From the NCBI GenBank assembly GCA_027482185.1, contig JAIXWF010000007.1:1-64000 (forward strand): DNA of 64,000 nt, read 5' to 3'. The notes beneath the pieces are model-generated. The model did not search any database. It saw nothing but the letters and a program-made list of their open reading frames with translations, and was not told the DNA's origin. Source of the DNA: Opitutaceae bacterium. GTDB taxonomy: Bacteria > Verrucomicrobiota > Verrucomicrobiia > Opitutales > Opitutaceae. The translations under genes were made by a program, and so were the position numbers. Shown here piece after piece: positions 1-64,000 of this stretch (positions are counted from its first letter, which is position 1; each line of letters starts with the position of its first letter).

Positions 1-582
1 GAAACCTTCGATGACCGTCTCGAACGGCTCGTGGTCTTCGCCTTCGCGCTTCTGGACGCCGAGGACGACGTCGCCGTACATCTGGATGAAGCGGCGGTAG
101 CAATCCCAGGCGAAGCGGGAATTCTTCGTGGCGGCCTCGAGGGCGAGGACGGTGTCGTCGTTCAGGCCGAGGTTGAGGATCGTGTCCATCATGCCCGGCA
201 TCGAGTCGCGGGCGCCGGAGCGGACGGCGACGAGAAGCGGCATGCCGGAGGTGGCGCCGAACTTCGTGCCCATGATCTTCTCCATGTTGGCGACGCCGGC
301 TTCCATCTGGGCCTGCAGGGAGGCCGGATAGGTGCGCTTGTTGGCGTAGTAGTAGGTGCAGACCTCGGTCGTGATCGTGAAGCCGGGGGGCACGGGCAGG
401 CCGATGCGGGTCATTTCGGCGAGGTTGGCGCCCTTGCCACCGAGGAGGGCCTTCATCGAACCGTCGCCATCGGCGCGACCGGCGCCCCAGGTGTAGACGT
501 ATTTCGTCGCCTTGGCGGCGGATTTGGAAGCGGAGGACTTGGCCTTCGCGGCGGGTTTCTTGGCTTTGGATTTTACGGCCAT
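1..582 (-). CDS. ppdK: pyruvate, phosphate dikinase, N-terminal part (runs off window)
   Basis: The minus-strand frame opens at an ATG at 582 and stays open to base 1, so only about 194 N-terminal residues are present and the C-terminus is outside the window. PPDK interconverts pyruvate, ATP and Pi with PEP, AMP and PPi. After a Lys/Ala-rich leader (about 25 residues) the sequence has the family start: YVYTWG, then [27 protein letters not shown] and later [20 protein letters not shown], all typical of the nucleotide-binding domain. The Lys/Ala-rich extension is unusual but lies in the same frame directly before the conserved core. It is divergent from tatC. The family is clear; PEP synthase is less likely because of the [14 protein letters not shown] segment. 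Confidence 0.95.
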
Positions 583-788
583 GTGGAGGAGGTTTGTGCT
601 GGGAAAACGAACGGGCGCGCGGAAGCGCGAAAGGCGTGAGGCAATAGGGTGCCCGCCCTGCCTGTCAACGGTGCAGCGGCTCCGGGTGCGCAATGGGGCG
701 GAATCCGGCGCCGCCGCGACCGGCCGCGGCCCACATCGCGCTTCCGTTTTCGGAAAAACTTCCCACCATCCGACGCTCCACCCGTCCC

Positions 789-1613
789 GTGAGCCAAACG
801 AACCCATCTTCCGAAGAACCCAAGCTGACCGACGACCTGCCGCCGGCGCCCGAGCGGGAGAAACCGATGGGTTTTTGGGACCACTTGGAAGAGCTCCGCG
901 GCGTGATCGTGAAGAGCGTGATCGCGTTCGTGGTCGCGGCGGTGCTGATCGGCACGTTTATCAAGGAATTCAACGACGTGCTGCTGTGGCCGCTGCAGAC
1001 GGTGCAGAAGGATTATCCGGGGCTCGTGATCGAGCTCGGCACGCAGAAGGTCATGGAAGTCTTCAGCATGATCATCCAGATGTGCGTGCTGGGCGGTCTG
1101 GTGGTGGCGGCGCCGGCGATTCTCTACTTTGTGGGCCAATTCGTGGCCCCGGCGCTCACGGAAAAGGAAATGCGCGCGGTGCTGCCGATGTGCGTTTCGG
1201 CGCTGATCCTTTTCCTCGCGGGCGCGGCCTTCGGGTTTTTCCTGCTCATGCCCAAGACCATCCAGGTCGCGGTGGAGCTGAACCAGACCTTCAACCTCGC
1301 CCTGCGCTGGACCGCCGGCGACTACTACAGCACGCTTTCCTGGCTGGTGCTCGGGGTCGGCGCGGCCTTCGAATTTCCGCTCATCATCGTGCTGTTGGTC
1401 TGGCTCGGTATCATGTCGACGGCCTTCCTGCGCAAGTACCGGCGCCATGCCATCGTGGCGATCTTCGTGCTGGCGGCGATCATCACGCCGACGCCCGATC
1501 CGGTCACGCAGACGATCTTCGCGATCCCGCTCTACGCGCTCTTCGAGATCTCGATTCTGGCGTCCGCCCGCATCGAAAAGAAACGCCAAGGGGCAACCCG
1601 CTTCGGCAACTGA
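789..1613 (+). CDS. tatC: Sec-independent protein translocase TatC
   Basis: TatC is the multi-spanning receptor of the twin-arginine translocase in the inner membrane. The hallmark [11 protein letters not shown] segment, several membrane helices and the loop ending in a TPTPDPVTQ stretch are all visible. The start is uncertain. The frame is open from an ATG at 693, a GTG at 789 gives a 26-residue Pro/Glu-rich leader, and an ATG at 867 (directly at MGFWDHL) has a GGGAG about 8 nt upstream. I use 789 because the acidic leader looks coded. No tatA/tatB lies beside it. At least one Tat-type cargo (start 14205) is in this window. Confidence 0.95.
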
Positions 1614-1638
1614 GCCGGGAATCCGCCGGCCGGGCCGG

Positions 1639-1680
1639 GTCGACCTCGGGATGCGGGCTCCGCCCGCTTGCGGGGTCGAC
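1639..1680. repeat. imperfect inverted repeat downstream of tatC
   Basis: GTCGACCTCGGG...GCGGGGTCGAC flanks a short GC-rich core (ATGCGGGCTCCGCCCGC). The two halves pair imperfectly. It starts about 25 bp after the tatC stop and could act as a terminator or be a palindromic repeat unit; there is no clear T-run. The remaining ~200 bp up to 1880 show no gene. Confidence 0.4.
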
Positions 1681-1881
1681 GTTGCGGCCGGCGCCGGTGA
1701 CTGCAGCCCTGCGCGATGACGACGCGGCCCGGCGGCAGGCGTCCGGCTTCACGCTTCCGTTCGAGGATCACGATAGGCCGGCCGATCGGCCTGGGCGGCG
1801 GTCCGGCGCAAAGTAACCTGTTGGTTTGCTTTGCCCGAAGAGGAAGAAGGCGCGGCCGGGATTGAACGGGGCGCGGGGGCG

Positions 1882-1911
1882 CAAAAAAACCGGGGTCGGA
1901 CGACCCCGGTT
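1882..1911 (-). terminator. rho-independent terminator of the lipoprotein gene
   Basis: Perfect 11-bp arms AACCGGGGTCG (1888-1898) and CGACCCCGGTT (1901-1911) around a 2-nt centre. On the minus strand the stem runs into a T tract (the A run at 1883-1889). It lies 35 bp after the stop of the minus-strand lipoprotein gene. Confidence 0.9.
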
Positions 1912-1945
1912 CGAAAGTGAAACGACCGGCGGAACCGGCGGGCGG

Positions 1946-2695
1946 TCACATGCCTTTCTTCACGAAGGCGATGTCGCTGTGCGTATCCTTGATCCGGATG
2001 CTCTTCTGGCCCTGCGTGTCTTTGCCGATGTAGTCGATGCTGGCGGCGACGAGGACGGGTAGCGTTTTGCGGACGTCGCGGCTTTCGCCTTCGCTGGTGA
2101 CGTCGACGGTCCAGATTTCGGTCTGCGGCCGGCCTTCCGTCTGTTCCTTGTTCTCCTTGGCGGAGAGCTTGAGGTACTTTTCGTAGACCGTGACCGTGAT
2201 CTGGTACTCGCGGAAACCGGCGAACTCCGTCGTGGGCGGGTCCTGTACCGTGATCGTCTGGTAGATCGGACGGCCCTGGGAGTCGGTGCCGACCTGCACG
2301 CGCTCGGTGCGGACCTGGCCCGGCAACGTGATGTAGACGGGCTCGGACACCGTTTCGCGCCGCATTTGCGGGGGGCCGATGCCGTAGTCGAGATCGACGA
2401 CCATGTCGGCCTTCACATTGGGCGGAGCCTCGAACATCCCCTTGCCGGAGAGCGCGGTCTTCACCATGCCGGCGGCTTCCTGGTAGCGCAACGAGTCGTC
2501 GGCCACGAGGGGGTTCTTGTTCTTGATCTGGTAGGAGATCGCGTTTTCCGCGGCGGGTTTCGCGATCGAATCGACCTTGAGGTTGTGGGTCGTGGCGCAG
2601 CCGGAAAACAACACGACGGCGGCCGCGAGGGACAGGAGCCGGGCCGGAACGCGCGCGCTGGCCGGGTTCGAACCCGATGGGTGATCGGCATTCAT
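1946..2695 (-). CDS. predicted outer-membrane lipoprotein, function unknown
   Basis: About 249 residues. From the ATG at 2695 an N-region is followed by a hydrophobic stretch and a lipobox LFSGC near residue 30, so the mature protein should start at Cys and be lipidated. The rest is soluble and beta-rich, with segments such as VDLDYGIGPPQ and a TEIWTVDV stretch near the C-terminus. I do not recognise a named family. The longer frame upstream of 2695 has Pro/Arg-rich non-coding character, so the internal ATG is preferred. A strong terminator follows. It stands alone between two terminators, suggesting a monocistronic transcript. Confidence 0.85.
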   Translation of the reverse strand: MNADHPSGSNPASARVPARLLSLAAAVVLFSGCATTHNLKVDSIAKPAAENAISYQIKNKNPLVADDSLRYQEAAGMVKTALSGKGMFEAPPNVKADMVVDLDYGIGPPQMRRETVSEPVYITLPGQVRTERVQVGTDSQGRPIYQTITVQDPPTTEFAGFREYQITVTVYEKYLKLSAKENKEQTEGRPQTEIWTVDVTSEGESRDVRKTLPVLVAASIDYIGKDTQGQKSIRIKDTHSDIAFVKKGM

Positions 2696-2794
2696 GGGTG
2701 GGAAACGGAACGGCGCGCACCATGGACACATCTTCCGCCGGGCGCAAGCGGGAGCGGGTAACGGTCCGGCAGGAATCCGCCGGGTTCGGCGCAC

Positions 2795-2821
2795 AAAAAA
2801 CCCGGAGCGGGCGGCTCCGGG
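2795..2821 (-). terminator. rho-independent terminator after the 79-aa membrane protein gene
   Basis: CCCGGAGC (2801-2808) pairs with GCTCCGGG (2814-2821) over a 5-nt loop. On the minus strand it is followed by a T run (AAAAAA at 2795-2800). It sits 29 bp after the stop at 2850. Confidence 0.9.
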
Positions 2822-2849
2822 TCGGGAAATCGGGAAGTCTTGTCCGGTT

Positions 2850-3089
2850 TTACTTCCGGCGATCCGCGAGTTGGGCGCGGAGGACGACGCGGAACATCTG
2901 GATGCAAAGCCAGAACACGCCGGTCATGCAGGCGGCGGTCAAACCGCCCCAGAGCATGATCATGTTTTTGTCGCTCGAGGGCACATGCGGGCTCACCCAC
3001 AGGTAGAGACCGATGAAAAATCCGATGCAAAGGATGGCATCGACGACGAGGCTGGCGGGAGTGGTGAACTTCTGTTCCGGCTGCGACAT
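2850..3089 (-). CDS. small two-helix membrane protein, unknown
   Basis: 79 residues with two hydrophobic segments: about residues 13-32 (LVVDAILCIGFFIGLYLW) and about 43-66 (MIMLWGGLTAACMTGVFW), a charged N-terminus and an RRK tail. The ATG at 3089 follows a purine-rich stretch. It lies 79 bp downstream of the M24 peptidase gene on the same strand and is closed by its own terminator, so it may be the last gene of that transcript. No enzymatic motif is visible. It is credible because of the well-formed helices and the terminator. Confidence 0.75.
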   Translation of the reverse strand: MSQPEQKFTTPASLVVDAILCIGFFIGLYLWVSPHVPSSDKNMIMLWGGLTAACMTGVFWLCIQMFRVVLRAQLADRRK

Positions 3090-3168
3090 AAAGGGAAAAG
3101 GAGAGGGGTTTCGGCCGGCTTGTCCACGGAAAATTCCGGGGGCGCCGCGGCCGGAACGCCGTCCGAAC

Positions 3169-4458
3169 TCAGCCCGCCAAGGTCTTAGGGATGGCGGCCG
3201 TCAGGACTTCCGGTCCGGCGGCGGTGACGAGCACGTTGTCCTCGATCCGGACGCCGCCGAGGTGGAGGCATTGGTCGACGAGGGGCCAATTGACGGCGTC
3301 GCGGAAACGTTGGCGGCGGACCGGATCGGTGAGCAGGGGCGGGATGAAGTAGAGGCCGGGCTCGACGGTCACGACGTAACCCTCGGCCAGCGGCAAATCC
3401 ATGCGCAGGGTCCTGAGGCAGGCGCGCGGATCCTTGCTGCGACCGGGCGCGAGGCCGCTGCCGTCGCGCACGCCGAGACCGACCATGTGGCCGAGGCCGT
3501 GCGGGAAAAAGAGGGTGTGGGCTTCCTGTTCGACCAACGCCTCGGGTCGGCCGCGCATCACGCCCATCGCAACAAGGCCGGCCAAGAGTTCCGCCGCGGC
3601 CGCGAGATGGATTGCGGTCCATTCCGCGCCGACCACGCAGCGGGTGATCGCCTTTTCCTCCGCGGCCAACACGACGGCGTAGAGGTCGCGCTGAAAGGCG
3701 GTTGGCCGGCCCGCGACATAGGTGCGGGTGACGTCGGTCACATAGCGGTCGATCTCGGCCCCGGCGTCGACCAGCACGAATTCCCCGGCACCGACCGGAC
3801 GGGCCGACGGTTCGAAATGCAGCACGGCGGAATTGGGGCCGCCGCCGACAATGGTCCCGTAGCCGGTACGCGTGCCGCCGGCCCGGAAAAACTCGGCCTC
3901 GAGCTCGATCTGGAGCGCGCGTTCCGTGACGCCCGGCCGGATCAGATCCGGCAAGCGCGCATAGCCGGCGGCGGTGGCGGCGGCGCCGCGTCGGAGGAGC
4001 GCAATTTCGGCGGCATCCTTCGGCCGGCGCAGGTGCTTGAAATGGAGGCGGACGTTCTCGGTGGTCGCCGCATCCGGCTCGATTCCCGCGACCGGGGCGC
4101 CCAGCCCCGCGACCCCGCGGCCGCGCCGCGCCTCGAGCCAGCGAGCAAACTCTTCCTTCGGCGTGCCCGGCCAAGGCTGGCGGCCTTCCCAAACGCGCTC
4201 GCCTTCCGTCACCGGCGGCACGAACGACACCCAGCCCGCTTCCGCGCCGTCGCGCGGGTCGAAGGCCATCACGGCGCCCGGCGCCTCGAGTCCCGTCAGG
4301 TAGAAGTAATCCGCGTGCGCACGAAACGGATACGTTTGGTCGCTGCCTTCGGGCAGCGGTACGGGTTCGCCGGCGCCGACCACCAAAATGCGGTCGTCCA
4401 GCGGAAGGGCGGAACCGAGTCGGCGGAGACGGGCGGCGGGCAACGGCGTGGCGTTCAC
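3169..4458 (-). CDS. M24B-family Xaa-Pro aminopeptidase
   Basis: 429 residues. The N-terminal domain (about 1-165) has the creatinase-like Y-F-Y-L-T-G segment of aminopeptidase P, followed by the pita-bread catalytic domain. Metal ligands are visible: Asp in VLVDAGAEIDRYVTDVTRTY (two Asp), His in HGLGHMVGLGVRD, Glu in VEPGLYF and Glu in GGVRIEDNVLV. This set supports a cytosolic dinuclear metal peptidase that removes N-terminal residues before proline. It lies 96 bp after the GH95 gene on the same strand. Prolidase is the main alternative; the N-terminal domain favours aminopeptidase P. Confidence 0.92.
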   Translation of the reverse strand: MNATPLPAARLRRLGSALPLDDRILVVGAGEPVPLPEGSDQTYPFRAHADYFYLTGLEAPGAVMAFDPRDGAEAGWVSFVPPVTEGERVWEGRQPWPGTPKEEFARWLEARRGRGVAGLGAPVAGIEPDAATTENVRLHFKHLRRPKDAAEIALLRRGAAATAAGYARLPDLIRPGVTERALQIELEAEFFRAGGTRTGYGTIVGGGPNSAVLHFEPSARPVGAGEFVLVDAGAEIDRYVTDVTRTYVAGRPTAFQRDLYAVVLAAEEKAITRCVVGAEWTAIHLAAAAELLAGLVAMGVMRGRPEALVEQEAHTLFFPHGLGHMVGLGVRDGSGLAPGRSKDPRACLRTLRMDLPLAEGYVVTVEPGLYFIPPLLTDPVRRQRFRDAVNWPLVDQCLHLGGVRIEDNVLVTAAGPEVLTAAIPKTLAG

Positions 4459-4554
4459 GACGGCACGCTGGGGGCGACCGGCGCCGCGGCAAGGCGGAAG
4501 CCGGCTTAGCCGGGCCGAAAACCGGGAGCCGAACGGCCGCTCCGCCGGCGCGGA

Positions 4555-7203
<2,649 letters not shown>

Positions 7204-7264
7204 GGGGCGCCCAAACCGAAGCCGCGAAGCACCGCGGAGTCCAGCGCCTGACCTCGAAACCGCT

Positions 7265-9916
7265 TCAGCTCCCGACGGGCACGGCGCCGACGGGAGCGAC
7301 TTGCTCGAAGCGAATCACGGGCCGGTTTTGCGCGCGCGATTCCGGCAGCAGCACGGCGAAGGTGACTTCCCAGTCGTTGGCATCCGCGCCGTCGACGAGG
7401 ACCTGCGCCACCGTCCAGAGGGCGGCGTGGGTATCCTCGGCCGCCGGCCAATGCGTGTGCTTGGCCGAGCGGCCTTCGGGGTCGAGGCGGAAGCGGCCGC
7501 GGTCGGCGAAGTAGGCGGTGAACGCCGTCTCGAGCCGGCGTGCCTCGGGGGAGAGCGGGACGTTCTCCACGCCGCCGCCGCCGGTGTCGCCGGTGGCCAG
7601 ACGGACCGCGGCGCCCTCCCAGTCGCGGGCGGCGATGTCCTGCAGGAAACCGAAGATCGCGGTGCGCACGAGGCGGCGGAAGGAGGCGGTGTCGCGGGTG
7701 ACGTCGTAGCTGGCCGGGCGCGCGGGCTTGTCGGCGGCATCGGAGGCGACGACGAAGTCGGGATTGCGCAGCCGTTCCCATTCCTCGAGCAGGCTGGAGT
7801 CGATGCCGCGGATGAGCTCGCGGAAGTAGTCCTCCATCTCGACGACGGCCTCGGTCTTGGCGGCGGCCGGCACGGTCTGCGCGAGCACTTTCCAGACCTG
7901 GGAAAGGTGGCGCAGCAGCAGGCCTTCGGAACGCTGCAGCCCGTAGTCGCGGATGTAGTCGGCGAAGGAGAGGTAGCGCTCGAACATCTCGCGCGCGATG
8001 GACTTGGGCCGGACGTTTTCCTGGTCGACCCACGGGTGCGCGGCGGCGAAAGCGTTGAAGGTATCGTAGAGGAATTCGCGCAACGGCTTCGGGTGCTCGA
8101 TCTGCTCGAGTTTCTCCATGCGTTCCTCGTAGGGCACGCCGGCGGCGCGCAGTTCCTCGACCTTGTCGCCCTTCAGTTTGTCGACCTGCCGGCGGAGGAT
8201 CGCGTCCGGATCCTCGACGATGGCTTCGCAGAGCGTGAGCACGTCGAAGGGATAATCGGGCGACTCGCGGTCGAGCTGCGGCAGCGTGTCGATCAGGTAG
8301 AGCGACAGCGCCTGGTGCAGGGAGAAATCGTCCTGCAGCTCGACGTTCACGCGCAACTTGGCCGGGGCGGCGAGAGCGGCCGGAGCGGCGTCCGCCGGAC
8401 GCAGGGCGCGCGGCAGAATCTCGACGATTTTGCGATCTACGAGGGCGCGGAAGAGTTGCCAGGCGCGGCGGCGCAGGGCGCGTTTCTTGTGGTCGGTCTC
8501 GTGGCAGTCGCGGATCAGTTGCCGGATGGCGCCGCAGCCGTCGCCGTCGCGGCCGAGCATGAGCAGGAGCATGCCGTGGGAAACGTCGAAGCGGGAAACG
8601 AGTTCCTCGGCCGGCGCCGTGCGGAGGCGCTCGAAAGTCTTGGTGTCCCAGCCGACGGAACCCTCGGGCGCCTTGGCTTTGGCGGCGGGTTTCTTTTTCC
8701 CGGGCTGGGCCGCGGCCTTCTCGTCGGCGCGCTTGTTCTCGATCACGTGCTCGGGGGCCTGGACGATGACGTAGCCCTTGTCGTCGTAGCCCTTGCGGCC
8801 GGCGCGGCCGGAAATTTGGCGAAAGTCGCGCACGCTGAGGATCGCGGCCTTTTTGCCGTCGTATTTCCAGAGCTGCGTGAACACGACGGTGCGGATGGGG
8901 ACATTGATGCCGACGCCGAGCGTGTCCGTGCCGCAGATGAGTTTGAGCAGGCCTTTTTGCGCGAGCTGCTCGACGAGAATGCGGTACTTCGGCAACAGGC
9001 CGGCGTGGTGCACCCCGATGCCGTGGCGGAGCCAGCGGCGCATTTCCTTGCCGTAGGGGCTGTTGAAGCGGACGCCCTCTAGGGCATCCTGCAGCGCGGA
9101 TTTTTCCTCCTTCGAACAGACATTCAGGCTCATCAACGCCTGGGCCGCTTCGCTGGCGGACCGCTGTGTGAAGTACACAAGGTAGACCGGCGCGCGTTTG
9201 AGGTTGAGCAATTCGGCGATGCGCTCGGTCAGCGGCGTCTCGCTGTATTCGAATTCCAAGGGCACGGGTCGGCGGTCGCTGCGGACCGTGAGACTCGGCG
9301 CGCCGGTAAGGCGGGTGAGCTCGCGTTCGAAGAATTCCGTGGCGCCGAGCGTCGCCGACATGAGCAGGAAACGCGACTGCGGCATCGTCAGCAGCGGCAC
9401 CTGCCACGCGTAGCCGCGCTCGGCGTCCGAGTAGTAGTGGAACTCGTCCATGATGACCGCGCCGATGTCGCTGCGGTCGCCGCGGTGCAGCGCGAGGTTG
9501 GCGAGGATCTCGGCCGTGCAGCAGAGGACGGGGGCGCCGGGGTTTACCGAGGCGTCGCCGGTCATCATGCCGACATTTTCGGGCCCGAAGTCGCGGCAGA
9601 GGGACAGAAATTTTTCGTTCACCAGCGCCTTGATCGGGCAGGTGTAGACCGAGCGTTGGCCGGCGCAGAGGGCCTGGAAATGGAAAGCGGCGGCGACGAG
9701 GGATTTGCCGGAGCCGGTCGGGGTGTTGAGGACGACGTTCTTGCCGCCGAGCAATTCGAGAATCGCCTCTTCCTGCTCGGGATAGAGTTCCAGATTGCGG
9801 GCGGCGATGACCTCGAGGAACCGCGCGAGGACGGCGTCGGCGTCCGGCCGCGATCCGTCCGCGGCGAAGAAGGGCGCCAACGGGGCGGCGGAGGGAGCGG
9901 ACGGCGACGGCGACAT
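7265..9916 (-). CDS. Ski2-like DEAD/DEAH RNA helicase with DUF3516-type C-terminus
   Basis: 883 residues. Superfamily 2 motifs in order: motif I TPTGSGKS (about residue 61), TCPIKALV, motif II DEFHY (about 151), motif III SATLG, then [21 protein letters not shown] and [10 protein letters not shown] (motif VI). A Lys/Ala-rich insert ([14 protein letters not shown]) precedes a long helical C-terminal region, the pattern of helicase proteins carrying DUF3516. The N-terminal 20 residues are Pro/Ala-rich. Probable role: ATP-dependent RNA remodelling or decay. The ATG at 9916 is divergent from the receiver-HDOD gene, with about 200 bp between them. Confidence 0.9.
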
Positions 9917-10123
9917 GCGGCCCCAAGGGCGCAGTGGCGGCGAAGGGAGTCAAACCCGCGTGCAGGGAGCGCGGGAATCCGGCGTCCCGGGCGACGGGAC
10001 CGGGCGGACGGGAGGGTCGGCCTTACTTGCCTATATCGGCACGGCGGCGCTCAGGTTTAGGTTCAGCGGCACCGCTTCGGGGCCGATAAACGGGGAAACC
10101 GGCGTGCCGCCGGGTACCCCGCC

Positions 10124-11851
10124 ATGGCCAACGTACTTCTCCTCGACGACAGCGACCTTGCCAGCCGCGCGCTGCGGGGGATTTTGGCCCGCGGAAACCA
10201 CAACTGTTTTGTCGCCCCGAATTCTTCCGAGGCCTGGCGCATGCTGCGCGAGGGCGTCGTCTTCGATCTGGTGATCATGGAAATGCGGTTGCCGGAAAAC
10301 GCGGGGCCGGCGTTCCTGCAGCGGCTGCGCGACGACTGCTTCTGGCGCGTGCTGCCGGTGCTCGTCTACACGCAGGACGACGATGCGCGGCACGTGAAGC
10401 GGGCGCTGGAGTTGAAGGTGCAAAACTACCTGCACAAACCCTACGACGCCCGCACGGTTTACGAGGAAGTCGCCAAGGCGCTGCAGAACCCGTGGCGCAA
10501 TTTGCTGTTCGAGGAACCGAAGTCGTTCTGCCGGCTGGTGGGCATCACGGCGGAGCAGCTGGGGCAGCAGCGGCGGGAGGTCATGGTGGCCTATTCGGAG
10601 GCGGCGCAGCTTTACCCGACCTGGGCCCAGGCGCGGCAAAACAAGATCGTCTTCGCCAAGATCAACGAACTCGCGGACACGGCCGAGGCCGCCGGGGTCT
10701 GGGCGGGCGTCGACTACCTGCGCGACCTGCAGGCGCAGGCCCTGGCCGGCAACTGGAGCGTGTTCGCGCAAAGCGGCGAGGTGCTCGAGTTCGCGAGCCG
10801 GCTGATCTTCTGCCAGCTGAACCCGTCGTACACGCCGGATTGCCTCTGCACCGAGGCGCAGCTCGAGGAGGCGCGGGAGGCGCGCGAACGCGAGCGCTGG
10901 GCGCACGTCGATCTCTCCGCCGGCCCGGTGCTGGACCGCGCCGTGATCGAACAGCAGATCGCGGCGCTCGGCACCTGTCCCGTGATCGATACCGCGGCGG
11001 CTGCTTTTCAGATGATGGCCGACGGCAAGGCCACGAGCCTGAGCCCGGTCATGGACCTCGTCGCGAGCGATCCCGGGCTGTGCGCGCAGGTGCTCGTCGC
11101 CGCCGGCCACGTGAAGCACGACGAGATGACGGCGATCGAGGACGCCCGCGCGGCCGCGAGCCTGCTCGGGGAGATGCGGCTGCACCAACTGGCGAAATCG
11201 CTGCCGACCGCCCTGGAACGCCACCTGAACCTGCCGCCGCTCAACTGGGCCGGCTACTGGACGTTCCAGGTCGCGGTCGGACGCACGGCGCAGTTCATCT
11301 GTTCGTATCTGGAATTCGACTACCTGAAGGGCACGGCCTACACCGCCGGCCTCATCCACGACGTCGGCCGCCTTTTCCTCCTGCACCTGCACCCGTTCGG
11401 CCTGCAGGCGATGCTCCAGGAAGCGCGCCGGCTGAAGGTGCCGCTGTCGGAGATCGAACCGCGTTTCTTCGGCGGCACCAGTCGCGATCTCGGGGCGCAT
11501 TTCGCCGCCTTCGCGGGGCTGCCGCCGGCCTATGCCGACGTGATCCGCTATATCGAGGCCCCCGAAACGGCGCCCGACCACCATGACTTGGTCGCGATCG
11601 TCTCGCTCGCGCGGCACATCTGCCTGCACGCGCACGTGGGCAACTCAGGGGAGGCGATCTCCACGGCCCATGTGTCCATCGCGAGCACGCGGGCCTGGAC
11701 GGTGCTCGGGACGCGCACGTTCCCGAGCTTCGATCTGCGCAAGTTCGAGGTCCAGTCGCACGCGTTCTGCCTGACGCTCAAGAGCGAACTGAGCGGCCAC
11801 ACCGGCGACCGGCGGCCCTCCCACGCGCAGCGGGCGGCGGAACTCGTCTAG
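10124..11851 (+). CDS. receiver-like domain with Glu at the phosphosite, fused to HDOD
   Basis: 575 residues. Residues 1-125 form a receiver domain: acidic pair D8/D9 in VLLLDDSD, a Thr in LVYTQDD and the Lys in YLHKPYD. The phosphoacceptor position reads VIMEMRLPE, so Glu53 (codon 10280-10282, GAA) replaces Asp. A helical linker (about 130-265) leads to an HDOD domain (about 275-480), with LGTCPVIDTAA, a helical array and the LIHDVGRLFLL HD-type motif. HDOD output domains occur in bacterial signalling proteins. The Glu suggests a constitutively active-like or non-phosphorylated receiver. The TAG stop shares a CTAG with the convergent DUF3300 gene. Confidence 0.9.
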   Translation: MANVLLLDDSDLASRALRGILARGNHNCFVAPNSSEAWRMLREGVVFDLVIMEMRLPENAGPAFLQRLRDDCFWRVLPVLVYTQDDDARHVKRALELKVQNYLHKPYDARTVYEEVAKALQNPWRNLLFEEPKSFCRLVGITAEQLGQQRREVMVAYSEAAQLYPTWAQARQNKIVFAKINELADTAEAAGVWAGVDYLRDLQAQALAGNWSVFAQSGEVLEFASRLIFCQLNPSYTPDCLCTEAQLEEAREARERERWAHVDLSAGPVLDRAVIEQQIAALGTCPVIDTAAAAFQMMADGKATSLSPVMDLVASDPGLCAQVLVAAGHVKHDEMTAIEDARAAASLLGEMRLHQLAKSLPTALERHLNLPPLNWAGYWTFQVAVGRTAQFICSYLEFDYLKGTAYTAGLIHDVGRLFLLHLHPFGLQAMLQEARRLKVPLSEIEPRFFGGTSRDLGAHFAAFAGLPPAYADVIRYIEAPETAPDHHDLVAIVSLARHICLHAHVGNSGEAISTAHVSIASTRAWTVLGTRTFPSFDLRKFEVQSHAFCLTLKSELSGHTGDRRPSHAQRAAELV

Positions 11852-13212
11852 AGGGCCTTGTCGGTTTCCGTGCGGCGCTCGTTGCGCTCCGCCGCAGGCG
11901 GCGCCGCCGGGGTTTGGGCCGGAGCGGGTGCGGGGGCCGGCGCGGCGCGGAGCGAAGGATTCGCGGAGCGGGATGGCGACGCCGGCGAGTCCGCACGGGA
12001 CGGACCCGGCAGGGACGCGGGTGCAGGTTGCGATCGAGGGAACGACCGCGGGGCCGAGGCCGCGGCCTCGGGCGCCGCCAGGGAGCGATGCGCCGGGGTC
12101 GGCGCCAGCGATTCCGGACCGGTCGCGGCTTGGACCCGCCGATCCGACCCGGAGCGGGAAAAGTCCCGGCGCGACGGAGTCGGCGCCGCGGGTTCGGTGG
12201 GGCCGGAGGCCGGGGCGGGCGTGAGAACCTGGCCCGTGCGGTTGCGGTTGGGCGGGGACGAAGGGGCCGCCGGCGGAGCGCTAGGCTCCGGAGCGGGCGA
12301 AAACTGCGGACGTGATTCCGGCCGAGTGGTCAGGGTGCGGCCCGGGCCATTGTCCCCGGCGCGGTAGTTCGACGGTTCGGGGCCGACCCGCTGCGTGTAG
12401 GTGGCGGAGCTTGGCCGGCTGGGCCGCGGGGGCGGGGTCCACGGGCGTACGCCGACCGGCAGCGCCGGTTGCGGTCCATGCACGGGCGCGATCGGCACGA
12501 CGGGGCGGCGCCAATCGTGGCCGGTCCAGCGGCGGTGGCGGTTGCCGATCCAGACCTGGTGCCGGTTCCAATCGCAATCGGCGGCGAGCCAGGAGCCGAC
12601 GCGGACGCCGGCGCCGAACGAGAAAACGGGAAACGCCCACGACGAGGCGCGGCCGTAGAAGAGGGCCTCGTGGTCGTAGCGCGGGACGAAGATGACGTCG
12701 GGTTGCGCGGGCACGATGCGGATGACCTGCGCCTCCGTGATCACGAGGGCCTGCGGGCTGTCGTTCAGTTTGCCCTCCGCCCGGGCGCGGGCGCGGAGGC
12801 GCTGGATCGCCTGCATGACCTCGGCGGGCTGCTCGATGAAGTTTTCGCCGACCTGCTTGGTCCAGGCGAGGTTCTCGTCGAGCCAGTACAGGACATCCGG
12901 ATACGACGTGAGCGACTTGACGCTCTCGTCCCAGGCCCGGGCCTCGATCTGGGACCGGTCGTGCGGGGCGGCGCGGATTTGGCGGGCGGCGAGCACGAGG
13001 TCGGCGGGCGCGGTGGCCGCGGGAAGGATGAGGGCGATGAGCGCGTCGGGATACAGCGCGATCGGCGCGAGGAGCTGTTCCAGCTGGGCGGGCGTGAAGC
13101 GTTCGGCAGTGGCGGCGACCGGGGCGACGGGCCGGAGGGGCGGCTCGCCCGCCCGCAGGGGTGCGAGCACCGGGAGGACGGCGAGCAAACAGGCGGCGCG
13201 GAGGGTTTTCAT
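11848..13212 (-). CDS. DUF3300 domain-containing exported protein
   Basis: 454 residues. A signal peptide (MKTLRAACLLAVLPVLAPLRAG) precedes the DUF3300 region (about 38-230), with QLEQLLAPIALYPDALIALILPA, SYPDVLYWLDENLAWT, a VMQAIQRLRARA helix and PDVIFVPRYD. The remaining ~200 residues are low-complexity Pro/Ser/Ala/Arg-rich and probably disordered, as is common in this family. The molecular role of DUF3300 is not established to my knowledge; location is periplasm or envelope. Its stop overlaps the stop of the convergent receiver-HDOD gene by 4 bp. Confidence 0.88.
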   Translation of the reverse strand: MKTLRAACLLAVLPVLAPLRAGEPPLRPVAPVAATAERFTPAQLEQLLAPIALYPDALIALILPAATAPADLVLAARQIRAAPHDRSQIEARAWDESVKSLTSYPDVLYWLDENLAWTKQVGENFIEQPAEVMQAIQRLRARARAEGKLNDSPQALVITEAQVIRIVPAQPDVIFVPRYDHEALFYGRASSWAFPVFSFGAGVRVGSWLAADCDWNRHQVWIGNRHRRWTGHDWRRPVVPIAPVHGPQPALPVGVRPWTPPPRPSRPSSATYTQRVGPEPSNYRAGDNGPGRTLTTRPESRPQFSPAPEPSAPPAAPSSPPNRNRTGQVLTPAPASGPTEPAAPTPSRRDFSRSGSDRRVQAATGPESLAPTPAHRSLAAPEAAASAPRSFPRSQPAPASLPGPSRADSPASPSRSANPSLRAAPAPAPAPAQTPAAPPAAERNERRTETDKAL

Positions 13213-13338
13213 GGGAGCAAAGGATCGGTCCCGGCGACAATCGCCGGAACCGGATCGCGGCGTCGGACGGGGCGCGGCCGCGCGGCATTCATTTGGTTCG
13301 CGAAATCCGGGCCGGGTTCCCGGCCGGCCCGGCGCGGT

Positions 13339-14205
13339 TCAGATCTGCGAGTAGGCCTTCGGGACCAGGAAACGCGCGGTGTTGCGCGAGGTGTTGTTGG
13401 CGTACTTGGGATCGTCCTTCATCTTCACCCAACGCGGATCGGGGCCGAATTTTTTCCAGGCGGCGAGGTGGGCGGCGAGGTCCGGGCCCGAAGTGAAATA
13501 GCGCAGGTGGGGCAGGTTCGGGCCGCTGAGGGCCTGGCCGAAAAACACCGGCGACATGCCGAGGTCGCGCATGACCTCGGTTTCGCCGTCGTCGAACATC
13601 GCCATCTTGTTCAGCGCGGCGGCCTCGCTGTGGCTCTCGTAATCGCGCATTTCGAAGACGCGCGTCGGCACCTTGGCCTTGGAGAACGCGGGTTGCTCGA
13701 GTTTCGGCATGCTCTTGAAGGCGCGGAGCAACCAGGAATCGACGCGCTCGAAGGCGGGCGCGGCTTTCGGTACGTCGAGGTAGGCGGCGCCGGCTTGGCG
13801 GACGGCGGCGTCGGCGTTCACCTCGGCGCTGACCGAGACATAAGCTTCGAGGGACGAGTAGGGGATGAGGACCCAGACGGGGGTGTCGGCCTTGGGTGCG
13901 GACGTGCCGGCGTTCTTGTTGACCTCGATTTCGGTGAAGACGCCAACCGGGCCGGCGCCGCGTTTGGCGAGGGCGGGGATGAGCGCCTTCTCGAGATAGC
14001 CGTCGAGGAGGCCGGGGTTGACCTCGGACTTGAGGCGCGCGGGCGTGCGGCCCTGGGGATCGGCCTTCAGCCAGTAGCAGCGCAGATCGTAGTATTCGCG
14101 CGCGGCGCCGGCGGCCGGGGCGGCGGCGCGGCTGCGGCCGGCGAAGGCGGCGGCGGCGGAGACGGCGAGGGACGTTTTGAGGAAGGTGCGGCGGGGGTGG
14201 TTCAT
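13339..14205 (-). CDS. NIPSNAP family protein with Tat signal
   Basis: 288 residues from the ATG at 14205. The N-terminus has a twin-arginine motif (HPRRTFLKTS), a hydrophobic core (LAVSAAAAFAG) and an Ala-rich cleavage region, so Tat export is predicted. The mature part carries two NIPSNAP-like ferredoxin-fold units: YDLRCYWLK... (about 40-140) and VFEMRDYESHSEAAALNKMAMFDDGE... (about 170-275), the latter with the conserved E-R/M-D-Y beginning. Function in bacteria is unknown; heme-degrading-type dimeric alpha-beta barrels are relatives. It follows DUF3300 in the same direction and is divergent from the aldarate cluster. Confidence 0.9.
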   Translation of the reverse strand: MNHPRRTFLKTSLAVSAAAAFAGRSRAAAPAAGAAREYYDLRCYWLKADPQGRTPARLKSEVNPGLLDGYLEKALIPALAKRGAGPVGVFTEIEVNKNAGTSAPKADTPVWVLIPYSSLEAYVSVSAEVNADAAVRQAGAAYLDVPKAAPAFERVDSWLLRAFKSMPKLEQPAFSKAKVPTRVFEMRDYESHSEAAALNKMAMFDDGETEVMRDLGMSPVFFGQALSGPNLPHLRYFTSGPDLAAHLAAWKKFGPDPRWVKMKDDPKYANNTSRNTARFLVPKAYSQI

Positions 14206-14354
14206 AAAGAAGCGGTGGATCGGAAATGAGCCATGCTGCGTGCAAACGCCAGCGTCGGTTGCGCGGCGGCGAAAAAAGGTGTCGCGCGCGCCGGAGCCCG
14301 CGGTTTGCATCCGCGCGCGTTTCGTTTTCCACCCCTCGAAATTCCGTCACGACA

Positions 14355-15230
14355 ATGTCCGCTTCCCTCTCGATCGCATTCATCGGCACCGGCGTCATGG
14401 GCCGCAGCATGGCCGGCCATCTCCAAAAGGCCGGGCACACCCTGCACGTCCACAACCGCACGCGCGAAAAAGCGCAGACGCTGGTCGACGCCGGGGCGAC
14501 GTGGCACGATTCCGCGGGCGCGGCGGCGGCGCAGGCCGACGTCGTGGTCTCGATGCTCGGTTTCCCGACCGACGTCGAAACGTCGTACCTCGGCGCCGGC
14601 GGCATCGTGGCGCGGGCCAAACCCGGCGCGCTGCTGATCGACATGACGACGTCGAGCCCGGTGCTCGCGGGCAAGATCGCGGCCGCGGCCGCGGCGCGGG
14701 GCCTTGCGGCGCTGGATGCGCCGGTGTCCGGCGGCGATCTCGGCGCGAAGGAAGCGCGGCTGGTGATCATGGTCGGCGGCGACGCGGCGGCCTTCGCGCG
14801 GGCGAAGCCGCTGTTCGAGATCATGGGCAAGAACATCGCGCTGCACGGCGGGCCGGGTGCGGGACAATATTGCAAAATGGCGAACCAGATCGCGGTGGCG
14901 GTCGGCATGGTCGCCTGGGTCGAGGCATTGGCCTACGCGAAGAAGGCCGGCCTCGATCCCGCGGCCGTGCACGCGAGCATCAGCGGCGGCGCGGCCGGCA
15001 GCTGGGCGATGACGAATCTCGCGCCGCGCGCGCTCGGGGACAATTTCGCGCCGGGCTTCTACGTGAAGCACATCATCAAGGACATGAAGATCGCCCTCGA
15101 CAGCGCGGCCGAGCTGAAGCTCGACCTGCCGGGCCTCGCGATCGCGAAATCGCTCTACGAAAAGGTCGCCGCCCGCGGCTGGGAAGATTGCGGCACGCAG
15201 GCGTTGTACCGGCTCTATGCCGCGCTTTGA
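14355..15230 (+). CDS. beta-hydroxyacid dehydrogenase, tartronate semialdehyde reductase-like
   Basis: 291 residues from the ATG at 14355. The NAD(P)-binding Rossmann motif is FIGTGVMGRSMAGHL at the start, DAPVSGGDLGAKEA is the substrate-binding stretch, and GAGQYCKMANQI holds the catalytic Lys. These define the 3-hydroxyisobutyrate/tartronate semialdehyde (GarR) family. The neighbours (HpcH/HpaI aldolase and GlucD-type dehydratase) make tartronate semialdehyde to glycerate the most economical role; this is inference from context. The next gene is 127 bp away, and the gap holds an inverted repeat element. Confidence 0.9.
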   Translation: MSASLSIAFIGTGVMGRSMAGHLQKAGHTLHVHNRTREKAQTLVDAGATWHDSAGAAAAQADVVVSMLGFPTDVETSYLGAGGIVARAKPGALLIDMTTSSPVLAGKIAAAAAARGLAALDAPVSGGDLGAKEARLVIMVGGDAAAFARAKPLFEIMGKNIALHGGPGAGQYCKMANQIAVAVGMVAWVEALAYAKKAGLDPAAVHASISGGAAGSWAMTNLAPRALGDNFAPGFYVKHIIKDMKIALDSAAELKLDLPGLAIAKSLYEKVAARGWEDCGTQALYRLYAAL

Positions 15231-15237
15231 GCGCGGC

Positions 15238-15340
15238 GGTTGAAAGTTGAAAGCTGAAGGTTGAAAGATTCTTCAGCGGCGCCCGGTTTCGCGGGCCGAG
15301 TCCCCATCTTTCAACGTTCAACCTTCACCCTTCAACTTCG
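15238..15340. repeat. inverted short-period repeat element (paired arms)
   Basis: The left arm 15238-15270 is a degenerate tandem of about 7-9 nt units of the type GTTGAAAG. The right arm 15304-15339 carries the complementary units (CTTTCAAC type). The arms pair imperfectly around a ~33-nt GC-rich spacer. The element starts 8 bp after the oxidoreductase stop and ends 18 bp before the aldolase start. It is non-coding. Its role is unknown; RNA folding or attenuation within the cluster is possible. Confidence 0.8.
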
Positions 15341-15357
15341 CCCCCGACTTCGCTCCC

Positions 15358-16125
15358 ATGAAACTTCCCCCCGATTTCCGCAAACGCGTGCTCGCGCGCG
15401 AATGGCTCGCCGGCACGTTCCTCAATCTCGGTTCGCCGATGACGGTCGAGATCGCGGGCCTCGCGGGTTTCGACTGGGTGCTGATCGACCATGAGCACGG
15501 GCCGGGCGGCGAGGACACGCTGCTGCACCAGCTGCACGCGGCCTCGGCGACGCCGACGTTTCCCGTGGTGCGCATCGCGCAAAACGAAACGCCGCGCTTC
15601 AAACGCGTGCTCGATATGGGCGCGCTCGGCGTGATGGTGCCGTACGTGAGCACGGCGGCGGAGGCGGCGGCGGCGGTGCAGGCGATGCGCTATCCGCCGC
15701 ACGGCATCCGCGGCGTGGCGAAGTTCAACCGCGGCGCCGGCTTCGGCGGCGACTTCGAGGAGTACTATCTGCACGCGCACGAGCGGCTCGTGACCGTGAT
15801 CCAGATCGAGACCGTCGAGGCCATCAAAAACATCGACGCCATCGCGGCCGTCGACGGCGCAGACGTGCTCTTCGTCGGGCCGACCGATTTGTCCTACAAC
15901 ATGGGCATCCGCGACCAATTGGAGAGCGCGACCTTCAAGGATGCGCTGCGCGCGGTGAGCGACGCGGCGAAGCGCCACGGCAAGGCCGCCGGCATCTTGG
16001 TGCACAACAACGGCCTCGTGCCGATGGTGCGCGAGCTCGGCTATACGTTCACGGCGCTGGGCAGCGACGGCGGTGCGGTCCGCGCCGGCCTGCTCGGATT
16101 CGTCGCCGCCCTCAAGGGCAAGTAA
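15358..16125 (+). CDS. HpcH/HpaI class II aldolase
   Basis: 255 residues, the normal length. Family motifs: WVLIDHEHGP (catalytic His region), VVRIAQNETPRFKRVLDMGALGVMVPYV (substrate Arg and P-Y loop), and VIQIETVEAIKNIDAI with VLFVGPTDLSYNMG, which supplies the metal-binding Glu and Asp. Relatives include GarL (5-keto-4-deoxy-D-glucarate to pyruvate and tartronate semialdehyde) and HpaI. Being directly upstream of a GlucD-type dehydratase favours the GarL reaction. The 38-bp gap to the dehydratase indicates one operon. Confidence 0.92.
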   Translation: MKLPPDFRKRVLAREWLAGTFLNLGSPMTVEIAGLAGFDWVLIDHEHGPGGEDTLLHQLHAASATPTFPVVRIAQNETPRFKRVLDMGALGVMVPYVSTAAEAAAAVQAMRYPPHGIRGVAKFNRGAGFGGDFEEYYLHAHERLVTVIQIETVEAIKNIDAIAAVDGADVLFVGPTDLSYNMGIRDQLESATFKDALRAVSDAAKRHGKAAGILVHNNGLVPMVRELGYTFTALGSDGGAVRAGLLGFVAALKGK

Positions 16126-16163
16126 TCCCGCCGCGGCCCGGCCCGCGGTCCCGTTTTTCCGCC

Positions 16164-17450
16164 ATGCGAATCACCGAAATGCACATCACGCCGATCGCGC
16201 TCGGCGATCCGCCGCTGCTCAACGCCGCCGGCCTGCACGCCCCGTATTGCCTGCGGACGGTGGTCGAGCTCGTGACGGACAACGGCTTGACCGGCCTCGC
16301 CGAGGTGCCCGGCAGCGTCGCGGTCGACGCGGCCCTCGCGGCGGTGCGCGAGACCGTGATCGGAAGCGATCCGCTCAACTGGCAGGGCCTCCGGGCCAAG
16401 GTCGCGGCGCGTTGCTCGCCCGAGACTTCGGCGGCGCGCGGCGACAAACCCTGGGACGGCCGCACGCGCGTGCAGGTGTTCAGCGCGCTCGACGTGGCCT
16501 GCCTCGATTTGCAGGGCAAGGCCTACGGCCAGCCCGTGGCCAATTTGCTCGGCGGCATCGTGCGCGAGCGCGTGCCGTACTCGGCGTACCTGTTCTACAA
16601 ATACGAAGGCGCCGGCGGCGAACTCGGCTTCGGCACGGATCCGGCTGCGACCGGCTGGGCGGCGGCGCGGCAAAAGGCGGCGCTGGATCCCGACGGCGTC
16701 GTCGCGCAGGCCGTGGCGATGGTCGAGGAGTTCGGTTTCGAATCAATCAAGCTGAAGGGCGGTTGCTTCCCGCCGGCCGAGGAAGTGGCGGCGATGAAGG
16801 CGTTGCACCGGCATTTCGGGCCGAAGGTGCCGCTGCGGCTCGATCCCAACGCGCTCTGGACCGTGGAAACTTCGATCGCGGCCGGCCGCGAACTCGAGGG
16901 CGTGCTCGAATACCTCGAGGATCCGTGCCGCACGCAGGAGGGCATGGCCAAAGTGCGGCAGGCGCTGAAGACGCCCCTCGCGACGAACATGTGCACGACG
17001 TCGTTCGACGACCTGCCGGGCAGCGTGCGGACGGGGTCCGAGGACATCATTTTGACCGACCACCATTATTGGGGCGGGCTGCATGCCTCGATGGAATTGG
17101 CCGCGCATTGCCGCGTCTTCGGCCGCGGCGTGTCGATGCATTCCAACAACCACGCGGGCATTTCGCTTGCGGCAATGACGCACCTCGGGGCGGCGATGCC
17201 GAACCTGAGCTACGCCCTCGACACGCACTATCCGTGGCAGTGGGAAGAGATCATTGTCGGCGGCCGGATGAAGATCGAAGGCGGCTGCGTGACGTTGCCG
17301 CAAGGGCCGGGCCTCGGCGTCGAGCTCGATCGCGCGGCGTTGGCGCGCGCGCATGCGGCGTACGTCCGCTGCGGGCTCAAGGAGCGCAACGACGAGATCG
17401 AGATGCAGAAGAAGGTGCCGGGTTGGAAATTCGCGGCGACGCGCTGGTGA
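16164..17450 (+). CDS. gudD: enolase-superfamily dehydratase, glucarate dehydratase (GlucD) type
   Basis: 428 residues. GlucD-subgroup signatures: SIKLKGG (K-x-K acid/base pair), LDPNALWT and YLEDPC (metal ligands Asp/Glu), ATNMCTT, HHYWGG, MHSNNHAGISLA (His) and ALDTHYPW (Asp), ending in a GlucD-like tail with GPGLGVELD and PGWKF. The reaction would be dehydration of an aldarate (D-glucarate or close analogue) to 5-keto-4-deoxyglucarate. The order reductase-aldolase-dehydratase matches the glucarate/galactarate route. The exact substrate is not provable from sequence. Confidence 0.88.
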   Translation: MRITEMHITPIALGDPPLLNAAGLHAPYCLRTVVELVTDNGLTGLAEVPGSVAVDAALAAVRETVIGSDPLNWQGLRAKVAARCSPETSAARGDKPWDGRTRVQVFSALDVACLDLQGKAYGQPVANLLGGIVRERVPYSAYLFYKYEGAGGELGFGTDPAATGWAAARQKAALDPDGVVAQAVAMVEEFGFESIKLKGGCFPPAEEVAAMKALHRHFGPKVPLRLDPNALWTVETSIAAGRELEGVLEYLEDPCRTQEGMAKVRQALKTPLATNMCTTSFDDLPGSVRTGSEDIILTDHHYWGGLHASMELAAHCRVFGRGVSMHSNNHAGISLAAMTHLGAAMPNLSYALDTHYPWQWEEIIVGGRMKIEGGCVTLPQGPGLGVELDRAALARAHAAYVRCGLKERNDEIEMQKKVPGWKFAATRW

Positions 17451-17493
17451 AATTGCGTTGAGCGGACGCGCCGGCCCGGGGCAACGTGGGGGC

Positions 17494-18267
17494 ATGACAC
17501 CCCTTGTTTCCCGTTTGGCCGGCAAACACGCCCTCGTGACCGGCGCCGGTTCCGGCATCGGCCAGGCGATCGCGGTCCGGCTCGCGGCCGAAGGCGCGCA
17601 CGTGACCGTGCTCGAACGCCAGGCCGAGGCCGGGGCGGCGACGGCGGAGACGATCCGCGCCGCGGGCGGGCAGGCGGCGGTGGTCGCGGCGGACGTCGGC
17701 GACACAGCGGCGATGCGCGCGGCGTTCGCGGGGTTGGCGCGGCTCGATATTCTGGTGAACAACGCGGGCATCGCGCACGTGGGCAACGTGCTCAACACCG
17801 CGCCCGAGGACCTCGACCGCATCTACGGCGTGAACGTGAAGGGCGTCTACCATGGGCTGCATTTCGGCGTGCCGCGGCTGCTCGAAGCGGGCGGCGGGGC
17901 GATCGTCAATCTGGCGTCGGTGGTTTCGAAGATCGCGCTGCCGGACCGTTTTGCCTACGGCATGAGCAAGGGCGCGGTGCTGACGATGACGCTGTCGGTG
18001 GCGCGCGACTTCATCGACCGCGGCATCCGTTGCAATTGCGTGTGCCCGGGCCGCGTGCACACGCCGTTCGTGGACGGATTCCTCGCGAAGAATTACCCGG
18101 GCAAGGAAAAGGAGATGTTCGCGAAACTGGCGGCGGCGCAGCCGATCGGCCGCATGGGCGAGCCGCCGGAGATCGCGGCGCTGGTGGCTTTTCTGTGTTC
18201 GCCGGAAGCCGCGTTCATCACGGGTTCGGCTTACGACATCGACGGCGGCGTGACGCTGCTGCGGTGA
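17494..18267 (+). CDS. short-chain dehydrogenase/reductase (SDR)
   Basis: 257 residues from the ATG at 17494. Classical SDR motifs: GAGSGIG cofactor loop near residue 18, DVGD, LVNNAGIA, a catalytic Ser in NLASVVS, YGMSK (Tyr-x3-Lys), CVCPGRVHTPF and a final DIDGG. The closest family I can recall by pattern (RGIRCNCVCPG, PIGRMGEPPEIA) is that of 2-keto-3-deoxy-L-fuconate dehydrogenase and BDH2-like enzymes. It is 43 bp after the dehydratase, so it is co-transcribed. It could oxidise a sugar acid feeding the aldarate route or a keto-deoxy acid. The substrate is unassigned. Confidence 0.88.
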   Translation: MTPLVSRLAGKHALVTGAGSGIGQAIAVRLAAEGAHVTVLERQAEAGAATAETIRAAGGQAAVVAADVGDTAAMRAAFAGLARLDILVNNAGIAHVGNVLNTAPEDLDRIYGVNVKGVYHGLHFGVPRLLEAGGGAIVNLASVVSKIALPDRFAYGMSKGAVLTMTLSVARDFIDRGIRCNCVCPGRVHTPFVDGFLAKNYPGKEKEMFAKLAAAQPIGRMGEPPEIAALVAFLCSPEAAFITGSAYDIDGGVTLLR

Positions 18268-18290
18268 GGTGAGAGTTGAGAGATCGAGTC
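18265..18290. repeat. short single-arm repeat after the SDR stop
   Basis: GGTGAGGTGAGAGTTGAGAG begins at the SDR stop codon and has three to four GTGAG/GTTGAGAG units. It resembles the 45009 element. No second arm is seen before the convergent gene stop at 18325. Confidence 0.55.
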
Positions 18291-18324
18291 GAGGTCCGCG
18301 CGTCGGCGGGACGCGGCCGAGGAA

Positions 18325-19506
18325 TCAAAAGTAGCTGAGCCAGGCGTCGCGGCGGCGGCGTTTGAGATCGGCGAACCAGCGGCAGGCGGGATAGAGCAGC
18401 ACGACGACGGCGATCCAGACGAGGTAGGTCAGCGCGAGCGTGATGCCGGCGCCTTCGGGCGGCGTGCCGCGCACGATCGAGAACGTGACTTCGCCGTGGC
18501 GTATCCGGTGCACGATCCAGGCGAGGCCGTGGATCAGCGGAATGTGCAGGATATAGTAGAAGAACGGCACGCGCCCAAAGACGAGGGCGGGGCGGAGCCA
18601 GCGGGGCGTTTCCCGTTCCAGCAAGGCGAGGAGCAGGAGGCCGGGTCCGAGGGTCATGAGCAGGTAGCAAAGCGAGGGCGGGTACTTCGTGACGTTGAAG
18701 AACGAGATCGCCGTGCGCCAAAGCCCGGAGTGGCGCGTCCAAGGCTCGAGGTTGCCGTAGAGGTTGGAGAAACGCAGGACGAAGAATCCGACGATGAGGG
18801 CGGTGCCGGTGCGCAGGAGCCAACGGCGACGGACCGCGGCATCGAGGGTATAAAGGAGGCCGGCGCAATAGCCGGCGGACATCACGCCGAGCCAAGGCAC
18901 GAGGGGATACATGACGAAGAACGAGAAGCTGCCGGCCGTGAGATTCCCTTGGACATGCAGCACCTGCCAGAGCCACGAGAGCGCGCCGAATGCCTCGGGT
19001 TTGACGCCGTCGAACGCGTTGTGGCCGAGGATCAGCAGCAGACTGAAGACGGCGACGGTGCGGAGGGAACAATGGATCAATCCGGCCAACGCGATCATCG
19101 ACCAGCCGAGGGACCAGAGCGTGGCGAAGAAGTAGACCCGCGGGTTGAAGTGGAAATCCCAGCCGAACCAGAGCAGCAGCGTCAGTTCGAGACCGATGAG
19201 CCAAAGCCCGCGGGTGACGAGGAACCAAGACAGGTCGCGCTTGGATTTGCCGCGCATGACGGCGAGGAACACGCCCGTGCCGGCGAGAAACGAGAAGATG
19301 GGCGCGCAGTAGTGCGTGATCCAGCGCGTGAAGAAAAACGCGGGCGTCGACTTGAGCGCGTCCGTGGGATCGATGCCTTGCAGCGTCAGGTCGTGGAAAA
19401 AGTCCCGCGTATGGTCGAGGGCCATGACGACCATGATGATCCCGCGGAGCAGATCGATCGACTCGAGGCGTGGCGGAGAGGCCGGGGGCGAAGGCGGCGG
19501 GGACAT
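18325..19506 (-). CDS. DUF1624/HGSNAT-type polytopic membrane protein
   Basis: 393 residues from the ATG at 19506. A Pro/Ser-rich N-tail is followed by RLESIDLLRGIIMVVMALDHTRDFF, the hallmark of the DUF1624 (heparan-alpha-glucosaminide N-acetyltransferase catalytic-like) family, which also resembles acyltransferase 3 starts. About ten hydrophobic segments follow, plus the conserved His in MALDHTRDFF and HIPLIH. Members transfer acyl groups across the membrane, but most bacterial ones are uncharacterised. It is convergent with the SDR gene. An upstream extension of the frame beyond 19506 is Ser/Pro/Arg-rich and judged non-coding. Confidence 0.88.
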   Translation of the reverse strand: MSPPPSPPASPPRLESIDLLRGIIMVVMALDHTRDFFHDLTLQGIDPTDALKSTPAFFFTRWITHYCAPIFSFLAGTGVFLAVMRGKSKRDLSWFLVTRGLWLIGLELTLLLWFGWDFHFNPRVYFFATLWSLGWSMIALAGLIHCSLRTVAVFSLLLILGHNAFDGVKPEAFGALSWLWQVLHVQGNLTAGSFSFFVMYPLVPWLGVMSAGYCAGLLYTLDAAVRRRWLLRTGTALIVGFFVLRFSNLYGNLEPWTRHSGLWRTAISFFNVTKYPPSLCYLLMTLGPGLLLLALLERETPRWLRPALVFGRVPFFYYILHIPLIHGLAWIVHRIRHGEVTFSIVRGTPPEGAGITLALTYLVWIAVVVLLYPACRWFADLKRRRRDAWLSYF

Positions 19507-20110
19507 CGGCGGCGTTGGCGATGGGGTACAGCGCGGGCGGAAGCCAGATTCAATTTCGGAGATGATGGGGCGCTGTCGGGTGTAGCCGGCAGCGAGTGAA
19601 TGGGGGAAATGGAAAAGAGAACGACCGGAGGACCGAATCGTCGCGACGTTGTCCGTGGACTGAGGCAACGCCGCCGGCGCGGGTTTCGCCGGCGGGAGGA
19701 GGGCAAGTGCGCGGGTGGCGCGGATGGGACATGGAGTAGGCCTGCCGAACGGAAGGTGGGATCGGAGAACGGCAGCATGCGGCCGGATTGATCGAGGTTT
19801 GAACTTTCGAAGATAGGTTCTGGAATTGAAAACGCGGGGTGAAAGCCGGGGGCGGCAGCGATTCCGGCGACGTGCATTTTCGGCATGGGAACGGCATGAG
19901 GGGCGCCACAAGTAGTTTGTTTGTCCGGGGCGTTTTCCCCGGGACGCTTTCCGGGCGCAGTCGTGCTTGATGCCAAGTTCCGCCGGCGCCGAGACGTTGA
20001 GTGCGGTGCTCGATTGGGCAGGCCGGCGGCGATCCGGAGCAAATGCCAGGGGATCCGCGAACCGTGCGCAGGCGCGCCTGCTCCTAGGAGGACGGCCGCT
20101 GGAGACGCGA
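19507..20110. other. 604-bp region without a convincing gene
   Basis: Frames on both strands are short and Arg/Ser/Pro-rich with no recognisable motif or conserved start. It probably holds the promoter of the DUF1624 gene. No hairpin or repeat of note was seen. Confidence 0.6.
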
Positions 20111-22438
20111 TCAGGGCACCTCGTAAATTTCCACGAGCGCGACGCCGGTAGTGTCGCCGTTGCCGACGATCTGCGCAGTGTAAGTGCCGGGGAGAAGAGT
20201 CGCGACGATTGCGGCGTCGCCCGAGTTCTCGGCGAGGGCAAACGCGCCGGTTTGGCGAAAGGCGTCCGACAGTGCGGAGGAACCGCCCCAGTTGTCGTTT
20301 TCCGCCCGCAGACTGGCGTTCTCGAACAGCCGCAGTCGCGGATCGGAGAGTGCTCCGTTGACGCCGAAGGCGGCAAGAGTCGGCCCGATGGCGCGCACCA
20401 GGATCCGTTTCGGCACATCGCCGACGATCGCGAAGCCCGCGACCAACAGGTTGCCTCCGGTTCCAACTGCACTGCGGGCCGAAACGTTGGCGAACCGCGT
20501 CGCGGGCAAGCCGGGGTCGATGTCGTAGGCTTCGAGAAGCACTATCCCTTCCGTCGCCGCGGCCCCCGTCACTGTCGCCGTATAGCTGCCGCTTTGGAGG
20601 GAAGTGCTCAGGGCGGCGTCCTTGGAGTCGTGCGGCAGCGCGAAGGCGCCCGCCTCGCGGGCTGCCGCTTCGAGCGCGGGCAGGCCGCCCCAGTCCTCGT
20701 TTTCGGCCAGTTGGCGTCCGGTTGCGGTGTATAACTTGAGCGAAGGATCAGCGAGCGCACCCGAGACTCCAAAGCTGGCCAGCGTTGGTCCGACTGCGCG
20801 AAGCAGCAGCCGTTTGGGGCCGTTGCCCGTGGCGGAGAATCCGACAATCAACGTCCGGTCTCCGGCTCCGGCGGCGCTGCGAACGGAGAGATTGGCAAGG
20901 CGCGAGGGGTTCAGGAAACTGAAGTTCAGAATCTGTCGGGCGGATCCAAGCAGATTGCTGGCGGTGATGGTCACAGAGTAGGTTCCTTTCTGGGCGGGAA
21001 CCCCGGAAATCACCCCGGTTGTCCGATCGAACGCCAAGCCGGGGACCGAGCCCGCTACGGCAAGGGCTGAGGCATAATTCTCGACCAAGATCTGATGGCG
21101 AAACGAGGTCCCGACGACCGCCGAGACGGCAGAGCTGCTGGTGATGGAAGGAGGGCTGGTCGGAAGGGCAAAAACCGCTCCGCGATCGGCGGTGCCGCCC
21201 GCCCGAGTTACACCGAACAAACGGCCATCGCCACCTTGGATGACGCCGCAGACCGAACTGTTGCCGTCTGCGTCCAGACTGCCGAACTGATGGTTGACAA
21301 GAAATCCGCCGCCCTCGGGCCGGATCGAGAAAACGTTGCCGCGGATCGTGCGCAAACCTCCCGAGTGGGTGGTTCCGTACAATCTACCATCCCGGGCCAG
21401 AATCAGTTCGCAGATTGGCCCGCTGCCCTCCTCGGCGGGATTGAAAGTGTGATGGAGGGTGAAGCCGCTGCCGTCCGGGCGGAGCGAGAAAACCGCTCCG
21501 CCGGTGCCTGGGTCGGATCTGGAGGCGGTTCCGAACAGTCTCCCGTCTGGGAGTTGGATCAGGCTCTTTTGCGGCAGAGATGTGGTGGAGTCGCCCAGAA
21601 AAGCATGCAGGGTGGCAAAGCCCGTACCATCCGGGTTGAGCGTGTAGATCGATCCCATGCCGGGATAGAATGTAACACCGTTGATAACGACCGTTCCCGA
21701 CTGCATCGTGGTTCCATAGAGCCTGCCGTCCCGGCCGAAAATCAGACCGCTTTTGGGGTACCAGCCTTCGTTTTCCATGAACCGGTGGAGAATGCCGTAG
21801 CCCGATCCGTCGGGACCAATCCGATAGACCGTTCCGAATCTGCCCGCGACCAAGGGCGCTCCGCCGCCGGCGCGCGTCGTGCCATAGAGTAGGCCATCGC
21901 TGCCCTGCACCGGCGCAGCCGTCGGCTCGGCGCCGTCGAAAGGCGCATCGCCGAAGTGCCGAAGCACGGAGTAGCCGGAGCCGTCCGCGTTGAGCACGTA
22001 GAGCACTCCCCGACCGAAATTCCCTCCGGCGTTTGCGGTTCCGCACAGTCGTCCGTCCCGCAGAAGGATCACGCCGGCTTCGGGCGAAGCGCCGTCGAAC
22101 GGCCGATCGCCGAAGTGGTGGAGCGTGGCGTAGCCTGTGCCGTCGGTTTCGAGGGAGAAGACGGTGCCTTTGCCGTAACGGCCTCCTTCCAGAGTTGTGC
22201 CGTAGAGCCTATTGCCGGGGCCGAAGATGAGTCGCGCTTGCGGGGATGATCCGATTTCGGACGAAGTTCCGAAACTGAAGAGGGTCGTTCGACCTTCGGG
22301 TTGCGCGAACGCCAGTCCCGCTGCCGCGGCAACGGCCGCAAACCCACCGCACATTTTCGAATCATTGGGCGTGAATCGGCAAGGTTCCGGCGCGAAGACG
22401 AAGGGCCAAGCGGCGCGGAAGAATCGTGGAATTTGCAT
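20111..22438 (-). CDS. exported GloVer-repeat protein with Ig-like domain and two C-terminal modules
   Basis: 775 residues from the ATG at 22438 (a GTG at 22468 is possible). After a long N-terminal signal ending near GLAFAQ come about seven repeats of the GloVer type, with units containing LYGTTxxGG and VFxLxxDGxGY (about 50-400). A putative-Ig (cadherin-like) domain follows (about 410-500; GVISGVPAQKGTYSVTITASN), then two copies of a ~125-residue module with ANLSVRSAAGAG, LLRAVGPTLASFGV, NEDWGG and ENDNWGG, YTATV/YTAQI and a Y-[ED]-[IV] end. The same module pair ends two other proteins in this window. Role unknown; likely cell surface or secreted. Confidence 0.88.
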   Translation of the reverse strand: MQIPRFFRAAWPFVFAPEPCRFTPNDSKMCGGFAAVAAAAGLAFAQPEGRTTLFSFGTSSEIGSSPQARLIFGPGNRLYGTTLEGGRYGKGTVFSLETDGTGYATLHHFGDRPFDGASPEAGVILLRDGRLCGTANAGGNFGRGVLYVLNADGSGYSVLRHFGDAPFDGAEPTAAPVQGSDGLLYGTTRAGGGAPLVAGRFGTVYRIGPDGSGYGILHRFMENEGWYPKSGLIFGRDGRLYGTTMQSGTVVINGVTFYPGMGSIYTLNPDGTGFATLHAFLGDSTTSLPQKSLIQLPDGRLFGTASRSDPGTGGAVFSLRPDGSGFTLHHTFNPAEEGSGPICELILARDGRLYGTTHSGGLRTIRGNVFSIRPEGGGFLVNHQFGSLDADGNSSVCGVIQGGDGRLFGVTRAGGTADRGAVFALPTSPPSITSSSAVSAVVGTSFRHQILVENYASALAVAGSVPGLAFDRTTGVISGVPAQKGTYSVTITASNLLGSARQILNFSFLNPSRLANLSVRSAAGAGDRTLIVGFSATGNGPKRLLLRAVGPTLASFGVSGALADPSLKLYTATGRQLAENEDWGGLPALEAAAREAGAFALPHDSKDAALSTSLQSGSYTATVTGAAATEGIVLLEAYDIDPGLPATRFANVSARSAVGTGGNLLVAGFAIVGDVPKRILVRAIGPTLAAFGVNGALSDPRLRLFENASLRAENDNWGGSSALSDAFRQTGAFALAENSGDAAIVATLLPGTYTAQIVGNGDTTGVALVEIYEVP

Positions 22439-22470
22439 AGGGCATGAAGCGTCGGCGGCAACCGGCACGG

Positions 22471-25400
22471 CTAACGATTGTCGCCGACTTCGTAGATCTC
22501 AGCGAGAGCAACGCCGGCTGATCCGTTGACTCCGCTGATCTGCGCCGTGTAGGTCCCCGGGGGCAGCGTCACGACGAGGGCGGAGTCCTTGGCGGGAAGA
22601 GTCAAAGGGAATGCTCCCACGCGGCTGGCGGCCTGTGCGGCAAGCGCGGTCGTGAACCAATTGTCGTTCTCGTAGATCAAAGTTGCGCCGCTGTAGAGAC
22701 GCAGAATCGGATCCTCAAGGGCGCCCGTCACACCGAATCGGGCAAGACTTGGCCCGATGGCCCGGATAAGCACGGTTTTGCGCATTTCTCCGGCAATCAC
22801 GATACCGGCAACAAGGAGATTCTCTCCGGCGCCGACCCAACCGCGCGTTGAGATATTGGCCAGCCGCGGCGAACCGCCACCGCCGGCGTCGTAGATTTCC
22901 AGCAATACGACGCCTTCGGCCTGGGGGGCGGAGTTCCCCGCTTTCACCTGGGCGCTGTAGGCTCCGGGAGAGAGAGTTTGCACCAGCGCGGCGTCCCGGC
23001 TTCCGGCCGGAAACGCAAAGGCCCCGACCCGGGTGGCAGCCTGGGAACTGCCGGCAGCGGCGCCCCAATCGTCATTCTCAGCGATGCGCGTCGACTGGCG
23101 GAACAGTTCCAAGCGGCTGTCGGGGTGGGCACCGCGCACGCCCAGCGCCGCCAAGGCGGGTCCGGCCGCACGGATCAGCACGTTTTGGGCGGATTCGCCG
23201 ACAATGACGAAGCCGGCAATCAGGGTGTCGTCGCCGCCGCGGGCAAAGCCGCGGGTCGCTATGTTGGCAAAGCGATTCGACATTGGCCCCGCGATGCGCC
23301 GGCCCGAAAAAGCCAGCATGTTCCCGAGCGGGCCCAAGGCGGTTCCCGCGAATGTGCCGGTCGTCGGGCTGAACCGGATCTTTGGTGCGGCCTCCGCCGG
23401 CACGATGAAACTGATACGGAATGCACCGTCGGAACCGAGGGATCCCGTTTGATGTTCGAGTGCGTTGGTTGAACCCTGGGCCCAGATGTACATCAACAGG
23501 ACCTGTCCGCTGGCATTGACGATCGCTTCGACCGACCCGGATCTCGGCGGGTCCAGCGGGGCCTTCCAGTAGCCGACGTAGTCCGCGAATTCCCCTTGCG
23601 CGCTGGAGAGAGGGAAGAGCGATTCGGCGGTGTTTTCCTCCGCATACTGGATGGAATCCGAGCGCACGAAGCCTGCGCCTCGTATGCGCTGCGGGGGATT
23701 CACATTTCGGCGCGGCACGCTGTAGTCGAAGGTCCCGTCGGGCCGGACGGCGACGTCGGACACGGAGTGTCTGTTGTCGGTGGCGGAGTTGTTCGCAATC
23801 AGAGCCGCCAGCTTCCCGTCGGTCCCGATGTAGATCGCACCGCTTCCGGAGCCGGCAGCCCGGAAGTAGACCCCCGGAAGGTGCGGCGGACGGATCGAAA
23901 CGGCGACAACCTCGCTGTTGGTGCTGCCCTGGCTGTTGGTGGCGACGATCGCATAGGTGCCCGCGTCGGACGAGCGGATGCCGGAGATGGTCCCGAGAGC
24001 GTTGGCCGTTTGGCTGCCGATCCGGCGCGAAACCGAGAACCTTCCGTCCGAATTCGGAAAGACCGGCACGGTCGAAATCGGGATCCCGTTCCACAGCCAG
24101 ACGACCTGGGCGGGTGAATTGCTGATGCCCTCAAAGACGAGGTCGACGGCATCGCCCGGGGTCGCTGAGATCTGACTGCGAGCAACCGGGGCAAGAATCG
24201 GTTTGGCGGGCACGGTTCCGGTGACGGCTACGGTGACGGTCTCCGTCCGAATCGAGCCCAACGGATTCGTGACGATCGCGTGGTAGATGCCGGCGTCGAG
24301 GGCAGTCGGAGACGGGATCGACAGGGTGGGCCCGCTTCCTCCCGGAACCGGCGTGCCGTTGCGCAGCCACAGGACCGAGGGCGCGGGATTTCCCGCGACC
24401 ACCACGGAAAGCGACGCCGGAGTTCCTGCGGCGAACGTGACCGACCGCGCCGCGGGCTGCTGCAGCACGAGAGGAGCGAACGACAGAGGTGGGCCGGACA
24501 CGGTCAGCACCGCTTCGGTGCCGGCGGTGACGGGGCCGCCGGCCGGGCCCGCGTCTACGCGGTAGCGGCCGGCGTCGGACGCGGAAACGTCGACGAGGAA
24601 TAGAGTCCGGGAATTGGCCCCGCTCACGGGGGTGCCGTCTTTGTACCACTGGTACATCCCATCGACGGCGCCCTCCGCATCGGCGGCGAGAGTGACGCAG
24701 GCGCCGGGCTGGACGGTCCGGCTATGGGGCTGCACCAGAAACACCGGAGCAGCGGTCGCCGGCCCGACAAGAGTTACCTCCCCCTCGTCGCTTGCCAAGG
24801 TTTGGCCAGAGGCCGTTATGGCGACGAGGGAGTAGCGTCCGGCCAAGGCCGGAGTATAGGGACCGACGGAGAGAACGAAGTTCGTGGCGCCGGGAATGTC
24901 GATACCGTTGCGGCGCCACTGATAGCGGATCGAAGCCATGTTCTGCTCGGACAGCCGGGCAGCCAGCGTGTTGATTTGGCCCAGCCGTAATCCGAGGTTG
25001 CGCGGGTGTTCCTTGAAATAGGGCGCTCCCGTGGAGTTCGCGGCAGTGACACGCATCGTGCGCGACACGATCCGGCCGGCATGATTGCTGACTTCCAGAA
25101 AGTACTCGCCTGCCGGGCCTCCGGGAAGCCCGCCCAGGCTCAGGCCGCCGTCGGTCAGATGAGTGGTGCGGCTTTCCGACTGGATTTCGATCCCGTTGCG
25201 GAACCACCGATAGGTGTAGGGGGGGCTGCCGGTAACAAACACGCTCAGGGCGGTTGCATCGGGACCGCTCAGGTTGCCGCTCTGGGCGACAAAAACCGGC
25301 GCTTGAGCCGGTCGCACAACGACCGGGATCGGGCGGCTTTGGAACGTGCCGTCCGGCGTTGTCGCCTCGACAACGTAGGTTCCGGTGTCCGCGGCGGACA

Positions 25401-25659
25401 AGGCCGTGAACCGGAGCGCCGCAACCGTTCCGAACGGCCCGACTTCTTCGTCCATTTGGGCCACTTCATTGCCGTCGCGGCGCCACCGAAACCGGATGGG
25501 CCCGCGGCCTTCGAACAAGGCTTCCAGCCGGAAATCGCTCCCGACATCCGATGCACCCAATTGGGTCGTGCTCCGGAATCCGGAGACCTGTGCCTTCGCG
25601 CCGACGAAGGTCGCAAAAAACAGAACGAGGTTGGCTGCGAGGGAAGCCAAGTGAAGCAT
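22471..25659 (-). CDS. large exported multi-Ig-domain protein with two C-terminal modules
   Basis: 1062 residues from the ATG at 25659; a TTG at 25683 would add eight residues. The signal peptide is MLHLASLAANLVLFFATFVGAKAQ-like. About six immunoglobulin-type beta domains follow (about 30-590), each with the Y-x-W and D-x-G-x-Y signatures (YRWFRNG, YQWRRNG, YQWYKDG, VLWLRNG, DAGRY/DSGTY variants). A beta-rich region (about 600-790) precedes two ~125-residue modules with LIRAAGPALAALGV and LIRAIGPSLARFGV, ENDDWG/ENDNW and YSAQV/YTAQI. It lies 32 bp upstream of the GloVer protein on the same strand and may share its transcript. Surface adhesion is a guess. Confidence 0.88.
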   Translation of the reverse strand: MLHLASLAANLVLFFATFVGAKAQVSGFRSTTQLGASDVGSDFRLEALFEGRGPIRFRWRRDGNEVAQMDEEVGPFGTVAALRFTALSAADTGTYVVEATTPDGTFQSRPIPVVVRPAQAPVFVAQSGNLSGPDATALSVFVTGSPPYTYRWFRNGIEIQSESRTTHLTDGGLSLGGLPGGPAGEYFLEVSNHAGRIVSRTMRVTAANSTGAPYFKEHPRNLGLRLGQINTLAARLSEQNMASIRYQWRRNGIDIPGATNFVLSVGPYTPALAGRYSLVAITASGQTLASDEGEVTLVGPATAAPVFLVQPHSRTVQPGACVTLAADAEGAVDGMYQWYKDGTPVSGANSRTLFLVDVSASDAGRYRVDAGPAGGPVTAGTEAVLTVSGPPLSFAPLVLQQPAARSVTFAAGTPASLSVVVAGNPAPSVLWLRNGTPVPGGSGPTLSIPSPTALDAGIYHAIVTNPLGSIRTETVTVAVTGTVPAKPILAPVARSQISATPGDAVDLVFEGISNSPAQVVWLWNGIPISTVPVFPNSDGRFSVSRRIGSQTANALGTISGIRSSDAGTYAIVATNSQGSTNSEVVAVSIRPPHLPGVYFRAAGSGSGAIYIGTDGKLAALIANNSATDNRHSVSDVAVRPDGTFDYSVPRRNVNPPQRIRGAGFVRSDSIQYAEENTAESLFPLSSAQGEFADYVGYWKAPLDPPRSGSVEAIVNASGQVLLMYIWAQGSTNALEHQTGSLGSDGAFRISFIVPAEAAPKIRFSPTTGTFAGTALGPLGNMLAFSGRRIAGPMSNRFANIATRGFARGGDDTLIAGFVIVGESAQNVLIRAAGPALAALGVRGAHPDSRLELFRQSTRIAENDDWGAAAGSSQAATRVGAFAFPAGSRDAALVQTLSPGAYSAQVKAGNSAPQAEGVVLLEIYDAGGGGSPRLANISTRGWVGAGENLLVAGIVIAGEMRKTVLIRAIGPSLARFGVTGALEDPILRLYSGATLIYENDNWFTTALAAQAASRVGAFPLTLPAKDSALVVTLPPGTYTAQISGVNGSAGVALAEIYEVGDNR

Positions 25660-25997
25660 CGATTTCAAGCGGGTGCCATTCAACCGCCTCGGGTTCGTGC
25701 TCCAAGCACTTTGCCAGTCATTTTCGCCCTCGGCAGGTGTGCCGTTCGTGGGACCGGGGCGGCAAGGTGCTTCGATGTGTGCCGGGAAACGACGGATCGG
25801 GTCCGTGAAGGATGGGCTTGGAATTGGCGCGAAGGGATTCGGCGTTGGCCCGGTTGCCGGAACGTCGGCTCAAGGATCAAATTGCCGGGGGAGGAGCAGC
25901 GTGGCGCCGTTTGCTTGTTTCCGATCCGGGGGCGGTTTCGACGGACCAACTAACCTGACTGCGAACGGCCGAGAAAGCCTTCATCCTATCCCCACAC
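25660..25997. other. 338-bp intergenic region between divergent genes
   Basis: It lies between the Ig-domain protein (minus) and the pirin remnant (plus). No reading frame with family motifs, no tRNA and no strong hairpin were seen. It probably holds the promoters of both neighbours. Confidence 0.55.
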
Positions 25998-26835
25998 ATG
26001 GATATGACAGTCGTGGCGCGGCCGGACCTCGAAGTTCAGCAGGCTGCGCCGAGAACCATGGGAGTGGATATCTCCGCCCGGCATTGTCCGGTGGAGCCGA
26101 GCTTGGTTTTCACGGAGTACCACACGAGCCGGCGGGTGTTCGCTCCGCATTCGCATGCGGGTATTGCGGTGGTGACGAATGTGTTTCCGGGCCGCGCGCA
26201 GGGCTTCGGCAAACGGGACAGCTTGGGCGACCGCAGCCAAATCGGGCCCGGCGGGCTGCATGTCACGTGGGCGGGCCGCGGGATTTTCGACGACGAATTT
26301 CCCCGCGTGCCTGGGATCGACGCGCACGGCCTCCAGATCTGGATCCCCCGGCAGGGCGACCCTTGGGCGAGCCCCGCGGCATTCCTCGCCGGCGCAAACG
26401 GAATCGACGAAGTGACTACGTCCGATTTCAAAGTCGCCATGGTGCCCGGCGAATTCGGCGAGAAACAGGCAGTGCCCCCATTTTGAGGGACCTCGATTTG
26501 CTTCATGTTTTCCTGCGTCCGGGCAAGGCGATCGAGATTCCCGCGCGGAAATGGCGTTCGTCTGCGGCCTGCGCGGGATCGGATCGGCCGGGGCGAAGGC
26601 GCAGGCGCTCGTCGACTTCAGCCCGCCCGGGAGCCGCGGCAGGCTCGCGGCCGGCGCCGCAGGTTTCGAATTCGTGTTCTCCTCCCCCGTGCCGCTCCGC
26701 GAGCCCGTGGTCTGCGGCGGGCCCTTCGTGATGCCCGCCGCCGAGCAACTGCGTACCACGTGGCAGCGGTCGGCGAACGGTGAAATGGGCCGGCTGGATC
26801 CGGCCATGTCCCGAGCCGGGATCTTGCCCTTGGGA
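25998..26835 (+). pseudogene. pirin-family gene broken by two 1-nt frameshifts
   Basis: The first segment (25998-26486) has pirin N-domain features: FAPHSHAGIAVVTN, KRDSLGDRSQIGPGG, TWAGRGIFDDEFP and HGLQIWI. It ends early at a TGA at 26484. The next frame continues DLDLLHVFLRPGKAIEIPAR (26489-26548), and a third frame continues MAFVCGLRG... to EPVVCGGPFVM and NGEMGRLDP (26551-about 26835), the usual pirin C-terminus. Adding one C to the C5 run at 26475-26479 and one base at the GG around 26547-26548 restores a single pirin frame. Either a real pseudogene or two homopolymer sequencing errors; the DNA alone cannot decide. Confidence 0.8.
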
Positions 26836-26963
26836 GTCGAAAGCCGAGGGTTGGGAGATCGATCCGTCGAAGTCCGGAAACTTTTGCCGCAGCCAGCAAC
26901 CAGAGAAACCGAACGGATTTGGTCCCGACCCTCAACCGAGCTGTCTCAACTGCACGAGTTCGG

Positions 26964-28055
26964 CTAAGGCTGCGGCGGTGGGGACGAACGCGAGCGGACA
27001 AAGGTCGCCACCAGCGTGATCGCGACGAGCGGCAGCACGAAGCTCAGCATCGCACCGGAGAAGACCGGCAGCGCGTCGTGCTGCTGTGCCGCAAGGATCA
27101 GGTAGGCCACGTAGGCGGCGTAGCCGCCGAGGAAGAGGCCGCCTTCCCAGCGCGCGATCTCGCGGCCGCTGATGAAAACCGGCAGGCAGGCCAGGGCCAC
27201 CGCGATCATCACCCACATGTCGAAGGCGAGCAGCGACGGGGCCATGACCAGCCCGTGGTTGCCCGACACGAGACCCGACAGGCCGAGGCAGCCGAGAATA
27301 TTGAAGGTATTGCTGCCGACCACATTCCCGACCGCGATGTCGCGCTCGCCCTTGAGCGCGGCGGTGATGCTGGTCGCGACCTCGGGCATGCTCGTGCCCG
27401 CGGCGACGATCGTCAGGCCGATGACGAGATCGCTGACGCCCATCGCTTTGGCGAAGGACACGGCGGCGTCGACGAGCAGCTCCGAGCCGACCACCAGCGC
27501 GGCCAAGCCGCCGCCGATGAGCAGCAGTTGCGCGACAAGTTTGTCGTCCCACGCGCCGGGAGCGGCGGGTTTCACTTCGGCGGCGTACTCGTCCCGGGCG
27601 GCCTGTGTCTCGCGGCGCGACTGCACGACCAAAAAGACCGTGTAGGCGACCAGCAGCGCGAAGAGCAGGGCGCCGTCGAGCAGCGACAGCTTGCCGTCGA
27701 ACCCGAGCGCGAGCAGCAGCAGGCTGGCTCCGAGCATGATCGGCACTTCCTGGCGGATGAGCTGGATGTTCACCACCAGCGGCGTGATGAGGGCGCTCGC
27801 GCCCAGAATGAACAGGACGTTGAAGATATTGCTGCCGACCACATTGCCGATGGCGATATCGGTGCGGCCGTCGAGGACGGCCCCGACGCTGACGGCGACC
27901 TCGGGGGCGCTGGTGCCGAAGGCCACGATGGTGAGGCCGACGACGAGCGGGCTGATGCCGAAGGCCAGGGCGAGTTTGGACGCGCCGCGCACGAGGGCGT
28001 TGGCGCCGGCGACGAGCAGCACGAGGCCGCCGACGAACATGAGCGCGTTGTTCAT
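26964..28055 (-). CDS. Ca2+/cation antiporter (CaCA) family, YrbG/CaxA-like
   Basis: 363 residues from the ATG at 28055. Two homologous halves carry the alpha-repeats: GLTIVAFGTSAPEVAVS with GNVVGSNIFNVLFILG (about 40-90), and GLTIVAAGTSMPEVATS with GNVVGSNTFNILG (about 215-260). The acidic Glu in SAPE and SMPE is the expected ion ligand. About ten to eleven membrane helices are visible, with a soluble loop around SRRETQAARDEY between the halves. Function: sodium or proton-coupled calcium export at the inner membrane. The longer upstream frame is Pro/Arg-rich and rejected. Confidence 0.93.
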   Translation of the reverse strand: MNNALMFVGGLVLLVAGANALVRGASKLALAFGISPLVVGLTIVAFGTSAPEVAVSVGAVLDGRTDIAIGNVVGSNIFNVLFILGASALITPLVVNIQLIRQEVPIMLGASLLLLALGFDGKLSLLDGALLFALLVAYTVFLVVQSRRETQAARDEYAAEVKPAAPGAWDDKLVAQLLLIGGGLAALVVGSELLVDAAVSFAKAMGVSDLVIGLTIVAAGTSMPEVATSITAALKGERDIAVGNVVGSNTFNILGCLGLSGLVSGNHGLVMAPSLLAFDMWVMIAVALACLPVFISGREIARWEGGLFLGGYAAYVAYLILAAQQHDALPVFSGAMLSFVLPLVAITLVATFVRSRSSPPPQP

Positions 28056-28258
28056 GGGGAAGTTGCCGGCGCGGTCGGCCCGGCGAGGTGCCCGAGGTTG
28101 GAAAGAGGGAAGTTCAAGGCGGAGGCGGGAGGGAGGCGTGAGGGCAGGCGGAGAGGGCGTCAATGGGATCGGACTTCGCGCGGGCGCAACTCGCAAGGCG
28201 CGTCTTGCGCCGGGCCGAACGCGACGCTTGGCGGGGGAGCACACGCCGGTTGCAGGCA

Positions 28259-28290
28259 CAAAAAAGCCGGCCCGAAGAAAGGGCCGGCTT
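28259..28290 (-). terminator. rho-independent terminator of the oxidoreductase pair
   Basis: A 10-bp perfect stem, AAGCCGGCCC (28264-28273) and GGGCCGGCTT (28281-28290), with a 7-nt loop; the minus strand runs into a T tract (A run at 28260-28265). It lies 24 bp after the beta-subunit stop. Confidence 0.92.
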
Positions 28291-28313
28291 GGCGTTGGAA
28301 AAACGGAATTGCT

Positions 28314-29258
28314 TCAGCGCAATTTCGAGAACGTCGATTGCAGGAGCGCGAGGTCCGCGGCGCCCTTGGTTTTCTCGCGGGCCTTGGCGGAAACCTCGGC
28401 TTCGAGGGCGTTCTTGGTTTTGCGGGCTTTGTTTTCGTAGAAAACGCCGAAGGCGCCGGGCCAGGCTTGGCCGGCGAGCTTGAAGGCGGCGACTTCGTCC
28501 GCGGGATCGTGGCGCGCGGCGTCCTCGGGGGAGCCGTCGTTTTTCTTTTCCTCGATCAGCGTGAACGTGCCGCCCTTGCGCGGGACGGCGGCGTCGAAGG
28601 CACCCTCGAAGAACTCGACGCATTCGGACAGGATCTCGACGACGGAGAAGCCCGGGTGTTTCGCGGCGCGCAGCATCATTTCGGTCATGTGGTTGACCTG
28701 GGTGGCGTGGCTGCGGGCGACGAAGGTGGCGCCGCTGTTGAGCAGCGTGCGCATCGGGTTGATCGGCTGGTCGAAGGCGCCCCAGGGGTCGGTCTTCGAT
28801 TTGAAACCGATCGGCGAGGTGGGCGAGGTCTGCTTCTTGGTCAGACCGTAGACGGAGTTGTCCATGATCACGTACGTCAGGTTGACGTTCTTGCGGGCCG
28901 TGTGGACGAGGTGGTTGCCGCCGATGGAGAAACCGTCGCCGTCGCCGCCGAAGACGAAGACGTGGAGGTCGTCGTTGCCGAGGCTGATGCCGGCGGCGAA
29001 GGGCAGGGCGCGGCCGTGGATGAAGTGGCCGCCGTGGGTGTTGACGAAGTACGGGAAACGCGACGAGCAGCCGATGCCGGCGAAGGTCACGATCTTCTCG
29101 TGCGGGTAATTCAGTTTCTCGAGGACGCGGTAGAACGAGGCGAGGACGGCGAAGTCGCCGCAGCCGGGGCACCAGGTGGGGTGGTCGGCGGTGAGGACTT
29201 TCTTGGTCAGCGGCGCGCCCGGGGCGGGCGGCGTGGCGACGGCAGGAGCGGAAGACAT
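28314..29258 (-). CDS. korB: 2-oxoacid:ferredoxin oxidoreductase beta subunit (KorB type)
   Basis: 314 residues. The TPP and Fe-S landmarks are present: TWCPGCGDF (two Cys), GIGCSSRFPYF, HGRALPFAAGISLGN, FGGDGDGFSIGGNH (GDG...N TPP motif), DNSVYGLTKKQTSPTS and SECVEF (further Cys). This pattern fits the 2-oxoglutarate:ferredoxin oxidoreductase beta chain, which makes succinyl-CoA and reduced ferredoxin. The alpha chain is 35 bp upstream on the same strand, so the two form an operon closed by the terminator at 28259-28290. Pyruvate as substrate cannot be excluded. Confidence 0.92.
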   Translation of the reverse strand: MSSAPAVATPPAPGAPLTKKVLTADHPTWCPGCGDFAVLASFYRVLEKLNYPHEKIVTFAGIGCSSRFPYFVNTHGGHFIHGRALPFAAGISLGNDDLHVFVFGGDGDGFSIGGNHLVHTARKNVNLTYVIMDNSVYGLTKKQTSPTSPIGFKSKTDPWGAFDQPINPMRTLLNSGATFVARSHATQVNHMTEMMLRAAKHPGFSVVEILSECVEFFEGAFDAAVPRKGGTFTLIEEKKNDGSPEDAARHDPADEVAAFKLAGQAWPGAFGVFYENKARKTKNALEAEVSAKAREKTKGAADLALLQSTFSKLR

Positions 29259-29293
29259 TTGAAGAAGGAGATTGGGGGTTGGGGGGATGGGGA

Positions 29294-31174
29294 TCAGCCG
29301 CGGGCGAGGGCGCTCGACCGGGCGGTGCCGACCGTGGCCTCGAGGGCGGTGCTTTCGATGTGTTTGGCGACGCCGGCGACGATTTCGCTCACCTTGAAGG
29401 TGAGGCCGTCGGTCTTGGTGACGCTGACGATGTGCGGCATCGCGCAGCGCGCGCGGAGCATCATCGTGAACTGGCCGAAGCCGTAGACGCCCTCGTCGTT
29501 GAGTTCGGCGACGACGACCTTGTGGTAGCGCGCGAACGTTTGCTCGAGGCCGTGGGGCAACGGATGCACGTGGCGCACGTGGAGGTGGCCGGCCTTGACG
29601 CCGGCGGCGCGGATGCGGACGAGGGCCTCGCGGGCGGGGCCCCAGTTGGAACCCCAGGTGACGAGGAGGACTTCGCCGGCGCTGTCGCCGGTGAGTTCGG
29701 GCGCGGGCAGGGTGGCGGCGAGGGCTTTGATCTTTTCGCGGCGCTTCGCGTTCATCTGCGCGTGCAGCTTGGGGCTGCCGGTCGGGTGGCCCATCTCGTC
29801 GTGCTCGAGGCCGGTGACGACCGGGTATTTGCCGGAGGCAACGCGGGAGCCGGCGGGGGCGTGGCGCGTGACGGCGTCGAGCGGGTACGGTTTGAAATCG
29901 GCGGGGCGCTCGGCGAGGTCGGGCTTCGGATCGACCATGAGTTTCGGCAGGTCGGGTTCGTCGAAGGCCTCGATGCGCGAGGACAGACCTTGGTCGGTGA
30001 GGATGAGGACGGGCGTCGAGTAGGCGCGGGCGATGCGCGCGGCCTCGATCGCGATGTAGAAGCAATCCTCGACGTTCTTCGGGGCGAGGACGACGCGGGG
30101 CGTGTCGCCGTGGCTGCCGTAGATCGCCTGCATGAGGTCGCTTTGCTCGACGTTGGTCGGCATGCCGGTGGAGGGACCGCCGCGCTGCACGTTGACGACG
30201 ATGATCGGCATTTCGGCCATGGTGGCCCAGCCGAGGGCTTCCATCTTGAGGGAGAGGCCCGGGCCGGCGCTGCCGGTGATGGCGAGTTGGCCGGTGTAGG
30301 AGAAACCGAGGGCGGTGGAGACGGCGGCGATCTCGTCCTCGCACTGCAGGAACATGCCGCCGTACTTCGGCAATTCGCTGCGGAGGATTTCCATGATCGA
30401 GGACCACGGCGTGATCGGGTAACCGGCGCCGTGGCGCACGCCGCCGGCGATCAGGCCGTAGGCCATGGCGGTGTTGCCGTCGAGGGTGACCTGCGGGCGC
30501 GGCGAGGGCGCGGGCGCCTGGCCGTGCTGGTCGACGGCCTCGAAGCGGTAGAAGAGATCGCGCAGATTGTTCTGGGGCCACGCGTAGCCGGCATCGAAGG
30601 CGAGCATGGCGTTGCGGACGATGTCCTCGTTCTTGCCGCCGAAGCGTTCCTTGATGAGCGCGGCGAGTTTCGGGACCTCGAGATCGAAGATGCGGGCGAG
30701 GAGGCCGAGGACGTAGATGTTTTTGCCCTTGTCCTTGGAGGTGCCGCCGACGGCCTCGACGGTGCCGGTGGTGATCGGCACGGCGACGTTGGTGAAGCGG
30801 TTGTCCTCGGCGTTGGGTTTGACGTGGTCCGAGTCGTAGATGAGCACGCCGCCCGGCCGCAGGGAGCCGATGTGGGCCTCGTAGCTGTGTTGGTAAAACG
30901 CGACCAGCATGTCGGCGCGGTCGCCGGCGGACAAAATGTCGCCGGTGCCCATGCGGACCTGGAAGATCGACGGACCGCCGGAGATGGTCGACGGGATCGT
31001 CATGTAGGTCATGACGTCCTGATCGCTGCGACCGGCCAGGCGGGCCAGGAAGCCGCCGATGGATTGGATGCCGTCCTGGGAGTTTCCGGCGAGCCGGATA
31101 ACGACATCGTTAATGGAGCGAGCGGACGCCGGAGCAGCGCCACCCGGGGTTTCGGGGGAGTTTGGGCTGACCAT
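29294..31174 (-). CDS. korA: 2-oxoacid:ferredoxin oxidoreductase, fused gamma-alpha subunit
   Basis: 626 residues from the ATG at 31174. The gamma-like domain comes first (about 20-200: VVIRLAGNSQDGIQSIGG, SGGPSIFQVRMG). The pyrimidine-binding domain follows (GNTAMAYGLIAGGVRHGAGYPITPWSSI, EDEIAAVSTALGFSYTG, TGSAGPGLSLKMEALG, QRGGPSTGMPT), then transketolase-C-like domain II (LLVTWGSNWGPAREAL, HVHPLPHGLEQTF). The fused layout is the two-subunit OGOR type. It partners with the beta chain downstream. Role: oxidative decarboxylation in a TCA or reductive branch with ferredoxin. Confidence 0.92.
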   Translation of the reverse strand: MVSPNSPETPGGAAPASARSINDVVIRLAGNSQDGIQSIGGFLARLAGRSDQDVMTYMTIPSTISGGPSIFQVRMGTGDILSAGDRADMLVAFYQHSYEAHIGSLRPGGVLIYDSDHVKPNAEDNRFTNVAVPITTGTVEAVGGTSKDKGKNIYVLGLLARIFDLEVPKLAALIKERFGGKNEDIVRNAMLAFDAGYAWPQNNLRDLFYRFEAVDQHGQAPAPSPRPQVTLDGNTAMAYGLIAGGVRHGAGYPITPWSSIMEILRSELPKYGGMFLQCEDEIAAVSTALGFSYTGQLAITGSAGPGLSLKMEALGWATMAEMPIIVVNVQRGGPSTGMPTNVEQSDLMQAIYGSHGDTPRVVLAPKNVEDCFYIAIEAARIARAYSTPVLILTDQGLSSRIEAFDEPDLPKLMVDPKPDLAERPADFKPYPLDAVTRHAPAGSRVASGKYPVVTGLEHDEMGHPTGSPKLHAQMNAKRREKIKALAATLPAPELTGDSAGEVLLVTWGSNWGPAREALVRIRAAGVKAGHLHVRHVHPLPHGLEQTFARYHKVVVAELNDEGVYGFGQFTMMLRARCAMPHIVSVTKTDGLTFKVSEIVAGVAKHIESTALEATVGTARSSALARG

Positions 31175-31528
31175 GATAGGGGTTGGAAAAACGCTGCGCG
31201 GCCGCAGAGCCGGAGTCAACGGGGGCGCGCGTCCATCGCCGGGGGATTAGCGTCCAGTCCGGCCGGGACTGGCAGGCAGAAGGCGCGGTAATGCGCGGGG
31301 CGCCGGCGCCGTGCGGCAACGTATCGGAAAAAAAGGACGCGCGCCCGCGGCGGATCCGCGCGGGAAAATGCCGTGGGCCATGGAGGACACGGAGGCGAAC
31401 GGGAGGAGCACCGAGGGCGATGGGAATTCGGGATCGCTCGCGGGTTTCGATCCCGAAGCGGGCGGCAAACCCGAGCCACGATCCGGCCATGCGGACTCGC
31501 TGATCCAGACCAACCGCGGAATCCGGAT
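31175..31528. other. 354-bp intergenic region with a weak short-period repeat
   Basis: There is no convincing gene. At about 31379-31424 the sequence has spaced GGAG/CGGAG units (tggaggacacggaggcgaac type) that look like one arm of the short-period elements seen elsewhere. The promoter of the korA gene is expected near 31180-31300. Confidence 0.5.
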
Positions 31529-32593
31529 TCAGCCGACGAAGTGCACGCAGACGCAGGCGGAGACGGCGGCCGTGTGCGGCGTCGCGGCGAGGCGGCCGGT
31601 GGCGGCGTCGACCGAGAAAACGGTGACGACCGGCGTGTCCTGGTGGCCGCAGACGAGCCAGCGGCCGTCGGGGGAGAGGGCGAAGTTGCGCGGGCTGACG
31701 CCGCCGGAGGGCACGATTTCCACGAGCGTGAGCCGGCCGGAATCCGGCGCGATCGCGAAGACCGCAAGGCTGTCGTGGGTGCGGTTGGAAGCGTAGAGGA
31801 AACGGCCGTTGGGATGGACGCGGACCTCGGCGTTCCACTTCAGGCCCGCGAAATCGGCGGGGAGGGTGGAGATCGTTTGTTTGGCCGTGAGCGCGCCGGT
31901 GGCGGCGTCGTAGTCGAAGACCGTGACGCTGCCGCCCATTTCGTTGATCACGTACGCGTGGCGGCCGTCGCGGCCGAACTTGAAATGGCGCGGGCCGGCC
32001 CCGGGCGGCGTCATCACGAAGGGCCGGGCTGCGGGGGTGAGCCGGGCGTGGGCGGCGTCGAGCGCGTAACTGAAGACTTTGTCGAGGCCGAGGTCGGCCA
32101 CGATGACGAAACGGTTGTCCGGCGAGACGGTGACGGAGTGGACGTACGGTTTGTTCTGCCGCTTCGGATCCGGGCCGGAGCCTTCGTGCCGGATGATTTG
32201 CGGTTCGCCGAGGCTGCCGTCGGGGCGGATGGCCAGCGCGGCGACGAAGCCGTCGCGGTAATTGGCGGCGACCAAGGTGCGGCCGGTGGCGTCGACGGCG
32301 AGATGGCTGGGCGGGTTGACGCCGGGCACGACGGGCACGTTGCCAGCGAGCGGTGTGAGGCGGCCGGTGCCCGGATCGACGGCGAAGCCGAGGGCTTGCG
32401 TCGGCGCACCGTGGATCGCGTAGAGAAAACGGCCGTCGGGCGTGACCGTAACCCAGGCGGGATCGACGGCCTCGGCGACGAGTTCGGGCGTGCCGAGGGC
32501 GCCGGTCGCGGCGTCGAGGCGGACGAGATAAATGCCCCGGCTCGGGCCGGTGCGGGTGTAGGTGCCGAGGTAGATCGGGAAGGTGGCGGCCAT
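31529..32593 (-). CDS. lactonase family protein (6-phosphogluconolactonase-like beta-propeller)
   Basis: 354 residues from the ATG at 32593. It begins IYLGTYTRTGPSRGIYLVRLD, the usual opening of the YbhE/Pgl seven-bladed propeller family. Each blade repeats an L-x-V-x-x-D/N-G-R-F-L/V pattern (TPDGRFLYAIHG, SPDNRFVIVADLG, HPNGRFLYASNRTHDS, SPDGRWLVCGHQ). GPRHFKFGRDG and RVHPNGR are conserved family loops. Predicted to hydrolyse 6-phosphogluconolactone or another sugar lactone. It is 32 bp downstream of tdk on the same strand. No signal peptide, so cytoplasmic. Confidence 0.9.
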   Translation of the reverse strand: MAATFPIYLGTYTRTGPSRGIYLVRLDAATGALGTPELVAEAVDPAWVTVTPDGRFLYAIHGAPTQALGFAVDPGTGRLTPLAGNVPVVPGVNPPSHLAVDATGRTLVAANYRDGFVAALAIRPDGSLGEPQIIRHEGSGPDPKRQNKPYVHSVTVSPDNRFVIVADLGLDKVFSYALDAAHARLTPAARPFVMTPPGAGPRHFKFGRDGRHAYVINEMGGSVTVFDYDAATGALTAKQTISTLPADFAGLKWNAEVRVHPNGRFLYASNRTHDSLAVFAIAPDSGRLTLVEIVPSGGVSPRNFALSPDGRWLVCGHQDTPVVTVFSVDAATGRLAATPHTAAVSACVCVHFVG

Positions 32594-32625
32594 GGGAATC
32601 GGGAAAGCGGATACGGCGCGGCCGC

Positions 32626-33270
32626 TCATCCCTGGGGCGGGAACGGGGAGGCGGAGTGGCCCGGGGCGGGAGCGGCCGGCTGGGGCACGGGCTCGCCGGC
32701 GAGGGCGGATTTGAAGTGCCGGCGGCACATCGCGACGTAGCGGTCGTTGCCGCCGATCTCGACCTGGGCGCCTTCGCGCACGCCGCGGCCGCGGGCGTCG
32801 ACGCGCAGGTTCATGGTGGCCTTGCGGCCGCAGTGGCAGATCGTCTTGAGCTCGGTGAGGTCGTCGGCGATGCCGAGCAAGGTGGCGCTGCCGGGGAAGA
32901 GTTTGCCCTGGAAATCAGTGCGCAGGCCGTAGCAGAGGACGGGAATGTCGAGGCCGTCGGCGACGTCGCTCAATTGCCACACCTGCTCGGGGGAAAGGAA
33001 CTGGACCTCGTCGACGAGCACGCAGGCGACGGCGGCGGCGGCGTGTTCCTGGCGGATGCGGTTGAGGAGATTGTCGCCGGCGCCGACGGAGATCGCGCCG
33101 GAGCGCAGGCCGATGCGCGATTCGATGCGGCCGGTGCCGTAGCGCGTGTCGATGGCGGGGGTGAAGAGGAGAGTGCGCAGGCCGCGTTCGCGGTAGTTGT
33201 AGCTCGATTGGAGCAGGACGGTGCTTTTGCCCGCGTTCATCGCGGCGTAGTAGAAATAGACCTTGGCCAT
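32626..33270 (-). CDS. tdk: thymidine kinase (type II)
   Basis: 214 residues. It begins [25 protein letters not shown] with the P-loop GxxxxGKS/T-like NAGKST. Next come [14 protein letters not shown] (Walker B and lid region) and [14 protein letters not shown]. The zinc-binding Cys sets are [12 protein letters not shown] and MCRRHF. A Pro/Ala-rich tail of about 20 residues follows. It phosphorylates thymidine in the salvage pathway. It is divergent from the alpha/beta hydrolase gene, with about 108 bp between. Confidence 0.95.
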
Positions 33271-33378
33271 GGGCGGCAGGCACGATGGGGCCCGGGGACG
33301 AAAATCCAAACCCGGAGTTGCGGCGCGCGCGGCGCCTTCGCACTTGCGCTTCGGACGACCCCGCGAAACGTCAAAGCC

Positions 33379-34209
33379 ATGAAGATGCTCCGTGGCCCGG
33401 TAATGGCGGCGTTGGCGATGGCGGCGACGTGGCTGCCGGCCCAGACCCCGAAGGCGGCGCCCGCGCCCGCCGTGCCGGCGGAAGCGCCGGCGCGCCGCTC
33501 CGAGTGGAACGGCTACGAGCGCATCGATTTCACCCTGGCCGGCCGGCCGTGCATCCTCGTGCTGCCGAAGACTCCGGCGCCCGGCAAACCGTGGATCTGG
33601 CGCACGGAGTTTTTCGGCCACGAACCGCAGGTCGACCTCGCGCTCCTGGAGCGCGGCTGGTTCGTCGCCTACATGGACGCGAAGAACATGTACGGTTCGC
33701 GGAAGGCGATGGCGCTGTTCGGCGAGTTCTACGCGCACCTCGTGACGCAGGCCGGGTTGTCGACCAAGGTCGTGCTCGAAGGCTTCAGCCGCGGCGGGTT
33801 GTATGCGTTCAGCTTTGCCGCCACGCACCCGACGCGCGTCGCGGCCCTTTATCTTGACGCGCCCGTGCTCGACATCCGCAGCTGGCCGGGGCGCAACCGC
33901 GCGTCGAAGGAATGGGCGGAGTGCCTCGAAGCCTACGGGTTGACCGAGCAGACGCTGCCGGCGTTCCGCGGTAACCCGCTCGATCGGATCGGCGCCGTGG
34001 CGGGCCGCAAAATCCCGATCATCGCGGTGTGCGGCGACGCGGACGAGGTGGTGCCGTTCGCGGAGAATACGGGAATTCTCGAAAAGAAATACCGCGAGGC
34101 CGGCGCGCCGATCGAAGTGATTCTCAAGCCCGGCGTCGGGCACCATCCGCACAGCCTCAAGGATCCGATGCCGGTGGTGAACTTCCTCCTGCAGAACGCG
34201 AAGTTCTGA
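33379..34209 (+). CDS. exported alpha/beta hydrolase
   Basis: 276 residues from the ATG at 33379. A signal-like start ([22 protein letters not shown]) is followed by a Pro/Ala linker. The hydrolase core has the nucleophile elbow GFSRGG (Ser), an acid region [10 protein letters not shown] and a His in GVGHHPHS. Lid-like segments mention W and R residues. The substrate is not predictable; many Verrucomicrobia encode such esterase/peptidase-like proteins near saccharide genes. Next is a repeat element after the stop. Confidence 0.87.
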
Positions 34210-34277
34210 GGCGGGATGAGTTGGGGCGCCGAACCGAAATCGTTCGCGGCGCCGCACCCTCGGGTGCCAAAACGGAA

Positions 34278-34432
34278 ATCGCCGCAAAGAAGCGCAGGAG
34301 ACGCAAACAGTGGTCGCCGCGCAGTGTGATTTGGCCGACCGGCTGGGAAAAGTTCGAGGGTGATCGTATCCGCAGCCGGGTGGCTTGGCCGGGCCGGGTT
34401 CTTGCGGATTCTGCGCTTCTTTGCGGCGACCG
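34278..34432. repeat. inverted short-period repeat element after the hydrolase gene
   Basis: The left arm 34278-34308 reads ATCGCCGCAAAGAAGCGCAG then GAGACGCAAAC. The right arm 34401-34432 is its reverse complement with about 20 consecutive matched bases (GCGCTTCTTTGCGGCGAC side) and degenerate ends. The spacer is about 92 nt. Units repeat at roughly 9-10 nt (CGCAAAG/CGCAGGAG). It lies 69 bp after the stop at 34209. The rest of the 351-bp gap to 34560 shows no gene. Confidence 0.78.
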
Positions 34433-34560
34433 GAAGGCCGGGATAACGATGGATCGTTCAGTTTCCTGACCGCACAAGTCCGCGCCAGCCCTCGCCGCTA
34501 CGGAACCCGCTGGGTATTCACATCCCTTGAGGATCGATCCCCCGCGAACGCCGGGCGGTT

Positions 34561-35058
34561 TCAGGCCTGCATGTCGTCGGAGTTTTCGATGCCGGGATCG
34601 ATCCAGCCGGCGGTGTTTCCCTGCATGACGCGGATGAAGTATTTCCAATTCGGCGCCTGATTGGTGCCGTCGGGATTCCGACGGCGGCCGCGATGCTGGC
34701 AGTGGTTGTCGATGCGGAGGCGATGGCCGCCGGCCTCGAAGCTGCGGAAATTGAGCGTGCCGTCGGGATCGCCCGTGCCGCGCACCTGGCGAAACACGAT
34801 CGCAACGGGCTGGAGATCTTGGCCCGGGCCGAGCTCGAATTCCAGTTTCACGGGCCGGCTGCCGAGGTTGTCGCGGCGGACGACGATGGTGCCGTCGGCG
34901 AGCACGGTCACCTGGCCCTCGGCGTTTTCGTGGCCGCCTTGGCCGGGCTTCGGCACGAGGCGGGGGCCGGCAATGGCGCAGAACGGGGCCGTCGGCGTGG
35001 CCGACGGATTGGGCACGAACGTGGTGACGTCGATGGCGAGGCGGGCGTGGTTGGGCAT
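34561..35058 (-). CDS. small unknown protein next to TIR-TPR gene
   Basis: 165 residues from the ATG at 35058, 14 bp after the TIR-TPR stop on the same strand, so it is almost certainly co-transcribed. It has no signal peptide or membrane helix. The sequence looks beta-rich with a central VKLEFELGPGQDL strand and a C-terminal block that reads NWKYFIRVMQ, GWIDPGIENSDD, with a Cys/His pair in DNHCQHRG. I do not recognise the family. Its tight pairing with a TIR sensor protein makes it a candidate accessory or ligand-binding partner; this is inference only. Confidence 0.8.
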   Translation of the reverse strand: MPNHARLAIDVTTFVPNPSATPTAPFCAIAGPRLVPKPGQGGHENAEGQVTVLADGTIVVRRDNLGSRPVKLEFELGPGQDLQPVAIVFRQVRGTGDPDGTLNFRSFEAGGHRLRIDNHCQHRGRRRNPDGTNQAPNWKYFIRVMQGNTAGWIDPGIENSDDMQA

Positions 35059-35072
35059 GGGAGTGGAGTTCT

Positions 35073-37235
35073 TTAGGAGGAAGCGGGGAGCGCGGCGGAC
35101 TCGCCGGGCCACGGTGCGGAGGGCGCGAAACCCTGGGCGCGAAGCCGGGCGACGAGTTCGCGGCTTTCGGCGCCGCGGCCGAGATCGTGGAGGAGATGGG
35201 CGGCGGGAAACAGGATCCGCCAGTGCCGCGAGCCCGCCAGCAGCGGTTCGACCAGCGCGAGCGCGCGTTGCCGGTGCCGCGCCGCGGCTGCGGGATCGCC
35301 GGCCAGCCGGGCCGCCGCGACCAGCGCCTGCACCGCATCGCCGAGGTAAAGATCCGAGGGCCGCGTGCCGCCGAGGGTCTTCTCGGCCCAAGCCACGGCC
35401 TCGTCGGCCGCGGCGCCGGCGGGCTGGCCGAACTCGGCCCTGACTTCGGCGAGATTGCGGCAGACCACCGCAAGGCGGTTGGCGATGCCCGGGTCCTTGG
35501 GCTGGTCGCCGGCGAGCCGCACAAACTCCGTCCGCAACAATTCGAACATCGCCGCGGCGCCCGCGCGGTCGCCGTCCTCGCGGAGGCGCTCGACGTCGCG
35601 CACGCGGGACCAGAGCCGCAGCCGCTGCCACGCGGCGTTCTTCGGATCGGAGGCGACGAGGCCGTCGAGGAGGGCGTTGCCCCGGAGCCGTTGCGCGGCG
35701 GCCTCGCTGCGCCGGCCGACGGCCCGCAGCGCGCTCGCATGGAGGTAGCATGCGTCGGCGAGCCTCTGTTTCCAGCGGGCGTTGGCGGGTTCGGCGCGCG
35801 CGATGGCGTCGGCCTGCGCGACTTGGCCGGCGAAACGGTGCACGGCCTCCGCGAGGTCGCCTTCCTGTTCGGCGAGGCTGCCCAGCCAGGAACTCGCATC
35901 CACCATCTGGTGACGCAGCCCCTGGTCGGCGGGCGCGGCCGCGGCGAGCCGTTCGAGAATGGCGATGGCGGCGAGAAAACCCGCGCGGGCCGGGGCGAGC
36001 CGGCCGGCGGAAACGTCGAGGACGGCGAGGTTGTGGTGGCCGTAGGCGAGCTCCTGCTGCCAACGGGGTTCCTGCGGCGCGAGCGCGACGAGGGCGCGGC
36101 CGGTCTCGCGGTAGCGGCCGAACCACTCGGCAGCGGCGGCGGGCTGGCCGTTGCGGCGGTGCACAAAGCCGATCCAATACTCGGCCTGGCCGCGGTCGAA
36201 GATCAGCTCGGTATTGCCGGGTTGGCGGGCGGCCAAAGCCTTGAGGCGGGCGAATGCGGCCTCGAAGGCCGCGGTGGCATCGGGGTAGCGCATCTGTTCG
36301 AGCCGCATCCGTCCGATTTGCGTGAGGGCCTTCGCCTGTTGCGCGAGCGAGGTGTCGGTCAGGTCGCGCGGATCGAGGCCTTGGAAGTACGCCATGATCC
36401 GCGCGCCGGCCTGCTCGAGCGCGGCGAGTTTCTCCGCCTTCTCGATTCCGGTGTGCAGGTCGTCGAGCATGTAGGCGATGAGTTCCTCGCCGCTCTTTTG
36501 CCGCCGTGCGGCTTCGGCGCGGGCGGCGGATTCCGCCTGCCGCGCCTGCCAGGCCACCGCAAGCAGGCCGAGGCCGGCCGCCGCGACGGCACCGAGGACG
36601 AGCCGGCGGTTCCGCGTCCGGATTCGGGCGCGTTGCCGCAGGTCGTCGTAGCCCACGCCGAGCAGGCCGGCGGCGAGGCGCAGCAGGGCGTTGGCGCGGC
36701 CGTCGGCGTGCGGCCGCGCGTCGGCGGCGACGAGTTCCGCCGGCACGGAGGTGAGCGATCCGTCGGCAGCGAGTTCGTGGCGCAGCGCGGACGGGAAACA
36801 GTCGTCGGGTGCGCCGGCGATCTTCGGCTCGCCGGCGACGATGAAGGCGAAGACGCGGGTGCTGCCGGCGTGGCGTTTGAACGTGAGGATTTCTTCCTGC
36901 ACCCAGCGCGAGCGGGCCGCGGCCGGGGAACAGATGACAACGAGCGCGGCAGAATCGCGCAGCGCGGCGCGCAGCACTTCGCCGAGATCGCCGCTGCTGG
37001 GGAGTTCGTCTCGGTCGCGAAAGACGGGTGCGATGTGCGCGCCGAGCGGACCGATCGGCGACGGGGCGCCGCGCAGGCGGGCGGGCACGGGAAAACGTTC
37101 CAGTTCGCGCAGCAGCCAAGCGGCCCACGCGGTGTCGGCGTGGCTGTAGCTGAGGAAAACGCGGTAGCGCCCGGAACCTTGGGAGGAAGGTGCCGCGCCC
37201 GTGGAAGCGGCAGGCGAGGGATCGTGGGGGGACAT
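35073..37235 (-). CDS. TIR domain - transmembrane helix - TPR protein
   Basis: 720 residues. A TIR-like domain occupies about 23-125: YRVFLSYSHAD (box 1), PVFRDRDELPSSG (BB loop region), and SRWVQEEI with W111 and E114/E115, which is a WxxxE arrangement where NAD-cleaving TIR proteins carry the catalytic Glu. A linker (about 160-210; LLGVGYDDLRQRARIR) precedes one transmembrane helix (about 211-229), then a long TPR-like helical region (about 255-700) without canonical length variation. Probable topology: cytosolic TIR, extracytoplasmic TPR sensor. Such proteins occur in bacterial signalling and defence. The role and NADase activity are unproven. Confidence 0.87.
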   Translation of the reverse strand: MSPHDPSPAASTGAAPSSQGSGRYRVFLSYSHADTAWAAWLLRELERFPVPARLRGAPSPIGPLGAHIAPVFRDRDELPSSGDLGEVLRAALRDSAALVVICSPAAARSRWVQEEILTFKRHAGSTRVFAFIVAGEPKIAGAPDDCFPSALRHELAADGSLTSVPAELVAADARPHADGRANALLRLAAGLLGVGYDDLRQRARIRTRNRRLVLGAVAAAGLGLLAVAWQARQAESAARAEAARRQKSGEELIAYMLDDLHTGIEKAEKLAALEQAGARIMAYFQGLDPRDLTDTSLAQQAKALTQIGRMRLEQMRYPDATAAFEAAFARLKALAARQPGNTELIFDRGQAEYWIGFVHRRNGQPAAAAEWFGRYRETGRALVALAPQEPRWQQELAYGHHNLAVLDVSAGRLAPARAGFLAAIAILERLAAAAPADQGLRHQMVDASSWLGSLAEQEGDLAEAVHRFAGQVAQADAIARAEPANARWKQRLADACYLHASALRAVGRRSEAAAQRLRGNALLDGLVASDPKNAAWQRLRLWSRVRDVERLREDGDRAGAAAMFELLRTEFVRLAGDQPKDPGIANRLAVVCRNLAEVRAEFGQPAGAAADEAVAWAEKTLGGTRPSDLYLGDAVQALVAAARLAGDPAAAARHRQRALALVEPLLAGSRHWRILFPAAHLLHDLGRGAESRELVARLRAQGFAPSAPWPGESAALPASS

Positions 37236-37341
37236 GCGGCGCCGGCCTTGGGGTAAGGGCGCGGCCTACGACCCCTCCAGCAAGCGAGGTGCCGACGGGT
37301 GCGGCGAGCCGCGATTTCGCGGCTATCGCAATCCTGCGGCG

Positions 37342-38658
37342 TCAGACGGCTTCGTCCTCGTGCGTGCGCACGGGCAGCCAGAACGAGCAAATCATCGCGA
37401 GCAGGCCGAGCACCCCGGCCCAGAGCAGGGCACCGCGGAAATCGCCGACGGGCGCGAACAGACCGAAGACGAGCGAGGCGACGGCGGCGGCGATGCGGCC
37501 GATGTTGTAGCAGAAGCCGGCGCCGCTGGTGCGCAGCAGCGTCGGGAACAGCGGCGGCAGGTACATCGTGAAGAGCCCGAAGACGCCCGAGAAGAGCCCG
37601 ACGAGCGGGCACCAGAACCAGGCGAGGGCGCCGAAGCCGCGCGGCACGGCGAAGGCGCCCACGATCGCGAGGCCGAGACCCGCAAACATAAGCAGGATCG
37701 CGCGCCGGTTGCCGAGGCGCAGCACGAGCCAGCCGCCGAGAAAGTTGCCGGCGATCGCCAGCACGTTGACGAGGAAGAACGACGCGGTGACGAGCTGCGT
37801 GATTTCCGCGGCGGGCACGCCGTCGGCCGCGAGCAGTTTCCGGAAATGCTGCGGATGCCAGAACAGGAAGAGCCACCACGCGGACAGGCCGAGCGCGCAG
37901 ACCACGGTGGTCCGTATCGTCACGGGCAGGACGCGGCCGCGGAACAATTCGCGCGCCCCGGGATTGCGGTGGCCGGTGGCGGCCTCGGCTTTCTGCCAGG
38001 CCTCGGGCTCGGGCACGTTGCGCCGGATCCAGAACACGAGGAGCGCGGGCAGCACGCCGACGAGAAACACCCAGCGCTCCGTGCCCGGCGGCAGCACTAG
38101 TGAGAGCAGCCCGACAACCAGCGCGCCGAGGAGGATGCCGATGTTCACGCCGGTCTGCAGGATCGCGGCGAGCCACGGGCGCCAGGCGCGCGGCCAGGTT
38201 TCCGTGAGCAACGACGCGCCGACGGCCCATTCGCCGCCGATGCCGAGCGCGGCGATGAAGCGGAAGATCATCAGCTGCCACCAGGTCTGCGCGAACGCGC
38301 AGAGTCCCGTGCAGCAGGCGTAGGTGAGCACGGTGAGCGCGAGGGCGCGGCTGCGGCCGATGAGATCGCCGAGCCGGCCGAAGAACGCGCCGCCGACGGC
38401 CCAGCCGACCAGGAACGCGGCCTGGATGTAGGCGCTCTTCTCCTTCACCGCGGGATCCGCGGCGCTCGGGGCGGCGAGCAATTGCACGACGAGCGGCGTG
38501 GCGACCAGCGTGTAGAGGTGCAGTTCGAGGCCGTCGAAGAGCCAGCCGAGCCAGGCGGCGATGCCGGAGCGCCATTGCTGCGGCGACAATTCGCGGAGCG
38601 TCCGCGCTTCGCGCGGCGCGGCGGCGGGCGCCGGAGTGTCCTGGGGCGGGGACGACAT
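37342..38658 (-). CDS. MFS transporter (metabolite:H+ symporter type)
   Basis: 438 residues with about twelve membrane helices. The sugar/metabolite-porter signature is in the first half: GRLGDLIGRSRAL (G-x3-D-R/x-x-G-R-like loop 2-3) and RFIAALGIGGEWAVGASLLTE (helix 4-5 motif). The second half has GNRRAILLM and LFPTLLRTSGAGFCYNIGR. This combination is typical of the metabolite:H+ symporter group (organic acids, aromatic acids). The substrate is unassigned. It is upstream of the TIR gene on the same strand with 106 bp between; co-transcription is uncertain. Confidence 0.92.
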   Translation of the reverse strand: MSSPPQDTPAPAAAPREARTLRELSPQQWRSGIAAWLGWLFDGLELHLYTLVATPLVVQLLAAPSAADPAVKEKSAYIQAAFLVGWAVGGAFFGRLGDLIGRSRALALTVLTYACCTGLCAFAQTWWQLMIFRFIAALGIGGEWAVGASLLTETWPRAWRPWLAAILQTGVNIGILLGALVVGLLSLVLPPGTERWVFLVGVLPALLVFWIRRNVPEPEAWQKAEAATGHRNPGARELFRGRVLPVTIRTTVVCALGLSAWWLFLFWHPQHFRKLLAADGVPAAEITQLVTASFFLVNVLAIAGNFLGGWLVLRLGNRRAILLMFAGLGLAIVGAFAVPRGFGALAWFWCPLVGLFSGVFGLFTMYLPPLFPTLLRTSGAGFCYNIGRIAAAVASLVFGLFAPVGDFRGALLWAGVLGLLAMICSFWLPVRTHEDEAV

Positions 38659-38721
38659 GGGGGGCCGCGGAGTGCGCCAGCCCCGGCCGGCGGACTCAAG
38701 CGAAATGCCGGCGCGGCCGTG

Positions 38722-39297
38722 TCAGCGCAGCCGCGCGCAGACCCGGTGCCGCGGGCAGGAAACCCAGTGGTCGTTCACCAGCCCGGCGGCCTGCATGAAC
38801 GCATAGACGATGGTGGTGCCGACGAACTTGAAACCGCGGGCCTTCAGATCGCGGCTGAGCGCGTCGCTCTCCGGCGAACTCGAGGGGACGTCGCCGCGGC
38901 GGCGCGGCCGGTTGACGATCGGCCGGCCGCCGACGAACGCCCACAGGTAGCGGTCGAAGGAACCGAACTCCGCCTGCACGGCGAGGAAGGCGCGGGCGTT
39001 GCCCACGGCGGCGGCGAGCTTGAGGCGGTGGCGCACGATGCCGGGATCGGCGAGGAGGGCGGCGAGTTTCGCGGCGTCGTAGCGCGCGACCTTGGCGACC
39101 TCGAAGCCGTCGAAGGCGCGGCGGTAGTTTTCGCGTTTCGCAAGGATGGTCGACCAGCTCAGGCCGGCCTGGGCGCCCTCGAGAATCAGCAACTCGAACA
39201 GCGCGCGGTCGTCGTGCAGCGGCACGCCCCACTCGGAGTCGTGGTAGGCTTGGTCGAGGGGATTGTTGGGCCATGGGCAGGAGCCGGGGGAGGTCAT
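38722..39297 (-). CDS. tag: DNA-3-methyladenine glycosylase I
   Basis: 191 residues. It begins CPWPNNPLDQAYHDSEWGVP, the Tag N-terminus with zinc ligands Cys and His, then EGAQAGLSWSTILAKRENYR and a C-terminal NDHWVSCPRH with the second zinc His/Cys pair. It excises 3-methyladenine from DNA in base excision repair. It runs in the same direction as the MFS gene, with 63 bp between its stop and the MFS start. Confidence 0.95.
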   Translation of the reverse strand: MTSPGSCPWPNNPLDQAYHDSEWGVPLHDDRALFELLILEGAQAGLSWSTILAKRENYRRAFDGFEVAKVARYDAAKLAALLADPGIVRHRLKLAAAVGNARAFLAVQAEFGSFDRYLWAFVGGRPIVNRPRRRGDVPSSSPESDALSRDLKARGFKFVGTTIVYAFMQAAGLVNDHWVSCPRHRVCARLR

Positions 39298-39319
39298 GGG
39301 TGCGGCGGAAAACGAAACT

Positions 39320-39793
39320 TCAGCGCGGCTCCTTCACCATGAGTTCGCGGATGTAGGCCTGGAAATCCTCGTCCTCGCCGGGGAGCAGTTCCGGCAGGGC
39401 GGCGCGGAAGTCGGAGCGCCGCACCCATTCGCGGATGTAGTCCTCCCACGATTGCCAGAGGCGCCGCGTGTGGCGGTCCATCTTCTCCTCGTAAACGAGC
39501 AGGTACGCGCGTTCGAAAAGAGAGATGAGGATGCCAAAGATCGCGAGGCGGCGTTCGGTTTGCTCGGGTGTGAGGAGGGGCGGACCGCCTTCGCGGCGGA
39601 GCAACTGGAGATCGGCGTTGTCGAGGACGAGCTTGAGGAACTCGCGGTACTCGTCGGAGAGGCGCTGGAAAATTTCTTCCTCCTCGTTCTTCCGCTCGCG
39701 GCGCTGCTCGTAGATGAAGACGGCGATCGCGAACGGCAGGCCGACCACCGTCACGACATAGCTGAGGAGTTCCCAGGTTTCCCTTGCGTCCAT
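39320..39793 (-). CDS. small membrane-anchored helical protein, unknown
   Basis: 157 residues from the ATG at 39793. One N-terminal membrane helix (WELLSYVVTVVGLPFAIAVF) is followed by a charged stretch (YEQRRERKNEEEEIF) and helical content rich in Arg/Glu/Leu. A segment with ERAYLLVYEEKMDRHTRRLWQSW resembles the conserved DUF of small Verrucomicrobial membrane proteins, but I cannot name a family. It is 22 bp upstream of tag on the same strand. Function unknown. Confidence 0.82.
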   Translation of the reverse strand: MDARETWELLSYVVTVVGLPFAIAVFIYEQRRERKNEEEEIFQRLSDEYREFLKLVLDNADLQLLRREGGPPLLTPEQTERRLAIFGILISLFERAYLLVYEEKMDRHTRRLWQSWEDYIREWVRRSDFRAALPELLPGEDEDFQAYIRELMVKEPR

Positions 39794-39886
39794 GCCGGGA
39801 GCGAAGGCCCGCGGCGGGAAAAAGGCCAGCGCGGCGCGACACGCGCGGCGCTTGCCAGTGCCCGGAGCCTCCTCTTTCAAAGCGGG

Positions 39887-40651
39887 ATGAAGCGCCGGCA
39901 GCTGCGCGGATTCGACCTCAAGCAAATCAAGGGATTCACCGGCCTCATCGGCGTCGACGAGGCGGGGCGGGGCGCGTTCGCCGGTCCGGTGGTGGCGGCG
40001 GCGGTGCTGGTGACGCCGGCCTTTCTCGAGAGCCGCTGGGCCGCCGCGAAGAGCGGGCGGGTCAACGATTCGAAACAGCTCAACGCGGCGCAGCGCGAGG
40101 AGCTGTACCTGGAATTCGAGGAACTGGCCGCGCAGGGCCAAATCCACGCCTGCCCGGGCGAGGCGGACGTGCGCGAGATCGAGCAGCTCAACATCCTCGG
40201 CGCGACCAAGCTCGCGATGCAGCGCGCGCTCGGCGGCATCTATCCGCCGGAGGCCTTCGCGCCCGTGCGCGACGAGCCGGACCTGTTCTCGAGTTTCGAG
40301 GAACGCACCGCCTTCCAGCCCGCCGTCTCGGCGCGGATCATCGTCGATGGCCTGCCGCTGCGCGGCTTCCCGTATCCGCACCACGCCTTCGTCAATGGCG
40401 ACGCCCGCTCGCTCTGCATCGCGATGGCTTCGATCGTCGCGAAGGTGACGCGCGACCGCCGTATGACTGCCCTCGAGACGAAGTTTCCCGGCTACGGTTT
40501 CGCGCAGCACAAAGGCTACGGCACCGCCGAACACCGCGAGGCCGTGCTGCGGCTGGGCCGCTGCCCGGAGCACCGCGAGGCCTTTTTGCGCAAGCTGCTC
40601 GCCGAGCGCGTCGATCCCGCGCAGATGGATTTTCTCGGCGCGCCGGAGTGA
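39887..40651 (+). CDS. rnhB: ribonuclease HII
   Basis: 254 residues from the ATG at 39887. The catalytic DEAGRGAFAGPVVAAAVL (Asp, Glu) is at about residues 24-41, DSKQLNAAQRE follows, and NGDARSLCIAMASIVAKVTRD supplies the remaining Asp residues. KFPGYGFAQHKGYGT is the standard C-terminal motif. It removes RNA primers and misincorporated ribonucleotides. It is divergent from the 157-aa membrane protein gene. An insert around IYPPEAFAPVRDEP makes it somewhat longer than the E. coli enzyme. Confidence 0.95.
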   Translation: MKRRQLRGFDLKQIKGFTGLIGVDEAGRGAFAGPVVAAAVLVTPAFLESRWAAAKSGRVNDSKQLNAAQREELYLEFEELAAQGQIHACPGEADVREIEQLNILGATKLAMQRALGGIYPPEAFAPVRDEPDLFSSFEERTAFQPAVSARIIVDGLPLRGFPYPHHAFVNGDARSLCIAMASIVAKVTRDRRMTALETKFPGYGFAQHKGYGTAEHREAVLRLGRCPEHREAFLRKLLAERVDPAQMDFLGAPE

Positions 40652-40705
40652 GCGCCCCGCGGCCGCATTGACCGGCCTTTGTCCCTGCGCCACTAATCCG
40701 ACCCC

Positions 40706-41890
40706 ATGGCCGTCAAAAAGAACACCTCGCTGGACCGCGTGCTGGGCCGGCTGGATACGCTCGACTCGGTCAACCTCGCCAACCTGGTCCAGCGCCTCGC
40801 GCGCGAACGCGGGCTCTTCGAGGAGATTTTCAACACGCTGCAGGAAGGGGTGCTCGTCGTCGACGACGCCGGCGCCATCGAATACGGCAACGCCGCCGCG
40901 CACCGCCTGATCGGCATCGGCAGCGACGATCTCCCGGGCCAGACGCTGTGGCGGCTCGTGCCCGGTCTGCGCAATTCCCTCGGGGCCGTGCTCGACGACG
41001 ATCTCGGCCCCGGCGCCGCGCCGCTGGTGGCGCGGGAGTTCGAGCTGACGTATCCGGAACCGCGGACGGTGCGGCTCTACATGGTGCCGTTCCACGCCGC
41101 GGTCGGGCCGCGCGTGCGGCGCTTCGCGGTGATCCTGACCGACATCACGAAAGAAAAGCAGTCGACCGAGGCCCGCATCGAGGACGAGCGCACGTCGTCG
41201 ATTCTGCTGCTCGCCGCCGGCGTCGCCCACGAACTCGGCAACCCGCTCAACTCGCTCACCATCCACCTCCAGCTGATCGAGCGGAAACTGCGGAAGCTCA
41301 AGGCCACCAAGGAAGGCGCCTCGCTCGCGGAGTCGGTGCAGGTTTGCCGCGACGAAGTCGCGCGGCTCGACGGCATCATCACGCATTTCCTCGAGGCGAT
41401 CCGGCCGCGGCCGCCGGATCTCGCCGACACCGATTTGACCGAGGTGCTGGCCGAGGTGCTCAAGTTCCAGCAACGCGAACTCGCCGACCGCGGGATCGCC
41501 GTCGAGGCCGAGACCGCGCGTTTGCCGCAGGTGCTGGCGGACCGGAACCAGCTCAAGCAGGTCTTCTTCAACCTCACGAAGAATGCCATGGAGGCGATGC
41601 GCCCCGGCGGGAAACTGAAGATCAAGTCCCGCGCCGACGACGAATCCGTGTATTTGCTTTTCGCGGACAGCGGCAGCGGCATCAAACAGGAGGACCTCGT
41701 GCGGCTCTTCCAGCCCTACCACACGACGAAGAGCGGCGGCACGGGCCTCGGCCTGATGATCGCGCAACGGATCATGCGCGACCACGGCGGCCACATCGGC
41801 CTCGAGAGCAAGGAAGGCGTGGGCACGATCGTGACGCTGCAGTTTCCCCGCAAAGACCGCCGCGCCCGCATGCTGGGCGGCGGCGCCTGA
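40706..41890 (+). CDS. PAS-domain sensor histidine kinase (cytosolic, orphan)
   Basis: 394 residues with no membrane helix, so a cytosolic sensor. A PAS domain (about 40-145: LQEGVLVVDDAGAIEYGNAAAHRLIG) precedes the DHp segment LLLAAGVAHELGNPLNSLTIH with His175. The ATPase domain has the N box NLTKNAMEAM, G1 DSGSGI, F FQPYHTTK and G2 GTGLGL. No response regulator lies nearby, so it is an orphan kinase here. It follows rnhB by 54 bp and is co-directional; a single-arm repeat follows the stop. Confidence 0.93.
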   Translation: MAVKKNTSLDRVLGRLDTLDSVNLANLVQRLARERGLFEEIFNTLQEGVLVVDDAGAIEYGNAAAHRLIGIGSDDLPGQTLWRLVPGLRNSLGAVLDDDLGPGAAPLVAREFELTYPEPRTVRLYMVPFHAAVGPRVRRFAVILTDITKEKQSTEARIEDERTSSILLLAAGVAHELGNPLNSLTIHLQLIERKLRKLKATKEGASLAESVQVCRDEVARLDGIITHFLEAIRPRPPDLADTDLTEVLAEVLKFQQRELADRGIAVEAETARLPQVLADRNQLKQVFFNLTKNAMEAMRPGGKLKIKSRADDESVYLLFADSGSGIKQEDLVRLFQPYHTTKSGGTGLGLMIAQRIMRDHGGHIGLESKEGVGTIVTLQFPRKDRRARMLGGGA

Positions 41891-41905
41891 GCCGCGAGCG
41901 GCGGC

Positions 41906-41940
41906 AGTTGAAAGCTGAAAGGTGAAGGTTGAAAGATCGG
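41906..41940. repeat. single-arm short-period repeat (GTTGAAAG type)
   Basis: It starts 15 bp after the histidine kinase stop and reads as degenerate 7-9 nt units (GTTGAAAGC, TGAAAGG, TGAAGG, TTGAAAG). It matches the left arm at 15238 closely. No complementary arm is found before the convergent serine hydrolase stop at 41975. Confidence 0.75.
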
Positions 41941-41974
41941 GATCGGCGGTTGGCTCCCGAAGAAAGCGGCGGCG

Positions 41975-42934
41975 TCAGCGCGCGGGCCAATCGGCGACGG
42001 CGGTGCGGACGGCGTGGCGGATGATTTCGCGCTCGCCGGCGTGGCCGACGGTGAAGACCACGGCGATGAACTTCCGGCCGTCGGGCAACTCGACGTAGAT
42101 CGAATCGTGGCGCGTCTGGCTCGTCCAGCCGGCCTTGGACCAGAGTTTCGCGCCGGCGGGCAGGGCGGGGCCGGAGAACTTCGCCTGGTCGTCGGGATCG
42201 GCGACCTTTGTCGCGGGATCGCGGGCAAGCAGCGCCATCATCTCCGCGCTGCGGGCCGGCGTGATGCAGCGGCCCGTGGCGATCTCGGCGAGCAGGCGCG
42301 CGGTGGCGTCGGTCGAGAGCATGTTGCGCTTCGGTTCGAACAAGCGGATCGCCTGCGATTCGCGGCCGTAGGGGCCGTCGCCCCACGGTTTCTTGTGGGC
42401 GAGGACCTCCGTGTAGCCGAGACCGGCGAAGTAGCGGGTGACGGCATTGCGCCGTTCGAACCAGAGTTGGATTTCCGCATCCGTCAGTTCCGGCCCGCTG
42501 GTCGTGCCGGTGAGCAAGTCGATCAGGTAGTGGGTGGCGTCGTTCGACGAATCGACGATCATGTCCTTCATCGCGCGGCGCAGTTCGGGCGTATCGACGA
42601 GTTTCCCGTCCTCGAGCCAGCGGTGGACGGCGGCGAGGTAGAAGAGTTTGACGACGCTGGCGGGGTAGATCGGGACATCGCCGCGCACGCTGCCGCGGAC
42701 CGGACGGGCGGAGTCGCGCAGGTCGACGAGGGTGACCGCGAGTTGGTCGGCCTGCAGGTTGCGGCCGGCGAAGGCGGCGAGCGTCGAGGCGTGCACGCGC
42801 GCGGCGAGGGTTTGCAGCGCGGGATCGGGCACGGGAACGACCGCGGCCGCCGGGGCGGCGAACCCCGAGTTCAAAGCGAGGAGGAGGGCGCCGAGGAGAA
42901 CGAACGGGCGGCGCACTTGGGAAAACGCATTCAT
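41975..42934 (-). CDS. class A beta-lactamase-like serine hydrolase
   Basis: 319 residues from the ATG at 42934. The signal peptide (MNAFSQVRRPFVLLGALLLAL...) is followed by a serine beta-lactamase/PBP fold: ASVVKLF (S-x-x-K), SSNDATHY (SxN at the second position) and KAGWTSQ in the KTG position (K-A-G). It lacks an obvious omega-loop Glu. It may be a DD-peptidase-like or esterase enzyme rather than a true beta-lactamase; family members of this kind are common in Verrucomicrobia. It is minus strand, 53 bp after the CPBP gene. Confidence 0.85.
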   Translation of the reverse strand: MNAFSQVRRPFVLLGALLLALNSGFAAPAAAVVPVPDPALQTLAARVHASTLAAFAGRNLQADQLAVTLVDLRDSARPVRGSVRGDVPIYPASVVKLFYLAAVHRWLEDGKLVDTPELRRAMKDMIVDSSNDATHYLIDLLTGTTSGPELTDAEIQLWFERRNAVTRYFAGLGYTEVLAHKKPWGDGPYGRESQAIRLFEPKRNMLSTDATARLLAEIATGRCITPARSAEMMALLARDPATKVADPDDQAKFSGPALPAGAKLWSKAGWTSQTRHDSIYVELPDGRKFIAVVFTVGHAGEREIIRHAVRTAVADWPAR

Positions 42935-42987
42935 GGGAGCCGAACGGAAAACGCGGGCCGCCGGCCGCGCAATGCGTTTCCCGTCTT

Positions 42988-43857
42988 TCAACTCCGGGCG
43001 AGGGCGGGGTAGGTGAAGCCGAGGAAGTGCACGGTGTTCAGTGCGAAGTGCGTGAGGATCGCGGCTTCGATCCGGCCGGTGCGCAGGTAGGCCCAGCCGT
43101 AGCCGAGGCCGGCCACGGTCGAGAGGACGACGTAGGCCGGGCCGCCGCCGGCATGGGCGAGCCCGAAGGCGAGCGCGGCGACGCCGAGGGCCGCCGCGGC
43201 GCCGTGGCGCCGGTGTTGCCACGCGGCGGCGAGCTGCTGCTGCAGATAGCCGCGGAACAAAGCCTCTTCGGCTACGCAGGTGAAGCAGAGGTTGACCCAA
43301 AGCCACAGGGCGGTCTCCGGCGGGAGCTTCGGCGCAAACCGCACGTATCCGGAAACCAAGGCCGCCCCCATCAGCACCGCGACGGTGCCGAGTGCGACGG
43401 GCCACAGTCGGACGAGCATCGTGCGCACCTCGGCCCACGAACCGAGCAGCCGCGCGCCGAACGCGAGGATCAGCAGACCGAGGGCGGCCTTGTCGAAATT
43501 CAAGTGCAGGCGGAAAGGCAGGGCGTCCGGCGTGAATTGCCGGGCGTCGATGACGCGCGGGTTGGCGAAGCCGGGCCAGAGATGCGTCATTAGGGCGGCG
43601 GCCAGCGCGACGAAACCCACGTGTGCGAGAAGGCGCAGGCGGCGATCCGCGGGCGGCCGGTAGACGCCGACCGTCGCGAAACCGAACCCGAGCAACCCGA
43701 CCAGGGCCGCGGGCTGCACGATGCCGTGGAACCAACCGGCAGCGCTTGCTGCGCCGAGCAGGCCGAGCCAGGCCCACGCGCGCGCGCCGGTGCGCTGCGG
43801 GCCGCGCGCCCAGAGCGCGGCGAGGGCCAAGGTGAGCAAGGTAAACGTGAGCGCCAC
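42988..43857 (-). CDS. CPBP intramembrane metalloprotease
   Basis: 289 residues from a GTG at 43857; the start is uncertain. About eight hydrophobic segments are seen, and the family triad is present: EEALFRGY (motif 1), FGLAHAGGG (motif 2, FxxxH) and HFALNTVHF (motif 3, HxxxN/B). CPBP proteases (Abi) act in the membrane, with roles such as CAAX processing, bacteriocin self-immunity and signalling. The frame upstream of 43857 becomes Pro/Arg-rich. It is divergent from the NHL gene. Confidence 0.85.
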   Translation of the reverse strand: MALTFTLLTLALAALWARGPQRTGARAWAWLGLLGAASAAGWFHGIVQPAALVGLLGFGFATVGVYRPPADRRLRLLAHVGFVALAAALMTHLWPGFANPRVIDARQFTPDALPFRLHLNFDKAALGLLILAFGARLLGSWAEVRTMLVRLWPVALGTVAVLMGAALVSGYVRFAPKLPPETALWLWVNLCFTCVAEEALFRGYLQQQLAAAWQHRRHGAAAALGVAALAFGLAHAGGGPAYVVLSTVAGLGYGWAYLRTGRIEAAILTHFALNTVHFLGFTYPALARS

Positions 43858-43961
43858 GACCGAGGCACCGTGGGGACGTCGGGTGCGCGGGGCGATGGGA
43901 TTTCGCCCGGCTTGCCGCGGGGACGGAAATGGGCGACACCCAAGCCAACCCCGATCCCCCG

Positions 43962-45026
43962 ATGAAACTGTCCCGCCGCTGCGCGTCGTTTGTCCTGATT
44001 TCGATCTTTGCCTGGTCCACGCTGCCGGCGGCCAAGGTCGAGCTGGTGGCCGGAGGCAGCGAGGCGGGCGTCGGCTTGCCGGCGACGCGGGCAAAATTGC
44101 TCGAACCTTTCGGCACCGGCTTCGATGCGGCGGGCAACCTCTTCATCGTCGAGATGGTTTCCGGCAACCGGCTGCTCAAGGTCGGCGCCGACGGCGTGCT
44201 CGTCCACGTCGCGGGCGAGTTGGCGCCGGGCGATGCCGGCGACGGCGGGCCCGCGCTCGCCGCGAAGTTCAACGGGCCGCACAACCTCGCCGTGCTGCCG
44301 GACGGCGACGTGCTCATCGGCGACACGTGGAACGGCCGCGTGCGGCGCGTCGCGGTGCGCGCGGGCACGGTTTCGACCTGGCCCGGCTTCAATGTGCCGT
44401 CGGCCCGGGCCCGGACGGCGGGGCCGTACTGCATCACGCTCACGCCGGACGGCCGCGACTTGCTCGTGGCGGATCTGCGGCAGGTCCACGCCGTCGAGGT
44501 TGCGACGGGCAACGTGCGCGTGCTCGCGGGCAACGGCCAGAAGGGCGTGCCGGCGGACGGCGCGGTCGCGACCGAGGCGCCGTTGTCGGATCCGCGGGCG
44601 GCGGCGATGGACCGCCGGGGCAACCTCTACATTTTGGAACGCAACGGCCACGCGCTGCGGGTCGTCGGCCGCGACGGCCGGATCCGGACGGTGGTCAACG
44701 TCGCGGGCAAAAAAGGCGCCGACGGCGACGGCGGCGACGCCGCGCTCGCGACGCTGAACGGACCGAAGCACCTCTGTATCGATCGCGACGATACCGTGAT
44801 CATCGCCGATGCCGAAAACCATCTCATCCGCCGCTATGTGCCCGCGACGGGCAAGATCGAGCGCGTGGCCGGCACGGGCAAGAAGGGCGCGGCGGGCGTG
44901 GGCGGTTCGCCGTTGGCCTGCGAACTGAATCGGCCGCACGGCGTGGACGTTGCCCGCGACGGCACGCTCTACATCACCGACAGCTACAACAACCGCGTGC
45001 TGCGGATCGTTGGAGTTGAGCGTTGA
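43962..45026 (+). CDS. exported NHL-repeat beta-propeller protein
   Basis: 354 residues from the ATG at 43962. A signal peptide (MKLSRRCASFVLISIFAWSTLPAA) is followed by NHL-type blades with repeated G-x-A-x-D-x-x-G-N-L/D-V-L-I-x-D/E-x-x-N-x-R/L motifs, for example FDAAGNLFIVEMVSGNRLL, LPDGDVLIGDTWNGRVRR, MDRRGNLYILERNGHALR, DRDDTVIIADAENHLIRR and RDGTLYITDSYNNRVLR. The final residues VGVER and the TGA are encoded within a short-period repeat (45009-45045), an oddity. The function is likely ligand or protein binding in the periplasm. Confidence 0.88.
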   Translation: MKLSRRCASFVLISIFAWSTLPAAKVELVAGGSEAGVGLPATRAKLLEPFGTGFDAAGNLFIVEMVSGNRLLKVGADGVLVHVAGELAPGDAGDGGPALAAKFNGPHNLAVLPDGDVLIGDTWNGRVRRVAVRAGTVSTWPGFNVPSARARTAGPYCITLTPDGRDLLVADLRQVHAVEVATGNVRVLAGNGQKGVPADGAVATEAPLSDPRAAAMDRRGNLYILERNGHALRVVGRDGRIRTVVNVAGKKGADGDGGDAALATLNGPKHLCIDRDDTVIIADAENHLIRRYVPATGKIERVAGTGKKGAAGVGGSPLACELNRPHGVDVARDGTLYITDSYNNRVLRIVGVER

Positions 45027-45045
45027 GAGTTGAGGGTTGAGAGCC
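45009..45045. repeat. single-arm short-period repeat overlapping the NHL stop codon
   Basis: Degenerate units of GTTGAGNG/GTTGAG (gttggagttgag cgttgag agttgag ggttgag) run through the last five codons and the stop of the NHL gene and on for about 20 bp. The unit is like the GTTGAAAG element but with G in place of A. Confidence 0.7.
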
Positions 45046-45102
45046 GGGGATTCCCGGAAAACGCGCGGCCGCGCAGCAGCCGCGATCGCCCATCAACCAT
45101 GC

Positions 45103-45642
45103 TTACTGCTCGGCTTCGCGGGCTAGGAGCCAGAGCAAGTCGGAGAGGCGGTTCACGAATTCGCGCAGTTCCGGGCGGACGCTGCGGCCGTGGGCGGGCA
45201 GGGCGCTGAGCCGGCGTTCGCAGCGGCGGGCGACGACGCGCGCGGTGTCGAAGGCGGCGGCGCGGGCGTTGGCGCCGGGCGTGGCCCAGCCGTCGAAGCG
45301 GAGACCGCGGGCTTCGAGCGCGGCGAGGGCGGCGTCGATCCGGGCAAGATCGGCGGGAACAATTTTCTCGAATTTCGACGCGGCGTAGCGCGCGACGTCG
45401 GCTTCGGCGCAGGCCAGCTCGCCCATGAGCGCGACGAGATTTTTCTGCACGGCGAGCAGCAGCGCGGCGATTTCGGCGTCGCGGGCGACGGCCGGCTGCA
45501 GGAGCGGTTTCACGGCGCCAAGGGCGACGTTGAGCTCGTCGAAGGCGCCGACGGCCTCGATCTGCGGGTGGTCCTTGGGCACGCGTTGCCCGTAGAGCAG
45601 GCCCGTGGTGCCGTCGTCGCCCTGGCGCGTCGCGATGCTCAT
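45103..45642 (-). CDS. cob(I)yrinic acid a,c-diamide adenosyltransferase, PduO type
   Basis: 179 residues from the ATG at 45642. The PduO-family N-terminus TRQGDDGTTGLLYGQRVPKDH (residues 5-25) includes the ATP-binding T-x-x-G-D-x-G-T-T segment. VGAFDELNVALG, RFDGWATPG, and CERRLSALPAHGRSVRPELREFVNRLSDLLWLLAR near the end are the conserved helical core. It adenosylates cob(I)alamin. No cobalamin biosynthesis gene or riboswitch is adjacent, so it probably serves salvage or a B12 enzyme elsewhere. Confidence 0.92.
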   Translation of the reverse strand: MSIATRQGDDGTTGLLYGQRVPKDHPQIEAVGAFDELNVALGAVKPLLQPAVARDAEIAALLLAVQKNLVALMGELACAEADVARYAASKFEKIVPADLARIDAALAALEARGLRFDGWATPGANARAAAFDTARVVARRCERRLSALPAHGRSVRPELREFVNRLSDLLWLLAREAEQ

Positions 45643-45660
45643 AAGCGCGCGCAAGCGCGC

Positions 45661-45780
45661 GCAGGTGAAAGGTGAAAGTTCAAAGTTGAAAGATCGGGAA
45701 GGGGCGGCCCGACGGGAGGCGGTTGTGACGCGTGGATCGAACTCCGGTCTTTCAACCTGCGTCTTTCAACTTTCAACCGC
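45661..45780. repeat. inverted short-period repeat element (paired arms)
   Basis: Left arm 45661-45697 has GGTGAAAGGTGAAAGTTCAAAG-type units. Right arm 45744-45778 has the complementary CTTTCAAC units. The spacer is about 46 nt. Reading the right arm in reverse complement gives GGTTGAAAGTTGAAAGACGC..., similar to the arms at 15238 and 41906. It lies between the adenosyltransferase start and the oxidoreductase stop, that is, just after the Gfo/Idh stop on the minus strand. Confidence 0.8.
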
Positions 45781-45799
45781 GCGCCGCGCCGCGGCGCGC

Positions 45800-46882
45800 T
45801 CACGCGATCTTGCGGGCGGCGAGCTGGGCGCGGAGGCAGAGTTCGGCGGCCTTGAAGGCGTGGGCCTGCGTCATCGCTTTCTCGGTGCGGTTGAGGCAAT
45901 CGAGGATGAGTTCGCCGAAGAAGCGGAAGCCGACCTGGCCGGCGACGTTGACGTGGCGTTCGCCCTGGTCGTCGACGATGTAGACGTTGTCGCCGGCCTT
46001 GTCGCGGGCGACGTCGAGGTACTTGCGCAGCTCGATGTATCCCTTGGTGCCGAGGATGACGGTGCGGCCGTCGCCCCAGGTGCCGAGGCCGTTGGGCGTG
46101 AACCAGTCGACGCGGATGTAGTTGGACGTGCCGTTGTCGCCGAGCAGCGAGGCTTCGCCGAAGTCCTCGAATTCGGGTTTGTCGGGATTGGCGTAGTTGC
46201 CGACGGCGGCCTGGGTGACAGTGGCGTCGGTCGCGCCGGAGTAGGTGAGAAACTGCTCGAACTGGTGGCTGCCGATGTCGGTGAGGATGCCGCCGTACTT
46301 GGCGCGTTCGAAGAACCAGGCCGGGCGGTTGGCTTTGCCGAGGCGGTGCGGCCCGAGGCCGATGACCTGGATGACCTTGCCGATGGCGCCGGCGGCGACG
46401 AGGTCGGTGGCGTACATCGCGGACTCCACGTGGAGGCGTTCCGAGAAATACACCATGTACTTGCGGCCGGTGGTGGCGACGGCGGCTTTGGCGGCGTCGA
46501 GCTGCGCGAGGGAGGTGAAGGGCGTCTTGTCGGTGAAGTAGTCCTTGCCGGCCTGCATCACGCGGATGCCGAGGGGGCCGCGGTCGCAGGGCACGGCGGC
46601 GGCGGTGACGAGTTTCACGGCGGGGTCGGCGAGGATCTCGTCGAGGGCGCGGGCGACCTTGGCCTGCGGGTACTTCGCGACGAAGGCCTCGACCTTCTTG
46701 GGATCCGGATCGTAGACCCACTTCAGTTCGGCGCCGGCTTCGAGGAGGCCGTTGCACTGGCCGTAGATGTGGCCGTGGTCGAGGTGCGCGGCGGCGAAAC
46801 CGAATTCGCCGGCTTTGACGACGGGACGCGGTTTGCCCTGGGGGGCGTAGTTCATGCCGTCGGCTTTTTGAATTTGGGTCAT
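45800..46882 (-). CDS. Gfo/Idh/MocA family oxidoreductase
   Basis: 360 residues. The Rossmann part starts at GEFGFAAAHLDHGHIYGQCNGL, and the pattern of NAD-binding glycine residues is weaker than usual. The catalytic EKP signature appears as TDKTPFTSLAQL (D-K-T-P), followed by KYGGILTDIGSHQFEQF in the C-terminal sheet domain, which carries the usual DIGSH motif. Family enzymes act on sugars or inositol-like compounds. Substrate unknown. It is on the minus strand between repeat elements; the upstream region has an irregular GGAAACGGAAATT-type repeat. Confidence 0.87.
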   Translation of the reverse strand: MTQIQKADGMNYAPQGKPRPVVKAGEFGFAAAHLDHGHIYGQCNGLLEAGAELKWVYDPDPKKVEAFVAKYPQAKVARALDEILADPAVKLVTAAAVPCDRGPLGIRVMQAGKDYFTDKTPFTSLAQLDAAKAAVATTGRKYMVYFSERLHVESAMYATDLVAAGAIGKVIQVIGLGPHRLGKANRPAWFFERAKYGGILTDIGSHQFEQFLTYSGATDATVTQAAVGNYANPDKPEFEDFGEASLLGDNGTSNYIRVDWFTPNGLGTWGDGRTVILGTKGYIELRKYLDVARDKAGDNVYIVDDQGERHVNVAGQVGFRFFGELILDCLNRTEKAMTQAHAFKAAELCLRAQLAARKIA

Positions 46883-46894
46883 GGTAAGGAGGGA

Positions 46895-46991
46895 AGTTGG
46901 GGAAACGGAAATTGAAGCAACGGAAATTGGAAAAACGGGAAGCGAAACGACGGAGATTGGAAAAACGGAATTGCGGAAACGGAATTCGCGG
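46895..46991. repeat. degenerate tandem of GGAAACGGAAATT-type units upstream of the Gfo/Idh/MocA gene
   Basis: Units such as GGAAACGG, AAATTGG, AAAAACGG and GGAGATTGG recur every 8-10 nt for about 95 bp between the start of the oxidoreductase gene and the stop of def. There is no clear inverted partner. It resembles the other short-period elements in style. Confidence 0.65.
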
Positions 46992-47032
46992 GAGGGGAGT
47001 TGGCAAACCGCGCCGCCGACGCGTGCCGGCGG

Positions 47033-47605
47033 TCAGGATTTCGCGGCCGCGGCCTTCGTGGCCTTGGCGAGGGCCTTGACGGCGTCGTCGATTTCCGCGC
47101 GCACGTCCTTTTCCATCCGGGCGATGAACAGGACGCCGTTGAGGTGGTCGACCTCGTGCTGGATGCAGCGCGAGAAGAGCCCGTCGCACTTCAGGACATG
47201 CGGGGTGCCGCGTTCGTCCTGGAAAGTGACGACGATGGCGTCGGGCCGGACGACGTCGCCGCGGATCTTGGGAAACGAGAGGCAGCCCTCCTCGTAGACG
47301 GTTTCCTCCGTGCCTTTGACGACCTTGATCTCGGGATTGGCGAGGACCATCGGCATGAACAGATCGAGGGGCGGCTTGGCGCCGTCGAGTTCCCAGGTAA
47401 ATTCGGCGTCGGCGTCGCGGAGATCGACGACGCAGAGCTGGAGCGCCTCGCCGATTTGCTGGGCGGCGAGGCCGATGCCGGCGGCGTCGTGCATCGTCGC
47501 GATCATTTCCTGGGCGAGCCGGGCGAGCGCGGCGTCGAACACGGCCACTTTCTCGCCCTTTTTGCGCAGAACCGGCTCGTTGTAGTGAACAATTCGCAGC
47601 GACAT
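47033..47605 (-). CDS. def: peptide deformylase
   Basis: 190 residues from the ATG at 47605. All three metal-binding motifs are present: GIGLAAQQIG, EEGCLSFP and HEVDHLNG. The Cys and two His are the metal ligands, and the Glu in HEVDH is catalytic. A Lys/Ala-rich C-tail follows. It removes N-formyl groups from nascent proteins. The gene is upstream of the Gfo/Idh gene on the minus strand and divergent from the unknown membrane operon. Confidence 0.96.
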   Translation of the reverse strand: MSLRIVHYNEPVLRKKGEKVAVFDAALARLAQEMIATMHDAAGIGLAAQQIGEALQLCVVDLRDADAEFTWELDGAKPPLDLFMPMVLANPEIKVVKGTEETVYEEGCLSFPKIRGDVVRPDAIVVTFQDERGTPHVLKCDGLFSRCIQHEVDHLNGVLFIARMEKDVRAEIDDAVKALAKATKAAAAKS

Positions 47606-47666
47606 CGGTCGGAAAGGGACCAGCGTGGGTTTGCCAATTCCCGCCGGCAAATAAATACTTCGACGC

Positions 47667-49361
47667 ATGACCGAATCCACCCCGGAGCAACGAGTCCGCC
47701 GGTCGCCGTTCGCGGCTCCGGCGATGCTGGTCGCGGGGTTGGCGGTGGCGGTGGTCGCGTTTCTCCTGCCGGTGAACCTGAAGTCCGTGAGTCCCGCGTT
47801 GCTGCGGGCGGCGGGCGAGGGCACGGCGACGCTCGGGGCTTACGGGCGCGATCTCGTCGACGTGGAGAAAATCGGCCCCGCCGGCCTCGTGCTCGCGGCC
47901 GCCAAGGCGACGGACGATCCGCGCGCGCCCGCGCTCGCGGCGGCGCTGGAAAACTATGCCGCGCGCCAGCCGGGCCTGATGGCCTGGGGCGGGTGGGATC
48001 CGTTTCTCGATCCGCTCTTCAATCTGCGCGCGGAGCCGGCGCGCAAGGGCAGCACGCCGGTGCTGAACTTCATTCTGCCGGAACGCGCGCGCGAGACGCT
48101 GCGCGGCTATCTCGGCAAATCGGGCTCGGCGGGCGTGCAGGCGTGGCTGAAGCTGCGCGCGCTGACCAAGACGGGGCGCTTCGTGCCGGCGACGCGGCCA
48201 GGCGGCCAGCCGCTGGATTCGCTGCTGCTGCTGGCGGGGTTGCTCTACCAGGGCGGGCACTTTTCGCCGTCGTTGCAACGCGAGCTGCGCGGCCTGGCCG
48301 ACGACGCGTTGGCGAAACAGGAACTCGGCGCGCTCGAACCGTTCTGCATCGACCTGCTGTCGCTCGGGCGGCGGCTCGACTGGGCGCAACTCGCGGAATT
48401 GCTCCGCCGCACCGAGAGCGTGCGCAGCGTGGGCGAGTACGCGCACCTCGCGCGCGTGGCGCCGGACCAATTGCCGCTGATCTATGCGGCGGCGCTGTTT
48501 TCCGATTCGGCCGACCGCGTCGCGGCGTACCTCATCGCCTACGGCAAGAAAGGCCTCGAGGATCTGACGCTGGCGCTCGGCAGCGGGCAGGGTGCGGTGA
48601 AGCAATTGCTCCTGCGGCAGGTGCCGGTAAACCGCGGCGGCCACCGGGCCGTTTCCGCCGGCGCCGAGTTGGCGCTGCAGCACCCGCAGCTGATGCTCGG
48701 GCTCAAGTACCTCGGATTTTTCCTCGGCGTCTGGCTCGTGCTGCGCGGGCTCGACCGCTGGCTCGTCGCGCCGAGCGGCACCGTCATGCTGCCCGCTTCG
48801 CTCGGGCGCATGAAGGCGGGCGCGCTGGCGTTCATTTTCGCCGTGCTGCTCGTGCTCGCGAGCGAGCCGTACATGCTGAAGGCGGCGTCGCCTTCGGAGT
48901 TCCAGCTCCGGCTGCCCGTGCTCATCGCCGCCGTCCCTTCCCCGGTTTCAACCACCAACCCGTCCGCCTCCCCCATGGATACCTCCACGCTGCTCTCGAT
49001 CGGCTTTTTCGCGGCCCTGCAGGTCGCGATGTACTTCGCCTGCCTGATGAAGATCCGCGAGATCGCCCGGCTCGCCGTGCCGCCGCTGGTGAAACTGCGC
49101 CTGATGGAAAACGAGGAGAACCTCTTCGACGGCGGTCTCTACATCGGCATCGGCGGCACCGCCACCGCGCTCGTGCTCCAGGTGCTGGGCATGATCGACG
49201 CGAACCTGCTCGCGGCCTATTCCTCCAACCTCTTCGGCATCGTGTGCGTGGCGTTCGTGAAGATCCGCCACGTGCGGCCCTACAAGAACCGGCTCATCCT
49301 CGACGGCCAGGGGACGGGCGCGGGCAACGGTGCGGCGGCCGGCGGCACGGCGACGTCATGA
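47667..49361 (+). CDS. unknown large membrane protein (first gene of two-gene operon)
   Basis: 564 residues. There is a predicted N-terminal membrane helix (about 17-36), a long extracytoplasmic region with helical repeats (about 45-345) and four helices in the C-terminal part. The last two (DGGLYIGIGGTATALVLQVLG and AAYSSNLFGIVCVAFVKI) have a Gly-rich GIGGT pattern loosely like MotA/TolQ/ExbB-type channels. No family is assigned. The TGA stop overlaps the ATG of the next gene in an ATGA, so translation is coupled. Confidence 0.8.
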   Translation: MTESTPEQRVRRSPFAAPAMLVAGLAVAVVAFLLPVNLKSVSPALLRAAGEGTATLGAYGRDLVDVEKIGPAGLVLAAAKATDDPRAPALAAALENYAARQPGLMAWGGWDPFLDPLFNLRAEPARKGSTPVLNFILPERARETLRGYLGKSGSAGVQAWLKLRALTKTGRFVPATRPGGQPLDSLLLLAGLLYQGGHFSPSLQRELRGLADDALAKQELGALEPFCIDLLSLGRRLDWAQLAELLRRTESVRSVGEYAHLARVAPDQLPLIYAAALFSDSADRVAAYLIAYGKKGLEDLTLALGSGQGAVKQLLLRQVPVNRGGHRAVSAGAELALQHPQLMLGLKYLGFFLGVWLVLRGLDRWLVAPSGTVMLPASLGRMKAGALAFIFAVLLVLASEPYMLKAASPSEFQLRLPVLIAAVPSPVSTTNPSASPMDTSTLLSIGFFAALQVAMYFACLMKIREIARLAVPPLVKLRLMENEENLFDGGLYIGIGGTATALVLQVLGMIDANLLAAYSSNLFGIVCVAFVKIRHVRPYKNRLILDGQGTGAGNGAAAGGTATS

Positions 49362-50767
49362 ACCGGACGCTGCTCCTCATCATCTGCGATTTCCTCCTGC
49401 TCAATCTCCTCGCGCTGACCCGCTGGGAGAAAGCGGAACCGCCGCGCGCCAAGCAGGCGCCGGTGCCGGAACTCGCGGCCAACGCGGTCTCGAAGGACCA
49501 GGACCTTGTCGAGCTGATGCGCCAGTCGCTCGCCGACGAGAAAGCGGTGCGCGACGAGCTCGCGCAGAAACTCGCCGCCAGCGACGCCACGCTCGCGGCC
49601 CGCGAGCAGAGCCTCGGCCAGCTCCAGGCGGAGCGGAACCGGCTCGCCGACGAGAAGAACGCCGTGACCGCGACGTTGACGGAAGCGCAGCGCGCCGCGG
49701 CGGAGTTGAACCGCAAGCTCGGCTCGGCGACGCAAGAGGCGACGTTGACGAAAGAGCAATTGGCGCAGCTGCAGCGCGAACTCGCCGACAAGCAGGCCGA
49801 GGCGGAGCGGCAGAAACTCGCGCTGGCGGCGTTGGAAAAACAGCAGGCCGACGCGCGCCGGCAGATCGAAGGACTCACGATGGCCGTCGTCGTTTCCGAG
49901 CAGGAGAAAAAGAACCTGCGGGAAACGGCGGAATCGCTGAAAGGCCAGGTCGCCCTCGAGCGCACCGAGCGCATGAAGGTCCAGGAAACAACCGTGCAAC
50001 TCGCGCAGGGCGTCGGGCAGTTGGCGGAAAAGTCAGGCGAGCTTTCGCGCGAGATTCGGGAAAATCGGCCGATCAACGCCAACGTGCTGTTCCACGAGTT
50101 CGGCGCGAACCGCGTGACGGCGTCGTTTGCCGCGGCGCGCAAAGGTTTCCTCGGCGCCACGAACCGGACCAAGGACGCGGCCACGTTGCTGGTGAACGAC
50201 GGGAAGCAGGTGTACGCGCTCGTGCACCTCGCGGACACGGTGTTTTCCCTGAACGAAAACGGCGTCGATTGGGAAACGATCACCGCGGAGCTCAGCCGCG
50301 GCGGGGCGCGTTCGCCGGCGGCGGCGCTCACTTTCCTGCGGCACGATCCGCGCATCGTGGCGGTGCCGGTCGATGCGGCGCAGGTCGCGGCGCTCGGCGC
50401 GAAGCCCTACGCGCTGGCGGCGGATCCGTTCAAGTTTCCGGAAGCGGTGCTGATCGACGGCGGCGGGCGCGGTTACGGCGAAGTCGGCTTCAAGCTCGAT
50501 CCGTCGGATCCGGCGTTCGTGCGCGTCGACAACCGGCTTTTCAAACGGATCTTCGGCGACTTCGCGCCGAAGCGCGGCGACCTCGTGCTGGCCAAGACGG
50601 GCGAGTTGCTCGGGATCATGGTCAACAGCGACTACTGTGCGCTGCTGAAGGATTTCTCGCCGGCCAAGACGATCCGCACCGGCGCCGACGTGCGCGAGCA
50701 GGCGACGGGCGCGATTTTCGAAGATCTGATCGCGCGGTTGCGCGGGATGCCGCTGAAGTTGCAGTGA
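49358..50767 (+). CDS. membrane-anchored coiled-coil protein with C-terminal beta domain
   Basis: 469 residues. One N-terminal membrane helix (MNRTLLLIICDFLLLNLLAL) is followed by a long Ala/Glu/Lys/Gln-rich coiled coil (about 50-235). A compact C-terminal domain (about 240-450) holds short beta segments (VYALVHLADTVF, RIVAVPVDAAQV, DLVLAKTGELLGIMVNS). The C-terminal domain is reminiscent of a trypsin-like beta-barrel lacking a catalytic triad, but this is weak. It is coupled to the upstream gene by ATGA overlap. Function unknown. Confidence 0.8.
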   Translation: MNRTLLLIICDFLLLNLLALTRWEKAEPPRAKQAPVPELAANAVSKDQDLVELMRQSLADEKAVRDELAQKLAASDATLAAREQSLGQLQAERNRLADEKNAVTATLTEAQRAAAELNRKLGSATQEATLTKEQLAQLQRELADKQAEAERQKLALAALEKQQADARRQIEGLTMAVVVSEQEKKNLRETAESLKGQVALERTERMKVQETTVQLAQGVGQLAEKSGELSREIRENRPINANVLFHEFGANRVTASFAAARKGFLGATNRTKDAATLLVNDGKQVYALVHLADTVFSLNENGVDWETITAELSRGGARSPAAALTFLRHDPRIVAVPVDAAQVAALGAKPYALAADPFKFPEAVLIDGGGRGYGEVGFKLDPSDPAFVRVDNRLFKRIFGDFAPKRGDLVLAKTGELLGIMVNSDYCALLKDFSPAKTIRTGADVREQATGAIFEDLIARLRGMPLKLQ

Positions 50768-50824
50768 GATATAGGTCTCATGGGTCCGATGGGACCCATA
50801 GGACCTATGGGAACTATGGGACGG
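50768..50824. repeat. 9-nt period repeat with internal palindromes
   Basis: Units of the type ATGGGACC/CATAGGACC alternate in both orientations (for example GGGTCCGATGGGACCC and CATAGGACCTATGG), starting directly at the coiled-coil stop. The convergent TMTC gene ends at 50814, so the repeat overlaps its last codons. Confidence 0.7.
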
Positions 50825-52748
50825 ATAGTGCCGCCCGCCGCACGGCCTCGCGATTGGCGGCGGCGGGAGCATAGCCGGGATTCAATCTGAGCACTTCGTC
50901 GTAGCGGGCAAGGGCTTCGTCGGAGCGCCCGAGTTGCGCGAGCACGTTGCCGAAGGCGAAGTGCGCTTCCCAGGCGCCCGGGGCACCGCGGAGCGTGGCT
51001 TCGAAGTGGGGCACGGCCTCGGCGAGTTGCCCGGCGACGGAGAGGGCGGTGGCGAGGCCGTAGTGCGCCGGGAGCAACGCGGGCTGCAAGGCGAGGGCGG
51101 CGCGGAAAGCGCCGATCGCATCGGGGCCGCGGCCGGCGGCGGCGTAGGCGTTGCCCAGAGCGCAGTGGGCTTCGGGAAAGGCGGCGCGGGCCACGAGGGC
51201 TTGCTGTTGCTGGGCGATCGCCTCGGGCACGCGGCCGAGTTGGAGCAGGAGATTGCCGAAGTTGTAATGCGTGCTCGCGACGCCGGGCTTCAGTTTCAGC
51301 GCGGCGGTGAAGTGGTCGACGGCGTCGGCCGGCCGGCCCGCGTCGACGAGTGCGGTCGCGAGGTTGTTGTGCACCTCGGCGACGCGGGGATCGAGCTGCA
51401 GGGCACGTTGCAGGAGCGGAATCGCGTGCTCGAGTTTGCCGGCCTCGAGCCAGCCGGCGCCGACGGAGGCGAAGGCCCGGGCGTTGGTCGGGACCTTTGC
51501 GGCGGTGTCGGTCCAGATTGCGAGCGCGGAGCGGTAGTCGTGGTTGCGCGCGCGGGTGGCGAAGCCGCCGGCGACGGCGAGGGCGGCCACGACGGCCAGA
51601 CCGCGCCGGCCGAGCCAGGCGTAGGCGCCGACGGCCGCTCCCGCGGCGAGGCCGGCGAGCGGCAGGTACATGCGGCTCTCGGCCATCGGCTGGGCGCCGA
51701 CGGGCACGAAACTCGATGTCGGTGCTAGCACGGCGAAGACCCAGAGCAGGGGAAACGCGAGCCGCGGCGACCGGCGCCAGAGCCACGCGAGGCCGACGAG
51801 CACTGCCGCAAGGCCGACAGCGAACGGCCACAGTTCCGAGACGACCGGCGCGACGGCGGGGCCGTAGTCGAAGACGAGGGGCGAGGGCCAGACGGCGAGT
51901 TTGAGATAGAGCAGGACGACGCGGCATTCGAGCAGCGCATACTGCCAGGCGTTGACGGCGGCGTAGCCGACGCCGCGTTCGTGCACGTCGGCGAGCAGAA
52001 ACACGAGCAGCGCCCACGTGGCGGCGAGGCCGAGATAGAGGGAACGCCGTTGCGTCCACGCGGCGCGGAACGAACCGGCGACAAAGGTGCGGTCGAAGAG
52101 GAGGACGACGACCGGGGCGGTGACCATGACTTCCTTCGTGGCCATGCCGGCGAGACAGGCGGCGACCGCGGCGATTTGCCAGCGGGCCGATCCGCCCGTG
52201 GCGGCGCGCAGGCTGGCGTACAAGGTCGCCAGATACAGCAGCGCCATCAGCGCCTCGGTGCGCTGGGAAAGGTAGGTGACGGCGTTGGTCTGGAGCGGAT
52301 GGAGGAGCCAGAGCAGCGCGGCCGCGGCGGCGATTTCGACGGCGCGATCCGAAAAACGCGCGAGGGCCGGCAGCGCCAGGGCGCGACGCAACAGCGCGAA
52401 AAGGAGGGCGGCGGCGGCGAGGTGGATGGCGAGGTTGACGGCGTGGTAGCCGGCGACCGCGGTGCCGCCGGCGGCGTAGTTCAGCGCGAAGGTGAGGTTG
52501 GCCAGCGGGCGGCCGCCGAGGCCGACGTCGGCTGGCGGGGACAGCACCGCGGAGAGCGGCCAAAGCCGGCGGAGGGACGGGTTTTCCGCGATGGAAGCGA
52601 TGTCGTCGAGGAGCAGGGGAACACGGAACGAGTTCGCGTACGCGGCGACGCCGGCAAGCAGGAGGATGACCCACGGCCACCACGGCGCGCGCGGTCGCGC
52701 CGGTGCGGCGGGCGCGGGCGGTTCGGCGGGAGCGGGGACGGCGTCCAT
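50814..52748 (-). CDS. TMTC-like GT-C membrane protein with TPR domain
   Basis: 644 residues from the ATG at 52748. The N-terminal half has about nine to eleven membrane helices and the TMTC-like loop with the acidic pair (LLLDDIASIAENP, then RPLANLTFALNY and YHAVNLAIHL). The C-terminal half (about 410-635) has six or more TPR repeats (HNNLATALVDAGRPADAVDHF, YNFGNLLLQLGRVPEAI, CALGNAYAAAGRGPDAI and so on). TMTC proteins are O-mannosyltransferases in eukaryotes; the bacterial role is untested. It lies downstream of ilvB on the same strand, separated by a terminator. Confidence 0.88.
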   Translation of the reverse strand: MDAVPAPAEPPAPAAPARPRAPWWPWVILLLAGVAAYANSFRVPLLLDDIASIAENPSLRRLWPLSAVLSPPADVGLGGRPLANLTFALNYAAGGTAVAGYHAVNLAIHLAAAALLFALLRRALALPALARFSDRAVEIAAAAALLWLLHPLQTNAVTYLSQRTEALMALLYLATLYASLRAATGGSARWQIAAVAACLAGMATKEVMVTAPVVVLLFDRTFVAGSFRAAWTQRRSLYLGLAATWALLVFLLADVHERGVGYAAVNAWQYALLECRVVLLYLKLAVWPSPLVFDYGPAVAPVVSELWPFAVGLAAVLVGLAWLWRRSPRLAFPLLWVFAVLAPTSSFVPVGAQPMAESRMYLPLAGLAAGAAVGAYAWLGRRGLAVVAALAVAGGFATRARNHDYRSALAIWTDTAAKVPTNARAFASVGAGWLEAGKLEHAIPLLQRALQLDPRVAEVHNNLATALVDAGRPADAVDHFTAALKLKPGVASTHYNFGNLLLQLGRVPEAIAQQQQALVARAAFPEAHCALGNAYAAAGRGPDAIGAFRAALALQPALLPAHYGLATALSVAGQLAEAVPHFEATLRGAPGAWEAHFAFGNVLAQLGRSDEALARYDEVLRLNPGYAPAAANREAVRRAALSVP

Positions 52749-52817
52749 CGCGTTGGGCGTGGCGGAAAACGGCGGCGCGCACAAGACCGCGCTCCACGGC
52801 GGCGGGGGCGGCGGGCG

Positions 52818-52848
52818 CAAAAAAGCCCGGCCGGAAAACCGGCCGGGC
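52818..52848 (-). terminator. rho-independent terminator of ilvB
   Basis: A perfect 10-bp stem, GCCCGGCCGG (52825-52834) and CCGGCCGGGC (52839-52848), with an AAAA loop. The minus strand then runs into a T tract (A run at 52819-52824). It lies 32 bp after the ilvB stop. Confidence 0.93.
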
Positions 52849-52880
52849 GAATTCGCCAACGCGAGCGGAGGACGGACGCG

Positions 52881-54659
52881 TTACTTAAGGAGCATGTCCT
52901 TCACCGTCTTGCCGGCCGGGATCATCGGCAGCACGTGTTCGGTGTAGGGGACGATGATATCGAGGACGTACGGGCCGTCGTGGTCGAGCATCTCCTGGAT
53001 GGCGGCGCGGAGCTCGCTCTTCAGGTGGACGCGGCGGCCCTTCACGCCGAAGCCCTCGGCGATCTTGACGAAGTCCGGGTAGAGGCCGGCGAGGTTGTCG
53101 GGGCTGCCGACGTTGGTCTCGTCGCCGAGGATGGTGTTGCCGCGGACGCTGCCGTAGAAGCGGTCTTCCCACTGCACGACCATGCCGAGGTGCTGGTTGT
53201 TCAGGATCATGGCCTTCGCGGCGATCTTCTCGATCTTGCAGGTGGCCAGCTCCTGGATGTTCATCACGAAGGAACCGTCGCCGTCGATGTCGATGACCTG
53301 CTTGTCGGGGCAGGCGACCTTGGCACCCATGGCGGCGGGGTAGCCGTAGCCCATCGCGCCGAGGCCGAGGGAGCTGATGTAGCGGCGGGGTTCGTTGAAG
53401 CGGTAGAACTGCGCGGCCCACATCTGGTGCTGGCCGACGCCGGTGGTGATGATGGCGTCGCCCTTGGTGAGCTCGTACAGGGTTTTGACGGCTTCCTGCG
53501 GGACAATGTGTTTGCTCTCCTCGTAGCTGAACGGGTGCTCTTTTTTCCAGGTCGCGATCTGCGCGTGCCACGCGGCGGTGTCGGGGGCGGAGAACTTGGC
53601 GGCCTTGGCGAGTTCGTTCAGGCGCGTGAGGGCGAACTTCACGTCGCTCACGATGGGGAGGAGGACGCGCTTGTTCTTGTTGTGCTCGGAGGCGTCGATG
53701 TCGATGTGGACGATCTTGGCCTGGGTGGCGAAGTGCTTCGTGTCGCCGGTGATGCGGTCGTCGAAACGCGCGCCGATCGCGAGGAGGAGATCGCTTTGGT
53801 CGACGGCCCAGTTGCCGTAGGCCGAACCGTGCATGCCGAACCACTGCATCGAGAGCGGATGCGTTTCCGGAAACGCGCCGACGCCCATGAGCGTGGTGGC
53901 GACGGGGATGTTGGTCTTTTCGGCGAAGGCCTTCAGCTCGGCGTGGGCCGCGGCGGAAATGATGCCGCCGCCGGCGTAGATCACGGGGCGCTTGGCCTCG
54001 CCGATGAGGGCGAGCACTTGCTTGAGCTGGTCGTCTTCGGCGTGGAAGACGGCGTTGGCGTAGGTGCTGCGGAATTCGACCGTGGCCGGATAGACGGGCG
54101 TGAATTTCTTCTGCTGCACGTCCTTCGGGATATCGATGACGACGGGGCCGGGACGGCCGCTGCGCGCGAGGTGGAAGGCTTCCTTGAAGACGCGGGGCAG
54201 ATCGGCGGCGTCGAGCACGAGGTAGGAGTGCTTCACGATCGGCAGCGTCATGCCGTAGAAGTCCGTTTCCTGGAACGCCATCTTGCCGATGTATTTCGAG
54301 AAAACCTGGCCGGTGATCGCGACCAGCGGCGTGGAATCCATGAACGCATCGGCGATCGCGGAAACGAGATTGGTGGCGCCGGGGCCGGACGTGGCCATGC
54401 ACACGCCGACCTTGCCGGTGGCGCGGGCGTAACCTTCGGCGGCGAAGGAACCGCCCTGCTCATGCCGCGGCAAAATCACGCGGATCTTGTCGGTGCGCGC
54501 GAGCGACTGGTGGAGCTCCTGCGAAGCGCCGCCGGGGTAGGCGAAGACGACGTCGACACCCTCGCGGATCAGGCACTCGACGACGCAGTCGGAGCCCTTC
54601 ATTTCGCGGCCGATCTCGGCCTGTGGAAACGCGGCGGGTGAGGTGGTGTCTTTTTTCAT
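52881..54659 (-). CDS. ilvB: acetolactate synthase large subunit
   Basis: 592 residues from the ATG at 54659. ThDP enzyme landmarks: [10 protein letters not shown], the catalytic Glu in [26 protein letters not shown] and [14 protein letters not shown] through [18 protein letters not shown] (GDG...NN motif). It catalyses the first step of branched-chain amino acid synthesis. The small subunit ilvN is not adjacent; the downstream gene is TMTC-like. A long frame extending upstream is non-coding. Confidence 0.95.
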
Positions 54660-54783
54660 GGCAATGGCTTCGTGCAAAAGCCGTCTAGGAGAAACCGTCC
54701 GGTCGCCACGACGCAAGCCCCGGTTCCGGATCCGGGGCGGATTCCGCGAGGCTCCGTTCGTCGGGGGGCGGACCGGCGACCGC

Positions 54784-54811
54784 GGGCGCCGACGAGCGGC
54801 GCCCCTACGTA
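54784..54811. repeat. REP-like palindrome near ilvB
   Basis: GGGCGCCG (54784-54791) and CGGCGCCC (54797-54804) pair around ACGAG, followed by TACGTA. The sequence belongs to a GC-rich hairpin type seen widely in bacterial intergenic DNA, where it yields spurious Val-Gly-Ala-Pro-Leu frames. It lies between ilvB and ymdB, which are divergent, and does not encode protein. Confidence 0.6.
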
Positions 54812-54884
54812 GACCGGACCGGGGGGGCGGGCGGCGCCGGAAAATTCGGCTGGCGCCGGGCGCGGCCGGGGGCAGCGTCGCCGC

Positions 54885-55673
54885 ATGCTGAAGCTGCTGT
54901 TCATCGGCGACATTGTCGGCCGGCCCGGGCGGGAAATCGTGGCGGACCGGTTGCGCCGGATCCGCACGGAGCATGCGGTCGATTTCGTGATTGCGAACGG
55001 CGAAAACGCCGCCGCCGGTGCGGGCATCACGGGGTCGATCGCCAAGTCGATTCTCGAGAGCGGCGTCGACGCGATCACGTTGGGCGACCACGTCTGGGAC
55101 CAACGCGGTTGGGAAAACGAGATCACCCAGATCGAAAAGGTGTGCCGTCCCGCCAATTTGCCGAAATCCAATCCCGGCTGGGATCACCTGATCATCGAGG
55201 CGCGGGGTTTCCGGCTGGCGGTGTTCACCGTGCTGGGCCGCACCTTCATGAACAACGTGAAGGCGGACTGCCCGTTTCTGACCGCCGACCGCATGATCGA
55301 GCAACTGCGCCCGCAGGCCGACGCGATCGTCGTCGAGGTGCACGCCGAGGCGACGTCGGAGAAGATCGCGCTGGGATGGCACCTCGACGGCCGCGTGACG
55401 GCCGTGCTCGGCACGCACACCCATGTGCCGACGGCGGATGCGACCGTGTTGCCGAAGGGCACGGCGTTCATGTGCGACGTCGGGATGACCGGACCCTACG
55501 AGAGCGTGCTGGGCCGCGAAGTGCGGCCGATCGTGGACCGTTTCCTCGACGGCATGCCGCGGCGCTGCGAAGTGGCGACGGGCGACGTGCGGCTTTCCGG
55601 CGCGCTGATCGAGATCGCCGCCTCGAGCGCGAACGCGCGGAAGATCGAGCTGCTGACGGTGAGGATGGGGTAG
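54885..55673 (+). CDS. ymdB: YmdB-family metallophosphoesterase
   Basis: 262 residues. It begins [12 protein letters not shown] (metal-binding Asp), then NGENAAAG, then [11 protein letters not shown], then [12 protein letters not shown] and [15 protein letters not shown], the complete YmdB (TIGR00282) pattern. In most phosphoesterases the third motif is GNH; here residue 68 is Asp (GDH), so a metal-ligand Asn is replaced by a chemically similar Asp. The family hydrolyses 2',3'-cyclic nucleotides/phosphodiesters. It is convergent with accA. Confidence 0.92.
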
Positions 55674-55698
55674 CGGCGCGGCGGGGCCGCGCCGCGGT

Positions 55699-55798
55699 GC
55701 GGAGTTTGGGGTGCGGAGTTCGGAGTTGGGCGAGTCGACTACCTCGCTGCTACCGGGTGCCGGAACTTCAAACTCTGAACCCCAAACTCCAAACTCGA
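55699..55798. repeat. inverted short-period repeat element (paired arms)
   Basis: The left arm at about 55699-55730 is GGAGTTTGGGGTGCGGAG-type units. The right arm 55763-55796 is the complementary AAACTCCAAACTC-type units. The spacer is about 32 nt. It begins 26 bp after the ymdB stop and ends 28 bp before the accA stop. The unit (GGAGTTTG) differs from the GTTGAAAG elements but the architecture is the same. Confidence 0.78.
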
Positions 55799-55825
55799 AC
55801 TGCGCGGCGCCGCGCGCCGCGAAGT

Positions 55826-56806
55826 TCAACTGCGCGCGGTGCCGGCTTCCTCGTAGACGCCGAGGTGGCGGTAGCGTTCGTAGCGCGTGTCGAGGAGCTT
55901 GGGCACGTCGAGGGCGCGCAGGTCGTTGAGGTGTTTCTGCAACGCGTACTTCAAGGCACCGGCGGCCTGGTCGGGGTCGTTGTGCGCGCCGCCAAGGGGC
56001 TCGGGGATGATTTCGTCGACGACGCCGAGGCGCTCGAGGTGGTCGGCGCTCAGTTTCAACGCTTCCGCGGCCTTGGGGGCGGCGGCGCTGTCCTTCCAGA
56101 GGATCGCGGCGCAGCCTTCCGGCGAGATGACGGAGTAGTAGCTGTTTTCGAAGATGAGCACGCGGTCGGTCACGCCGATGCCGAGCGCGCCGCCGGAGCC
56201 GCCTTCGCCGACGACGATGGAGATCGACGGTGTGCCGAGCATGGCCATTTCGCGGAGATTCACGGCGATGGCTTCGGAGACGTGCCGGGCCTCGGATTCG
56301 ATGCCGGGAAACGCGCCCGGGGTGTCGATGAAGGTGAGCACGGGGAGGCGGAACTTCTCCGCCATTTTCATCAGGCGCAGGGCCTTCCGGTAACCTTCGG
56401 GCTGGGGCATGCCGAAATTGCGGACCATGCGTTCCTTCGGATCGCGGCCTTTCTGCTGGGCGATGATCATGACGGCCTCGCCGTCGAGGAAGGCGGTGCC
56501 GCCGATCAGGGCCTGGTCGTCGCGGAACTGGCGGTCGCCGTGCAATTCCTGGAAGCCGGTGCAGATGCGCCGCACGTAATCGAGGGCGTAGGGCCGCTTC
56601 GGGTGGCGGGCGACCTGGACCTTTTGCCAGGGCGAAAGGTTGGAGTAGATGTCGCGTTGCAGCGCCTCGATCTTGCGCTCGATGGCATGGATCTCCGTGC
56701 CGAGGTCCACGCTCGTTTCGATCGAACGCTGCCGCAGCTCGTCGAGCTGTTTGCCGAGTTCGCGCAAGGGCTTCTCAAACTCCAACACGTAGGCCGGGGT
56801 TTCCAT
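55826..56806 (-). CDS. accA: acetyl-CoA carboxylase carboxyltransferase alpha subunit
   Basis: 326 residues. The N-terminal helical segment ([18 protein letters not shown]) is followed by the carboxyltransferase core: [11 protein letters not shown]-like [92 protein letters not shown]. It catalyses the transcarboxylation step of fatty-acid synthesis with accD, which is not in the window. Same strand and 109 bp downstream of a small TPR gene. Confidence 0.96.
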
Positions 56807-56915
56807 AAGCCGGCCACGTTACGGAGCGCCCGCAAACGCTGTCAACGGGCGGGAATGGGCCGCCCGGCAATAACGCCATTGCCAATCGCCGCGCGCTCGG
56901 TTCTGCCGCCGGTCT

Positions 56916-57275
56916 TCAGAATCCGTCCTTCGCCGCGGCGGGGTTCTTGAGCTGCTCTTTCCAGCTCTGGATCTTGGCCTGGGCGCCGAAGTGCTCGGCC
57001 TTCGCCTTGTCGCCGCGCTCCATCCAGATGCGGGAGAGCGTCGTGTTGATGAACAGATCCGCGGGCTGCAACGCGTGCGCCTTGTCGGCGGCGGCCAGCG
57101 CGGCATCGAGGCGGCGCAGCGAGAAATTCACTTCCGCCAACGCATGCCACGCTTCGAACGAATCCGGGACGGCGGCCGTCGCGCGGCCGAGCTTTTCGAT
57201 CGCGGGTTCGCTTTCCCCGAGGGCAAAATCGGCGGTGGCGTCCTCGATCAGGTTGCGGAGTTCGTCGCTCGTCAT
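56916..57275 (-). CDS. small TPR protein
   Basis: 119 residues from the ATG at 57275; a GTG at 57290 is possible. It is entirely helical with TPR-like pairs (AIEKLGRATAAVPDSFEAWHALAEVNFSLRRLDAALAAADKAHALQPADLFINTTLSRIWMERGDKAKAEHF in scattered form), without signal peptide or membrane helix. It lies 42 bp after queA and 109 bp before accA, all on the minus strand. Probably a soluble protein-interaction factor. Confidence 0.8.
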   Translation of the reverse strand: MTSDELRNLIEDATADFALGESEPAIEKLGRATAAVPDSFEAWHALAEVNFSLRRLDAALAAADKAHALQPADLFINTTLSRIWMERGDKAKAEHFGAQAKIQSWKEQLKNPAAAKDGF

Positions 57276-57317
57276 GGCTTCACTGTGCACGGCGGGGCCG
57301 GATTGGAAAGGACGGCG

Positions 57318-58406
57318 TCACAGGATCAGCATCGCGTCGCCGTAACTGAAAAAACGATACTCGCGGGCGATCGCCTCGCGGTAGATCTCTTGCAGCCAGG
57401 CGATGCCGTCGGCCGAGCCCGGCGCGAGAAACGCCGCCACGAGGCAAAGCAGGGTCGAGCGCGGCTGGTGGAAATTCGTGATCAGGGCGTCGATGCCGCG
57501 GAAGCGGGCCGGCGGGTAAATGTAGATATCGGCTTCGCCGAAAGCGGTGCATCGCTCCGCCAGCGGCGCGGCCTGCCGGGCGAGAAAATCCTCGGCGGTG
57601 CGCACGGACGTCGTCCCGACGGCGATGCGCCGGCCGCCGGCGGGCGCAAACAGGGCGGCTTGGGCGGCGGCGGGCACCTCGTAGAGTTCGCGGTGAATGG
57701 CGTGGGCCTCGATTGTGTCCGTGGCGATCGGCCGGAAGGTGCCGAGGCCGACGTGCAGGGTGACGTCGACGGCGCGGACGCCGTCCGCCGTGAGCCGGTC
57801 CAGAAGTTCCGGCGTGAAGTGCAGCCCGGCGGTCGGGGCGGCGACGGCGACCTGACGCGCGCGGTCGGCGTACACGGTTTGGTAGCGTTCGAGGTCGGCG
57901 GCGCGGTCGCGGGCGGCCTGAGGGCGTTCGATGTACGGCGGGAGCGGTACGTCGCCGAGGCGGTTGGCCACGGCGACGATCGGCTCGTTGTTGGGTGTCG
58001 AGAAACGCACGACGGCCGAGCCGTCGGCTTCGCGGGCGACGATTTCGGCGGCGAAGGCGCCGTCGGGCGAGGCAAAGGTCGCGCCGGGCGCCAGCTTGCG
58101 GCCGGGGCGCACGAGGCAGCGCCACGTTTGTTCGCCGTCGGCCGGGCGCAGCAGGAAGCACTCGACCTGGCCGCCGGTGGGGCGGAGCGCGTGCAGCCGC
58201 GCGGGCAGGACGGCGGCGTTGTTGCGGATCAAGATGTCTCCGGAACGCAGATACGCCGGCAGGTCGGCGAAGGTGCGGTGGGCGAGGGTGCGCGTGGCGC
58301 GGTCGACGACCAGCAACCGGGAAGCGTCGCGCCGCGCGGCCGGCACTTGGGCGATCAGGCGGGCGGGCAGTTCGTAATCGAAGAGGGCGGTGGCGAGCGG
58401 CGGCAC
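57318..58406 (-). CDS. queA: S-adenosylmethionine:tRNA ribosyltransferase-isomerase
   Basis: 362 residues from a GTG at 58406, directly before ALFDYELPARLIAQ. Family motifs: YELPARLIAQ.P at the start, DILIRNNAAVLPARL, VECFLLRPA, VAAPTAGLHFTPELL, VTLHVGLGTFRPI, HRELYEVP and GIDALITNFHQPRSTLLCLVAAF. It makes epoxyqueuosine in tRNA. A frame extending further upstream overlaps the tRNA gene and is rejected. Confidence 0.94.
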   Translation of the reverse strand: MPPLATALFDYELPARLIAQVPAARRDASRLLVVDRATRTLAHRTFADLPAYLRSGDILIRNNAAVLPARLHALRPTGGQVECFLLRPADGEQTWRCLVRPGRKLAPGATFASPDGAFAAEIVAREADGSAVVRFSTPNNEPIVAVANRLGDVPLPPYIERPQAARDRAADLERYQTVYADRARQVAVAAPTAGLHFTPELLDRLTADGVRAVDVTLHVGLGTFRPIATDTIEAHAIHRELYEVPAAAQAALFAPAGGRRIAVGTTSVRTAEDFLARQAAPLAERCTAFGEADIYIYPPARFRGIDALITNFHQPRSTLLCLVAAFLAPGSADGIAWLQEIYREAIAREYRFFSYGDAMLIL

Positions 58407-58493
58407 GGAAACGCGGACGTTACACGGAGGTTTCCGGGAAAATGAAGCTTGCGCTTCGCGGGGCGGCGGTTTTTTTCCGCCTTTCTCGCGCGT

Positions 58494-58569
58494 GCCAACA
58501 TAGCTCAGCTGGTAGAGCAACGCTTTCGTAAAGCGTGGGTCATCGGTTCAAATCCGATTGTTGGCTCCA
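58494..58569 (+). tRNA. tRNA-Thr (anticodon CGT)
   Basis: Full cloverleaf: acceptor GCCAACA pairs with TGTTGGC, D-arm GCTC/GAGC, anticodon stem ACGCT/AGCGT with loop TTCGTAA and anticodon CGT at 58527-58529, T-arm ATCGG-TTCAAAT-CCGAT, and TCCA at the 3' end encoded. It reads threonine ACG. It is 87 bp from the divergent queA start and 47 bp from the convergent heparinase stop. Confidence 0.97.
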
Positions 58570-58616
58570 TTTTTCCCGGAAGTTTTTCGTCCCCGGGACC
58601 GTTGCGGCGATTGCAC

Positions 58617-61364
58617 TTACGGCAATTCGTACGCTTCGGCGAGTACCGTGCCGGAGGCGCCGCCCTTGGCGCCGACCTGGACGGTGTAGTTGCCCGGGGG
58701 CAACTGCACCAGCAGGCCCGCGTCGGCCGAGTTTTCCGGCAGGGCGAAGGCGTTGACGGTTGCGCCGGCCGCGGCGAGTTCGCGGGTCCAGTGGCTGGCG
58801 CTCCAATCATCGTTGCGGGCGATGGCGGTGTCGCCGCGGAAAACGGCGAGTTGCGGATCGGCGAGGGCTGTGGCGACGCCGAACGGCGCCAGGCCGGGGC
58901 CGATGCCGCGCAGCAGGAACCAGCGCGGGGCGCCCGCCCCGACCGCGAGGCCGAGGGTGAGCGGGGCGTTGGGGCCGACGGGGCCGCGGGTGGAAAGGTT
59001 TACCAGCCGGGGGCCGTCGCCACCGGCGTCGTAGAGTTCCACCAGCGCGGTGCCGCCGGTGCCGCCGGCGCCCTCTACCTGCGCGGTGTAGCTGCCGGAC
59101 GGCAACTCGGCCACGAGCGCGGCATCCGCGCTGCCGGCGGACAAGGGAAACGCGCCGGTGCGGGCGAACGTGGTCCCGAGGGCGGAGGCCCAGTCGTCGT
59201 TGCGGGCGACCTCGGCCCCGGCGGCGGCGCGGACGACGAGCGCGGGATCCCGCAGGGCGCCGGCGACGCCGAAAGGCGCGAGCCCGGGACCGACGGCGCG
59301 GAGCAGAACCTGCCGCCGGCCCGTGCCGCCGAGCGAGAAGCCGACGATGAGGCCGCCTTCGCCGGGCTGGGACGCCGCGAGCGTGGAGAGGTTGCCGAGG
59401 CGGGCCGGGCCGGCCGGCGCCGGCGCGGCCGCCGCGACAGGCAGCAACGGTTCCGCGCGCATGACCGTGAGCCGGATCGTGCCGCGGACGAGCGGTTGCG
59501 TGAAATCGATGCCGAGGCGGGTCGGTTTGGCCCCGCCGGGCAGGTTTTCCTCGATGGTTTCGGCGCGCACGGCGACGGCGCCGCCTTCCGCCTCGATGCG
59601 AATCCGCAGGCGGGCGGCACCCGTGCCGACCTCGAGTGTGGTCGCGTCGACGGCGCGCCATGGGGCAAAGGTCACCAACGCGGTGCCGAATGTTTCGGGG
59701 CTGGAAAATTCGAAATCGTCGGTGATTACAAATCCCTCCGCGGCGCCGCGCCGGCAGAGGAACTCGCGTTCGAGCCGGCGTAGGGCCGGCACGGCGTAGC
59801 CGCCTTTCAGATCGAGCAGCAGGCGATCGCGGTCGCGGCTCCAATCGGTCGCGAGGACGCGCGCCGCGTAGGCGGCGCCGGTGGACTGCAGCTGGCCGGC
59901 GACGACGGGCACGGGATGCCCGTAGGAATTCAGCACCTTGCTGTCGTAGCGCTGCGCGCCGAAGGTACGGGCCGTGTAGACCTCGCTGCCCGGGTCGACG
60001 AGGAGGGCGGTCTGGCCGAGCGCGACGACGAAGGAACCGAGGTCGTTGTGGTTGTGCAGTTCGTCGTTGTGGCCGCCCTTGATGGCGGCGCCGAAGTCGT
60101 CCGCCGCGCGGGTGACGAGCACCTGCGCGCCGGGGAACCAGTGCCGCAGTTCCGGTTCCGGCGGCAGGGCGGCCGCCGGCAGCGACGGGGTCCAGGCCCG
60201 CACGGCGGAAATGTAGAGCTGGTCGCGCGCGATTTCCGCCCAGCCGGCCGCCGGCAGGCGGGCGGGCGCGGTGCCGCCGTCGAGCTGCCGCCGCGCCAGC
60301 GGGGCCACCCAGGCGGCGGGCTGGACGGCCGGCGAGTTGTCCGAGAATGCCGGATACACGCGCGGCAGGACGGCCATGCCGACGGGATACGCGGCGATGC
60401 GCTCCTGCTTGCCGCCGGCGACCAGCCGGAGCCGTCCGGCCGTCGCGGCGGCGACGGCCTCGCCGAGGAGGACGTGATGGCCGAACCCGTAGCTCCAGTA
60501 ACCGACGCCCTCGGTGCAGTAGCCGTCGTCCGTGAAGCCCGCGATGAAGTACGGCAGATTCGCCTCCGCCGCGGCGAGGACCTCGGCGCGTTCCGCGCGG
60601 TCGGTTGCGGCGGCGAGCGCGGCGCCGACGACGCCGGCGTGGCAGACGGCGTTCCAATTGCTGTTGGTGTGGACCCACCACATGCCGCCGACGGGACCGT
60701 TGCGGATCGCGTTGAGGTACGGAACGGTGATGCGCCGGCGGATTTCCGCCTGCACGCGCGCGAGCCGCGCGGCGCCGAGCGAGTCGCCGAGCCAGCCGGC
60801 CGCCGTGGCGAGACTCCAGCCGCGCATGGCGGCGCCGAGATCGACCTCGACGACCCGGCCGTTGAAGTTGGCGAGCGACGCATCGTGCGCCGGCAGCGTC
60901 CAGGCTTTCTCGTCGAGGATCGCGTCGATGTCGCGCTGGAGCGCGGCGATATAGCGGCCGCGGCCGTCGAGTGCCTCGGCCCAGGCGAAGGTCGTCAGCC
61001 GGTCGCGCCGGCTATTGTAGACGGCCTCGTAGCCGGTGCGCGAGCCGGTGCGGGAAAATTCCAGATAGAGCGCGTCGGTTGCGGCGGGCGGCGCGGTGTT
61101 CGCAAGCCGGTCCGCCTCGGCGAGGATTTCGCGGAGTGGGAGCCGCTCGGCGAGGGCGGTCCAGGCGGCGCGATCGGAGGCGGGGCGGCCGATCGGGGCG
61201 GGCTCGGCCGGCAGCCAGCCGGCGATTTCGGCGCTGCGGGCGGCGGTCGGTTTGACCGCGGCGGAGGCGAGCGCGGGAACGGCGAACGCGAGGAGCGCGG
61301 CGACGAGGCGAAGCCCGCGCCGGCGCGGGCGAGGGGAGGGATGAAGCGGGGCGGGGCGCGGCAT
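58617..61364 (-). CDS. heparinase II/III-family polysaccharide lyase-like exported protein
   Basis: 915 residues from the ATG at 61364. Signal peptide (LRLVAALLAFAVPALASA) then an alpha/alpha-toroid domain (about 40-390: NSNWNAVCHAGVVGAAL, TEGVGYWSYGFGHHVLL with Tyr/His). The beta-sandwich domain follows, with the heparinase II/III signature GHNDELHNHNDLGSFVV (about 435-455) and DPGSEVY. After about 640 come two ~125-residue C-terminal modules (LLRAVGPGLAPFGV and LLRGIGPGLAPFGV, with NDDW and YTAQV/YTVQV). It is likely to cleave uronate-containing glycans, but substrate is unknown. The LacI and TonB genes are upstream in the same direction. Confidence 0.88.
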   Translation of the reverse strand: MPRPAPLHPSPRPRRRGLRLVAALLAFAVPALASAAVKPTAARSAEIAGWLPAEPAPIGRPASDRAAWTALAERLPLREILAEADRLANTAPPAATDALYLEFSRTGSRTGYEAVYNSRRDRLTTFAWAEALDGRGRYIAALQRDIDAILDEKAWTLPAHDASLANFNGRVVEVDLGAAMRGWSLATAAGWLGDSLGAARLARVQAEIRRRITVPYLNAIRNGPVGGMWWVHTNSNWNAVCHAGVVGAALAAATDRAERAEVLAAAEANLPYFIAGFTDDGYCTEGVGYWSYGFGHHVLLGEAVAAATAGRLRLVAGGKQERIAAYPVGMAVLPRVYPAFSDNSPAVQPAAWVAPLARRQLDGGTAPARLPAAGWAEIARDQLYISAVRAWTPSLPAAALPPEPELRHWFPGAQVLVTRAADDFGAAIKGGHNDELHNHNDLGSFVVALGQTALLVDPGSEVYTARTFGAQRYDSKVLNSYGHPVPVVAGQLQSTGAAYAARVLATDWSRDRDRLLLDLKGGYAVPALRRLEREFLCRRGAAEGFVITDDFEFSSPETFGTALVTFAPWRAVDATTLEVGTGAARLRIRIEAEGGAVAVRAETIEENLPGGAKPTRLGIDFTQPLVRGTIRLTVMRAEPLLPVAAAAPAPAGPARLGNLSTLAASQPGEGGLIVGFSLGGTGRRQVLLRAVGPGLAPFGVAGALRDPALVVRAAAGAEVARNDDWASALGTTFARTGAFPLSAGSADAALVAELPSGSYTAQVEGAGGTGGTALVELYDAGGDGPRLVNLSTRGPVGPNAPLTLGLAVGAGAPRWFLLRGIGPGLAPFGVATALADPQLAVFRGDTAIARNDDWSASHWTRELAAAGATVNAFALPENSADAGLLVQLPPGNYTVQVGAKGGASGTVLAEAYELP

Positions 61365-61383
61365 GGACAAGCGGGCGGTCGGT

Positions 61384-62406
61384 TCAGGCGGGGCGCAGCG
61401 TGCGGCCCTCGTGCCAGACCAAGGAACTGACGAGCGTCGTGCTCGGCACGGGCGGCACGCCGCGTTCGTTGGTCTCGATCAGCCGCATCAGGATACTGGC
61501 GGCGGTGCCGCCGACTTCCTCGGCCTTGACGAGCAGGCCGCTGAGGCGGCGGGCGGGACGTTCCTGGTGGAAGAAAGCGACTCCGGCATCGCGCGGCACG
61601 CGGAGACCGAGCCGGGTCGCGGCGGCCATGACTTCCGGTTCTTCCGTCAAGATCACATCGGGCCGCTCCTGCCGCACCCAGCGCGCAAACTCGCGCGAAT
61701 CCCAGCGGTCTTCCGGCAAGATCAGCGGGGCGACGTGCTGCCAGTCGGGATGGAGGTGGGCGTGGGCGAAGAAAGCGCCGAGCCGGCTGTGGCGCGTGCG
61801 CACGTTTTGCGGCGCGCGCAGGATGATGCCGGGCCGGCGGTAGCCGCGGCGCTCGGTCTCCTGCAGGAGCAGGCCGATGCCGCAGGCGTGGTCGTCGACA
61901 ACCCGGTGCAGCACCGGGTCGGCCATCGAATAGTCGAGGCTGACCGCGGCGAAGCGCGGCCAGTCGATGTCCATCGGCGGATTGGCCACGGGCAACGGGG
62001 CCACGACGAGGCCCTGGACGTTTTGCGTCCACAGGATCTGGCTGAGCCGGCGGCCGTGGATCTGCGGGGCGAAAAGCCACACGGGTTCCACGAGGTAGCC
62101 GCGGGCGGCGCACGCGGCCTGCACGCCGGCGTAGCATCCCGCGATGTAGCGGCTGCGGCGCCAGCCGTCGCGGGTGGGATAGGCGGTGAGGAACGCGACC
62201 TTGGCCCGCAGTTTGCCGCCGGTCCGGGCCTGGCGCTGCGACATCAGGGCCGAGATGAGCGGGTCCGGGCGGTAACCGAGCTTGGCCGCGGCGGCGCGGA
62301 CCTGCGCGGCGGTCGCGCGCGAAACGCCGGCGCCGTGGCGCAGGGCGAGCGACACGGCGGTCTGGGAAAGGCCGGTGGCGCGGGCGATCTCGCGCTGGGT
62401 AACCAT
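61384..62406 (-). CDS. LacI-family transcriptional regulator
   Basis: 340 residues from the ATG at 62406. The N-terminal helix-turn-helix is QREIARATGLSQTAVSLALR, followed by the hinge region AAAAKLGYRPDPLISALMSQR. The periplasmic-binding-like core has typical elements such as VQGLVVAPLP, AAVSLDY, IILTEEPEVMAA and GVAFFHQE. It lies 19 bp upstream of the heparinase gene on the same strand and downstream of a TonB receptor, so it probably controls this locus in response to a saccharide. Confidence 0.93.
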   Translation of the reverse strand: MVTQREIARATGLSQTAVSLALRHGAGVSRATAAQVRAAAAKLGYRPDPLISALMSQRQARTGGKLRAKVAFLTAYPTRDGWRRSRYIAGCYAGVQAACAARGYLVEPVWLFAPQIHGRRLSQILWTQNVQGLVVAPLPVANPPMDIDWPRFAAVSLDYSMADPVLHRVVDDHACGIGLLLQETERRGYRRPGIILRAPQNVRTRHSRLGAFFAHAHLHPDWQHVAPLILPEDRWDSREFARWVRQERPDVILTEEPEVMAAATRLGLRVPRDAGVAFFHQERPARRLSGLLVKAEEVGGTAASILMRLIETNERGVPPVPSTTLVSSLVWHEGRTLRPA

Positions 62407-62420
62407 CGGTGCCGTGAGGG

Positions 62421-62459
62421 AAAGAAAAGCGGCCGCCGGGGCAAGCGCCCGGCGGCCGC
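62421..62459 (-). terminator. terminator of the TonB-dependent receptor gene
   Basis: A perfect 12-bp stem, GCGGCCGCCGGG (62429-62440) and CCCGGCGGCCGC (62448-62459), with a 7-nt loop. On the minus strand the stem is followed by a T-rich CTTTTCTTTCC. It lies between the receptor stop at 62487 and the LacI start at 62406. Confidence 0.85.
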
Positions 62460-62486
62460 GGGAAGCGCCGAAGCGCCGCCGCCGGA

Positions 62487-64000
62487 CTAGAATTTGAAGT
62501 CCGTCGCGAAGCGGTAGGTGCGTTTCTCGCCGAAGGTCGAGCCCTCGGAGATGTAGTCGCGGTCGGCGAGGTTGCCGACGTTGAGCCGCAGCGTGAGGCC
62601 CTGGCGGCCCTTCAGCTTGATGTCTTTCGAGATCATGGCGAAGAGCACGCCGCCGGCGTCGCTCCGGCGCTCGCGGGTGTTGAGGTTCAGGCCGGTGTCG
62701 AGCCAGGTGTCGTTGCGCCAGTTGAGGCCGAGCGTCCAGCGCGTGCCGCCGAGCAGGCCGGCGCCGTCGATCCGGTAGTTGGTCATGACGTTGGCGCTCT
62801 TTTCCGGGGCGCGGGGCAGTTCGTAGCCGATGAGGGCCTCGCGGCCCGGGGGCGCACCGGTGATCTTCCCGTTGAACTGCGCGTACAGCACCGTGAAGCT
62901 CAGACGTTTCGTGGCCTGGTACCAGGCTTCGAATTCGAGGCCTTTGACCTCCTCGCCCGGGGTGAGGATGCCGTAGGTGCGAGGCGGATTGAGCGAGAAG
63001 TCGGTGAACTGGCGGCCGACGTCCTTCCGTTCCTGGGCATAGACGACGATCATGGTCGAAAGCCCGGTGCCTCCCCAGGTGGACTTGAGCCCGCCCTCGA
63101 TGCCTTCGGCGGTGAGCGGCGCGAGCGGGTTGAAGTTGATGTCGAACAGGAACTGCGGCTGGTAGCTGGTGCTGCGGTTGAAGAACACCATGTGCTGCTT
63201 GCGGGCGTCGAAGACCCAGCCGAGGCCGGCCTGCCAGACGGTGGCCTTCCGGTTGTCGGAGGCGCCGGTGACGGTGTTGGTCAGGATGCTCTTGCCGCGG
63301 GCGACGCCGCCGAGGACCTGGAGGCGGTCGTCGAAGGCCGAAAGCACTTCGCTGACGCGGGTGTTGGTCCACTCGCTCAGGAAACGGCTGGGGCCGGACT
63401 CGAGGCGCCAGAGCGCGGGATCGAGCCGTGTGTCGAGCCAGGAGCCGGTGACGCCGTTGAACGGGCGGAAATCGGCGGCGGTCGGCGGCCTCGTCACGCG
63501 CTGGGTGACGGGATCGTAGCCCAGGTTGAGCGTGAAGAGATTGTCGCGGGCGTTGGCCGCGGCGTTCCAGCCCCGCCAGATCGAGGCGAAGAACGTGTTC
63601 TTGTTGTACTCATAGCCGGCAACGGTGCGGGTCTTGAAGGCTCCGAGCGTCCATTCGCCGAGCAGGTCGCCTTTGTAGCCGGTGATGCGGTTGCCGTCGC
63701 GCGTATTGGCGCCGTAGTACGGCAGCGGCACGGCGCGGAAGGGATCGCCGCCGGTGGGGACGATCTCGTTGCGGTCGCGGGCGTTCTTCGAATAGACCCC
63801 GCGGAATGTGAGGTGGGGCGAGAGCCGCGACGTGAGATCCGCGGTCCAGTTGGACTGTTTGTTCTCGGCCTTGGCGTAAGGCCCGAAGAAACCGCCGCGG
63901 GCGGCGCGGCCGAGACCGCGGTTGTCCTTGTCGACGAACTCGACCGTCGACCCCGGCGGACGCCAGACGATGGGCTGGAAGGCGCCGAAGTTGGTGCGGA
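62487..64000 (-). CDS. TonB-dependent receptor, C-terminal part (runs off window)
   Basis: The minus frame is open from the window end (base 64000) to the TAG at 62487, giving about 504 residues of the beta-barrel. Alternating hydrophobic/aromatic strands are evident (TRTVAGYEYNKNTFFASIWRGW, KQHMVFFNRSTSYQPQFLF, LSFTVLYAQFNGK, WTLGLNWRNDTWLD). The C-terminus is LTLRLNVGNLADRDYISEG and ends in YRFATDFKF, the usual aromatic barrel end. Plug domain and signal are outside the window. Predicted outer-membrane import of a saccharide or other large ligand with a LacI regulator and lyase downstream. Confidence 0.92.
   Translation of the reverse strand, partial: RTNFGAFQPIVWRPPGSTVEFVDKDNRGLGRAARGGFFGPYAKAENKQSNWTADLTSRLSPHLTFRGVYSKNARDRNEIVPTGGDPFRAVPLPYYGANTRDGNRITGYKGDLLGEWTLGAFKTRTVAGYEYNKNTFFASIWRGWNAAANARDNLFTLNLGYDPVTQRVTRPPTAADFRPFNGVTGSWLDTRLDPALWRLESGPSRFLSEWTNTRVSEVLSAFDDRLQVLGGVARGKSILTNTVTGASDNRKATVWQAGLGWVFDARKQHMVFFNRSTSYQPQFLFDINFNPLAPLTAEGIEGGLKSTWGGTGLSTMIVVYAQERKDVGRQFTDFSLNPPRTYGILTPGEEVKGLEFEAWYQATKRLSFTVLYAQFNGKITGAPPGREALIGYELPRAPEKSANVMTNYRIDGAGLLGGTRWTLGLNWRNDTWLDTGLNLNTRERRSDAGGVLFAMISKDIKLKGRQGLTLRLNVGNLADRDYISEGSTFGEKRTYRFATDFKF

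Follow-up and report, generated by a model that had tools for sequence, protein, structure and literature searches.

Facing arrays of degenerate heptanucleotide repeats at gene ends in an Opitutaceae genome

Introduction

The closest published case to the repeats described here is that of the GGGAATC heptads of Xanthomonas. In that study, the GGGAATC and GGGGA(C/T)T heptads of Xanthomonas and Nostoc are intergenic and lie on the sense strand less than 50 bp from stop codons; they also occur upstream of ORFs on the antisense strand and are under-represented between divergent ORFs (PMC4692102). Two convergent heptad sites were counted in 70 cases in Xcc and 75 in Xac, with few such pairs in Nostoc, and transcript starts or ends are more frequent at the G4-forming heptads (PMC4692102). 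As presented there, the study follows one unit type per genome, picked for its G-quadruplex potential. A second single unit, TAACTGA, is described from marine Beggiatoaceae, cyanobacteria and Bacteroidetes as direct repeats that lie mostly just upstream of start codons and are almost never inverted (PMC4679880). Heptanucleotide arrays are likewise described from Calothrix and among long simple sequence repeats (Mrazek 2007, via PMC4692102 and PMC4679880), for which the accessible parts of the two citing papers mention no paired design.

Here, we analysed a window of 64,000 nt from an Opitutaceae bacterium (GCA_027482185.1, contig JAIXWF010000007.1, positions 1 to 64,000), together with further sequence from the same genome and its congeners. 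Like the Xanthomonas heptads as far as these are described, the arrays found here have exact 7-nt units (except at locus 34278), form convergent pairs, and carry the purine strand as sense strand after stops and as antisense strand before starts. Unlike them, they comprise many units in one genome, and the majority of these units lack GGG. With the TAACTGA heptamers they share an intergenic tandem arrangement and a patchy distribution across phyla (PMC4679880). An earlier note on this DNA knew of no standard name for the design. We found none for the mixed-unit class, and a text search of the literature for plain motif strings returned nothing relevant, whereas convergent heptad pairs of one unit at stop codons are already described from Xanthomonas (PMC4692102).

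Results and Discussion

An arm search recovered the four inverted pairs where the earlier note had placed them, and its observation is confirmed. At locus 15238 (arms 15239–15269 and 15306–15336, 31 nt, 84% matching; all coordinates are on the plus strand unless stated), a purine-rich arm of GTTGAAA units begins 8 nt past the stop of a 3-hydroxyisobutyrate-dehydrogenase-like gene (14226–15230), and its pyrimidine-rich partner, which extends over 15306–15338, precedes an HpcH/HpaI aldolase gene (15358–16125). The CGCAAAG-type pair of locus 34278 (34279–34306 and 34402–34429, 28 nt, 89%) starts 69 nt past the stop of gene 32656–34209. Locus 45661 is a GTTGAAA-type pair (45657–45697 and 45744–45784, 41 nt, 78%), whose first arm adjoins the start of a cobalamin adenosyltransferase gene on the minus strand (45103–45642), and whose partner forms, on the minus strand, a purine arm behind the Gfo/Idh stop at 45800. 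At locus 55699 (55701–55727 and 55764–55790, 27 nt, 85%), a purine arm of GGAGTTTG/GTTCGGA units lies 27 nt past the stop of a TIGR00282 phosphoesterase gene (54885–55673), and the pyrimidine partner, spanning 55764–55799, faces the stop of accA (55826–56806, minus strand). The arms are 36–95 nt apart, and the spans first reported lie 7, 68, 19 and 25 nt from a stop codon, which bears out their described position close behind stops. The suggestion that these loci fold as long imperfect RNA hairpins gains computational support, as all four fold better than dinucleotide shuffles on both strands (z −3.2 to −6.6), with 0 or 1 of 200 shuffles folding as low.

Rho-independent terminators consist of a GC stem followed by a U-tract behind the stop codon. 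Like these, the four loci form a hairpin after a stop with a 5′ purine and a 3′ pyrimidine arm; unlike these, they have long imperfect stems with 36–95 nt between the arms, and no T-run was seen by eye behind the arms. MITEs and REP/BIME are short intergenic inverted repeats as well, from which the four loci differ in having no shared loop and no flanking target duplication discernible by eye. Among the Rfam covariance models, only a tRNA at 58494–58566 reached its gathering score in the window.

The window holds more such repeats than the four loci. A GTTGAGA/GGTGAGA array (18264–18284) spans the stop of gene 17494–18267, a GTTGAAA/GCTGAAA purine array (41906–41933) lies between convergent genes, and a GTTGAGA array (45017–45043) overlaps the 3′ end of gene 43929–45026; all three are on the plus strand and stand alone. 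The array at 41906 folds no better than shuffles on either strand (z +1.3 and +0.6), and that at 45017 only on the minus strand (z −2.8; −1.0 on the plus strand, which is not beyond shuffles). In the relative G105, an additional AAGC-type array adjoins the 41906 array. A plus-strand element with GTTGAGA arms at 26815–26969 folds weakly (z −1.3) and appears to be a decayed copy of a 155-bp MITE-like family, and a period-15/30 repeat occupies 46892–46984.

To place these loci in the genome, we surveyed intergenic gaps of 40–800 nt (up to 700 nt in one earlier array scan) in two samples, the window plus 400 kb (C3) and a second 400 kb (C19). The unit length, earlier given as 7–10 nt, is sharply 7, with locus 34278 as the exception: its period is nearer 9 by eye, and the array search reported none there. 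Lag 7 occurred in 18.1% of 177 gaps of the C3 sample and in 0.1% of shuffles; among lags 4–15, its harmonic at 14 reached 13% and every other lag at most 4%. For the window plus C3 and for C19, respectively, lag 7 was found in 43 of 234 and 46 of 170 gaps, and the next best lag besides the harmonic in 8 of 234 and 6 of 170. An abundance of CGCAAAG tandems, the type of locus 34278, is not supported, as they gave 10 matches, the same number as their reversed control.

Strong period-7 arrays were present in 42/77 convergent, 43/237 co-directional and 4/90 divergent gaps, and almost never in shuffles; these gap counts are approximate, as genes were called with a home-made codon model that missed genes at 19434–26964 of the window. 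The two samples agree (window plus C3: 20/45, 21/139 and 2/50; C19: 22/32, 22/98 and 2/40). Of the few arrays in divergent gaps, part appear to be GC-rich false positives. The median distance of an array from the nearest stop codon is 16 nt. Polarity was counted for arrays of at least 18 nt. In convergent gaps, 71 of 77 arrays have their purine strand in the sense direction of the gene whose stop is nearest, thus reading away from that gene, and in gaps with a single array of each kind, purine precedes pyrimidine in 17 cases and follows it in one. Co-directional arrays nearest a start are purine on the sense strand in 6 cases and pyrimidine in 26 (n = 33), and polarity is weaker for those nearest a stop (purine 26, pyrimidine 18, n = 45).

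Facing arms of the form TTGAARG...CYTTCAA have 37 matches per strand (27 places) genome-wide, against one in reversed order. Among the 144 of 165 arrays with enough neighbouring sequence (21 had too little), 65 have a partner that beats 95% of shuffles and 79 do not. Many arrays are thus single or poorly partnered, which we count against a hairpin interpretation. Units are more alike inside 32 pairs than after permutation (similarity 0.668 against 0.564; 0 of 20,000 permutations as high), and 11 of the 32 pairs combine unlike units (similarity below 0.6). Many arrays are arranged as a purine arm, a spacer and a pyrimidine arm, with units that tend to be shared within a site and differ between sites. 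The earlier description as a repeated design is largely right, in that many units occur and paired arms share theirs; the further claim that there is no single family holds less well, as GTTGAGA (30 of 165 arrays) and GTTGAAA (23 of 165) are by far the commonest consensus units and a genuine dispersed family of 155 bp exists among the subfamilies. In addition, GTTGAAAG recurs, with 62 exact genomic matches to GTTGAAAGTTGAAAG (whose reversal, a rotation of the same heptad, does not serve as a null), and part of the repeats is therefore dispersed. The GTTGARA-type unit pair is also present in records of many phyla.

It is unlikely that quadruplexes underlie these arrays in general, because most of the mixed units lack GGG (as do the commonest ones, AGAGTTG, AAAGTTG and AAACCGG) and because at one site relatives differ in their unit.

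Array load is patchy in the genus. Across 27 genomes, matches to GTTGARAGTTGARAG number between 0 and 158 (none in 10 genomes), and the congener G115 has arrays in only 2 of 165 gaps. Members of the genus can thus live without the arrays. When equivalent sites were compared, the check that the earlier note had proposed, the pair was kept at 15238 and mostly missing from the three remaining loci. Facing heptads were seen by eye at 15238 in each of the seven relatives retrieved, and their loops are unrelated; across the eight genomes, the arms are of GTTGAAA type in G000, G105, G111 and G113 and of GTTGAGA type in G103, G108, G110 and G114. The unit change affects both arms, and the tree would need just one switch to explain it, provided that a node with weak support (0.52) is correct. 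Counting arrays of at least 18 nt and below 85% GC, locus 55699 has an array in 2 of 10 relatives, including the nearest, G105, and locus 45661 in 0 of 9, with a weaker repeat in G116; behind the stop equivalent to that of locus 34278, no pair was seen by eye in five relatives. At position 368318 of C3, inverted pairs that differ in sequence and unit are present in five relatives. At some of the few sites compared, the hairpin thus survives the loss of its original sequence.

We also compared inverted repeats between sites with and without an array in our genome. In convergent and co-directional gaps, with relatives other than G105 and their gaps of 60–500 nt, a significant long inverted repeat was present in at least one relative at 8 of 10 own-array sites and 3 of 9 no-array sites (per-site fractions, Mann–Whitney p = 0.005, a result to which a few of the 19 sites are decisive). 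With the same gap classes and genomes but a range of 60–400 nt, just 8 of 19 own array gaps held such a repeat. Co-evolution of the arms was not apparent: at 15238, own pairing ranged from 9 to 28 against a cross-genome mean of 16.3 and was best in one of eight genomes, a comparison that is not decisive since a single position separates GTTGAAA from GTTGAGA, and at C3 366992 own pairing (20–27) was no better than cross-genome pairing (24.7).

Our best reading, which we hold tentatively, is that these are gene-end hairpin elements of degenerate, fast-turning heptads with a possible function at mRNA 3′ ends. Transcripts from either side would fold the arm pair into a long hairpin, which may end or protect the mRNA 3′ end, such that one element could serve two converging genes. 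Replication slippage would make and homogenise the heptads, giving fast turnover of the letters without loss of pairing. Array position, polarity and pairing support this reading, as do the persistence at 15238, the replacement at C3 368318 and the more frequent inverted repeats in relatives at own-array sites. It is weakened by the absence of three of the four loci from most orthologous sites, by congeners with few arrays (G115) or no match to GTTGARAGTTGARAG, by single arrays that fold no better than shuffles and by the lack of a T-run behind the arms of the four loci. U-tract terminator sites, too, are only weakly rarer at gene ends in array-bearing gaps, with 12/143 compared with 35/233 (p = 0.08), and shuffles give 4.5%. 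A more general form is rather doubtful in our judgement, namely that a gene-end hairpin free of fixed sequence, an inverted heptad pair of constant polarity, is inherited while slippage and arm-to-arm copying replace the letters on both arms, and that it recurs in many phyla as bidirectional punctuation.

Alternatively, selfish MITE-like hairpin DNA may insert at stop codons, with arms that then decay to heptads by slippage; a regenerated TGA would make the insertion harmless, and no host function would be required. We consider this somewhat unlikely. It is favoured by the patchy heptad load over genomes and by the 155-bp GTTGAGA family, which has inverted ends, a conserved core and, like MITEs, flanking duplications. 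Besides the query, this family has 15 matches, some partial, in 864 kb of this genome, and occupies at least 30 places in G105; none was found in 400 kb of G115. In the 32 copies with both ends (12 of 44 lacked them and were dropped), left and right flanks share words of mean length 6.31, against 5.19 when swapped (0 of 20,000 permutations), and nine of the 32 share at least eight bases (5.5% of swapped flanks), as in ATCAGGCGG, GCTAAGCGG and CTGAGCCGG. CTNAG occurs in 19 of 32 left and 22 of 32 right flanks, which resembles the Tn10/IS10 target, NGCTNAGCN; with no DDE_Tnp_1 match in the genome, this is a lead. MITE features are confined to this family, with duplication evident in part of its copies. 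Further in favour of selfish elements, BLAST aligns several GTTGAAAG-type gaps, including 15231–15357 and 45643–45799, over 75–156 nt at 67–74%. On average, however, the loops of GTTGAAAG pairs are barely more alike than shuffles (mean score 7.34 against 7.14; 14 loops, 91 comparisons), although two comparisons reach 14 and none does in shuffles, the four loci lack flanking duplications by eye, and no helper transposase was found, with zero DDE_Tnp_1 (PF01609) and one Y1_Tnp (PF01797) match in this genome. IS4-type (PF01609) and IS200/RAYT (PF01797) spreaders, the latter being the transposase type that goes with REP/BIME elements, were not supported, as counts of neither track heptad load in 27 genomes by eye. 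The ends of the 155-bp family had no match better than 11 of 14 bases at five transposase loci, to which G105 contributed two, one of these with an AAGC-type array beside it.

Mutation alone, with slippage building period-7 arrays in untranslated DNA, template switching copying the inverted arm, and purifying selection in genes and promoters leaving arrays at gene ends, is improbable. It would account for units that vary by site and tend to agree inside a site, for single arms and for the extra AAGC-type array beside 41906 in G105. In an earlier study, moreover, most genomes had heptads as their commonest longer repeats, and a polymerase effect was proposed (PMC4679880, citing Mrazek 2007). 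The strong polarity (71/77 and 17:1), the facing arms kept at 15238 despite loss of the loop, and the same unit pair in records of many phyla would not be expected from mutation alone. Most improbable of all are translation stop cassettes, in which heptads with TGA, TAA or TAG close all three frames within three units because 7 = 1 modulo 3: the purine strand indeed closes three frames in 74/165 arrays, compared with 6/165 for the opposite strand, and the mean number of closed frames is 1.68 where shuffled arrays have 1.07, but two related units, GTTGAAA and GTTGAGA, drive this signal, ACCGGAG, GTTCGGA and ATTGCGG carry no stop, and the inverted pairing is left unexplained.

Conclusions

The mixed units speak against a general explanation by quadruplexes of why heptads follow stop codons. 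Alignment-based RNA discovery depends on conserved sequence and would overlook such elements if their arms stay paired as the letters change. About half of the convergent-gene gaps in the sampled parts of this genome carry arrays, and at least one congener is nearly without them. The function of the arrays is thus directly testable by comparing heptad-rich and heptad-poor congeners.

Inverted heptad pairs in the window and across the genome

The four loci that the earlier note described as inverted pairs of short-period repeats (15238, 34278, 45661 and 55699) were found as such, at the coordinates claimed, on inspection of the window sequence. The note's proposal that they fold as RNA hairpins was borne out in computation: folding was better than that of dinucleotide shuffles on either strand, with z-scores for the two strands of -4.3/-6.4 (15238), -5.8/-6.6 (34278), -3.2/-3.7 (45661) and -6.0/-5.1 (55699), and 0 or 1 of 200 shuffles folded as low. 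Tandem Repeats Finder reported period-7 arrays at 15239, 15310, 45663, 45763, 55700 and 55764. It reported two further ones, at 41909 and 45009, that are absent from the note's list. The sole Rfam match within the window was a tRNA gene (58494-58566).

Genes were predicted with a codon model in two samples, the window with 400 kb of contig C3 (sample 1) and 400 kb of contig C19 (sample 2); the two combined cover ~13% of the 6.43-Mb genome. Only lag 7 and its harmonic 14 stood out, lag 7 occurring in 18.1% of 177 intergenic gaps vs 0.1% in shuffles. Strong arrays of degenerate 7-nt units (heptads; 16/21 positions matching) occurred in convergent (20/45 in sample 1, 22/32 in sample 2), co-directional (21/139 and 22/98) and divergent gaps (2/50 and 2/40); shuffled gaps gave at most 0.3 per class. 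The one congener sampled for arrays of any unit, G115, had them in 2/165 gaps of a 400-kb stretch. The exact 15-mer GTTGAAAGTTGAAAG had 62 genome matches and was present in 16/100 family genomes, the window's own included. On both strands together, GTTGARAGTTGARAG was counted 152 times in the window's genome, 158 in G111, 124 in the nearest relative G105, 55 in G108, 44 in G103, 21 in G110, 11 each in G113 and G122, and 0 to 7 times in the remaining congeners, with matches in 17/27 genomes of the genus.

Anatomy of the elements

A looser threshold yielded 165 arrays in 112 gaps, lying at a median of 16 nt from the nearest stop codon. In convergent gaps, 71/77 arrays had their purine strand in the sense orientation relative to the nearest stop. 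Among co-directional gaps, 26 of the 33 arrays nearest a start had a pyrimidine-rich and 6 a purine-rich sense strand, and the 45 nearest a stop showed a weak bias (26 purine vs 18 pyrimidine). Across the whole genome, facing arms of the form TTGAARG...CYTTCAA had 37 matches per strand in 27 places, and the reversed order had one. A heptad containing a stop codon shuts all three frames in three units, which was the case on the purine strand of 74/165 arrays and on the other strand of 6/165 (window, C3 and C19).

The units seen, in a rotation chosen for convenience, were GTTGAGA, GTTGAAA, ACCGGAG/AAACCGG, GTTCGGA, GTTTGGA, AAGCTGT, AGCTGAT, GAGTAGC and ATTGCGG; in GNTGARN heptads, variation falls at the free positions 2 and 7. 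Within 32 gaps, the two arms of purine-then-pyrimidine pairs agreed in unit more than permuted ones (similarity 0.668 vs 0.564, 0/20,000 permutations), with 11/32 pairs below 0.6. The partner arm beat 95% of shuffles for 65/144 arrays and 95% of other loci's partners for 34/144. The 14 loops between GTTGAAAG arms were scarcely more similar to one another than shuffles (mean score 7.34 vs 7.14), 2/91 comparisons reaching 14 vs none in shuffles, and whole gaps of this type aligned mutually over 75-156 nt at 67-74%.

Short GC palindromes near stops were in excess at the gene ends of array gaps (32/143; shuffle rate 2.9%), in other gaps (36/233; 5.1%) and in G115 (16/132; 3.5%), with p=0.10 for array vs other gaps. 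U-tract terminators were somewhat rarer at the gene ends of array gaps (12/143 vs 35/233, p=0.08; G115 15/132), the shuffle rates being 4.5%, 3.4% and 1.9%, respectively.

Orthologous sites in relatives

Comparison of syntenic sites, a check that the earlier note had proposed, gave a divided result: the pair at 15238 was kept, and those at 34278, 45661 and 55699 were mostly absent from relatives. At 15238, facing heptads were seen by eye in 7/7 retrieved relatives (G100 contig left out; the left side in G114 is one heptad), automatic detection flagged arrays in 6/7, and 5/6 relatives other than G105 had a significant inverted repeat, the exception being G114. Arms are of GTTGAAA type in four genomes, the window's included, and GTTGAGA type in four, a change that fell on one branch (node support 0.52) of a tree inferred from the proteins of up to seven genes. 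The loops look dissimilar; identity to G105 is 94% and 76% for the two arms and 45% for the loop.

At 55699, G105 keeps the design (arms 95% and 82%, loop 70% identical, these parts being delimited by eye). Among nine further relatives, G114 alone has an inverted heptad pair, of a different unit (GACGGAC); the others have array-free gaps of -4 to 174 nt, which in G054 and G103 hold another inverted repeat. Arrays were flagged at 45661 in 0/9 congeners, G116 having a weaker repeat, and at 34278 no pair was seen by eye behind the orthologous stop in five relatives. In G105, ~4.5 kb (34211-38713) are missing, with flanking matches 14 nt apart; the left edge holds locus 34278.

Units also differ between genomes at C3 368318, where the window's genome and G105 have a GAGTAGC pair, G114 and G110 AGAGGTC, G111 a CGCAAAG-like, G113 a CACAGAG-like and, by eye, G100 a CACGGAG-like pair; the repeat scored in G100 is another hairpin within that pair's loop. 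Four genomes have GTTGAGA pairs at C3 366992, G100 and G114 a different hairpin, and G113 19 nt. The G105 ortholog of 41891-41974 (L109) has an additional AAGCTGT-type array, which lies by the stop on the upstream side of the GTTGAAAG array that both genomes share; it was either gained recently in G105 or lost from the window's genome. Gaps of G114 and G100 (L161, L162, L171) hold other inverted repeats at similar sites, which may represent additional dispersed families; examples are GGGCAGGTC...GACCTGCCC and TCATTCTGAGCGCAGCGAAGAATCC-like hairpins.

Of 64 gaps surveyed across five 20-kb blocks, 45 had orthologs. Where the window's genome has an array, G105 also had one in 12/16 gaps and other relatives in 12/72; where it has none, the counts were 1/22 and 1/59. 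When divergent gaps and those shorter than 60 nt were set aside, the counts for the other relatives were 12/41 vs 1/26 (p=0.011). Significant long inverted repeats occurred in 21/39 vs 4/22 of relatives' 60-400 nt gaps (p=0.008), and in 8/19 array gaps and 3/11 array-free gaps of the window's genome. Per site, at least one relative had such a repeat at 8/10 array sites vs 3/9 others (mean fractions 0.585 vs 0.104, p=0.005). This excess in relatives is suggestive, because the sites are few and non-random and the relatives share ancestry.

A 155-bp subfamily and other repeats

Positions 26815-26969 hold a member of a 155-bp dispersed family that has GTTGAGA arms, ends in the inverted sequences GATCATGCAGTTGAGAG...CTCTCAACTGCATGAGTTC and has copies in the window, C3, C19 and G105 (L318-L337). 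Among 44 near-full copies from our samples and 20 chosen G105 stretches, the 32 with two recognisable ends were kept and the other 12 left out. The flanks on the two sides had more words in common than swapped flanks, with at least 8 bases in 9/32, which indicates target duplications of ~7-10 bp around CTNAG, often including the stop codon TGA; this inclusion would account for copies lying at gene ends. Neither of the two transposase families tested yielded a helper, and by eye no such duplication was seen at the four loci. A mobile-like origin is thus far supported for this one subfamily, and it may apply to more heptad elements.

Two other repeats were observed. A repeat of period 15/30 (46892-46984), purine-rich on the forward and pyrimidine-rich on the coding strand, lies between a peptide-deformylase-like gene (47033-47548) and the Gfo/Idh start; it is probably an insertion, because the gap spans 177 nt here vs 17-64 nt in nine congeners. 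The gaps at C3 52870-53337 and 55703-56439 share a larger inverted repeat of ~450 nt (77% identity).

Breadth and relation to published repeats

At least 117 stretches of the GTDB genome set matched an exact pattern in which two GTTGARAG units face their complement across 20-50 nt. By record title, with many metagenome bins and possible binning errors, the matches listed include Bacteroides, Parabacteroides, Prevotella, Opitutae, Spartobacteria, Akkermansiaceae, Acidobacteria, Gemmatimonadaceae, Anaerolineae, Planctomycetota, Fibrimonadales, Desulfurivibrionaceae and Clostridia. Under a crude ORF rule, the 82 matches listed (80 stretches) were co-directional in 29 cases, convergent in 16, divergent in 3, at contig edges in 10 and inside ORFs, some probably spurious, in 24, with a flanking stop at a median of 14 nt.

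The closest published counterpart is in Xanthomonas, where GGGAATC heptads near stop codons can face each other as convergent pairs (PMC4692102). The TAACTGA heptamers of Beggiatoaceae are direct repeats mostly before start codons (PMC4679880). We found no report of mixed-unit inverted heptads in Verrucomicrobia, or of these motif strings, in searches of the open-licence literature. Our analysis establishes the architecture, placement, polarity, patchiness and unit agreement of the heptad elements. The hairpin would act at mRNA 3' ends, and slippage together with arm-to-arm copying would renew it.
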